Shown here one piece after another: positions 1 to 38,093 of a stretch of DNA of 38,093 nucleotides. The translations under genes and the position numbers were made by a program. How positions within the stretch are numbered: position 1 is the first letter of the stretch; the number at the start of each line of letters is the position of its first letter. The stretch comes from an uncultured bacterium. GTDB taxonomy: Bacteria > Patescibacteriota > Gracilibacteria > Absconditabacterales > Absconditicoccaceae. The notes beneath the pieces were generated by a model. That model was not told the DNA's origin. It was given only the letters and a program-made list of their open reading frames with translations, and did not search any database. The stretch lies in the NCBI GenBank assembly GCA_947168815.1, contig CAMVNG010000011.1, forward strand, positions 1 to 38,093, written 5' to 3'.

Positions 1-33
1 CCACAATCTAATCTTTATTAATGGTACAAAATG

Positions 34-62
34 AGTCTTAGTGTTTTCTCTAAGACTTTTTT
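34..62 (+). terminator. Rho-independent terminator
   Basis: An 8-bp stem AGTCTTAG/CTAAGACT (34-41 and 50-57) with an 8-nt loop is followed by a T-run to 62. The T-run lies on the plus strand, so it ends a transcript arriving from left of the window. It may also act on the minus-strand gene ending at 78, but the T-run on that side is poor. Confidence 0.75.
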
Positions 63-77
63 GTTTTATTGAAAATT

Positions 78-1682
78 TTATTTTACATCTGGAAATTCTA
101 TTTTTTTGTAATCTATGTTGTCCTTAAATAATCTTTTAGTGAATTGATATTTATTGTTTTTTCCAATGATTGTTGATTTATTTTTTTCTATTTCTTTTGA
201 AATATCCTTATTAACATCATATATATCAATTACCATTCCATATTCTTGTCATCTTCTTCATAAAATATCATAACTATCATTATCTTTATTGTATGTTGTT
301 ATTAGTAAATCTGCTACATATGGCTCATTCTGTCTTTCTCGGAAACTCGTCATTCATCAGCTAAAATCTTTTCATAAGAGAATTTTTATTCAGTATTTTT
401 CACTGTAGAAATATGCATTATCTCATACAATTTCGTTATTTCAATCTTTTCAATAAATAACGTTATTTCATCAGAATTGTTCGTCTAATTTTGGTTCTAA
501 ATCTTTACAGAAGTCTTCTCATGGACATAATCACATTAGTTTATATTTACAATATTCATATACGTGCTCCATATCTTGTGTTTTCCTTTCATAATCAAGT
601 AGACAATTATAGTGATTAGTTGACCAACTAATGAAGTAACCTGTTGAGCTCTTTTCATCATATTCTTTGTTATCAACCATTCTTTTAAGAACTTTCATTC
701 GTAGTGAAAAGCGTTCATTTGTTTCTTTTCATACTAATAGATTATATGCATATCTTTCAAATTCTTTTTTACATCATTTATAATCTCAAATTTTACAATT
801 TAGTTTTTTTGTTATTCCTCAGCTATAATCTATGTTGATTTCGTTTGGCTTTGGATAATCTTCTGTAGCCCAAGGTCCTGACCACCAAAGTATTTCATCA
901 GAATTCAAATATGTTGTACATGGATTATTTTTCAATCTGTAATATATATAAAGTCATTCTCAGTCTTGACCATAGATTGTGAAATCAAAATATCAGTCTT
1001 TATATGGGAGTATGAATGCTCATTTTTTTATTGGAGAATCATATTCATATCAGAATTCATCTTCTCAGTGACATATTACATGCAAATCGTCATCAAGTTC
1101 TTCAAAACTAGGAATATAATCTTCATTTCATGCTTCTTTACTTCTTTTTAGCATTACCATTACATTTCATCTTACTTCATTTCTTTCATTAGCTTTCGCG
1201 GTATTTTTCATGATACCTTTAAAATAAAGCTGTAATAAGTGCTTATCATAGTATGGATTTCATCAATTGTATTTATCTCAATAGAGTATTCTTGAAAGTA
1301 TTGTTCAGAATTCAGCTCTTGTTACTTTATCATAAGGTCTAAATTTTGTAATTCCTTGTCACATTAATCCTAATTGACATGCATTTGTTACTCAATTATC
1401 ATATTGTTTATCTAATTCTGGTGTAACATCAGTAAACACACATTTTTTATTAGTATCTCATTTCTTTTTAAGAGTTTTAATTGCATAATTACTTATCATT
1501 TTAGATAACTCAATCCTTGTTATGTCTCAATTCATGTTAGCTTTATCAATTGTTGGTTGTGTGGTGATTGAGTTGTTGAATGCTCGTGTATATGCTTCTT
1601 TAAAGTCTTTTGAGTATTCAGCTTTTGTTAGTGAAAATCCGAATGCTAATAATGAAATTGCAAGGATTACGAGTTTTTTCAT
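78..1682 (-). CDS. Secreted S-layer homology (SLH) domain protein, 534 aa
   Basis: With TGA read as Gly this is one open frame from ATG (1682) to TAA (78-80). Residues 1-21 form a signal peptide (MKKLVILAISLLAFGFSLTKA). Residues about 50-180 resemble three SLH-type repeats, with the typical TR-E-(L/F) helices at about 55 (DITRIELSKMI) and 120 (VTRAEFGTILSRILYG). SLH domains anchor proteins to the cell surface. The rest, with paired cysteines and many Trp/Tyr, is not recognised and is probably extracellular. No Shine-Dalgarno precedes the start, as for most recoded genes here. The SLH call is fairly firm; the function of the C-terminal two thirds is unknown. Confidence 0.8.
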
Positions 1683-1808
1683 TTTATTAAAAAAAATTTA
1701 AAGTTTTTTTTATTAATTTACCATATTTTTTTATTAGAATTTTTCAATGATTGTCTTTTTCTTAGTTCTTGACTGATTTAATTTTAATGTAAAAAAGTAT
1801 TAAAAAAT

Positions 1809-1837
1809 TTGCAAAATAATTTTTTTTGGAGTATAAT
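1809..1837 (+). promoter_or_regulatory. Sigma70-type promoter of the large ncRNA
   Basis: TTGCAA (1809-1814), a 17-nt spacer and TATAAT (1832-1837) give a near-consensus promoter. The predicted start is near G1844. No protein gene follows on the plus strand before a strong terminator at 2500-2532. Confidence 0.8.
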
Positions 1838-1843
1838 AATAAC

Positions 1844-2532
1844 GTCATCAGGAAAGATAAGAGCTTCTTGATGAAACTGTAGAGATCTTTAACGTAGTCT
1901 ATATAATGAGAAATGTTCTCCATTTGCTTTGATTACCTTTCGCTGAATGTGCAAATCATTCTATACTGTTAATTTAGATTTCCACTTAGTTAACTAATTT
2001 CTTTACTTTAGTAATAGAGTAGAGGAGCGATAATCAAGGTTGAAAGAATCATTGAGGCTCTCCTTAGAGATTAGGTCCCTCTAGCTTATAATTTAAATGG
2101 TTATAGGTTCAACTGATTTTCGATTCTATCTATCTTCTTTAAGATTCTTATTCTTAGGTATTTCGCTTTAAAATAGTTTGAATAAATTTGTACCCTGCAA
2201 ATTTCACTTCTTAGTCTATTATGGAATATTTAAGACTTATCGAAGCAATTCTTAGAAAATAATGTTTAGGCATTTCGGTCTTAGTATTGTTGGATATTCC
2301 CTAGCTATCAGCTTTGAGAGGTTCTAAGCGTGATTAATATCCCACTCCTAGTTTCCACTAGTGATAAAATTTATTAAGATTTGTTATCTCATGATATCTT
2401 CTTCTTTAGGTTTGCCTAAAGCATGAGATACTATTCAAGTTAATAGCTTGTTTAGCATTTATACGGCATCTATATAGACTCGGTTTCTTACGGGAATCTG
2501 AGATAGATTATCATCATCTATCTCTTTTTTTT
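1844..2532 (+). ncRNA. Large structured noncoding RNA, about 690 nt, family not recognised
   Basis: This stretch lies between a near-consensus promoter and a strong terminator and has no credible reading frame even with TGA as Gly. Local structures visible by eye include a 5' hairpin (1846-1854 with 1865-1873), GAGAA/TTCTC (1908-1920), a GGATATT/AATATCC pair (2292-2298 with 2336-2342) closing a branched region, and a two-part stem ATCTCATG/CATGAGAT (2386-2393 with 2422-2429) holding a perfect CTTTAGG-TTTG-CCTAAAG hairpin. A near-repeat TTAGG(T/C)ATTTCG occurs at 2154 and 2266. I find none of the signatures of RNase P RNA, tmRNA, SRP RNA or group II domain V. Its size recalls giant bacterial RNAs such as ROOL, GOLLD or OLE, but I cannot assign it to any. 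Confidence 0.75.
2500..2532 (+). terminator. Terminator of the large ncRNA
   Basis: A 9-bp stem GAGATAGAT/ATCTATCTC (2500-2508, 2516-2524) with a 7-nt loop is followed by eight T. The upstream arm partly overlaps another possible hairpin (about 2480-2502), so the 3' end may have alternative folds. Confidence 0.9.
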
Positions 2533-2538
2533 AATTTG

Positions 2539-2565
2539 AAAAAAACTAGCTCAGGTTTGAGCTAG
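2539..2565 (-). terminator. Terminator of the 2579-3358 gene
   Basis: An 8-bp perfect stem CTAGCTCA/TGAGCTAG with a 4-nt loop has seven T on the minus strand (A-run 2539-2545 on plus). It faces the ncRNA terminator, so convergent transcripts are separated by two back-to-back terminators. Confidence 0.85.
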
Positions 2566-2578
2566 CTTTATTATTATC

Positions 2579-3358
2579 TTATATTTCAATCATATAATTC
2601 TCTGGATCATCTGGAGAAATATAGAGATTAATCTTATCTCAAATATAACATTCTGTTATAATTGGTTCCTCTCCTGCAATGAATGTTGTTCCATATGAAA
2701 TTAAATGGTGAGGTAATTTTAATTCTTTTTGATTTTCTAATTCTTTAATCTCTTTTTTAATTCTTTTTTTATCAGATTTATCCTCAGTATATTTTAATTC
2801 TTCTTCTAATGATTTTATTCTTTGTTCCATGAATTGTATATCTCTATGGTCTGTTGATCTGAGATACTTTTCATCATTTAATGACATAGGAAGATTGTTT
2901 TCTTCATAATATTCTTTAGTTACTCTTGCACATGGATAACCTGTAAATTTAGCATTTGGTAGATGTGGACTTTCATATTTTTCATCTCAGTCTTTTACAA
3001 TTATATAATATCATTCGCTTATTCAATAATCTTTTTCATGCTCTTGATAATAGACAAATTCTGTGATTTCAGCTTGTTTTTTAATTACAGTTCAGTTTTT
3101 TATATAATTTTTTAGTTTGTTATTTTTTCTATCATGTTTATTGATTATTCGCCAGAAAAACCCTATAAAGGCAGCAAATAGTAAAAAGATAGGAATTACA
3201 ATTATTAAATCATCTTTCCTTGCATCTTTAAATATATTTACAAAAATATAGATAACAGTAAGAGCAAAAAATGATAAAAATCCAGTTACGATTTCTTTTC
3301 ATCTTTCATCTTTTTCTAGTATCTTGTTTAATTTTGAAAGATCTTGGTTATTATCCAT
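2579..3358 (-). CDS. Membrane protein with two N-terminal TM segments and a coiled-coil tail, 259 aa
   Basis: Open from ATG (3358) to TAA (2579-2581) with TGA as Gly. The first 22 residues are polar (MDNNQDLSKLNKILEKDERG). Two hydrophobic segments follow at about 23-40 and 47-70, then a soluble domain. Residues about 165-225 are charged and heptad-like (QFMEQRIKSLEEELKYTEDK), so a coiled coil is likely. The family is not recognised. The next gene upstream ends 28 nt away, so the two may be co-transcribed. A strong terminator follows. Confidence 0.75.
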
Positions 3359-3385
3359 ACTTTTCTTTAAACTCTATAAAGGTTC

Positions 3386-3955
3386 TTATTCTACTTCTTC
3401 TTGTACTTCTCAATTCTTATTATAATTTGATAATCCTACGTTTACAGATTTATCAACCATATCAATATAACATTCTACATCATCTTCATCTTTTTTTCAC
3501 CATTTGGAGTATATAACGTGTCAAATTCTAATAAAAGATGCTCAAGCTTCTTCTTCATTATTCCATGTGTAGTCTCAATTATCATATTCGATTAACGCTT
3601 TTGTTTCTTCTTCACATGCAGCTATACGTTCTTTTTCAGTTTCTAATCCTCTAATTATTTCTTGATAATATACTTCAACGTTGTTTTCATCTATAACTTC
3701 ACAGTTGTAGTTATATACTTTATTATCTTCTGTTTCGAAAGATCCATAGTATTGATATGTCTTATTTTCTTTACCTGCGTATGCACAAGAAACTCCTCAG
3801 AGATATTCTCCATGATCTATTCTAATTTGTTCCATACAATAAACAGAATTGTCTCTAATTTTTCATTCTTTACTGATTGCACTTCGTGTCCATGCAATTG
3901 TTGCGATAACGATGATTGCAATTACTCCGATAAGAATCTTTTTCTTATTATCCAT
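3386..3955 (-). CDS. Single-pass membrane protein of unknown function, 189 aa
   Basis: ATG at 3955, TAA at 3386-3388, TGA read as Gly. An N-terminal membrane anchor (KKKILIGVIAIIVIATIAW, residues 4-22) precedes an acidic, probably extracytoplasmic domain with scattered Cys. No family recognised. It lies 28 nt upstream of the 2579-3358 gene on the same strand. A candidate small RNA with its own terminator ends about 75 nt upstream of its start. Confidence 0.75.
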
Positions 3956-4029
3956 TGAAATTAATTATAGAATAAAAGGGTATGTGTTTTTATATATATT
4001 TCTTATATGAATTTGATTTCAAAATAAAA

Positions 4030-4163
4030 GAAAAATAGGACCCTAGTCCTATACTTCCTCTTTACTCTTTTACCTTCTAGGGCTCTTGTAGAAATTTTTT
4101 GTTAGCCCTACCTTTATATTCTACACTACAAAATGAAAAAACACTTTTGCCTCATTCGAGACA
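4030..4163 (-). ncRNA. Candidate small RNA, about 134 nt
   Basis: A minus-strand promoter (TTGAAA at 4193-4198, 17-nt spacer, TATAAA at 4170-4175) and a terminator (ATAGGAC/GTCCTAT, 4035-4041 with 4046-4052, then T5) bound about 134 nt without a gene. Inside are a GTCTC-GAAT-GAGGC hairpin near the 5' end and a 7-bp TAGGGCT/AGCCCTA pair closing a larger loop. It lacks the TTGAGATAA loop of the other small RNAs here. It could instead be a 5' leader with an attenuator for the gene starting at 3955. Confidence 0.55.
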
Positions 4164-4232
4164 TTTTAGTTTATATTCAATTGATGTTTTAATTTCAAGA
4201 GGAATTTTAAAAAAAGTTATTTTTTTATTCTA

Positions 4233-4260
4233 TTGATTATTAATTTAATTTTTTTATAAG
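4233..4260 (+). promoter_or_regulatory. Promoter of the MATE gene
   Basis: TTGATT (4233-4238), 16 nt, TATAAG (4255-4260), leading to the MATE start codon at 4293 with a short leader and no clear Shine-Dalgarno. Confidence 0.55.
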
Positions 4261-4292
4261 TTTTTGACTTATGTCTTCTATTATTACTTAGG

Positions 4293-5621
4293 ATGAAATT
4301 ATCTTTAGCAGAGCATTTTGATTATAAGAAATTATTAAAGTTTACAGCACCGACTATGATTATGATGCTGTTTAATTCAATCTACTGAGTTGTAGATTGA
4401 TTTTTTGTTTCTAATTTTGTTGGTAAAGAGGCATTTACTGCTGTCAATCTTACCTTCCCTGTTATTATGATTTTGTGATCTTTTTGATTTATGCTAGGTA
4501 ATTGATGAAGTGCTTTAATATCAAAAACGTTATGAGAAAAGAATTTGCCATTAGCTAGAAAGTATTTTTCTATGCTCGTTTATTTTCTTTTTTTGGTTTG
4601 AGTATTTTTTGCAATTGTAGGTTATATTTTTGTTTGACCTGCTATGTCTTTTCTTAATGCTTCTTGAGAAGTATTAGATCAATGTATTATCTATTGAAGA
4701 ATTCTTTTCTTAGCTTTGCCTTTCTTTACTTTACAAGCATGTTTTCAATCTTTCTTTATTGTTAATGAAAAACCTCATTTTTGATTAAGAGTTGCTGTTG
4801 TTGCATGAGTTGTAAATATGATTTTGGATTATCTCTTTATGTATTTGTTTGAGTGGTGAATTACTTGAGCAGCGTTAGCTACTGCTATTTCTAATGTTGT
4901 TTGAGCTATTATTCCATTAGTATATTTCTTCTTTAGTAAGGATTCTAAATTATGATTTGTTAAGACGTGATTTGAATTTAAGCCTATTTTGAGAAGTTGT
5001 ATTAATGGTAGTAGTGAAATGTTAACCACATTTTCATTATCATTGTTTAATGTGTTGTTTAATTATCAATTAATTAATTATTTCTGAAATGATGGTGTAG
5101 TTGCATATTGAATTATTATGTATGTTGGATTTATCTTTACATGAGTTTATGTTTGATACTCATTCTGAGTTAATCCAATTGTCTGATATAACTATTGAGC
5201 ACAAAACCATGAAGAATTAAAAAATGTTTTATGTAAGAGTTTAAAACTTTTATGATGTGCAGCTTTAATTCTGACTTTTTTTGCTGAAGTCTTTTCTTGA
5301 TTTTTAGCTAATATTTTTGTGAGTTATGATGCAGAGCTTTTAGCTTTTACAACTAAAGCTATAAGAATCTATGCAATATGATATCTTATTCAGTGGGTTA
5401 ATGTTTTTGGATCAGCTTTCTTTACATGATTGAATAATTGATTGGTTTCTGCAACGATTTCTTTCATGAGAATGTTTGTTTTCCAGGTTGCTGCTATCTT
5501 CATAATTCCTTATCTTTTTTGAGCTGATTGGATTTGGTTAGCTACTGCAAGTGCTGAGTTTCTGTCAATGATGTTGACCACATATTTCTTAGTGTCTAAT
5601 AGAAAGAAGTATCAATATTAA
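4293..5621 (+). CDS. MATE-family multidrug/cation efflux transporter, 442 aa
   Basis: One open frame once TGA is read as Gly; under the standard code it would be cut into more than 30 pieces. By my count about 31 of 38 glycines are TGA. The N-terminus matches MATE proteins (LLKFTAPTMIMMLFNSIY-GVVDGFFVSNFVGKEAFTAVNL), and about 12 hydrophobic segments give the family's usual length. MATE proteins export drugs or metabolites using Na+ or H+ gradients. The conserved glycines of the first repeat are TGA-encoded, which is direct support for the recoding. It is transcribed alone and ends in a bidirectional terminator. Confidence 0.93.
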
Positions 5622-5623
5622 TA

Positions 5624-5656
5624 AAAAAACTGACTTGTTCTTTAGGCCAGTTTTTA
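5624..5656. terminator. Bidirectional terminator between MATE and the DUF5684 gene
   Basis: AAACTG/CAGTTT arms (5627-5632, 5648-5653), extended by G-U pairs, are flanked by an A-run and a T-run, so the hairpin works for both converging genes. Confidence 0.8.
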
Positions 5657-5676
5657 TTATTTTTTTGATTTTAATA

Positions 5677-6999
5677 TTATAATGGAGTTACTGAACAAGG
5701 TAAGTTTGTTCTTAGACTTTCTTGTGAATTTCAGTTTTGTATGTTTGGTAATAAACTAATTGATTTTCCATCTAATTCAGCGTATTTTCCATCCACCATA
5801 AACATATAATCTTCATTTAATCACCATAATTTGTCATTTCATTCTCTTCATGCTGTGTGGTAGCAATCATACCATGGCAATATATTTGTTTCAAATATGA
5901 CTCGTTCACTTTTTTCATCAGTTAATACTCTAATTTGTGCTATTTCATTGATGTCGTTATATACTATGTCTAATATATTTCCGATGAGATCTGGTCAGAA
6001 ATAAATTATAAAATTACTTTCTTCATCTATAAGCATAGTTCTTTTCTTAATTTTTGTGTATACGTGATAATATGGTTCATCTACATCTCTTTTTAGATCT
6101 TCTGAATAGATTACATTTCATTTGTAGTTTGATAAATATTGATCAATCCAATTAACATTTGTTTTTTCTACTGGACGACTTGCATCTATAAGATCATAAC
6201 CTTTTTCTGATGTATCTTTTACTGTTGCACTTCTTAATAATTCTATCTCTTCCTCTTTTATTTTTTTTACTGGCTTTTCTTCTTTTATTATTTCTTCAGT
6301 AATTTCTTCATCTTCTACTGTCTCATCTTTAATTTCTTCATCTATATTTTCTTCATCTTCAATTTCGATTTCTACGTTTTGTGAACCATTATAATTCCAT
6401 TCTAGTTCATTTGTTGCTGTTCAATTATATAAATTGTATCTTTCTTTTCATTCTATTATTGTTGGGAATAAAGCAAAAAGTACTACAATTAATACCCAGA
6501 ATTTTCGATTATATCTTTTTTCAAATTCTCTTTCTTCGTATTTATAATCTCAGAATGCTAGTATTGCCATAAAAATTGGTGAAGCAATTAACATTCAGAT
6601 GAAAAATCGAACAGATTCTCAGAATTTTTGTGTTAATCAATATGCTAATGTAATTACTGCTCAAATGATTCATACAATTGCAATCCATGATAAGAACCAT
6701 GTTACCATTTGAGAGAAAGTGAAGAATTCTGAAAAGGCACCAAACTGTGCTGATGAGGCAATGTACCAATTAATGATTCCAAAGATCATCCAAATAAATG
6801 GTACAGTTAATAGGATCCAGAACCATTTTTTTCTGTCTGCAATCTTGAAAAGCACATAGGTATTCCAAAAAGGGATTATAGATTCCCATCATTTTCTTCA
6901 TGCTTTAATAAAAATGATCCATGTAGCAACCACACTTAATAGTCAAAGTGCTGCTTTTAGAAATGTCATTGTTGTTGGCCAAATAACGAAATCGTACAT
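5677..6999 (-). CDS. DUF5684-domain membrane protein with a C-terminal acidic and soluble domain, 440 aa
   Basis: ATG at 6999, TAA at 5677-5679, TGA as Gly. Residues about 1-165 form a multi-TM domain with the DUF5684 signature (GRKGWESIIPFWNTYVLFKI followed by WFWILL and a long hydrophobic stretch). A further TM lies at about 175-190. Residues about 205-255 are strongly acidic (EIEIEDEENIDEEIKDE), and the last 180 residues are a soluble domain not recognised. A second DUF5684 protein lies at 24637-25026. A promoter (TTGATT, 16 nt, TATAAT) lies in the short gap upstream. The function of DUF5684 is unknown. Confidence 0.8.
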
Positions 7000-7070
7000 T
7001 ATTTTTTTTGTTTATATATAAAGGTTTTATTTATTATAAGACTTATTTCTTATAAATCAAAAATATTAGT

Positions 7071-7098
7071 AAAAACAACAGCTTTTTATCGCTGTTGT
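7071..7098 (-). terminator. Terminator of the 7108-7818 gene
   Basis: An 8-bp stem ACAACAGC/GCTGTTGT (7075-7082, 7091-7098) with an 8-nt loop is followed on the minus strand by five T. Confidence 0.8.
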
Positions 7099-7107
7099 CT
7101 TATTATT

Positions 7108-7818
7108 TTAATACTCGAATTTTTCTTTTGTTTCAATAAGCCATGGTTCTCTCTTGTGTCTATTAACAATTCGATGACGAATAAATACTCATAAAAGCAT
7201 TAAAACACATATTATAACCAATCAAACTGTTACTATTGTATCTGGATTATATGGTAGTGAGAAAACTCTTTTAATAGTTGGTTCTCCATCTTTGTTATAA
7301 CTTAGAACATGAAAATCTGTCCGAGATGGAAAGGTGTTTGGATGGTTACAATGATTTCGTTCATCTACGTTATAACATTCATTTTTTATTTTTCATAGGA
7401 ATTTCGTATCTTCGTTTTCAAGTTCCCATTTAAAATTAGTTCACCAATATCTATTATTTTGTTGTGCATCTAAACTAAAACTATAATTGTATAATGTGTG
7501 ATTTTTTAATAGTCCACTTGTGTTCTCTTCTTTTGGAACTTCTCTTTCTATTTTACGAGTCTTTATGTCTTCGTCTTTAAGGTTCTCAGGGACTAAGAAC
7601 AGAAATCAATTAAGACATTCATAGTTTTCTATTTCTCTTGCACCTGCTCAGAATTCAGAAATTGTTACAATTTTATATCCTTTAATTGCATCTGTATTTA
7701 TTATCATTCAACAGATGTCTAGCCTGTAAGGATCTGCTGCAGGTACACTGTAACAATTTTGAAGTGTGAAAAATCATGCTAGTAGTGAGAGGATTATTAA
7801 TGTCTTTGGAGTTTTCAT
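7108..7818 (-). CDS. Exported protein with a C-terminal membrane anchor, 236 aa
   Basis: ATG at 7818, TAA at 7108-7110, TGA as Gly. An N-terminal signal sequence (MKTPKTLIILSLLAGFFTLQNC) could be a weak lipoprotein signal with Cys22. A Cys-containing extracytoplasmic domain follows, and one TM segment near residues 195-213 (TVGLVIICVLMLLGVFI) precedes a basic tail (RHRIVNRHKREPW). That topology suggests a surface protein anchored at its C-terminus. No family recognised. Small RNA unit E3 ends about 63 nt upstream of the start. Confidence 0.75.
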
Positions 7819-7880
7819 GTTATTAGTTCTTATAAATAGAAATACTATAAAATTATTTTTATTAAAAACAAATCAAAATT

Positions 7881-8000
7881 AAAAAAAACTGACTCTACTT
7901 ATCTCAAGCAAAGCCAGCGAAATGCAAATTAATTGTAAAATTTTTATTGCGCTGCGATTCAGTGCAATTTTCTTATAGCTTTTTATTCATAAAATTTCAA
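7881..8000 (-). ncRNA. Small RNA unit E3 (TTGAGATAA-loop family), RNA about 7965-7881
   Basis: Promoter TTGAAA (7995-8000), 17 nt, TATAAG (7972-7977); predicted start about 7965. A GC-CTG/CAG-GC hairpin follows near the 5' end (7945-7965 region). The 3' end is a 12-bp stem with G-U pairs (7889-7917) carrying the family loop TTGAGATAA, then eight T. The unit lies between traX and the 7108 gene. Confidence 0.8.
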
Positions 8001-8090
8001 TATTAATTATTTAGTTTCCTTATATTCCAGATCCAAAAAATACTTGTAAGAGATTAAATCAGATCTAGGTAAGTGTTAATGAGAAAATAT

Positions 8091-8900
8091 TTAGAATCCT
8101 AAGCATAAAAGTATTCAGATTATTAGTGCATGGAGAGGATAGAATGATATGTATAGATATCTGAACCATTTTTCATGGTATCATAATTTTCCATTTGATA
8201 GACTTAGTACTAGAGCTGCGATAAAATATCATCATATCCAAGGAAGATATTGTCACATATATTCGATTAATCAAGTCATACTAGGAAATTTTCCTTTTAT
8301 CCAGAAATATAACGGTAAATATACTACAAATATTCATAGTAATACGAGAAAACGTATTATTCGATTTCGATTATTTTTTGTTTTATCTTCATTTCTGGCA
8401 TATCTTAAATATCGGTAGTATGCGATTGCAAGTAATGGTCATACAAAGTTAAAGTTTGCTGCCATGATATAGTTTGTATAACCAATTAATAGGTATGAAC
8501 ATATAATAACGGCGATACTTTTTCGTTTAATTTTTTCATTATTTTCTTTATTTGATGGAAAGAGTAATTCTGTTATTATCATTCATAAGAATCATAATAG
8601 GAGTGTTATCATAACACTTTGTGAGGTTGTGAATTTTTCTAGAATATTTGGTCAGAATTCTAATAAATCATAACATGGCTCTGAAATTACAGCTAATATT
8701 ATTAATGTTCAAATGTGTTTTAACAGTCTTCTTTTTTCTTTAAATACGAAGAAAAATCATTCTGCTAATAAAAATGCATAACAAGGAAAAGCTATTCTTC
8801 AAATCCATGTTAATAGCATTTGATTATCAATAAAGTTTCGTCCAATATGATCTGCCAACATGGTTAGCATTGCTATAATACGGATTATGAATCAACTCAT
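8091..8900 (-). CDS. TraX-family membrane protein, 269 aa
   Basis: ATG at 8900, TAA at 8091-8093, TGA as Gly. It has 7-9 hydrophobic segments. The start (IIRIIAMLTMLADHIGRNF) and end (YISFYPLHALIIGILLC) match the TraX family, where the N-terminal Asp-His and C-terminal YP-H are typical. In F plasmids TraX acetylates pilin; chromosomal homologues are thought to be integral membrane acyltransferases acting on surface molecules. No other conjugation gene is near, so a surface-modification role is more likely here. It stands between a terminator and small RNA unit E3. Confidence 0.8.
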
Positions 8901-8955
8901 TTTAATTATTTTGAATAAATTTTTTTTAATATAGTTATGTTTTTTTAAAAATAAA

Positions 8956-8987
8956 GAAAAAACAGAATTTTTCAATCCTGTTTTTTT
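8956..8987. terminator. Terminator downstream of the 9001-9906 gene
   Basis: AACAG-AAT/AT-CTGTT arms around TTTTCA have an A-run on the left and seven T on the right, so it can work in both directions. Its position suits the minus-strand lipoprotein gene. Confidence 0.7.
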
Positions 8988-9000
8988 GATGTATTATATT

Positions 9001-9906
9001 CTAGTAGAAGAATTGATAATTAATTGATTTTGTTGGCTTTTCTACAGTTGCTGCTACGAAATTAAGTGTAACTGGATCAACGATGTAGAGAATTTCAACT
9101 TTTGATCCATCCTTAAGAGTTGCTTCAGTATCTGTATAAATCATTCCATCTTCAATTGCAGAACTTAATATTTCTCTTGAAACCATTGCAGCATGTTCAG
9201 GGATTAATAAGCTGTGTGAAATTCCTTCGCTATAATCTGTTTTTCCTTCATCTCAAGCTTCATCTTTTTCTCTATCATATGTTGAATAGCTATATCCTTT
9301 TGGAAAATTAGTTTCTGCTAAATCATCTAATTCTTCATTTGTAAGAGATAATTTTGCTCATTCTGGTAATTCTACATCAATAATGTCATCTTCTTCTTGA
9401 TTGTTTGTTTCTTGAAGGAGTCTTCCTTGGTCATATTCTTTTACATTAGTTACTTTACCTTCTTCATCGTATGTTGTCCATAATCCTTCTTTAGCTCCAT
9501 TTACATAAATTCACATTTCTCTAAGAGCTCAGTTGTCATAAGATGAGAAGAATTCTTCATATTCATCATTTACAACTCTAACAACTCCTGTAATTTTATC
9601 ATTTTCTTCAAGAGTTTCGATTGTTTCATTTATAGCATCTTCAGTTAATTCATTTCATGCTTTAATAAGTACAACATTTGTTCAATCTAGTTGTTCTATT
9701 TCTACGTTTCATAAGAAAGCTGATGATAAAGTATTTAATTGATCAATGTCTTCTAATTCTAAGTCTTGTGCTGTTCTTGCAACTAGAACAGGATGGTAAT
9801 CATTTTCGATTACTTCTTCTTCGATAGTTACTTCTTCTTTATTTCAGCATCCAGCAAGAAGTGCTCATGCAAGTAAAATTACAGATAAAGTCCAGAGTTT
9901 TTTCAT
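9001..9906 (-). CDS. Lipoprotein with one MORN-like repeat, 301 aa
   Basis: ATG at 9906, TAG at 9001-9003, TGA as Gly. A clear lipobox (LLAGALLAGC) puts the lipidated Cys at about residue 20. After an acidic stretch, residues about 130-160 contain a MORN-like repeat (NGAKEGLWTTYDEEGKVTN). The rest is unrecognised. It is likely attached to the outer face of the membrane. Small RNA unit E6 ends about 81 nt upstream. Several conserved-looking Gly positions, such as the lipobox Gly, are TGA. Confidence 0.8.
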
Positions 9907-9986
9907 TTGTGTGTTGTTAAATATAAAACTTATCTTTACTATATAAAAAATTTCTTATAAAATAAAAGTAATATTTAAGGAAATTA

Positions 9987-10087
9987 TAAAAAAAGCCCTC
10001 CGTTATCTCAACGTAGGGTTCTGTCGGTTAATAGAATTTCTAATACTTGACGGGGATTACTATATCGATTTGTCTATTTGATTTCAA
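9987..10087 (-). ncRNA. Small RNA unit E6 (TTGAGATAA-loop family), RNA about 10052-9987
   Basis: Promoter TTGAAA (10082-10087), 17 nt, TATAGT (10059-10064), starting only 13 nt past the crcB stop. The 3' hairpin (9995-10019) has a different stem from E1-E3 (CCCT-CGTT/AACG-AGGG) but the same TTGAGATAA loop context, then a run of T. RNA length about 66 nt. Confidence 0.78.
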
Positions 10088-10099
10088 TATGATACTTTA

Positions 10100-10477
10100 T
10101 TAATTTCGATAGTTATTTACTAGTAGTTCTGCTCAAAATACTGCTAGAATTGATAATATTACACTAAGTATTATGTATGTAATTCACATCCATATTTTTC
10201 AGTTTTCAAATAGTGTTAATGATTCTAATGCAAAGGTAGAAAATGTCGTAAATCCTCAGCAAAATCAAACCTTTATTAGCAGTATTAATTGTGGGTTTAA
10301 AGTGCTATTTTTTAGACTGATTGCAATAATTAATCCTATAATAAAACTTCAAAGGATATTAATTATCAGCGTATTAATTGGAAAATTTCATACTGTGTCT
10401 ACTTTAATTAATCCAATTAAGTATCTTAGAATTGATCAGATGAATCATCCTGTTCAAACTACTAATATATTAATCAT
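10100..10477 (-). CDS. crcB: Fluoride ion channel FluC/CrcB, 125 aa
   Basis: ATG at 10477, TAA at 10100-10102, TGA as Gly. It matches the family end to end: GTGGFIGSILRYLIG near the N-terminus, FPINTLIINILGSFIIG, then GFCGGFTTFSTFALES, with four TM helices and the usual 120-130 residues. FluC forms dual-topology dimers that export fluoride. TGA supplies conserved glycines (GGFIG, GFCGG, NILGS). The gene lies between small RNA units E5 and E6. I see no fluoride riboswitch upstream; the unit there (E5) shares its hairpin with units beside unrelated genes. Confidence 0.92.
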
Positions 10478-10534
10478 GATGTCTTTTATGATTTTAAATA
10501 TGAGCAGTATATGAATTTTTATTATTTTTTAAAT

Positions 10535-10637
10535 AAAAAAAGGCCCCACGTTATCTCAACGCGAGGACCTAGCACATACCTAATGTGATATAATCACAAG
10601 ACAATATTGTTATATCTTTTTATATATTAGTTTTCAA
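10535..10637 (-). ncRNA. Small RNA unit E5 (TTGAGATAA-loop family), RNA about 10602-10535
   Basis: Promoter TTGAAA (10632-10637), 17 nt, TATAAC (10609-10614). The RNA has a GTGAT-TAT-ATCAC hairpin near the 5' end and a GC-rich terminator stem (10542-10569) with the TTGAGATAA loop, then seven T. It follows E2 directly in tandem, with no gene between, and ends 58 nt before crcB. Confidence 0.8.
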
Positions 10638-10655
10638 TATAAGTCTTTTTATTTT

Positions 10656-10761
10656 AAAAAAACTGACCTCATTTATCTCAAACAAGGCCAGCGAACGCAT
10701 ATTCTACTTGCTTACTTTTACTAAGCAATTATTATATACTGATTTTATATTCTGATTTCAA
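10656..10761 (-). ncRNA. Small RNA unit E2 (TTGAGATAA-loop family), RNA about 10726-10656
   Basis: Promoter TTGAAA (10756-10761), 17 nt, TATATA(AT) (10731-10738). The 5' hairpin is TTGCTTA-GTAAAAG-TAAGCAA. The terminator is a 12-bp stem (10663-10691) with loop TTGAGATAA and seven T. Compared with E1 and E3, several stem positions change on both sides and keep pairing. The -35 box begins 6 nt past the stop of the upstream gene. Confidence 0.82.
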
Positions 10762-10766
10762 GTGTC

Positions 10767-11198
10767 TTATTTTTCTTCTGGTTTTTTTAATTCTACGATA
10801 TCTTCAGCTCTAGCTCATCGTTTATTCATTGAGAATACAAAGATAACAACTGAGAAATTAATTACTCAGATTGTTGCGATGATTTTCCATAATAGATCTG
10901 ATTGTTTGTAAGCATCCCAAATTAATACACAGATTAATAATGAAATTAATGAGATGCTGATAATTAATAGCCAGTTTCCAATTGAAGCTAATTCTGGATA
11001 ATATTTAAATTTATCGTATAATTCATGGGTTGATGAAATTCAAAGAATTGATAGGAATAATACAATATAAGTAAGAATTGTACGAGAAATAACATCTCCA
11101 TCAATGTCTCCCCAAATTGAGTAGATTCCTAGGATTGCGAAGATTACTGCTCCTGTTATGGCAAAATAAAGTAGGATGTTTTTAACTGTTTTATTCAT
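10767..11198 (-). CDS. Four-TM membrane protein of unknown function, 143 aa
   Basis: ATG at 11198, TAA at 10767-10769, TGA as Gly. Four hydrophobic helices (about 8-28, 42-60, 75-95, 105-125) end in a charged tail (KRGARAEDIVELKKPEEK). Not recognised. It sits between a bidirectional terminator and small RNA unit E2, so it is probably transcribed alone. Confidence 0.75.
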
Positions 11199-11273
11199 TT
11201 TTTGTGAAGTGTAAAAAATAAATTTATATAACTATAGTAAAATTTTTAAAAATTAAAAGAAAAAGTAATTTTT

Positions 11274-11312
11274 TTAAAAAAAATCAGCTCTTTAAGGAAC
11301 TGATTCTTTTTT
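11274..11312. terminator. Bidirectional terminator
   Basis: AATCAG-TC/GA-CTGATT arms around TTTAAG have A-run and T-run flanks. It serves the minus-strand gene ending at 11326. Confidence 0.75.
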
Positions 11313-11325
11313 TATATTTTTATTG

Positions 11326-11781
11326 TTAGAAGTTAATAATGCTTCAGTCTTCTAAAACACATGCTCAATCTGTCCATTCTCATCACATATTTGCGCATGA
11401 TTCTTCTGCTATTGCTTGGGTTTCTTCTTCAGTTTGTCCTTCAAGAACTCTTAATTTAGGTGCAGCTTCTGCTACTTGTGTTTCTTCTTCAATATTTTCT
11501 TCATCTTCAATTTGTTCGTTGATTTCTTCTGGAACAGTTAATTCGATGTCTCAATCAGTACATCTAGGTTCTTGATATTCATCACAATACATCATTGTAC
11601 ATGTTGCTACTCAAGCTTCATCTTTTGAACAGCTGTTACATCCATCAAAGAATCCTACACAGTCTTCTGGAATGATTTCTTTCCATGAATCTTTATTATA
11701 TGCTGGTTCTTTTTTATTACAACCTGCTAAAAATACTGTTGCTAATCATAGGATTACAGCAAGACTTAAAATTTTTCTCAT
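11326..11781 (-). CDS. Cys-rich lipoprotein with a DUF333-like C-terminus, 151 aa
   Basis: ATG at 11781, TAA at 11326-11328, TGA as Gly. The lipobox (ATVFLAGC) puts the lipidated Cys at about residue 21. A Cys-rich part with eight closely spaced Cys follows, then an acidic linker. The final segment (SCANMGGEWTDGACVLEDGS) resembles DUF333 (C..-GG-.., C.L.DGS). Three of its glycines are TGA. Probably an extracytoplasmic protein with disulfides. It lies 32 nt after the 11814-12383 gene on the same strand, so an operon is likely. Confidence 0.75.
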
Positions 11782-11813
11782 AATTATTATTTAATAAATA
11801 AAATGTAACTTAA

Positions 11814-12383
11814 TTATTCTGATATATTATTTGATTCATCATATATTTCTTTTATGTCTATTCCATCAAGATTTACTTCTTTAGTATTTCAGTCTTCATC
11901 TATTAATACTCATTCAGTTTTTCAATCATGGATTTCTCATGAGTATGAAAAATCTTTTCAATCTTTATTAGTTCAGTTAATCTTTATTGTTCCTCATTCA
12001 GCTCAATCACTTCGTTCTCAGTTTACATTATATGAAGATTCTGCTCAGTTGTTGTTTGTTGAACTATAATATTTAAATGCTCATTTTGCGTTTTGATCTC
12101 ATTTAATATCTTCTATATCTTCAAAATCTATTTCATCATCAAAGTTTTTAAATTCTTTTTCCATGTTTCTGAATTCTTTTTCCATTTGTTCTTCTTGATG
12201 TCTTAGTTCATCAAATGGATTTCTTTGTCTATCTTTTATGTGGTGTTCATATCGTAATCCTGGAGCTCTTTCTTCTATTGCTCATTTATGGAACTGGTGA
12301 TTTGCTAAGAAGTATCATCAAATTCCGCCAATAATGAACAATAATACACATAGAATAACTCGCTTTAGCGTTGATGATTTCAT
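11814..12383 (-). CDS. Membrane-anchored coiled-coil protein with a Gly-rich C-terminus, 189 aa
   Basis: ATG at 12383, TAA at 11814-11816, TGA as Gly. One N-terminal TM (VILCVLLFIIGGIGGYFLA) is followed by a charged helix (residues about 55-85, RHQEEQMEKEFRNMEKEFKN) likely to form a coiled coil. The C-terminal half is rich in Gly and Asn, mostly TGA-encoded, with alternating polar residues suggesting beta strands. Not recognised. Promoter not evident. Confidence 0.75.
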
Positions 12384-12526
12384 TTGCGTTACATTAAGAA
12401 ATAAAAGAAAGTTTTTTTAATAGAGTATATTATATTTTTATCAATGGTTTTTTCTATACTATTTTTATTTATTTTTGTTTTTTATTCTTTAATGTATAAT
12501 ATTATTGTATTTATTTTTGTAGTTAT

Positions 12527-13027
12527 ATGATGGACATTTTTCTTACACTTTATTATAATCTAGAGGATCTTCAATATTTAACAAATTGGATGTTATCAAT
12601 TATTTTCTTAATATTTGCAATTTTGCTTATTTGTTGAATTTTTTGATTAATGAAGAGAATTAAAAAAGATAAATCTTTGTCAATCTCTCAACATATTAAA
12701 AAATTTATAAAAGATTATCGCTATTTATTAATATGATTTTTGCTATTTTTGACTAATTTTATGCAGGTTTCAATATTGTATGAAATTATTGATAAATTCT
12801 ATTATAATTTTGTTGAAGTTATTCAATCAAAAAGCGATATTCTTCCTGATTGGTATTTTTGACTATATTCTATGAATTCACTTTATGTATTGATTATTAT
12901 TACATTGGCAATTCTTTTGATTTGAATTTCTTTTTGAAGTAAAAAAATCCTCATACCATGAATTGTAATCTATATTTTATGAATTATTGTTGCTTTTGCT
13001 GTGCCATATTTAGCTTATATTTTTTAA
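12527..13027 (+). CDS. Multi-TM membrane protein of unknown function, 166 aa
   Basis: Open from ATG 12527 (a second ATG follows at 12530) to TAA (13025-13027), TGA as Gly. About four hydrophobic helices are separated by a basic loop (KRIKKDKSLSISQHIKK). No family recognised. A TATAAT lies at 12496-12501 but the -35 is weak. The DUF2207 gene follows 62 nt downstream on the same strand, so the two may be co-transcribed. Confidence 0.7.
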
Positions 13028-13089
13028 TTTTTTATTGAAGTTATTTTAACCTTTAGTATAACGTCTATAGTTTATTTTTCTTTGATTCA

Positions 13090-15603
13090 ATGAAAATAAA
13101 AAGTCGGCTTTTTCTGATAGTTTTTTCTTTGTTTTTTGCTAATTTTGCAGATGCATTCACAGTAGATAAATATAATTTAGAATGAGATATTCTAAGTGAT
13201 TGAACTATTAATGTTCATGAGGATATTGCTGTTGATTTTAGTGATTGAGCGTTACATTGAATTGAAAGAATTCTTTCTAGAAAATATACGGTCTTAGATA
13301 CTATTTTTCAGGTTTTTTATGATAATATTAACGTTATTAATGATAATTTTACAACTTATAATGATTATTGGTGAGATACTATCGTTAGAATTTGAGATAA
13401 AGATATCTTATTAGATTGAAAACATTCTTATGATATTAATTATTCAACATATTGATTGATTAAGAGTTTCTCTTGAATGTGATATTCTGAACTTTATTGG
13501 AACGTTATTTGATATGAATGGGATGCACCTATTCATTCTCCTAAGATAATTATTAATTTACCAAAAGCTTACAGCTGATTTACTGATGAAGATTTTATTA
13601 TTAGTCTTTGATTTAATCAATATCATAATATTCATGAATTTCCATGAGAGTTTTCATGGGATGAAAATAAGATTTATATTAATTATACTTGAGTATTAAA
13701 TCCTTCTCAGTGAATAACTTTATCAGTTAGATTTCCTAAAGATTATTTTGAATTTGATCATGAAAAACAAGCAAGTCTTTTTTATGATTATACGCGTGCT
13801 TTTAAAATTCCTTTGGTTACACTTACTTGAGTTGTACATAAGAACTGATATATTGATTTTAATGAAACTTTTAATGTAGATTGGTATAAACCTGTTTATT
13901 ATTTTTGGTGAAAGCTTCCTTTTAGATTTAATACTGATTATAATCCTTATTTGATTTATTTAAGTGGATTACAAGTTAATTGAGTAAATATTAGTCATTC
14001 TAAATATGATATTAATAAATACGATCAGAGCTTTGATTTGAGAGATATTGCATCTTCTGGTGATGTTTCTATTGATTATACTATGTATTGATTAATTAGA
14101 AATTTCACATGAGAAGATGAGGAGTGGACAAATAAACTTTATCTTCCATTACCTTTATTTGAATTAGATCAAACTCCAGAAGATATTAATCTTGCTTTGC
14201 AGTTTCCAGAATCAGAATTTCCTAATGTTTGTTCTTGAATCTATAAAGAGGACATTGAATTCTTAGTATGATGAAATCCTTATACTATCGAAGAGTTTTA
14301 TGATAATTGATGAGAGCTCTGGTGTGAGAATAATACACTTTATTTAAAATGAAAATGAATTTTTGCGTGAAGTAGCGATTTTATTTGAGTTAGTCTGATT
14401 GATTTTTGATTTGAACTTGATGAAAAATTACTTGATGCATTAGGTAATTTATGAAATTGAGAATTCTATTTTAATGATGAAATTAATTGGCAATCTATTT
14501 TATTATTGCTTTGAACCATACTTACGACGTGATGATTAATGACTTTAATGAAGAGAAGATATAATCTTTATTGAAAGGATAAATTGAAATATATTGTTGA
14601 ATATTGAGCTCCAAAATGAATGGATGCTCCTGAAGCTTGAGCTCTTATTGATGATGTTATTAATTGAAAAGATATCACTGCTTTAATTTATCAGTGGGCT
14701 GCTGCATGATATATTAAAATATTAAAAAATCCTAAAGATGAAAAGAGGTTCTATATTAAAAAAATTAAATATTTACCTTTAAATTCTAAGGAATATCAGT
14801 TAAAGTTTTTCAATAAGCTCTTTGAAAAAAATGATGAATTTTATTTTCCTTGAGCTATATCTTCATATTGAGAATATTCTGAATTTAAAAAAGTTATTTC
14901 TACTGCTAAGTCTTGATTAACGACTTATATTGATAGCCAGGATTGGTATAATACGAAATTAGATTCTGTGAAATCTGAAAAAAAGAGCTTTAAAAGTACG
15001 AATAAACATCTTGTTTGATGGACTGCTTTCTTGTCTGTAATTTTTTTCAATATCTTTGTTGCTACTATTAATTCATACTTGAAACCTGTTTGGACTTGAA
15101 ATATTTTATTCTGATTTATTTGATTTATTCTTATTCTTAATTCATATAGATTTAAAGAAAAGAACGTTTATACAGAGAAGGGTGATGAGCTATTAAAACA
15201 GATTAAATGATATAAAGATTTCTTAAAGAAGGTTGATAAAGATAAGTTTAAAGTACTTACAGATGAAGATCCTTTGTTTGTCGAGAAAGCTTTACCTTAT
15301 GCTGTTGTCTTCTGACTTGATACTAAATTTATTAAATATATTACTCCTGAGGATGTTCAATGGCTAGGTTGAGATATTGATGTATTAGAAGATTCTTTGT
15401 CTTATATTTCAGAAGCTGTTAATACGTACTGAGTTGCTCCTTATTATTATTCTCCTTATTCAAGTAGTTCTTCTAGTTCTTGGAGCTCAGGTTCATCATA
15501 TAGTTCTTATAGTTCTTCTTCATGATATAGCTCTGGATCATCATTTGGAGGATGACATTCTAGTTGATGAGGTTGATGAGGATGAGGTGGTAGATGATGG
15601 TAA
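13090..15603 (+). CDS. DUF2207-type membrane protein with a Ser/Gly-rich tail, 837 aa
   Basis: ATG at 13090, TAA at 15601-15603, more than 70 in-frame TGA read as Gly. Order: signal peptide (1-22), a large extracytoplasmic beta-rich region beginning in DUF2207 style (LSDGTINVHEDIAVDFSDGALHGIERIL), a TM at about 470-490, a cytoplasmic region, two TMs near 640-680, a cytoplasmic domain and a low-complexity tail from about 785 that is first Ser/Tyr and then almost pure Gly (GGHSSGGGGGGGGRGW). That order and the Gly-rich end are typical of DUF2207 (YciQ-like) proteins. The function is unknown in all bacteria. Six of the ten or so tail glycines are TGA. Confidence 0.87.
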
Positions 15604-15620
15604 AATATTATTTAATATAA

Positions 15621-15655
15621 AAAGCATTGGGAATTTAGATCTCAATGCTTTTATT
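15621..15655. terminator. Terminator between DUF2207 and budA-like genes
   Basis: A 12-bp stem with one mismatch (15621-15632 with 15640-15651) and a T-run on the plus side; the A-run to its left makes it partly bidirectional for the converging gene. Confidence 0.85.
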
Positions 15656-15674
15656 TTTATAAGAAATTAATTTA

Positions 15675-16469
15675 TTATTTTCCTTGTTCTACTTCTTTAA
15701 TGTCGTCTTCTTGATTAACTGTTAAATCAAGTGATTTGAAGAATTTTCATTCTGGTAAATGAAGTTTGAAGTTATCTGTAAAATCCCATGTTACTGTTCC
15801 TTCATCAAAGCTTAGGTTTAATACATGTCATCCTTCAGTTTTATCATTTGTTATGAAGTGGAAATGCCATCCAGCAGCATTTAAATCACCCATATAGTCA
15901 GGTGTATATAATGCAACAACAGTTCCTTCTACATTAGTTAGTTTTTTCTCTGTTTGGTCTACTCTCAATACATCTACTAATGGTTTATATGGTTCTTCTT
16001 GTTTTCTTTCACTTCTAATATGCATTTCATCAAAGTTTCATGAAAGAGTTATGAAGTAGAATCTATTGTTTCAAAGTTCTTCTATTTCTCTATCTAATTC
16101 AGCTTTAAGTTCTTGAATATCTCTAATGTGTTTTATTTGATATTTAAGGTCGTTATCAAAGAATGTTACATTTGCGAATGGAATTAATTCATCATCTGAA
16201 GGAATCTCAATTGATAAATCTTCGTTAGCTCTATAGATTGTTCCATTAAGCATAATCAATTCTCAATTTAATCCATCGAATGTTCCTAGACCTGTGTCTC
16301 CTAATTTTTTAACTTCTTTAATTGGTTTAGATCCATAATAGTCTCCTAAGGTTAGACCTTGAAGTAATGAAATCTGATTTAGTGTTTCATTGTCGCTAAC
16401 TTTACAGTTACACCCTGTCAATACTAAGCTGGCAATTACTAGAGTTGTTAAGAGTCCAAGTTTTTTCAT
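15675..16469 (-). CDS. budA: Acetolactate decarboxylase, predicted lipoprotein, 264 aa
   Basis: ATG at 16469, TAA at 15675-15677, TGA as Gly; under the standard code this splits into three separate frames. Family motifs run in order: LLQGLTLGDYYG (about 34), GLGTFDGLNGELIMLNGTIY (about 60-80), IPFANVTFF, VEGTVVALYTPDYMGDLNAAGWHFHFI and GGHVLNLSF. The His-x-His and the later His are the family's zinc ligands. The enzyme turns acetolactate into acetoin. A strong lipobox (LVLTGC) places the enzyme outside the cytoplasm; secreted forms are known in some Firmicutes. No acetolactate synthase or butanediol dehydrogenase is nearby. Confidence 0.9.
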
Positions 16470-16616
16470 TTCTCATAAAAAATATAAAACTTTTTTGAAA
16501 GTCTATGGATTTTATTTTTATTTTCAAAAGATAATGTTTTCTTATATCTTATTGAAATTTGTATTTGTAATGCTTATATTTATTTCAATATTAACAAATA
16601 CAAAAAAGGAGTTATT

Positions 16617-16799
16617 ATGCAAAAAGATCGTCAATTTAATTGTAATCCAAATCAGGATCGAAGCGAACAAGATAGAAATATCGAGGAAGCTTATAAGGAG
16701 GCCAAGGAACGTACTATTCGTCAGCTTATTGCTATGATATTAGCGTTAATAGTCTCGGCAGTTATTTATGCTACCATACAGTATTTTAGGATGCATTAA
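16617..16799 (+). CDS. Small tail-anchored membrane protein, 60 aa
   Basis: ATG at 16617 has a good Shine-Dalgarno (AAAGGAG, 16605-16611), unlike most recoded genes here. The promoter is TTGAAA, 17 nt, TATATT. The first 35 residues are highly charged (MQKDRQFNCNPNQDRSEQDR onward) and the last 25 form a TM helix (LIAMILALIVSAVIYATI). There is no glycine at all, so the recoding does not affect it. It ends in TAA and is followed by its own terminator. Function unknown. Confidence 0.8.
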   Translation: MQKDRQFNCNPNQDRSEQDRNIEEAYKEAKERTIRQLIAMILALIVSAVIYATIQYFRMH

Positions 16800-16816
16800 T
16801 TTGTACTTTTAAAAAG

Positions 16817-16845
16817 AGGTAATCAGATTTCTGGTTACCTTTTTA
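16817..16845 (+). terminator. Terminator of the 60-aa gene
   Basis: A 10-bp stem AGGTAATCAG/CTGGTTACCT (one mismatch or wobble) with a 4-nt loop, then T5. Confidence 0.85.
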
Positions 16846-16861
16846 TGTTTATTCTTTGTCA

Positions 16862-18508
16862 CTATTTTTCTTCACAAAATACTTTCTGAACGAGAGTAAA
16901 ACTTTTATCTAATCATTCATTAATATTAAGTTTTTTCTCCCAGCTCCATGAATTATCTTTTTTATTATATCAGTCTCTTAATAAGATATAGTCAACTCAA
17001 TGTAAAAAAGTGTAGGTATTGTGTGCAAAAGCATTTCTTATGTGTTCTTCATCTGTAATTTTTTTTCAATTTAATTCATTTTCTGTACTTAAATTTTCTT
17101 TTTTCTCAATCTCTAATAATTTATTAAGAGGAATGTTTGCGTAAATCATTCTCATGAGCTGTATTCTTATTCGAGTTGGAAATCATTCTATATCATAACG
17201 AGTAGTTCTTCATGTGTCAAGTACTGTATTGATGAAGTGAGCCCACATAGGTCCTCAGAATTTTTGATCTCATTTTGTAAATGTGCTTGTTCTTATATCA
17301 TATTTAAATCATGCGTCATGAAACTTTTTTTGAATAAAATCGACTATTCATTTTTTATGCCATAATAGTGGTTGTCAGTTTTTTTGCTTCATTTTAGGTA
17401 ATGATGTTGCAATGGATTCTAATATTTTATCTATTTCTGGCGTGGGTTTATATCTGCTGTTTATAATTCATAATGAGAAAGAAAAATCTATGTGTTTAAA
17501 AATATCATCTATTAAATCTTGATATATTTTATCTTCATTATTTAAATTTCATAAAAAGCAGATCATTCAGAAATTTGGCATATCTGAATGATTATGATCA
17601 ATTAAATTACTTGCAACATAATGTGTATTACCTGTATCAACTTGATGTGTAGCAAAGAAATCTGATAACATTTGGCATTGGTTATCAGTTAGTTCAAGAT
17701 TAATTTTTTCAAATTCTTTGTCACTTTCTAAATCCATTTTACTAAACCGTTCTGAAATTTCAGAAATATTATCTGTTGTCGTTACAAAAGGATATTTTGA
17801 GCTATCCCTTTTCATAGTATGCCAAAATTTGAATATTTTTCTTACTTCGTCTTTGCTTATATTAGTTGATCTTAGTGCTCATTCATCAAATTCTCAGTAA
17901 TATTCACTGATTCTTCTATCATATTTGCTTTGAGCTAAGATAAAGTCAATCAGAAATCAGATGTCTGCTATTGCTTTAAAATTTATTGCGTGTTTTGGAG
18001 GATTTGCTGGATTGTCTATAAAAATATATCAATTATCTGTTGGTATACATCTTGCATGTTCTATTGCATTTCTAATTTCTTCAAAGATTTCAATTTTAGT
18101 TAGATTTGATGGTGCTTCAATTATGTGTAACTTATTCATATTTACATCTTTTAAATCTTGTTCAATAATAGTCCTATTTGATTTTCTTTTTCATAAACTT
18201 GCTTCTTTACATCACGCGAATAGATAGGGTAATAGGTCACCGAATGGAATATCATCTCATTTAAAACATGTTTTAACCTTTTTCTTTCAGCGATAGAAAA
18301 TTTCTAAGTTATCTATTCAATTACATGTTTTCACTATTCCATCTAGTAATAGTTTTGAACGATTATCTTTAAGTACCTCAAAAATTTTCTCTTTAACTTC
18401 ATTAGAGTATTCTTCAATAGGTGTTTCTCTATTATCCAAAAATGAAAAATCTAGTCTATTTAGACATTCATAAACTGAATTATTTATTTCATTTTTTTCG
18501 ATTCACAT
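16862..18508 (-). CDS. Predicted dual-HEPN protein, candidate RNase of a defence or stress system, 548 aa
   Basis: ATG at 18508 (second codon is TGA=Gly), TAG at 16862-16864, with more than 20 in-frame TGA read as Gly. Two copies of the HEPN catalytic motif R-x4-H are visible in helical context: EEIRNAIEHARC (R146-H151) and HIRNAFAHNTY (R491-H496). In HEPN RNases this Arg and His cut RNA; two such motifs in one chain occur in Cas13, while Abi-type proteins usually have one. The protein is shorter than Cas13, and no CRISPR repeat or other cas gene is visible. The middle 340 residues are not recognised. Its promoter (TTGATT, 17 nt, TAAAAT, 18537-18565) diverges from the next small gene. The RNase role is inference from the motifs. 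Confidence 0.7.
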
Positions 18509-18536
18509 TGTATGTATTTACATAAATTTCGTCTTC

Positions 18537-18565
18537 ATTTTATGAAAATGATAGGTTAAAATCAA
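18537..18565 (-). promoter_or_regulatory. Promoter of the dual-HEPN gene
   Basis: On the minus strand, TTGATT (18560-18565), 17 nt, TAAAAT (18537-18542), 28 nt upstream of the start codon. Confidence 0.6.
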
Positions 18566-18594
18566 TTTTTATTGACATTTTTTAAAATTATTTA

Positions 18595-18622
18595 TTGAAT
18601 TTTTAATCGTTTATCTTATAAC
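18595..18622 (+). promoter_or_regulatory. Promoter of the 104-aa gene
   Basis: TTGAAT (18595-18600), 16 nt, TATAAC (18617-18622). It diverges from the HEPN promoter across about 30 bp. Confidence 0.7.
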
Positions 18623-18654
18623 TTTGTTAAGTAAACTAAAATAAAGGGTATCTT

Positions 18655-18969
18655 ATGAAGAAAAAGTATTTAATTAGATTTTGGACAGGTTTTCCTTCTT
18701 TTGAGGAAACTAAGGAAAAGAATGGTAAGTATGTGACTGTAAAGCTTACTCCGAGAGAGGAGATTGGCGTTGATAACCAAACATTTAGTCTCTTTAAAGA
18801 TGGCGTTATTCATATCAGCTGTGTCGATTACGAGATAATCGGTGCTGAATCTTCTAGCTGGTGGTATAAGGCTTTTGAGCTTATCTTCGAAGGAACATTA
18901 CTTTCCGTTGCTCATGCTGAGGATATAGAGAATATCCGATTCAGCTTCCCAATGCCTGTTGAAGAGTAA
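18655..18969 (+). CDS. Small protein using only GGN for Gly, 104 aa, family shared with 24219-24515
   Basis: ATG at 18655 with Shine-Dalgarno AAAGGG (18643-18648), TAA stop. It has own promoter and terminator, so it is a complete single-gene unit. All six glycines are GGN and no TGA occurs, while neighbours use TGA for most glycines. It aligns by eye with the 98-aa protein at 24219-24515: KK(Y/F)xxRF, a K-rich strand, EIG(V/I), an I-C/S-YE(I/V)I segment and SS-W. Probably a soluble beta-rich protein. Function unknown. Confidence 0.85.
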   Translation: MKKKYLIRFWTGFPSFEETKEKNGKYVTVKLTPREEIGVDNQTFSLFKDGVIHISCVDYEIIGAESSSWWYKAFELIFEGTLLSVAHAEDIENIRFSFPMPVEE

Positions 18970-18987
18970 TTATCTATCGTCGTTTAA

Positions 18988-19017
18988 AGGAGCTTTGTAA
19001 TCTTAAGCTCCTTTTTT
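18988..19017 (+). terminator. Terminator of the 104-aa gene
   Basis: Stem AGGAGCTT/AAGCTCCT (18988-18995, 19005-19012) with a 9-nt loop and T6. Confidence 0.9.
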
Positions 19018-19091
19018 CATTTTTATTGAAATTGTATTGTTGAATTATATAGTTTATTTATTAAACAAAAATTAATAGAAAGGTTTAAGTT

Positions 19092-19454
19092 ATGGATAAG
19101 AAAAAATTTTTAATGGAAGTTAAAATCTATTACAAAGGTTTGCTTTCAAAAGAGAATGACATTGGTCATCTTACTCTTGAACTCTTAATTGATAAGAAGT
19201 TAATTAAAGATCCAAGTTCATTTGTCCTTGTAGAAACTTCAAATTCTTATGAGGTTGAGGGAGAAAGAGATACTATTCCTGTAGGTATCGTTAAACTTAA
19301 TTGCATTGTCTCTAAAGTTGTTAAGTCTGAGAACATTCAGAGTCGTTATGATGCAAGCTTCAATTACAGGTTGGATAATGGCGTAGCGACATTTAGAACG
19401 AAAGGTCTTAATGTCTTTGTTCAGTATGGCATGCCTATTCCAGTAGAAGCATAG
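19092..19454 (+). CDS. Small protein using only GGN for Gly, 120 aa
   Basis: ATG at 19092 with Shine-Dalgarno GAAAGG, TAG stop. Promoter TTGAAA (19026-19031), 16 nt, TATAGT. All seven glycines are GGN. Length, start (MDKKKFL), internal spacing and C-terminus (YGMPIPVEA, compare FPMPVEE of the preceding gene) suggest a distant relation to the 104-aa protein. Function unknown. Confidence 0.83.
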   Translation: MDKKKFLMEVKIYYKGLLSKENDIGHLTLELLIDKKLIKDPSSFVLVETSNSYEVEGERDTIPVGIVKLNCIVSKVVKSENIQSRYDASFNYRLDNGVATFRTKGLNVFVQYGMPIPVEA

Positions 19455-19474
19455 TTTATTCTCTATTAAGATCT

Positions 19475-19506
19475 AAGGAGCTTAGATTTCTGGCTCCTTT
19501 TCTTTT
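19475..19506 (+). terminator. Terminator of the 120-aa gene
   Basis: Stem AAGGAGC/GCTCCTT (19475-19481, 19493-19499) and a T-rich tail. The stem sequence nearly repeats that of the preceding gene's terminator, which supports duplication of the whole gene cassette. Confidence 0.85.
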
Positions 19507-19509
19507 ATA

Positions 19510-19538
19510 TTGAATTTAGAATCTTGAATATTTATAAT
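19510..19538 (+). promoter_or_regulatory. Promoter of the 82-aa gene
   Basis: TTGAAT (19510-19515), 17 nt, TATAAT (19533-19538). Confidence 0.75.
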
Positions 19539-19577
19539 GTTATTGTTAAACAAATAAACCAAGAGAAAGGATAATTT

Positions 19578-19826
19578 ATGGATGAATTAAAAGTTACTAA
19601 GGATTTAAGGGAAGAGGTCCTCAAACATTGTGACTCTTTCGATTATTGTGGACGTAATTTAGCTTATTTCTCGTCTAAGAATAAACGCAATATTACGTTT
19701 GCAATTGCTGCTGTTTTAAAAGCTAATCCAGTATTTGTAGTCTCTGTAATGGAGACAACAAAGGGTGAGGACTCTAAGTTAGAAACGACGGTTCAATTTA
19801 CACAAGTTGGATTTACAGGCGGATAA
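19578..19826 (+). CDS. Small protein using only GGN for Gly, 82 aa
   Basis: ATG at 19578, Shine-Dalgarno GAAAGGA, TAA stop. Five glycines, all GGN. The N-terminal half is probably helical (LREEVLKHCDSFDYC), then a hydrophobic stretch (FAIAAVLKANPVFVVSVM) and a Thr-rich beta end (TTVQFTQVGFTGG). The final Gly-Gly codons and the stop lie inside the terminator hairpin (GGCGGA-TAATT-TCCGCC, 19818-19834, then T6), so gene end and terminator are fused. Third in a row of single-gene cassettes. Function unknown. Confidence 0.8.
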   Translation: MDELKVTKDLREEVLKHCDSFDYCGRNLAYFSSKNKRNITFAIAAVLKANPVFVVSVMETTKGEDSKLETTVQFTQVGFTGG

Positions 19827-19840
19827 TTTCCGCCTTTTTT
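19818..19840 (+). terminator. Terminator overlapping the end of the 82-aa gene
   Basis: GGCGGA/TCCGCC 6-bp GC-rich stem whose loop holds the TAA stop codon, followed by T6. Confidence 0.9.
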
Positions 19841-19865
19841 ATATGAGAAAATATACTTAATATTT

Positions 19866-20753
19866 TTAATCTACATTAATTAGTTCATATTTAGTTGATC
19901 ATAATCATAAGCTTTCAGAATATTCTGTAATATGTCTTCATTCTCTTCAATCAATTCTTTCTTTTAGTGCTTGAGTTCCTTCTTCGTGTGTTGCCCATAT
20001 TGCGTCAATAAATGCTTGATCGTTAGCAACAGGATCTAAACTAGCAAAAATTCAGATATCTGCTATTACTGGATTTCCTTGATGAGCGTCACAATCACAT
20101 TCTAAACTTATAGCATTAGCAACAATGATATAAACGATTGGCTTATTATTTTCTTTTAGATAATCGGCCACAGCAGTTGCTGCTTCTCACATTGATTCAA
20201 TAAAATCTGCTTTTTCAAATTTAGCATTCCAACATTCAACTGGGTCTTCAGTCTGTCAACATGAGTGGATATAAGCTTTTCAATTACGTGAAGCTATTCA
20301 AATTGATTGATTTTTAAGGTTTGCTCAGAATCCTCACATCATATGTCATTTTCAGTGAGCTAGATTTAAGATACTATCATAATTTTTAAAATTTTCTCAA
20401 ATGATATCATATTTTAATCGTTTTCATTTCTTTACCGGAATTTTAAATTCTCATTCAGCATCCATAATGTCGACATCAGCAAAAGATGTGAATCAGTGTT
20501 CTTCTGCTACTTTCATGTGTTCTTCAGCATCGTTTCTTGCTCATGGATAGGCTATATTACATTCAATAATTGTTCAGTTTAATTTCTTTACTAGTGGAGC
20601 AATTAAATCTGCTTTTAAATATCATTTTGATCATCTTTCTCATGTAGAAACTTTTACTCATACTTTTCATTTTAGTTCAACTCATAAAATCTCATACATT
20701 TTAATAAGCGATTCTGGTGTAATTTCTTTTGTGAAATAGACTTTTGATGCCAT
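19866..20753 (-). CDS. DUF362 protein (uncharacterised Fe-S centre family), 295 aa
   Basis: ATG at 20753, TAA at 19866-19868, TGA as Gly. It matches DUF362: KVYFTKEITPESL start, GVKVSTGERGSKGYL, IIECNIAYPGARNDAEEH, LAHGKGHMMGGFGANLKNQSIG and a Cys-containing part (SLECDCDAH). Most of the diagnostic glycines (GHMMGGFGANLKN) are TGA. The family is often fused to ferredoxin domains and thought to bind an Fe-S cluster; here I see no ferredoxin CxxCxxC module, only a few Cys. Role unknown. Confidence 0.85.
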
Positions 20754-20932
20754 GAGAATAGTGATTAGTAAATAAAATATGATTACTAATATAAAAATGT
20801 TATGATTAAGTCTAATAATTGCAAACAAAAATTACTTGTAATTTAAGATTTGAATAATTATCTTTTATAAAAATAAAAATGGGTTAATCAATGAAGCCTA
20901 AGATTCATTGAATAAAAAATACAAAAAGCAAT

Positions 20933-21244
20933 ATGCATACTGCATTAGATTCTATTTCATTTGGTGGCCCACCTTGGGTTGAATATTTGTTTTTCATCTT
21001 GATATCATTTACTAATGTATTCTTGCAGAATTTGAAGAATATCTTCTTAATAAAATCAACGAGATTTAAGGCTGCTTTGGTTGGAATGGTTACTTCAATA
21101 TTCTATGCAACAGTAGTTGTGATGATAGCAAAACACGGATGGATATCAGTCCTTATTGTTGCTGTTACACATTTCTTAGGAATATTCTATGCAAGAACAG
21201 TTAGTGATAATCTTGAGAAAAAAGGATTATTGAAACAAAAATAG
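20933..21244 (+). CDS. Three-TM membrane protein, UPF0316/DUF5698-like, 103 aa
   Basis: Reads from ATG 20933 to TAG 21242-21244. An in-frame ATG at 20891 would add 14 residues including one TGA=Gly; I keep the shorter start because every other Gly here is GGN. The hydrophobic pattern and the N-terminal YLFFILISFTNVFLQNLKNIF segment resemble the small DUF5698/UPF0316 family, but the match is by eye. The stop codon overlaps the first base of the terminator stem. Confidence 0.65.
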   Translation: MHTALDSISFGGPPWVEYLFFILISFTNVFLQNLKNIFLIKSTRFKAALVGMVTSIFYATVVVMIAKHGWISVLIVAVTHFLGIFYARTVSDNLEKKGLLKQK

Positions 21245-21271
21245 GTATGGAGAATTTCCATACCTTTTTTT
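21244..21271 (+). terminator. Terminator of the 103-aa gene
   Basis: Perfect 7-bp stem GGTATGG/CCATACC (21244-21250, 21258-21264) with loop AGAATTT, then seven T. Confidence 0.9.
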
Positions 21272-21292
21272 ATATTTAAAGTGATTAGTGAA

Positions 21293-22108
21293 TTATAGTG
21301 ATTCTAACCATTCTTGAACATCTTCTTTTGTTGTTTTAGAATCGAATTTTTTAGCTCAAACTACATTTAATCATTCTCATTTTATTTCAGATTCACTTGC
21401 TTCGATTCATGTTTTATCTGCAGTACAGAATAGTACAACTTCTTTACCTGAGAAATTATTATTTTCTACTAATGTTTGTATTATTTTAGGGTGAGATCAC
21501 CACCAAATAGGATATCAAATGTAGATTCTATCATATCAATCTAAATCAATTTCTGTTTCTATTCAAGGTCTAGCATTTTTATCATTTTGTTCTAAATTAG
21601 CTCTTGAATTGCTAGTATAATCCAAGTCTTCATCTGTGTATGGAACTTCAGGAACGAGTTCGGTGATATTCCCTTCTGTGATTTCTGAAATGTATTTTGC
21701 TATCCTTTCTGTGTCTCCTGTAGGAGAGAAATAGAGGATTAATGAGTTAAGTGTTTTTAAATTATCTTCGAAAGGTAAAATTGTAACTGTCTCATCAGTC
21801 ATGTCTACTACACATTGAACCTTTTTTGATACTGCTTCTCAATTTTCTTGGAATGTTACTACTCAGTTTAGAACATATGAAGCTCATGCTTCTTCTTCTG
21901 TATCCCATCCACCTCAAAATGTTTTGACGTTATAGTATTTTACAACTTCTTCATTACATGCAAGTAAACGACCTGAATCAGTGTTTATACTTGGTTTATC
22001 TTCGTCAACAACACTGCTATTGTTTGTGATGTTAAGATTAAATTTAAAACATCATGTTAGTAATAATGAAGAAAATAATACCATAGCTAAAAGTCAGATT
22101 TTTTTCAT
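21293..22108 (-). CDS. Flavodoxin-domain lipoprotein, 271 aa
   Basis: ATG at 22108, TAA at 21293-21295, TGA as Gly. Lipobox LLLTGC gives a lipidated Cys at about residue 20. After an N-terminal domain of about 95 residues comes a flavodoxin fold: LILYFSPTGDTERIAKYISE (FMN phosphate loop, about residue 122), YTDEDLDYTSNSRANLEQND, DRIYIGYPIWWGSHPKIIQTLVE and VVLFCTADKTG. The YPIWWG motif is typical of the Flavodoxin_4 type. A surface-exposed FMN protein suggests electron transfer outside the cytoplasm. Confidence 0.85.
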
Positions 22109-22214
22109 TTTTTGATTTTTAGTGTTAAATAAAATTATAATGTTTAAATTATTTCTTCTGTTTATGGAAGATAATGGGTATTTATATTTTTCCTTTTTTG
22201 ATATTCAATAAAAT

Positions 22215-22517
22215 TTAAACTCAAAAAAGTTCATTATAGGTTTCATTAATTAATTCCTTTAGATAATCAGAATTATCTACGTTGTCTACGTATATCATTT
22301 CTTTTGCTCAAGGATAAGGTATTTGCATTTCTAAGTTATTAATTAGCTTTTTTACCTTATCAGTAGGCTTCAATAATAAACGGTTATCATAGATTCATCA
22401 AATGATTTTTCAATTGTAATACAAAATATATTCGCCCATCATTTGACGATATGTTATGTTATCTAAATCAGAAATCTGATCTAAGATATATTGTAAATAA
22501 TCTTTTGTTGTAGCCAT
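22215..22517 (-). CDS. TfoX N-terminal domain protein, 100 aa
   Basis: ATG at 22517, TAA at 22215-22217, TGA as Gly. It matches the TfoX_N domain: start YLQYILDQISDLDNITYRQMMGEYILYYNGKIIGGIYDNRLLLKPT, then PYPGAKEMIYVDNV and a final helix. In gamma-proteobacteria TfoX/Sxy controls competence; single-domain versions are widespread with no clear role. Only 2 nt separate its start from the stop of the ZIP gene, so they are co-transcribed. Confidence 0.82.
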
Positions 22518-22519
22518 AA

Positions 22520-23317
22520 TTATTTTATATCAGCAATATATTCTTGATGTATTGGGGTATTATCATCTTCTGAGTGTTCGTCTCATTCAGTTAATGTTAA
22601 TCAATACATTACGATAAATCCTATCAAAAGTAATATAATTTGATGAATTGAATGCTTTAAATCACTTTCTTTTTGAAGCTCTGGTATCATATCAGAGGCT
22701 GCGATATAGATAAAGAGTCATGCTGAAAGAGGAGTTAATATCGAAGAAATTCAATCAACATATGCACTAAGTAGATATGCTATTCATAATCAAATAAAAG
22801 CAGTTAAAGCTGTTAAGAAATTATAAAATAGTGCTTTTTTTCTTGATAATCATCAATGCACTAAAACACAAAAATCTCAGATTTCTTGTGGTATTTCATG
22901 AAGGATAACAGCTAGAGTAGTTGCTAATCATAAGTGAAAATCAACTATGAATGCAGATCCAATAATTATTCAATCTATACTGTTATGTACCATATCTCAA
23001 ACAAGATTCATCCATGCGAATGTTTTTATTTCATGTTCTTTACCATTACGTTTAACATTTAATATCTTTTCGATAATAAATCCAATAAAGATTCAGCATA
23101 TTAGACATCATGATATTAGTAGAGAAAATCAGTTTTCTTCTACAGCTTCTGGTAATAGATGTAAGAAGGCATCTCATAATAAAATACCTACAGAAAAAGC
23201 AATAAAACATACAAAGAAATGCTTTAATTTTACCATAGGAATTGAAATTACAAATATTCCTACTAAGGACATTATACTTACAATAAGTACTGCGATGATT
23301 CAATAAAGATATTCCAT
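22520..23317 (-). CDS. ZIP-family metal transporter, 265 aa
   Basis: ATG at 23317, TAA at 22520-22522, TGA as Gly. Eight TM helices and both metal-binding signatures: HNSIDGIIIGSAF in TM4 and ILHEIPQEIGDFCVLVHGG in TM5, plus FLHLLPEAVEE early. ZIP proteins bring zinc, iron or other divalent metals into the cytoplasm. It forms an operon with the zinc-ribbon protein upstream (24 nt gap) and TfoX-N downstream (2 nt). Confidence 0.92.
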
Positions 23318-23341
23318 GATTATATTATTAAAATAAATTTT

Positions 23342-23614
23342 CTAATTATTGCATTTTGAACAGTGTTCTACGTGTTTATTTTTTCGTTTAATGAGAGTTC
23401 TTGATGAAATTTTATGTTCATCTAAAACTTCTTTAGCAGTTTTGTGTTGATGACAGTATTCATCCATAACTCAATCAATAAAAGACTGATTGTAATCTTT
23501 TTTTAGTCATCATATGGTAAACGTTGTATTACAATCGTGACAGAGATATCTTTGAGTATGGGTGGTAGATCCATACTTAATGACATGCTCTCAATTACAT
23601 TTTTTACAGTTCAT
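23342..23614 (-). CDS. InsA-like zinc-ribbon/HTH protein, 90 aa
   Basis: ATG at 23614, TAG at 23342-23344, TGA as Gly. Residues 3-33 are a zinc ribbon (CKKCNGEHVIKYG ... YLCHDCNTTF) of the IS1 InsA N-terminal type, followed by an HTH-like part (TAKEVLDEHKISSRTLIKR) and a last Cys pair. No insB transposase or IS ends are visible, and the length matches InsA alone. Heading an operon with ZIP, next to a three-iteron operator (23622-23665), it may be a domesticated regulator of metal uptake. That is inference. Confidence 0.75.
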
Positions 23615-23621
23615 TAAAAAC

Positions 23622-23665
23622 CAACAGATGTAAAATGTTTTACATGTGTTGTTTTACATTTGTTG
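23622..23665 (-). promoter_or_regulatory. Three-iteron operator upstream of the zinc-ribbon/ZIP operon
   Basis: Three 14-bp copies: CAACAGATGTAAAA (23622-23635), then inverted TTTTACATGTGTTG (23638-23651) and directly repeated TTTTACATTTGTTG (23652-23665). The first two form a near-perfect palindrome. It begins 8 bp upstream of the start codon at 23614, the position expected for an autoregulatory operator. Beyond it, 23666-23798 holds no gene; an 8-bp palindrome CCCGCGGG (23771-23778) stands out in the AT-rich context. Confidence 0.7.
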
Positions 23666-23798
23666 TTATTAAAATCAAGAGTATTTTAAATAGTCAATTT
23701 TTCGAATTTTCGTCATAAATATTTTAAATGTCAACCTTCTCGAATTCAATTGGTCTTAGTGGAATCAGCTCCCGCGGGTAGACGTAAATGACAACTTA

Positions 23799-23828
23799 TT
23801 GACATTTGATTATAAATTAATATATTAT
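23799..23828 (+). promoter_or_regulatory. Promoter of the 91-aa gene
   Basis: TTGACA (23799-23804), 18 nt, TATTAT (23823-23828). The -35 is full consensus. Confidence 0.7.
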
Positions 23829-23868
23829 AGCCCTATCAAATACAAAACTATAAAATGAAAGGATAAAT

Positions 23869-24144
23869 ATGGAGCTGATTTGTTTTAAAATTCAAAATGA
23901 TGGGGTAGAGGGGTTCGAGAGACAAGACTCTACTATTGACTTGGTTGTTAATCAGATTGGAGAGGAATCAATGACTGTTAGCAGTAGGAAAGTTGTCTTT
24001 CATAACTGCACCATTCGGAACCTCGATACCTTGAGTGACAATTACAACACTTACTTTTCAGTCTATGATAGTTTAGATTCTAAGAGTGTTGTAGTTGAAT
24101 CAAACAAGTATGATTTGATTAAGGTGACCAGGAAAATCGATTAA
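23869..24144 (+). CDS. Small protein using only GGN for Gly, 91 aa
   Basis: ATG at 23869 with Shine-Dalgarno GAAAGGA, TAA stop. Own promoter and terminator. Its three glycines are GGN (two GGG, rare in recoded genes here), with CGG, AGG and CTC codons also richer than in the neighbours. Probably a soluble beta-strand protein (ESMTVSSRKVVFHNCTI). Same cassette style as the 18655-19826 genes. Function unknown. Confidence 0.82.
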   Translation: MELICFKIQNDGVEGFERQDSTIDLVVNQIGEESMTVSSRKVVFHNCTIRNLDTLSDNYNTYFSVYDSLDSKSVVVESNKYDLIKVTRKID

Positions 24145-24173
24145 TAGTGGCTATTTTAGCCACTATTTTTTTA
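24143..24173 (+). terminator. Terminator of the 91-aa gene
   Basis: Stem AATAGTGGCT/AGCCACTATT (24143-24152, 24158-24167) overlapping the stop codon, then T-run. Confidence 0.9.
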
Positions 24174-24201
24174 AAAAAAGTGTACACAAATTTGTGAACA
24201 C
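24173..24201 (-). terminator. Terminator of the 98-aa gene
   Basis: GTGT-CAC/GTG-ACAC stem (24180-24201) with a central mismatch and, on the minus strand, seven T (A-run 24173-24179). It sits back to back with the previous terminator. Confidence 0.85.
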
Positions 24202-24218
24202 CTTTTTAGAAGATCCTG

Positions 24219-24515
24219 TTAGTCATAGATACATTCTGGCATGTTTAGATATACATCACCATACCCACTACTTACATTAAGCTTCCCAGCTTCTGTAACA
24301 TTGATGTTGAAAATGTTGTTCCAATCCGGAGATGAGGCATTACTTATAACCTCGTAGCTTTCAATAAAGATATTCAAGCAATTGTTCTCCATAAAAAATG
24401 CACCATCAGGAATACCAATCTCTTTCCACCTCGTTGGATTGATCTTAAGTGTGAGAATCTTTCGATTACCACTCTTAAATTCAATTCTAAATCTCAAAAT
24501 AAACTTCTTATTCAT
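24219..24515 (-). CDS. Small protein using only GGN for Gly, 98 aa, paralogue of 18655-18969
   Basis: ATG at 24515, TAA at 24219-24221. Promoter TTGAAA (24582-24587), 17 nt, TATAAC (24559-24564). All six glycines are GGN. It shares with the 104-aa protein the pattern KKFILRF, LTLKINP, KEIG, IESYEVISNASS-W. The start has no evident Shine-Dalgarno, unlike its relatives on the plus strand. Convergent with the 91-aa gene. Function unknown. Confidence 0.8.
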   Translation of the reverse strand: MNKKFILRFRIEFKSGNRKILTLKINPTRWKEIGIPDGAFFMENNCLNIFIESYEVISNASSPDWNNIFNINVTEAGKLNVSSGYGDVYLNMPECIYD

Positions 24516-24636
24516 ACATCAAGGTTTAAGTTAACATATTTGTTTTTTGTCACTTGAAGTTATATTCAATCAGATTTGTGATTTCAATAAGAAAACGACA
24601 TGCTGATTTTTTTATTAGTTTAATTGTTTTTTGAAT

Positions 24637-25026
24637 CTATTTTTTTGAATATTTTGAGTCATCAAATGCGAGTATTGCCATGAAAATAGGATTCAAGAAA
24701 GTAATTAGTAATCATAGACCGAATGCCCAGTGTTTACCGAATCTTCATGGAATTTTAAAGAATGAAATGAAAAGAATAATAATTCCTAGTGGAGGTAAGA
24801 TGAATGATAAAATCCACCATCCTGACATTCAAGAAGTTTTAAATCGAAGGTAGATATTATACAAAGGAATTAATGATCCCCATCATGGATGTCATGCTTT
24901 TTTGAAGATTTTCCGCATACATATAACAACCCATATGATTGCTAATCATGCCCACAATCATGTTTCTGAATTAAACAGGTCTGTAATTGCTGGGAATTCT
25001 TTGAATCAAAAGCTGAATTCAGGCAT
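24637..25026 (-). CDS. DUF5684-type membrane protein, 129 aa
   Basis: ATG at 25026, TAG at 24637-24639, TGA as Gly. It is a minimal version of the N-terminal domain of the 5677-6999 protein: KKAGHPGWGSLIPLYNIYLRFKTSGMSGWWI, then hydrophobic helices and FMAILAFDDSKY, which matches FMAILAFGDYKYEE of the larger protein. About three or four TMs. Small RNA unit E1 ends about 79 nt upstream. Function unknown. Confidence 0.82.
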
Positions 25027-25104
25027 TTTTGTTGTAGTATAAAAATAAAAGATATCTTTTTTTGTTTTATAATTTTCTTTTTTAGATAATCAATTTTATT
25101 GTTT

Positions 25105-25213
25105 AAAAAAACTGACTCTACTTATCTCAAGCAGAGCCAGCGATGTTGAATTTCACTTTAACGGCTAATTTACTTAGCACTATTTTTATACTGATTTCTA
25201 GTTTTTATTTCAA
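25105..25213 (-). ncRNA. Small RNA unit E1 (TTGAGATAA-loop family), RNA about 25178-25105
   Basis: Promoter TTGAAA (25208-25213), 17 nt, TATAAA (25185-25190), 6 nt after the stop of the paralogue gene. A GCTAA/TTAGC hairpin lies near the 5' end. The terminator (25112-25140) is a 12-bp stem with G-U pairs, loop TTGAGATAA, then T-run. The stem is identical to E4 and differs from E3 by one base. Confidence 0.82.
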
Positions 25214-25218
25214 TTAAT

Positions 25219-25968
25219 TTATTCGTTTACTTTTAGAAGTAGTTTTCATTTACAATCATTATCTACACAATAGATAAATGCTGATAAACCAAATTGACAG
25301 TCCCACCGAACGCGAGATTTTTCCTTTCAATCAACATTTTTATCTTTTAACCAAAAGGTATCATCTAATCATAAAATTGATTTTAAAGCCTTTCATATTT
25401 TACATTTCTCTTTTTGAGTTTCCCAGTATTTTAATTCTTTCTCATAATCCATACCACAATCTTCATGTAAATCTGATTCTTCTATAAATTTTCTAAGAGC
25501 GTCCATTAATTCACAGATTTCTTTTAGTGTGTATGATTGTTTTTCGAATTTTGATTCTTTCTTAAATAGTGGTATTTTTTCAAAGGTTCCTTTAGTTATA
25601 GTATCATTTGAAACAAAATAAGAAAATTTAAATCATTTAAAATCTCATACTTTAGGTAAATCAAGTGTTACTATTTTCCCTTTAACTCAGAACATTTCTT
25701 GATTATTAATTGTTCTTACATTGTATTCTCTTATATCTCTTATTATTTGTTCTTCTTGCATTTTAATTCTTTTTTCCATTTTAGCTCATATTTCTTTTCT
25801 CCATTTTTCTTTCTTTTCTTTTATTTTAGCCTCAATTTCATCACTAATATTACCAATTTCTTCATTTGATACTGAATTTAAATTTTCTAGTAATTCTTGA
25901 GATTTTAATTTTTTTCAATCTCATTTCTTTCCTATTATTATGTGTTGTGAAGTATTAATCGATTTCAT
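25219..25968 (-). CDS. Paralogue C of a three-gene family of unknown function, 249 aa
   Basis: ATG at 25968, TAA at 25219-25221, TGA as Gly. The first 40 residues (INTSQHIIIGKKGDGKKLKSQELLENLNSV) are shared with paralogues A and B; a charged helix follows (about 45-80), and the C-terminal part (LKSILGLDDTF ... KGKLLLKVNE) aligns with paralogue A (LKEILGLDSTY ... EGKLLIKRDD). The start overlaps the end of paralogue B by 14 bp, so the two are translationally coupled. Soluble, no known motif. Confidence 0.78.
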
Positions 25969-26740
25969 CGAGGATATTGTTGTCTAAAAGCTTAAATTTC
26001 TCTTGAAGTAATTCTTTAGATCTATTACCACTATCAAATAGTGAATCAGAGTATGAATGAAGTATGGTAACAGGCCAATCACGTAATGTGTTCTCAGACT
26101 CCCAATTGATATTTGAATCATCTATTCAATTAGGAGCGGCAACTTCATAAGTATCTAATTTATCATTATAATTAACATTAATTCAGATGATATATTTTCA
26201 TCTCACTCAGCTTGGATAATCAGTTCAATAATTAGAATGAATATATAGATACACTTTTCAATCTTTTTTTGGTAATATCGCTGTTGCAAGATCACATGGT
26301 CTAAGATTGTTTTTAGACATCAGAATTTTTTCTAATTCGTATCAGATTTCTTCACTATTTCATCTAAAACCATTAATTGTTTTATATATTCTCTTACAGA
26401 TCTTTCTATCTATTTCTTTGTGTAATTGTTTAAGACCTTCTGGAGATTTAGATAGCTTATCAAATCTTTCCATTATTTCATTTTCTTTATCTTCTATTTC
26501 TTCTTTTTCTTTTTGTATTCTTTTCTCTTCATTTTTTTGTGAGTGTTCTAAGTTTTGTTGTCTTAAAATTTCTTTCCTAGATTTATTTTCTTCTACTAAT
26601 ACTTCTAATTCACCTCAAACAGCTTTAATATCGTCTGTTGATACTGAATTTAAGTTTTCAAGTAATTCTTGAGATTTTGATCCAGTATCTCATTTCTTTG
26701 GTATTATAATGTGATGTAATGTATTAATATTTTTAACCAT
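25955..26740 (-). CDS. Paralogue B of a three-gene family, with long coiled coil, 261 aa
   Basis: ATG at 26740, TAA at 25955-25957, TGA as Gly. The N-terminus (INTLHHIIIPKKGDTGSKSQELLENLNSV) is shared with A and C. Residues about 45-95 are a strongly charged coiled coil (EEKRIQKEKEEIEDKENEIM). The C-terminal half (about 125-261) is specific and differs from A and C. A conserved N-terminal tag on different C-terminal parts suggests a shared docking or recruitment signal. E4 ends about 82 nt upstream. Confidence 0.78.
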
Positions 26741-26821
26741 AAATATGAAAAGTATTATAAACAGATTAATTATATATTAAAATATGGAAGAATTCTAATT
26801 TTTAATAAGATTTTAATAAAC

Positions 26822-26929
26822 AAAAAACTGACTCTACTTATCTCAAGCAGAGCCAGTCAAGCTTATGTCACTTAATAAATTTGCTGAAGACAGCGCTAAT
26901 ACTATAAAGATTTTACTTTTTATTTCCAA
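26822..26929 (-). ncRNA. Small RNA unit E4 (TTGAGATAA-loop family), RNA about 26894-26822
   Basis: Promoter TTGGAA (26924-26929), 17 nt, TATAGT (26901-26906), 5 nt after the stop of paralogue A. GCTG/CAGC hairpin near the 5' end; terminator 26828-26856 with the TTGAGATAA loop and five T. It lies between paralogues A and B. Confidence 0.82.
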
Positions 26930-26933
26930 TGTT

Positions 26934-27599
26934 TTAATCATCCCTTTTTATTAGTAATTTTCCTTCTTTTGTCCAGTCACACGTTTCATAATAGAAATTA
27001 TCTCATTCACAATTTAAACGTGTCCTGGTTTCACCATTAAAATTTGTTGATTTTGTTCGGTAGGTACTATCTAATCACAGGATTTCTTTTAGACATGTTA
27101 CTAGTACTTCTCATCAATTGTTCTCTTCACCGGATCTTGTATTTTCAAATTCAATTCAATATGCAATTAGAAAATCTCTAACAGCTCTATACATCTCTTG
27201 AAGTCCTCATTCTCATGTTATTCACCAAAGATTTTCTTTAATTAGTTCTGTACGATCTACTATCGCTTTTGCAAATAATGAATTTGAGATAAAAAATTTC
27301 GCGTTATATCCTTTGAATTCTCAAACTGCTGGTAGACTTAGTGTGATATTTTTTCATCTGCGTAATGCAAAAGATCATTCTTTTTCTTTGACATAATTAT
27401 CTTTTATATATTTTGTTATTTCATCTATATTTCAGTGCATATTTTCTCTTCTTTCATTATCTTTTTTTATTTCTTCTCAAATATTATCAATATCTTTGTC
27501 TGATACTGATTTTAAAACTTTCATTAATTCTTGAGATTTTGTATTATTATCTCATTTCTTACTGAGTATTATGTTCTGTGATGTACTAATTCTTTCCAT
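26934..27599 (-). CDS. Paralogue A of a three-gene family of unknown function, 221 aa
   Basis: ATG at 27599, TAA at 26934-26936, TGA as Gly. N-terminus ISTSQNIILSKKGDNNTKSQELMKVLKSV is the family tag. The middle (ITLSLPAVGEFKGYNAKFFISNSL) matches paralogue C (VTLDLPKVGDFKGFKFSYFVSN), and the C-terminus also aligns with C. Soluble. It lies 56 nt downstream of the 77-aa gene that follows the terminase, so it may belong to the same mobile element. Confidence 0.78.
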
Positions 27600-27655
27600 A
27601 TTTTTTCTAATATTAAACAAATTTATTATATTCATAAATTATTATTTCGCTATTT

Positions 27656-27889
27656 TTATTGAGTTTTATAAGCTTCTTTCATAAGTTCTTTTGCTAAACG
27701 ATTGTATTTATAATATCATGCTTCTGAATTTAAAAAGAGATATTTTCATATAAATCTTCTAGGTCGATTTAGTCTATATTTAAGATATATAAAGCATTGT
27801 AATTTGAATTTTTGTTCGTAGAAAAGCTTCATTTTTCAGACGGGTCGTCATTTTGGTGGCTTTGGTTCTCGATATTCTGGATTAAACAT
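27656..27889 (-). CDS. Small basic protein downstream of terminase, 77 aa
   Basis: ATG at 27889, TAA at 27656-27658, TGA as Gly. Rich in Lys, Arg, Tyr and Phe (KLFYEQKFKLQCFIYLKYRLNRPRR). Not recognised. It starts 12 nt after the terminase stop on the same strand, where a portal gene would normally begin in a phage, but it is far too short to be one. Confidence 0.65.
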
Positions 27890-27901
27890 TTTTTGTTTTT
27901 A

Positions 27902-29248
27902 TTAAATAAAAAATATCTGAATTCTTTCGTCTTTTTTTAGCTCAAAATACATTCTCATGGCTATAGCATCTGCATAATCTGGAGATCTTCAAATGAGTTG
28001 TTTTATCTCTTCTTTGGTATTGATTTGTAATTTACCTCATTTATCAGGATTCTTTTGTTTTATTACATCGAGTTCTTCTATTATTGATTCTTTCTCATTA
28101 TCATTACTTATGATGATTTTTATTTTGTCTGAATTAATTATTTGTTCTAATTCAAAATAACATTGGTCTTTTAAATTTTTATAATTTCTTAGTTCTTTTT
28201 CTTTTTCGGATAAAAGAGGGGAGGCATTGTTTATAAATCATTTACATCATAGCTGATCTACTACTCATCATCAGACTCAGTCTTCATCACATACTGTATT
28301 TTCATTTGTTACTCAGTATTTTTGTTGTAATCATCTAATAATGTTGGCAGTTTCTTTTGTAGAGTTTTTTGTATAGCTAAACACTCTTGCTATTCGTCAA
28401 TTTCGAACAATACAAACTGTTTTATCATCTCAGAATCTTGCTATATCTGCTGTAATATATTTGTTTCAATATTCTCATTGATTCGTAAAAAGTTCTAGGA
28501 TTTTATCATATTGATAGAGTTTTGTTGGATTATCATCGTATTCTCGATTTCATTTTAGGAGTCTTTCTTTCGTTATTTTATCTGCTCTTTTGAGTGATTC
28601 TTTATATTTTTTATGATCTATAAAAGGGTTATCTGTGTATAATGATGGAATAAATATTCTGTCATATGGTAATTCATTATTATAATATGGTTTAATGAAA
28701 TCATTGTAGAGATGACATTTCATAGGATTACAAGTCATGATAACTTTTCATACTAAGTCGTATTCTTTGATTTTTTCTGTGCATCTTGAAAGAATTATGT
28801 CTATTGCTTTACGTGATACTTGTTGTGCTTCATCGACAAATCAATACGTTATTTCATATGATCATAACCAATTAAATTCTGGATCTGATGGTTGCTGTTT
28901 TAGTGGAACAAAAAGTATTTTCGAACCGTTATAATATTTTAATTCTTTTGTCTGAAGGTTTAAGGAATATTCTTTTCCTGAAGTCATTCAGTGTTTTGTA
29001 AGTACTTTTATTAATGTTGTTAATGTTGTCTTTCTTAGATCATCTCGTTCTTCTCTTCATATTAATCGTACAATTCAGCCTTTTTCTAAGCATGTCATAT
29101 TGATTATTTCGCATACTCATCGTGATTTTCATCAGCGTGCTCATCCTCAATATAAGATTTCTGTGATGTTTTTATCGTTAAAGCTCTTCCGTAGTTCCTG
29201 CTGTTTCTTCGTTAGTTGTACTATCAGTTGTTTCTCATCATGTGGCAT
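27902..29248 (-). CDS. terL: Phage terminase large subunit (isolated copy), 448 aa
   Basis: ATG at 29248 (inside the small-subunit gene, 71-nt overlap), TAA at 27902-27904, TGA as Gly. Walker A is ILYGGGARGGKSRG (about residues 30-43), with four of its glycines TGA; Walker B is YGFVDEAQ; then the shared MTCNPMKCHLYNDFI, and an RNase H-like nuclease with Asp in ITADIARFGDD, CDEDGVGGG and SPDYADAIA. All catalytic parts look intact. It packages phage DNA with the small subunit. It is closely similar to the second copy at 37444, yet no portal or head gene follows it here, so it is probably a prophage remnant or satellite gene. Confidence 0.9.
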
Positions 29249-29633
29249 CAACTATTTTTATTGAGCTAAATCAGATGTTGTTGTTTATTACAATATCTCA
29301 TTTTTTATCTTTAAAATCTTCGTCTTTTTTCTCTAATCGCCATGCAGCTGCTTTTCGATTTTTTCAGGTTAATCCTTGTTTTAAAATCGCTTTCTTACAT
29401 TCCATTAGATGGTATATTTTTGCTTTTTCTATTCTTGTTTTGAACTCTTCATATATTGGTCGGTTTTCTTTATTTTTTATATTTTGTTCGTAGTTCATTC
29501 GTTGACGAAATGTGTTATCTGATATTCATGTCAGTACACACGCTTGTTTTATGTTTGCTCATTCTTTAATCAGATTTTCTATTTCTTCTATTAATTCATA
29601 AGTAATTTTTCATTGTAGTTTGTTTCAATCCAT
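29178..29633 (-). CDS. Phage terminase small subunit, 151 aa
   Basis: ATG at 29633, TAA at 29178-29180, TGA as Gly. An N-terminal helix-turn-helix (IKEGANIKQACVLTGISDNTFRQRM, about residues 22-46) is typical of terminase small subunits, which recognise the packaging site. A helical middle and Thr/Glu-rich end follow. Its end overlaps the large subunit start, the classic arrangement. It is not obviously alike in sequence to the small subunit at 37032, while the large subunits are close. Confidence 0.75.
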
Positions 29634-29697
29634 TTTTTTATTGATAAGTATTAAAACATTTTTATAGTTATTTTGTTTTATTCTTTTTTTTCTGAAT

Positions 29698-30105
29698 ATG
29701 AATCAGGAGGAAATAAGAGAAATGCGTAGAAAAGAAATTCAACAAAAGAAGCTTGAAGAATTTAATATCAGATATGAGTTTTATCTAAAGTTTAAAGAAG
29801 ATCCTGTGTGAGCTATACTAGAATTAGTATGGTGATTTTTGTGTCTTTCTTTGATTATAGCTGTTATCTTTTTTATCTTTAGATTCATTTGAATTTGTAC
29901 TATACCAAAGTCTTTTTGTGATATTGAATATGATTGAACGTATTTTAAAAAATGTTATGCGTGTAGTTTGAAGTGATTATTCTTTATGGAGACTTTAAAG
30001 GATGATTCTATTCAACCTAGAACTCCAAGTAAAATACTTTCCGAAGAAGATATATTACTTGAGAACTGAGATAATACCGGCGATAACTTTTATTTAGATG
30101 AGTAA
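29698..30105 (+). CDS. Single-pass membrane protein, 135 aa
   Basis: ATG at 29698, TAA at 30103-30105, TGA as Gly. Promoter TTGATA (29641-29646), 16 nt, TATAGT. A charged N-terminal helix (QEEIREMRRKEIQQKKLEE) precedes a TM (about 44-64, LVWGFLCLSLIIAVIFFIF), a Cys-containing segment (KSFCDIEYDG, KKCYACS) and an acidic tail. Divergent from the terminase genes. Not recognised. Confidence 0.7.
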
Positions 30106-30575
30106 TTTTTCATCTCTTATATACTTTTCACGTTCACATGTTGCAAATTTTTTGTAATTGCAAAGCTTAATTATTCTTTTGTCAAAGTTTCTCCTAAATT
30201 AGTAATGAATTACTATATTTTTTTATTCGTTGATTTTTTACTATAATTCGGCATATTGACTATTAATTCTAAAAATTTTTATCATAGTTTTTGATTATAT
30301 TTTTCTGATTTTTATGTTTGGTTTTGGTTTGTTTTCTGTTTGGTTTTTTCTGTTTATATGCCGTTAAACTATTTTGTCTAAAATCGTCTTGCAATTGATT
30401 TTTGTTCAGTTAAAATTTAGTTTGTGATTAAGACCTCAAAATAAAAATGAATGGCCGTTCGTTATTATTGATTTTGGTTTTTATCAGGAAGATCTGATTT
30501 GAATTACTAGGCTTTACATCGATTATTAATTTATAGTCATTCAAAATCTCTTTATTTTGATAATCTTATCACACA
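30106..30575. other. Noncoding stretch before the integrase
   Basis: About 470 nt with no credible gene in either strand. It is T-rich, with a possible TTGCAA...TTGCAA hairpin near 30145 and TG/GTTTGG-rich tracts around 30320-30355. It may hold the promoter of the integrase or an attachment site, but I cannot point to either. Confidence 0.5.
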
Positions 30576-31652
30576 ATGAAAATAGCTCAATTTATAAATC
30601 GAATTAAAATTAATAGACAGTTTGCTAAATCTACCGTTGATACGTATACCCGCACTTTAAAGCGTTTTAATGACTATATTATTAATGCTAGTTGATGAGC
30701 AAGATCTATTGAAGATACTTGTGATTTAAAAGTCTGGGATGTTGAGAGTTTTATAGGTTGAGAAAAGATAAACGGTAAATGAGCAAGGACCTGTAACAAT
30801 TATTTATCATGCATAAGAGACTTCATTTCATACGCTGAACGCAGCTGAGAAAAAGTCTTTAACTTCAAGGAAATTATCCTCATGAAGGAATCTAAAAGAA
30901 AAATTGATGCCTTATCTGAAGACGAAGTACAAAGACTTTTGGTCTTCATGAGGGGCGATAAAAATAAAGATGAACTTACTAGAACAAGAGACTTAGCCAT
31001 GGTTTCAATTCTTCTTTATACCTGACTAAGAGTCTCTGAACTTTGTAATATCAAAGTTGAAGATGTAAAAGAAGAACTGCAAATTATATGAAAAAATCAG
31101 ACGCTAAGACTTGTATATCTCTTTCGTGAACATATATGACTAATTAGACTTTATCTATATATGAGGTACGATAAGAAGATTGAATCTGATTATTTGTTTT
31201 GCTCACATGCTAATAATAGCAGGTGAAAACCTCTTTCCAGGAATACTGTTGAGTGAATTGTAAAGAATGCATGAAAGGATGCGTGACTAACTAATCCAGT
31301 TTGGCCGCATAAGCTCAGGCATACCTTCGCTACGTGTTTATTAAGAAGAGGTTGAAATATTTACTATATTAAAGAATTGCTAGGTCATCAGTACATTACC
31401 ACAACCCAAACTTATCTCTCTGCAACGAATACTGATCTAAAAAATACTCAAAGTTTACTATTAAACCAAAAGTTATCAGGCGATTTTTGAGGTAATGAAA
31501 GGTTAGTTCCTATGCCTGAAAACGTTATAATTAAAGATAAATCTTTATTTGATAGATTTAGAAATTCAGCTTCAGCAGTACCAAATCAAGAATATTTTTC
31601 AACTGGATTTGAAAGGGGAGTGTCTGCTTATTCTTGATGATGGCTAGGGTAG
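30576..31652 (+). CDS. Tyrosine recombinase/integrase 1, 358 aa
   Basis: ATG at 30576, TAG at 31650-31652, TGA as Gly. N-terminal SAM-like core-binding domain (about 1-95, STVDTYTRTLKRFNDYI), then the catalytic domain: Arg in [20 protein letters not shown] (His-x-x-Arg), LLGHQ (His) and TQTYL (Tyr). All required residues are present. It resembles XerC/D-type integrases of phages. It faces integrase 2 across 1.2 kb. Its stop codon lies inside an AGGGTAGT motif (31646-31653) that recurs in the region. A terminator follows at 31682-31710. Confidence 0.92.
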
Positions 31653-31681
31653 TGTGTATAATTTTCTTTTAATTTATATTT

Positions 31682-31710
31682 AAGCTAGGCGTTTTTACCT
31701 AGCTTTTTTT
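31682..31710 (+). terminator. Terminator of integrase 1
   Basis: Perfect 8-bp stem AAGCTAGG/CCTAGCTT (31682-31689, 31698-31705) with an 8-nt loop and T-run. Confidence 0.92.
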
Positions 31711-32076
31711 ATTTATCGATTTGTTTAAATTTTTGTGATTTTAGAAGGGGAGTCGTAATTTATGAAATATTGTCTTTTCATATTTTTATTATATGTAAAC
31801 ACTCCCCCGTTTTTTCAGAAAAATTTTTTTTTAAATATGTCATCATATTTTTATTTTTTAGTTTTTTGAAAAAAATTTTAATTTTATATGATCTAAATTT
31901 TTAGAAATTTTTTATTTTGTTGTAATATTTTTAATTACTTTTCTTTTTGTTCTATGCTTTATATTTTTTATGAGTTATCCATATTCTTCATATTTTTAGC
32001 GTTTCAAATTTGATAATTTTTTCATCAAAGCTTATAGTTTTACCACCTTGATAAAAACATGCTGAAATTTTCACGC

Positions 32077-32095
32077 CGTCCGCATTCCTTGATAA
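32077..32095 (+). repeat. Left arm of a 19-bp inverted repeat
   Basis: CGTCCGCAT-TC-CTTGATAA. The inverse complement occurs at 32730-32748 with 17 of 19 identities, 634 nt away. TTGATA within it is also the -35 of a promoter facing inward (17 nt, TATTAT at 32112-32117). The region 31711-32160 contains no gene and is extremely AT-rich. Confidence 0.75.
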
Positions 32096-32123
32096 AACAC
32101 TAATTAAGAACTATTATTACGCG

Positions 32124-32212
32124 AACGAAAAATGCTATATTTAGCGGATTTTTGATCTATTTGTGTTTCAGGGGTGATTTTGAAGGGGAGTCTGACTACC
32201 CTAAATTTTTTT
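32124..32212 (+). ncRNA. Candidate small RNA from the left inverted repeat
   Basis: Promoter TTGATA (32089-32094), 17 nt, TATTAT (32112-32117); about 60 nt later the AGGGGAGT-CTG-ACTACCCT hairpin (32184-32202) with a T-rich tail could end the transcript. No reading frame is evident. The hairpin may instead be a recombination site. Confidence 0.4.
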
Positions 32213-32297
32213 CATTCAAAATACACCACTCTTTAACTACTCTAAATTTTTTTATAAATTCAATTGAAATTAATTTTTTATTATTTATAATTTTTTT

Positions 32298-32437
32298 AGT
32301 GCAATGGATTTGAATAAAATCTAGTTTAAAAGTAGGGTTTCAAAAAGGCCTTAAAAACCTAATAAGAGGGATTTGCACAATGTATCTTGTGCAAAGTAAA
32401 AGTACTATTTTTTGTTGAGCCGTTGTGGCTCTTTTTT
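32298..32437 (+). ncRNA. Candidate small RNA, about 140 nt
   Basis: Promoter TTGAAA (32264-32269), 16 nt, TATAAT (32286-32291). The RNA holds a perfect 9-bp hairpin TTTGCACAA-TGTATC-TTGTGCAAA (32372-32395) and ends in a terminator GAGCC-GTTGT-GGCTC plus T6 (32417-32437). Its 5' end (AGTGCAA) could also pair with one arm of the internal hairpin. No frame of useful length. Located between the integrases. Confidence 0.65.
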
Positions 32438-32599
32438 GCATAAATTGACTATTAACTGATGTAATTATAAAAAAAATAAAACATAAAATCAAGTGCAAAC
32501 AGCAAAAAAATATATTTTTTTGATCTATACTACCCTGTTTTTGATGTTTTGCCAATTCTCACCTAATATTTCTTAAAAATTATAGGGTAGTTTACTCTA

Positions 32600-32641
32600 T
32601 TAAAAAAGAGATAAATGACTTCTTAAGCCAGTTATCTCTTT
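32600..32641 (-). terminator. Terminator of integrase 2
   Basis: 10-bp stem AAAGAGATAA/TTATCTCTTT (32605-32614, 32632-32641) with a long internal loop; six T on the minus side. It lies about 210 nt past the integrase 2 stop and could also end a short RNA starting from the right inverted repeat. Confidence 0.7.
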
Positions 32642-32729
32642 CATGAGATATACATTTTTGTTGCTTTGATATAAAATCGTTAATTTTTGCTATTTTATGT
32701 TTGAATAATGCTAGTTGTAAACTAGTAAA

Positions 32730-32748
32730 TTATCAAGAGATGCGGACG
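32730..32748 (-). repeat. Right arm of the 19-bp inverted repeat
   Basis: On the minus strand CGTCCGCAT-CT-CTTGATAA, 17 of 19 identical to 32077-32095. It also offers an inward TTGATA, followed 17 nt later by a weak TAGCAT, and by a CTAGTT/AACTAG hairpin. Confidence 0.75.
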
Positions 32749-32852
32749 AAAATAAAATCTCAGCATTTTTTGTTTTTAGTAAGAAAACTAACCAGCTAAA
32801 ATTTTTGTTCAAATTTGAAATTGGTTATTTTTACCATTTTCATCATTTTTTA

Positions 32853-34190
32853 CTAAAATCATGATAATGAATTAACTGCTGATCCATACATCTGGTTCAT
32901 AGGATTATATTTCCAAATATTAAATAGGTTTGGTTTATTTTTAATAAATCATGCAATAGTTTGATATTCAGTATCAGGTAAATTGTTTGGATTGATTTCA
33001 AAATCTTGTAAATTTCATTGTGCATTTTTTAGTTCTTCTGATTCTAAGCTTAAATATGTTTGAGTTGTTAAAATTGATGAATGTCCCATTAATTCTTTTA
33101 TACTCATTAAATCTACATTCTTTTTAAGTAATTGCGTTGCAAAAGTATGCCTCAATTTATGAGGGAAAACGGGGGAGTTTAATCCAGCATCTTTTCATGC
33201 TTCTTTGACTACCCTTTCTACACTGTTTCTTGAAAGCTTCTTTCAAACTGAGTTTTTAGATAAACTTGTAAATACATATTCAGATTTGATACCTTTAGAT
33301 CTACATAATGTAATATAATCCCATAACATATTTAAATGCTTTTCAAATAAGTAAACATTTCTGTATTTTCTTCCCTTTCATTTTATAAGTAAGGCTTCTT
33401 TAATCCCATCTATTCTTAAGTTACATAATTCTGAGACTCTTATTCATGTGTATAGCATAATCATAACCATACAATAATCTCTAACTCTTTGTAGCATTGA
33501 TTTAGATTTATCACATCTCATATAATTAAGTAATACTCTACAATCAACTTCAGTTAAAGCATCAATCTTTTTCCTATCTTCTTTTGCATAGAAGAAATCT
33601 TTTGAATCAATTCATGCTCTTTGTCACTTAATTCAGCAGAATTTCAGAAATGTTTTTATTGCTGATATCTTATTATTACATGTTCTAGCACTAATTCACT
33701 CCTCTCTCAACTCCTCTACAAATCAATCAATATCATAAATAACAAGTTTTTCAGGACTATTGACTCCCCTTTCACCATGTGTTTTTCTTATGATAAAATT
33801 ATCAAGTTTGGTAATGGTTCTAACATAATTATCAACTGTGCATTGAGAAAAGTTTCTTGATAAGAGTAACCACCTGGAGAACTCCCCTATTATGTTACTT
33901 CAGACGCTATTTCATCAATTTACAGGTTCTGGACTTGTGTTTCTATTTGATAAACAAAAGTTTCCATCTCATCATTTCATAAAATTTTGATATCTTTTTA
34001 TAAGATTTTCTAGGCTATCGTTTATATCAAACTCTAATGCGTTATTAATGTTTAGTAAAGATAATTTCTTTAATCAATCTTGTATCTTTCAGGTAATTAA
34101 ATCCCCTACTTTATTAGCCAATGCTATTGTTCTTGGATCTACTCAAGGTATATTAGAATTTGTGAATAATAATGTCTCTTTATTTTTCAT
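32853..34190 (-). CDS. Tyrosine recombinase/integrase 2, 445 aa
   Basis: ATG at 34190, TAG at 32853-32855, TGA as Gly. About 100 extra N-terminal residues precede the core-binding domain ([17 protein letters not shown]); the catalytic domain has [26 protein letters not shown] and TQTYL. It is clearly homologous to integrase 1 ([12 protein letters not shown] versus SKRKIDALSEDE) but longer. The N-terminal extension could be an arm-binding domain, as in lambda-type integrases; that is inference. Five AGGGKAGT-type motifs lie within the gene (33171, 33208, 33773, 33891 and a weaker one near 34110). Confidence 0.92.
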
Positions 34191-34458
34191 CTTAAACAAA
34201 AATAGAATGTAAAGATTGAGCTCTTGGATCAAACTTTAAATTCTACTACGCCGATAACAAATATATATAAAGTCAACATTGAAATCAAGCAGAACTTCAG
34301 TATTTTAGTGTTTTGAGCTGGACAAAATTTAAAATTGCAGTATAGCAGTTTTTCTAAAACTTTAATTTCTACTATCCAGCATTGGTTAAAACAAAAAATT
34401 CTACTAAATCGCTGTTCTCATGCAGAGAAACTCAAAAATTTTTACGAGTAATGATAAT

Positions 34459-34485
34459 TAAGACTTGCAATAAGTCTTATTTTTT
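34459..34485 (+). terminator. Terminator in the phage leader
   Basis: 8-bp stem TAAGACTT/AAGTCTTA (34459-34466, 34472-34479), 5-nt loop, T6. Confidence 0.8.
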
Positions 34486-34523
34486 CTAAAATTTTCACAG
34501 CAAGTAGAACCAATAGGTGCTGA

Positions 34524-34553
34524 TCCTTATTTTTAACAGTAAGGACTTTTTTT
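34524..34553 (+). terminator. Terminator-like hairpin just before the radical SAM gene
   Basis: 6-bp stem TCCTTA/TAAGGA (34524-34529, 34540-34545) followed by C and seven T; the downstream ATG is at 34557. Either it ends an upstream RNA or it attenuates the operon. Confidence 0.65.
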
Positions 34554-34556
34554 GTT

Positions 34557-35402
34557 ATGAAAGAAATCAGAAAATTTGGTTCATTATATAATACCGTATG
34601 AGGATGAGAAGGTCTAAAATGTCTCTATCCAACTCGTCTTGATACTTATGGACAGTGATGCTCTCATAACTGTTCTTACTGTTATGCAAGAGCTTTATTA
34701 GACTTCAGATGATTATGGCATCCAAATAATCCGAAATTTATTGATTTAAAAGAAGCATATAGAATTATAGCAGAAGAGATTCCTCAGAATCAAATCACTA
34801 GGCTTTGATGAATGACAGACTGTTTTCAACCTGTAGAAAGAATTCATAGAATAACCTATAATGTATTAAAAGCATTCAATTATTATAAGAAATGATACTT
34901 AATTGTTACTAAATCTGATCTTATAGCTAGTGATGATTATATTAAAGTATTAGATCCAAAATTAGCTCATATTCAGATAACAATAACTTCTACAGATGAT
35001 GAATTAGCTGCAAGTTATGAGAAAGCGACACCTCCTTCAAAAAGAATTCAGGCTATAGAAAAACTAGCTTCACTTTGATTTGATGTTCAGATTCGTCTTT
35101 CTCCTTATATCCCACCTTATGTAGAAATAGGAAAGATAAACGACATTAAATGTGATAAAATTATTGTTGAATTCTTACGTGTTAATCATCGAATCCAGAA
35201 ACGATTTAAAATCGATTATTCAGATTATACTTTAAAAGAATGATGATATAACCATCTTCCATTAGATAAAAAAATCCAGCTTTTAAGCAAAATAAAGAAA
35301 AATCAGATTTCAGTATGTGAAGATGTTGATGAACATTATCAACATCGAAAACATCATTTTAACTACAATCCTGATGATTGTTGTAATTTATCTTTTAATT
35401 AA
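34557..35402 (+). CDS. Radical SAM protein, phage-type SPL-like, 281 aa
   Basis: ATG at 34557, TAA at 35400-35402, TGA as Gly. The [4Fe-4S] motif CSHNCSYCYA (about residues 35-44) with the preceding GQG is the radical SAM signature; the downstream pattern (DCFQPVE, YLIVTKSDL, AHIQITITSTDDE, RIQAIEKLASLGFDVQIRLSP) is that of the spore photoproduct lyase-related group common in phage genomes. The substrate is unknown. First gene of a compact plus-strand phage operon; 5 nt before the ParB gene. Confidence 0.88.
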
Positions 35403-35407
35403 AAAAT

Positions 35408-35968
35408 ATGAAAATTACCGAAGTAGACATTAATAAACTTATTCCTTATGAAAAAAACAATAAGGTTCATGAAGAAGATCAGATTACTCAAATTGCTAAT
35501 TCAATAAAGGAGTTTTGATTCACTCAACCAGTAGTTGTTGATGAAGATTTTTCTATCTTAGCAGGACATTGAAGATATTATGCTTCTCAACGTCTCTGAT
35601 TAGAAAAAATCCCATGTTATATCGTTGAATGATTAACTGCACTGCAAAAGAAAAAATACAGAATTCTGGACAATAAATTAAACGATAGTGACTGGGATTT
35701 AGCCAACTTAAAAAGTGAGTTAGAATCTTTAGATGATATGAATTTCTGAGAATTACAATATTCAAAATATGATATGTTCCCAGAATTAAATACTGAAGAG
35801 TTTAATCCAGATGATTATAAATCAAAAGAAGATTTGGATGATGAGGAAGATGATGATAGTGATTCAGAGACAGATTCAATGTTATCACTTACAGTATATG
35901 TAGATGATAAAGCTCAACTACAGATGTTAAAGAAAGACTTAGATGAATTAGGTTATCGTTATAGATAA
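35408..35968 (+). CDS. ParB-like nuclease domain protein, 186 aa
   Basis: ATG at 35408, TAA at 35966-35968, TGA as Gly. N-terminal ParB/Srx domain: DINKLIPYEKNNKVH, IANSIKEFGFTQPVVVDED, ILAGHGRYYASQRLGLEKIPCYIV. The GH-R motif is partly TGA-encoded. A long acidic stretch (about 140-160, DDEEDDDSDSETD) and a short C-terminal domain (LSLTVYVDDKAQLQMLKKDL) follow. Such proteins accompany methylases and terminases in phages. Confidence 0.87.
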
Positions 35969-35999
35969 TCAGAATTTTATATTTTTTTAATAATCCATC

Positions 36000-36158
36000 A
36001 TGAACACTTACGCAATAATGTATGAATATAAATGAACTATTTTTACTGAAGCTTTTCAAAGTAAAGAGAGATGTATTAATATGAAACTTCTTTATGAAAT
36101 CCAAAGAGAATTACCTGTGAAAGCTCATTTATTTAATATCTCACATATAGAAGGATAA
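36000..36158 (+). CDS. Small phage protein, 52 aa
   Basis: ATG at 36000, TAA at 36156-36158, one TGA=Gly. MNTYAIMYEYKGTIFTEAF start, then a mixed helix. It fills the gap between the ParB and methylase genes, 1 nt before the latter, so it is probably translated. Not recognised. Confidence 0.6.
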
Positions 36159-36159
36159 G

Positions 36160-37029
36160 ATGAAAGTATTATCTCTTTTTGATTGAATATCATGTTGATT
36201 AGTAGCTTTAAAGAGAATTTGAATAACTCCATCTTTTTACTATGCATCTGAAATAGATCCTTATGCTAAATATATAGCAAAAAAGAATAATCCTGAATTA
36301 ATTCATATTGGGAATGTAAAGAAAGTGAATGGTAAAGATTATGAATGAGTTGATTTACTTATCGGATGAAGTCCTTGTCAGTGATTTTCTTTTGCTGGTA
36401 AACAACTTAATTTCAATGACCATCGCTCTAAACTTTTCTTTGAATATGTAAGAATTCTAAAGGAGACAAAGCCTAAATACTTCTTATTAGAGAATGTTGT
36501 TATGAAGAAAGAATGGATAGATATTATCTCTCATGAATTAGGAGTTCAACCAATAGAAATAAATTCGAGTTTAGTATCAGCTCAAAATAGAAGAAGATTA
36601 TATTGGATATGAATGAGAAATAATAATAAATGATATGATCAGATTCCTATCACTCTTCCTAAAGATAAAGGATTAAAGATGAAAAATGTTATGCAACAAA
36701 TAGTAGATAAATCTTATTTTCTTTCTAAAGAAAAGATAGAGAGTATCAAACATTGGAGGTCGTATCAGAATCCTTTACGTTCTATTCTACTTCCTCAAAG
36801 TAAATCTCCTACACTTACTGCAAGAGGTGCATGAGAAGATCATAGTTGAATGATATTAGTTTGGGATAAATGAAGAATTAGGAAAATCACTCCTTTAGAA
36901 TGTGAAAGATTACAAACCTTACCTGATAATTATACTGCAGGAGTAGACAAGTCTCAAAGATATAAGATGTTATGAAATTGATGGACTGTAGATGTGATAG
37001 CTCATATTTTTAAATCAATTCTAAAATAA
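36160..37029 (+). CDS. C5 cytosine DNA methyltransferase, 289 aa
   Basis: ATG at 36160, TAA at 37027-37029, TGA as Gly. Motif I LSLFDGISCGLVAL, motif IV GGSPCQGFSFAG (catalytic Cys about residue 73), motif VI ENV, motif VIII QNRRRLYWIG, motif IX/X near LTARGAGEDHS and MLGNGWTVDVI. Short variable region, phage-like. No cognate restriction gene is nearby, so it probably protects phage DNA or marks it. TGA encodes the Gly of PCQG. Confidence 0.92.
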
Positions 37030-37031
37030 AA

Positions 37032-37475
37032 ATGAGAAAAAAATGGGATTGGGATAGAATAAAAGCTGATTTTCTTGTTAGTGAATATGATGATGTGAAA
37101 TCATTTTTTAATCATTTATGAATCAGTTATGAGTCAGTTAACTGAAAAAAATATAAATGATGGGCAAAAGCTAAAGCTGAATACAAGAAAACTATTATTG
37201 ATAAAGCCTTAGAAGAAGCTGCTAGAAAGAAAGCTAAAGATATAGAATTAGATATTGAGGACTTAAAATTCTTGGAGTCTTGAGTAGTGAAAGTAGCAAA
37301 GCAAAAATTAATTAAACATAGTAAATGAAAAAAAGTGGATACAAGACTTAAAGAAATATGGGATATCGCAAGAGAAGGATTAGGTAAAAAAGATGAGAAA
37401 GAAAATGAGAAATTCGAGCCATTTAATAATTATATGATTGTAAATGTCTGAGAAAACAAGGACAATAACAGCTAA
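37032..37475 (+). CDS. Putative terminase small subunit, 147 aa
   Basis: ATG at 37032, TAA at 37473-37475, TGA as Gly. N-terminal WDWDRIKADFLVSEYDDVKSFF resembles the DNA-binding start of phage terminase small subunits (KWDWEKIK... type), with a YESVNGKKYKGWAKAKAEYK segment and a Lys-rich helical middle. It overlaps the large subunit by 32 nt, the expected position. Two nt after the methylase. Confidence 0.72.
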
Positions 37476-38093
37476 TTTTACACCTAAACAAAAAATTTTA
37501 TGGGAGGCTTTTATTAATCCTCAAATTACAGAAATTCTCTATGGATGATGAGCAAGATGATGAAAATCTCGATGAGTATGAGAAATAATTTCATTTACTT
37601 GTATTACTATTCCAGGAATCGTCCGATTAGTATGAAGAAGAGAATGGGACGATCTAAGAAAAACAACACTTAATACTATTCTTAAAGTCTTAAATTCTAA
37701 AGGAATGAAAGAAGGAAGAGAATATAAACTGAATATGCAGACAAAAGAACTCCATTTTTATAATGGTTCTAAACTCTATTTTGTTCCCTTAAAAGATATC
37801 CCATCAGATTCTGAATTTAATCGATTATGAGGATATGAAATCACATATTGATATGTTGATGAAGCTCAAGAAGTTAATAGAAAAGCTATCAATATTATCT
37901 TGTCTAGATGTACAGAAAAAGTGAAGGAATATAATCTTAAAGGTAAAGTTATTATGACCTGTAATCCCATGAAATGTCATTTATATAATGATTTTATTAG
38001 GCCACAAAGTGAATGAACTTTATCAAAAGATAGGATCTTTATTCCTGCATTATATAAAGATAATCCGTTTATAGATCATAAGAAATATGAAGA
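37444..38093 (+). CDS. terL: Phage terminase large subunit, partial (cut by window end)
   Basis: ATG at 37444; the first 216 residues are present and the frame is open to the window end. FTPKQKILWEAF, Walker A LYGGGARGGKSRG, Walker B YGYVDEAQEV and MTCNPMKCHLYNDFI match the isolated copy at 27902-29248 closely (long identical blocks such as NPFIDHKKY). The nuclease domain is beyond the window. Confidence 0.92.

Follow-up and report, generated by a model that had tools for sequence, protein, structure and literature searches.

Six compact units on the minus strand of the window, the 38,093-nucleotide stretch of DNA analysed here, together with their copies elsewhere, appear to form a new family of RNAs that silence genes in an altered-code bacterium and its close relatives. 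The units probably act in trans as small RNAs that cover start codons, resembling the streptococcal csRNAs in action without being members of that family. The csRNA-like mode is known already; new here is a fixed place for the anti-AUG triplet in a setting where Hfq was not found and the Shine-Dalgarno (SD) sequence is nearly absent. The family would make it testable how small RNAs find and block translation starts without the usual chaperone and ribosome-binding signal, and its phage-borne copies raise the prospect that phages may use these RNAs against, or for, their host. A survey of the open-access literature by titles and abstract beginnings found no paper on regulatory sRNAs in Absconditabacteria, Gracilibacteria or the Candidate Phyla Radiation.

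The units, E1 to E6, lie where an earlier note had placed them and carry the promoter that it described: a -35 hexamer that reads TTGAAA except in E4, where it is TTGGAA, a spacer of exactly 17 nt and a TATANN -10 hexamer in all six. With the start taken 6 nt after the -10, the predicted RNAs are about 66-85 nt long, and each ends in a GC-rich stem followed by a T-run, as rho-independent terminators do. Folding predictions for the six, and for further units as well, show two stem-loops flanking an unpaired region. A 5′ hairpin is usual, as the note had said, with a sequence that varies between units, and in some units it is weak or placed differently. Unit E3 (7881-8000, six-unit model E 2.6e-11) has its -35 TTGAAA at 7995-8000 and its -10 TATAAG at 7972-7977; its RNA comprises a 5′ hairpin, the linker TTTGCATTTCG containing the anti-AUG CAU, and a terminator (stem about 7889-7917) with a GAGAU cap and a T-run to 7881. 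Unit E6 (9987-10087, TATAGT, E 3.9e-10) contains the hairpin-forming GUCAAGUAUUAGAAAUUCUAUUAACCGAC and a terminator at about 9997-10018, without a CAU near it. The tandem pair E5 and E2, confirmed to have no gene between them, consists of E5 (10535-10637, TATAAC, terminator about 10541-10570, E 6.2e-11), whose linker AUAUCACAUUAGGUAUGUGCUA is mostly conserved in L139:8635 of genome G015 and whose CAU stands 17 nt before the terminator and thus outside the usual place, and E2 (10656-10761, TATATA, terminator about 10663-10691, E 1.6e-11), which has a 5′ hairpin UUGCUU..AAGCAA and no CAU near the terminator. In E1 (25105-25213, TATAAA, terminator about 25112-25140, E 1.9e-13) the 5′ hairpin GCUAA..UUAGC is common to L055 of G014 and the CAU lies 5 nt before the terminator; in E4 (26822-26929, TATAGT, terminator about 26828-26856, E 2.1e-12) it lies 11 nt before.

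The position of this CAU, the complement of AUG, is a stronger functional clue than the terminator loop, and one that the earlier note had missed. Of the 48 accepted units, 26 carry it 5-11 nt ahead of the terminator against 9.4 expected, with a maximum of 16 in 400 shuffles, whose significance is somewhat overstated because the units are related by descent; the next-best trinucleotide is far lower. Weighting by 35 sequence clusters leaves 17.7 against 5.8 expected (maximum 12.2 in 300 shuffles), and among terminators chosen by the loop alone, largely in the same DNA, the triplet is present in 15 of 36 compared with 10 of 149 others. Anywhere within 30 nt before the terminator the enrichment is mild (36 of 48 versus 28.9 expected). 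The remaining 22 units, including E2, E5 and E6, have no CAU at 5-11 nt. The 48 units derive from 59 model matches, of which inspection by eye removed 11 ahead of the count as other RNAs, as having other caps or as weak (L055:1239, L148, L151, L142:2027, L057:3500, L154, L152, L143:1397 and three of L153); L154 would have added one to the CAU-bearing units. One further unit with another loop, L054:3788, was added by hand to the 49-unit sets used for neighbourhoods, attC ends and CiaR repeats and stands outside the CAU counts.

This genome holds 11 of the accepted units, G014 holds 17, G015 13, a second genus six and a phage contig one. Copies beyond the window, which the earlier note had anticipated, were found by model search: the six-unit model matches in 5 of 49 family genomes and recovers two additional copies (E about 2e-4) on contig C1 of its own genome. 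Those two lie on the plus strand, so that the single orientation claimed for all units applies within the window and does not extend to this contig. A wider model matches in 8 of 15 chosen genomes at E<=0.5, a threshold that admits some false matches. A pattern scan of species genomes gave 37 stretches, which were rescored alongside five viral stretches with a model (R2) built from 26 units, all also within the 48; scores above 43 bits were reached only by G014 stretches and the viral L131, another five reached 24-31 bits, and the remaining stretches gave no match at E<=1. A scan of the phylum placed units only in their own genome out of 379, which is weak evidence of absence given its stricter filters and the 10 candidates scored per genome. 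Rfam gives no match at gathering scores in the window, and for ten further loci at E<=1 it returns two matches, STnc40 and snoR27, both below their cut-offs.

Some units stand in back-to-back arrays, and on contig C14 of G014 four complete units lie in tandem. Linkers are kept within some cross-genome orthologue sets: in L033:7736 (G000), L138 and L054:7213 (G014) and L137 (G015), at least five U before the CAU are retained, in contrast to bases of the 5′ hairpin, which change within the same set. A conserved 3′ scaffold with variable linkers, together with copies in tandem and on phage contigs, is also what guide RNAs of an RNA-guided system would present, with the linker as spacer; that explanation is very improbable, as mRNA starts account for a CAU in a fixed place and for linkers conserved between species better than spacers do. 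Phages and parasitic bacteria also carry the TIGR-Tas arrays, likewise made of RNA units in tandem (PMC12045711); as a difference, every unit of the present family has its own promoter and terminator.

The gene context bears on whether the units are genes of their own or cis-acting leaders or attenuators of the genes downstream. Five of the six window units are followed on their own strand by the next gene, at a distance of 58-82 nt from the terminator. The CrcB-family gene (10100-10477, minus strand) has E5 58 nt upstream and E6 downstream, and on phage contig L131 a unit stands 57 nt upstream of a crcB 74% identical to that of the window. A fluoride riboswitch of crcB was considered and rejected, as Rfam has no match in the window. 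A leader function, which this spacing would suit, is nevertheless improbable: four complete units follow one another in the tandem array, 6 of 49 units (L135, L058, L054:7901, L140, L061 and L139:7153) end 0-120 nt from an opposite-strand open frame of at least 89 aa, and no match in the window rises to the cut-off of any riboswitch family. On the array and the opposite-strand frames the leader explanation was rejected, and the same two observations support the earlier view of free-standing small-RNA genes.

Two tyrosine recombinases and two terminase genes lie within the window; the phage terminase large subunit (27902-29251, minus strand) is the third gene upstream of E4, and terminase relatives are close to units in contig C14 of G014 and on L131. 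The TraX-family gene (8091-8975, minus strand) lies upstream of E3, and relatives of it that are 65% identical adjoin units in G014 and G015 too. The promoters of E4, E1, E2 and E6 begin 4, 5, 5 and 12 nt beyond a stop codon, respectively, close to the 5-13 nt previously given. The recombinases and terminases, the start of four of six units just past a stop codon and their one orientation throughout the window would suit recombination sites or integron- or integrase-type mobile cassettes, in which hairpin and spacing act as DNA. This is very improbable: the hexamers, the 17-nt spacing and the T-run are kept, needlessly for a DNA site, and units outside the window occur on both strands. The attC end pair (consensus RYYYAAC ... 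GTTRRRY) is found in 0 of 49 units with flanks, scanned on both strands, and attC or cassette sites were rejected on this ground.

Start-codon covering in trans is the preferred reading, and known sRNA systems offer partial parallels. Enterobacterial Hfq-dependent sRNAs are short, end in a rho-independent terminator and pair at the start region of their targets. The units share the short RNA and the terminator and differ in that no Hfq was found in 49 family genomes, with a control search detecting Hfq in 5 of 14 named genomes. Listeria LhrC and Vibrio Qrr are encoded by several paralogous sRNA genes, some in tandem, and resemble the units in being multi-copy, with kinship judged via Rfam alone, which has no match at cut-offs in the window. 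A further parallel is to the CiaR-dependent csRNAs of streptococci, which have several related genes per genome, lengths of 51-202 nt, often two stem-loops, and an unpaired region with CAU as anti-AUG in 53 of 61 plus anti-SD sequences (PMC3091779). Multiplicity, the two stem-loops and CAU in the unpaired region are common to both. Compared with the csRNAs, the conserved part here is the terminator cap and not the linker, the SD sequence is nearly absent from the genome, and copies also occur on phage contigs. The promoter here is moreover of a plain sigma-70 type, and the CiaR-type repeat (two TTTAAG) appears in 2 of 98 strand scans (49 units, 60-nt flanks), which does not qualify the units as csRNAs.

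In the proposed mechanism, each unit would be a complete sRNA gene in which a strong sigma-70-type promoter drives an RNA of about 65-100 nt, in which a 5′ hairpin and an unpaired linker are predicted to precede a rho-independent terminator with a GNRA-like loop. Action in trans is the most likely mode; the CAU that about half of the units carry in the linker would pair with the AUG and the flanking AU-rich leader of target mRNAs, and translation start would be blocked. The AUG would serve as the landmark to cover because the SD sequence is nearly absent in the host, where an SD-like 4-mer precedes 7.3% of 357 ORF starts, against 2.5-5.6% when shuffled (ORFs and starts for this and for the target, neighbourhood and promoter-terminator tests came from custom scripts rather than a gene finder). 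Copies have multiplied and their linkers have diverged, which would give each its own target set. An in-register search of 514 candidate ATGs of the 357 ORFs, about a third of the genome, gave no target that clearly surpassed shuffled seeds; the best, the L033:7736 seed against MKK starts, was equalled in 2 of 60 shuffles, and for E1 and E4 shuffles did better in 51 and 58 of 60. Duplex energies against the 357 starts (12 shuffles per unit) make slight outliers of E3, E5 and L135 only, and seeds against neighbouring gene starts reach p<0.05 in 3.9% of 180 pairs, none beyond chance.

The terminator was the element that the earlier note had stressed, as an invariant loop on a covarying stem. The stem does covary: over 26 units, both sides change in 11 of 12 pairs, pairing holds in 93.9% of cells, and the covariation score is 0.724 compared with 0.218 when shuffled and at most 0.189 when slid. 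Invariance of the loop did not survive beyond the window and gives way to a GNRA-like cap. In the window, all six terminator apices read UUGAGAUAA, and of ten copies of TTGAGATAA six are these apices, all on the minus strand, with the other four having no T-run within the next 26 bases. In the family, GUGAU, GUGAC, GUAAC and plain GUGA also occur, so that what is kept is G-N-R-A followed by a pyrimidine, on closing pairs that may vary, in a tally that is partly so by construction and under-detects copies with other loops, since the script sought GNRA-type loops. Loop-loop kissing as the cause of the conservation was rejected, as the conserved pattern has a GNRA-like form and varies at its second base.

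In the 438 kb scanned, about a third of this genome, terminators in general do not have this cap, which is particular to the units and in this respect supports the earlier note. Recognition of the loop by a protein or another RNA, for which the note had argued, would be one possible reason for its conservation. A strong promoter lies 45-130 nt upstream of 8 of 8 strong capped terminators and of 5 of 95 others, in a strict scan that missed three known units in this DNA (E6, L034:2001 and L136:2078); a second hairpin scan, which also missed L136:2078, flagged 17 by motif, of which 10 were judged by eye to carry it at the apex. Only the promoter is better conserved than the cap across two genera and phage contigs, and an unrelated 166-nt RNA, present in G014, G015 and G034, also terminates in this cap; its form is GAGAU for the first genus and GUGAU for the second, mirroring the tendency of the units. 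Together with the rarity of the cap among other scanned terminators, these observations would suit sRNAs whose function resides in the terminator loop, as decoys or scaffolds binding a putative protein through U-GNRA-Y-A, with the linker minor. This is unlikely, since it leaves the fixed-place CAU and the kept linkers unexplained, GNRA-like loops are common stabilising caps, and the orthologue L054:3788 lacks the cap. Under start-codon covering, the cap is perhaps kept as a handle for a non-Hfq RNA-binding protein or for 3′-end stability, and stability alone could account for it. A more far-reaching proposal, offered tentatively, is that this code-25 lineage, with no Hfq or usual SD found, possesses its own sRNA system of dozens of horizontally spread, phage-shared AUG-covering RNAs, in which the U-[GNRA-Y]-A 3′ hairpin tags an undescribed RNA-binding protein, on the 166-nt RNA as well. 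The E6 orthologue in G014 (L054:3788-3892) has the loop UAUCU in place of the usual cap, and this loop is, as a single case, complementary to AGAUA.

The six minus-strand small-RNA units of the window lie where the earlier note had placed them (E3, 7881-8000; E6, 9987-10087; E5, 10535-10637; E2, 10656-10761; E1, 25105-25213; E4, 26822-26929) and share the promoter design it described, with a -35 element TTGAAA (TTGGAA in E4), a spacer of exactly 17 nt and a -10 element TATANN in all six. Each specifies a predicted RNA of about 66-85 nt whose terminator carries TTGAGATAA at its apex. This sequence occurs 10 times in the window: the six unit copies have both a long stem and a T-run, and no T-run appears in the 26 bases after any of the other four. 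The window is contig C11 of G000, a genome of 1,294,114 bases in 18 contigs (99.74% complete), and its genes, translated under table 25, in which TGA encodes glycine, clearly match Pfam families.

In this genome, the covariance model R1, built from the six window units, recovers the six themselves and, on contig C1, two copies at 63060-63184 and 63735-63846 with E about 2e-4. Its weak match on contig C2 turned out to be a variant unit with the loop GUGAU. Further copies in related genomes, a check named by the earlier note, are indeed found, as R1 detects the family in five of 49 family genomes, namely G000 (8 matches), its relatives G014 (13) and G015 (3), and two members of a second genus, G034 and G040, with one match apiece. 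At E<=0.5 in 15 chosen genomes, the model R2 from 26 units gives 11, 25 and 19 matches in G000, G014 and G015 and one to three in each of five second-genus genomes, with false matches among the weaker ones, and none in the other seven. Inspection retained 48 units, comprising 11 in G000, 17 in G014, 13 in G015, six in the second genus and one on a phage contig. A phylum-wide scan of 379 genomes, run under tighter filters and scoring a small number of candidates, was positive for G000 alone. In G014, contig C14 holds a tandem array of four complete units within 424 nt, where each following -35 element begins directly past the preceding T-run.

The terminator stem varies with compensating changes, as had been claimed: across 26 units, both sides have changed in 11 of 12 pairs, standard pairs fill 93.9% of cells, and covariation scores 0.724, vs 0.218 after shuffling and no more than 0.189 after sliding. 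The loop, described as invariant, is so in the six window units and varies across the family, with GAGAU in 34 of 48 units, GUGAU in 11, and GUGAC, GUAAC and GUGA in one each, as called by a script seeking GNRA-like loops, which helps that reading. The closing pairs are UU..AA in 41 units, CU..AG in four, and UC..GA, UA..UA and UU..AG in one each. Read from its letters, the cap would be a GNRA-like loop extended by a pyrimidine on its 3' side, and it may serve as a common handle for a putative protein. The E6 orthologue inside the G014 array (L054:3788-3892) has the exceptional loop UAUCU, which is complementary to AGAUA in the loops of neighbouring units, and in this single case loop-loop pairing with them is possible.

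The cap is not merely the general mode of ending transcripts in G000. In the 438 kb scanned, 163 hairpins resemble terminators; the motif was flagged in 17 of them and lies at the apex in 10 of these, all family units. A stricter scan, which missed three known units, finds the cap in eight of 103 terminators, with a strong promoter 45-130 nt upstream in 8/8 vs 5/95 of the others. The reading of the units as leaders is rejected for six of 49, which end 0-120 nt from an opposite-strand open frame of at least 89 aa and are therefore not leaders.

The linker between the 5' hairpin and the terminator is marked by CAU, the complement of AUG and a putative anti-start-codon motif. In the 30-nt stretch preceding the terminator, CAT is the top-enriched trinucleotide, mildly so (36/48 vs 28.9 expected). 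Its position gives a strong signal: 26 of 48 units have CAU at a distance of 5-11 nt upstream of the stem, vs 9.4 in dinucleotide shuffles (maximum 16 in 400), and the runner-up among all 64 trinucleotides in windows of equal width is far behind. The excess persists when each of 35 similar-linker clusters is counted once (17.7 vs 5.8; maximum 12.2 in 300 shuffles), and terminators picked solely for their loop, with neither promoter nor model used and from largely the same DNA, have CAU there in 15/36 vs 10/149 others. Three of the six window units (E2, E5 and E6) are without CAU at the usual place. Some cross-genome orthologue sets keep the linker while hairpin bases change, the clearest of which (G000, G014, G015) retains at least five consecutive U ahead of CAU; this is antisense to ATGAAAAA, with which 39 of 357 G000 ORFs start. 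Unlike these sets, E1 and its G014 partner are more alike in the 5' hairpin than in the linker.

G000 has almost no Shine-Dalgarno sequences ahead of its start codons, with an SD-like 4-mer at -20 to -4 in 7.3% of 357 ORF starts (438 kb; ORFs called by the author's own script) vs 2.5-5.6% in shuffles, and GGAG or GAGG in 1.7%. Hfq was found in none of 49 family genomes; the control search detected it in five of 14 named genomes. With this background, the AUG rather than an SD sequence would be the element for an sRNA to cover. Streptococcal csRNAs, as portrayed in PMC3091779, often have two stem-loops, an unpaired region and CAU in 53 of 61. The family units have the same plan, but CiaR control, which defines csRNAs, has little sign here, the CiaR-type repeat being present in 2 of 98 strand scans, so the family would work like csRNAs and is not classed among them; such action is the best-supported candidate mechanism. 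No target stands out among the G000 starts searched, about one third of the genome: in-register linker scoring against 357 ORF starts leaves most G000 units inside the shuffled range, duplex energies give slight outliers only, and neighbouring genes are not favoured beyond chance. Literature searches on sRNAs in this bacterial group, judged by titles and abstract openings, gave nothing relevant, and a term search in a paper on their phages (PMC10746230) gave no mention of sRNAs.

Phage contigs also carry the unit. IMG/VR contig IMGVR_UViG_3300001531_000312 (L131; 4,458 bases, code-25 genes) holds a DNA methyltransferase-like gene, a terminase pair, one unit and crcB, with 78% identity to the window in the terminase large subunit and 74% in CrcB. 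On a second contig, L191, the part of the terminase that is present shares 87% identity with the L131 protein, and a weaker unit copy (48 bits, E 3.9e-5) is flanked by what are read as head genes. Among L131 and 18 other terminase loci, with 80 loci collected in all, R2 at E<=1 finds a copy in these two only. On both L131 (3121-3669) and the window (10100-10637), a unit lies 57-58 nt upstream of crcB (window 10100-10477, minus strand). At 27902-38093, the window has two oppositely oriented genes for a terminase large subunit, of which one is truncated at the contig end, together with genes for the terminase small subunit, two tyrosine recombinases, a C-5 DNA methylase, ParB_N and radical SAM proteins, a content pointing to a phage-like or integrated element adjoining the units. 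At 25219-27635, three adjoining genes have a common repeated start region (repeat D1; 62-71% identity to the reference copy), and none of them matches Pfam at its curated cut-off; E4 separates two of the genes, and E1 follows the last.

Other candidate RNAs occur alongside the family. One, a conserved RNA distinct from the units, is about 166 nt long, has a promoter-like sequence of its own and occurs in G014, G015 and G034 (L148:2821-2989, L151:2135-2300 and L142:2021-2192, minus strands). It ends in the family's terminator cap, which is GAGAU in one genus and GUGAU in the second. Its fold has a z-score of -3.2; Rfam gives no match above cut-off, and the other 46 of 49 family genomes no full match at E<=0.01, just 24-base matches in two. 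A terminator-like hairpin of a second kind also recurs, its core being CAC-AGCG-GUG (L064:6607, L143:1516 and 1637, L152, L153:7960, L061:5415); some copies lie behind a TTGAAA-17-TATA promoter, and these hairpins perhaps represent another class of short RNAs.

Follow-up and report, generated by a model that had tools for sequence, protein, structure and literature searches.

Gene content and reading of the locus

In the 38,093-nt stretch of DNA considered here (the window), the minus strand at 16862..18508 holds an ORF of 548 aa, referred to as P0001, which runs from ATG to TAG and is open only under translation table 25, where UGA is read as glycine. The plus strand over the same positions is full of stops. 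TGA codes for 24 of the 28 glycines of P0001, as it does in the surrounding native genes, and base composition and codon use are the same as those of the native genes around it. On the strength of these three matches with its neighbours, P0001 is a real, host-adapted gene. It is monocistronic, with an alpha-acetolactate decarboxylase gene on one side and a DUF362 gene on the other. A strong hairpin with a T run at 16813..16844 (z −4.7 on the plus strand and −2.4 on the minus strand) is likely the terminator common to P0001 and a convergent 60-aa ORF. This small ORF (16617-16799), which has the terminator-like hairpin, contains no glycine codon.

P0001 contains exactly two R-x4-H motifs, R146-NAIE-H151 (18056..18073, minus strand) and R491-NAFA-H496 (17021..17038, minus strand), separated by 345 residues. 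The initial annotation had described a 548-aa ORF with two such motifs at this spacing, and both translation and motif count bear this out, with the gene on the minus strand. HEPN RNases are recognised by R-x4-6H with a polar residue (N, D or H) after the arginine, placed where helix 3 of a four-helix bundle ends (PMC3710099). P0001 carries the signature of the superfamily twice, as RNAIEH and RNAFAH, the predicted active-site motifs of a first and a second HEPN region (HEPN1 and HEPN2). The N-terminal region is placed approximately at residues 52-202 (17903..18355, minus strand), with boundaries taken from the position of the motif in the Pfam pEK499_p136 model. The C-terminal region spans approximately residues 397-548 (16865..17320, minus strand), as indicated by a sub-threshold match to PF18736 and by the HEPN profile of two relatives described below. 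Between them, residues 203-396 or thereabouts (17321..17902, minus strand) form a linker that is a candidate sensor or trigger region.

Motifs of this length can arise by chance, and their frequency depends on how strictly they are defined. Composition-matched shuffles of P0001 contain a mean of 0.62 plain R-x4-H motifs, and 12% of them contain at least two (P about 0.12). Two or more copies of the strict form RN[AGST]xxH appear in 0.005% of the shuffles (about 5e-5). Two plain motifs are weak evidence by themselves; the strict motifs actually found in P0001 are not chance-like. A survey of 716 kb of the same genome (55% of its 1294 kb) took in 565 ORFs that do not overlap and have at least 120 aa, of which P0001 and one other protein, P0002, were the only ones with two R[NDH]xxxH motifs. 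Across 637 sampled genes the same pattern was confined to P0001, P0002 and a third protein, P0003.

Evidence for two HEPN regions in one chain

The C-terminal 130 residues of P0001 match PF18736 (HEPN pEK499_p136) at the motif with 16.4 bits (E 0.0075), below the curated Pfam cut-off of 26.6 bits. No HEPN family of Pfam is matched by the N-terminal half, and the two halves align with each other around the motif only (blastp E 0.017, in a single comparison). The N-terminal HEPN region is putative, deduced from its motif and from similarity to the relatives. No convincing domain match to the linker was found in Pfam, NCBIfam or PADLOC. AlphaFold run without homologues gave a pLDDT of 33 for the whole protein and 35 for residues 1-204, too low for a fold search. 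This low-confidence model puts each motif where a predicted helix ends, a placement that would be compatible with the HEPN position and says nothing further. P0001 is very divergent, and its single chain probably contains two RNA-cutting HEPN centres.

P0002 (527 aa, G000:C6:17614-19197) is encoded by the same genome and was found by the motif scan of its stretches, not by similarity. P0002 then led to P0003 (694 aa, G327:C14:3307-5391), from another genus of the same family. The motifs are RNGLAH at 176 and RNAFAH at 444 in P0002, and RNSIAH at 386 and RNALIH at 620 in P0003, which also has an extra N-terminal extension of ~280 residues. A second dual-motif protein in the same genome and a third in a related genus are both new here. 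Judged by their alignment (E 3.9e-8 over residues 154-400) and by the EAFI-PSFF and RPYVHNL segments common to both, P0002 and P0003 are homologous.

Both relatives approach known HEPN families in both of their motif regions. P0002 matches PF18736 over two stretches (E 4.5e-5, 23.7 bits, below the 26.6-bit cut-off). The C-terminal half of P0003 matches HEPN_LA2681 (E 0.001) and HepT-like (E 0.011) and its N-terminal half weakly matches RiboL-PSP HEPN (0.05) and pEK499_p136 (0.095), all below the curated cut-offs. These sub-threshold matches involve different HEPN families and coincide time after time with the predicted active-site regions. A HEPN profile was built with nothing but the two HEPN regions of P0002 and the two of P0003. 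In a search with this profile P0001 came out ahead of all other ORFs (E 1.2e-4), with both motif regions in order and scores of 4.8 bits for the N-terminal region and 17.4 bits for the C-terminal region. The next match was an RNase J (identified by reading) at E 6e-4, which we treat as chance and as a yardstick for how weak such E-values are. Because RNase J comes so high, the ranking of P0001 is supportive but is not proof. In a direct comparison of P0001 with the two relatives the similarity lay chiefly at the motifs (blastp E 0.005), with none that was significant beyond them, and descent of P0001 from the same fusion as P0002 and P0003 is no more than possible. With hhalign, the P0002/P0003 alignment was matched to P0001 in a stretch outside the HEPN regions only, and the HEPN regions themselves were not aligned.

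HEPN RNases usually act as dimers, and P0001 might be a homodimer of single HEPN domains in which the C-terminal half alone is HEPN and the first motif is a coincidence or belongs to a degenerate bundle. This would account for the want of a family match for HEPN1 and for its low profile score. We consider it improbable, since the strict motif stands in both halves of P0001, at the shuffle frequency given above, and P0002 and P0003 are also dual-motif proteins with HEPN-family matches, some of them weak, in both regions. A functional pair of HEPN regions is favoured instead, because R-x4-H is present in both halves of all three proteins.

No close relative of P0001 was detected in 353 genomes of the class, 287 genomes of the phylum, viral and genome contigs, phages or plasmids. 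Of the weak matches among the class genomes, those in L003 and L004 fell in a sensor-kinase-like ORF and in a non-HEPN ORF (both by reading) and were rejected. Profile searches of 118 relatives added no member beyond P0001, P0002 and P0003, with a single marginal match in genome G432, and for none of the three proteins was a relative detected in those of the phage, viral and PDB sets against which it was run. The best explanation is that the three form a small, fast-diverging dual-HEPN set in this UGA=Gly Gracilibacteria family, with at least one mobile member.

Genomic context of the three genes

The mobile member is P0002. Its gene comes after the tail fibre, holin and endolysin genes of a prophage, 105 nt downstream of the last of these, a typical cargo position in the late-gene and lysis module of a prophage. 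P0003 is found among genes that by reading are non-phage, with an SPFH/stomatin-like gene upstream and a thymidine-kinase-like gene downstream. An ORF read as a Phd/YefM-like antitoxin lies elsewhere on the P0003 contig (G327:C14, L063), at 1911-2135 on the minus strand.

PADLOC returned no match for P0001 or its immediate neighbours, and no known defence partner of P0001 is present within the window. With metabolic-type genes on its flanks, the locus shows no obvious defence island. No empty site could be defined by synteny with sister genomes, where the genes flanking P0001 are not adjacent. These surroundings bear on whether P0001 could be an effector of a prophage or other element that serves the phage and not host defence, through host RNA shut-off or superinfection exclusion, and was domesticated at this locus. 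The position of P0002 speaks for such an origin, as do a terminase and two integrase genes of the window that lie 9-16 kb from P0001. However, P0003 is among non-phage genes and P0001 itself is flanked by metabolic genes, and we rate this reading as unlikely.

A second possibility raised by the immediate surroundings is that P0001 is the toxin of a toxin-antitoxin pair, held in check by an RNA, as AbiF is, or by a protein that a small gene nearby encodes, for example the divergent ORF at 18655-18969. HEPN toxins are commonly paired in this way (PMC3710099; PMC12373285), and this small gene has its own promoter region and lies 146 nt from P0001. On the other hand, P0001 has no same-strand partner gene beside it. 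Neither the abiF RNA motif (RF03085) nor any other Rfam family was found at 15600-20900 in a cmscan search with E up to 1, and the intergenic stretch upstream of P0001 folds no better than shuffles (z 0.4, −1.0). The small gene moreover belongs to a class of TGA-free genes spread over the whole genome, so that its adjacency is to be expected. Toxin-antitoxin pairing is an unlikely explanation.

The frequency of this class also bears on the statement of the initial annotation that the dual-HEPN gene lies next to small gene cassettes with standard glycine codons. The adjacency is real. It carries no evidential weight, with 65 of 691 sampled ORFs free of TGA and containing at least three GGN glycines, or about one per 11 kb genome-wide. 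Because the class is genome-wide, the presence of such genes beside P0001 tells nothing about P0001.

Comparison with CRISPR-associated and other HEPN systems

The gene had been described as a dual-HEPN protein without an array or cas genes, and this holds as far as tested. Apart from one protein-coding repeat (by reading), neither the window nor 803 kb of sequence from this and related genomes contained CRISPR-like spaced repeats. The 55% of the genome that was sampled showed no CRISPR array, a search of the complete genome gave no Cas1, and the window had no Rfam match. P0001 matches no PDB chain, solved Cas13s included, at E up to 5, and no Cas13 model of NCBIfam or PADLOC. Nothing connects P0001 with CRISPR or identifies it as a relative of Cas13.

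Two HEPN active sites in one chain had also been called the hallmark of Cas13. This is too strong, because Csm6-2 and other clusters are dual-HEPN as well. Csm6-2, an ancillary RNase of type III CRISPR systems, has two HEPN modules in one polypeptide, as P0001 is proposed to have, in the order CARF1-HEPN1-CARF2-HEPN2 (PMC13187428). The two differ in that no CARF domain was detected in P0001 with Pfam or NCBIfam and the genome is without cas1. A structure-guided study of Cas13an from 2024 reported twelve clusters with intramolecular HEPN dimers, two of them beside arrays and the other ten uncharacterised (PMC12165695). P0001, P0002 and P0003 resemble the non-CRISPR clusters of that study in having two predicted HEPN regions per chain, and may fall within one of those ten.

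Cas13 is thought to derive from the AbiD/F group of HEPN proteins. The suggestion that P0001 is related to Cas13 or its ancestors found no backing in PDB, PADLOC, Abi_2 or abiF RNA searches, and the HEPN families that the three proteins approach are not AbiD/F. AbiD/AbiF proteins (Abi_2) are HEPN RNases of abortive infection carried by prophages (PMC12373285). They have a single HEPN domain and act as homodimers with an antitoxin RNA; here neither the genome nor P0001 has an Abi_2 (PF07751) match, and an abiF RNA is likewise absent from the interval searched.

These results leave it highly improbable that P0001 is a Cas13-like or Cas13-ancestral RNA-guided nuclease whose array was lost or never present. 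The likeness is one of layout, with two HEPN motifs far apart in one small chain, intramolecular pairing expected, and a length that falls inside the 429-577 aa reported for Cas13an, whose loci are likewise without other cas genes (PMC12165695). Against this, P0001 has neither an array nor detectable sequence similarity to Cas13, no structured RNA that could be a guide candidate was found beside the gene, and the HEPN halves of P0001-P0003 resemble pEK499_p136, LA2681 and HepT rather than AbiD/F.

One of the closest known systems is the pEK499_p136 family (PF18736), with which HEPN2 of P0001 and both regions of P0002 align at R-x4-H and in the segment after it. This family has been linked to defence operons, for example those of restriction-modification and Pgl systems (PMC3710099). 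Its model describes one domain of ~150 aa, whereas P0001 and P0002 would have two per chain, all of the matches fall below the cut-off, and no restriction-modification or Pgl genes adjoin P0001.

Proposed function

We propose that P0001 is a ribonuclease with two HEPN domains in a single chain, which acts in abortive infection or like a toxin and belongs to a small lineage-specific set, and we hold this reading to be somewhat favoured on balance. Most likely the members of the set are ribonucleases of a self-inhibitory or anti-phage kind that make up a small family with a Cas13-like layout. A defence or toxin function is deduced from the HEPN superfamily, the patchy distribution and divergence of the three proteins, and the prophage cargo position of P0002. 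Of the earlier proposal of a new abortive-infection or RNA-cleaving protein, what stands is a CRISPR-free dual-HEPN protein that is a probable RNase and plausibly acts in abortive infection, given the PF18736 match of P0001 and the same layout in P0002 and P0003; Cas13 ancestry is not supported.

As we envisage it, the two HEPN helical bundles of one P0001 molecule would pair to form one composite, metal-independent RNase site made of R146/H151 and R491/H496, as in Cas13 or Csm6-2. The linker of ~200 residues probably keeps P0001 inactive and senses what sets it off, for instance a product of a phage or damage to translation. On such a signal P0001 would cut cellular RNA (tRNA or mRNA) and growth would stop. 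An effector of this kind would work without a separate protein antitoxin, and at least one member of the set, P0002, appears to travel as late-gene cargo of a prophage. A bolder version, which we think quite unlikely, is that P0001-P0003 evolved independently as a family of single-chain dual-HEPN effectors confined to UGA=Gly Gracilibacteria and the phages of these bacteria, with a linker that directly senses phage nucleic acid or a guide. P0001 would then be a Cas13-like triggered RNase arising from pEK499-type rather than AbiF-type HEPNs.

Dual-HEPN chains are the hardest step to trace on the path toward Cas13, and to our knowledge those outside CRISPR have barely been described. If the HEPN halves are indeed pEK499_p136-, LA2681- or HepT-like and not of the AbiD/F type, pairing of HEPN domains within a single chain arose more than once. 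Standard-code gene finders fragment UGA=Gly genes, which may explain why such dual-HEPN genes have been missed. The CRISPR systems of Gracilibacteria in one survey were of types V-A and III-A and a single II-C1 (PMC10746230), and the proposed ribonuclease, if confirmed, would give these bacteria an extra type of effector.

Standard-glycine genes and phage-like genes of the window

In addition to the divergent gene at 18655-18969, the window contains TGA-free genes with GGN glycines at 19092-19454, 19578-19826, 23869-24144 and 24219-24515. Such small genes are also found in many other stretches of the genome (including L048, L053 and L054), and their GC and GC3 are mostly above those of native genes. 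A few of the 65 sampled TGA-free ORFs are ordinary housekeeping genes (ribosomal and histone-like proteins, by reading). Some belong to paralogous families, and the gene at 24219 has relatives on contigs C13 and C15 and in genomes G302 and G321. The class looks like the product of a continuing influx of, or selection for, genes compatible with the standard code.

The right part of the window appears to be a UGA=Gly prophage or its remnant. Genes for the small and large terminase subunits, two tyrosine integrases and a DNA methyltransferase (27902-29633, 30576-31652, 32853-34232 and 36160-37029) all contain in-frame TGA, and the methyltransferase-type genes at 35408-37029 are phage-like. Adjoining the terminase genes are three neighbouring genes (25219-25968, 25955-26740 and 26934-27635) with a common N-terminal segment, corresponding to direct repeats of 131 nt. 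An identical 35-nt repeat is present twice among them, at 25106-25140 and 26822-26856, and the third gene of the trio has a weak LmuB-like match in PADLOC.
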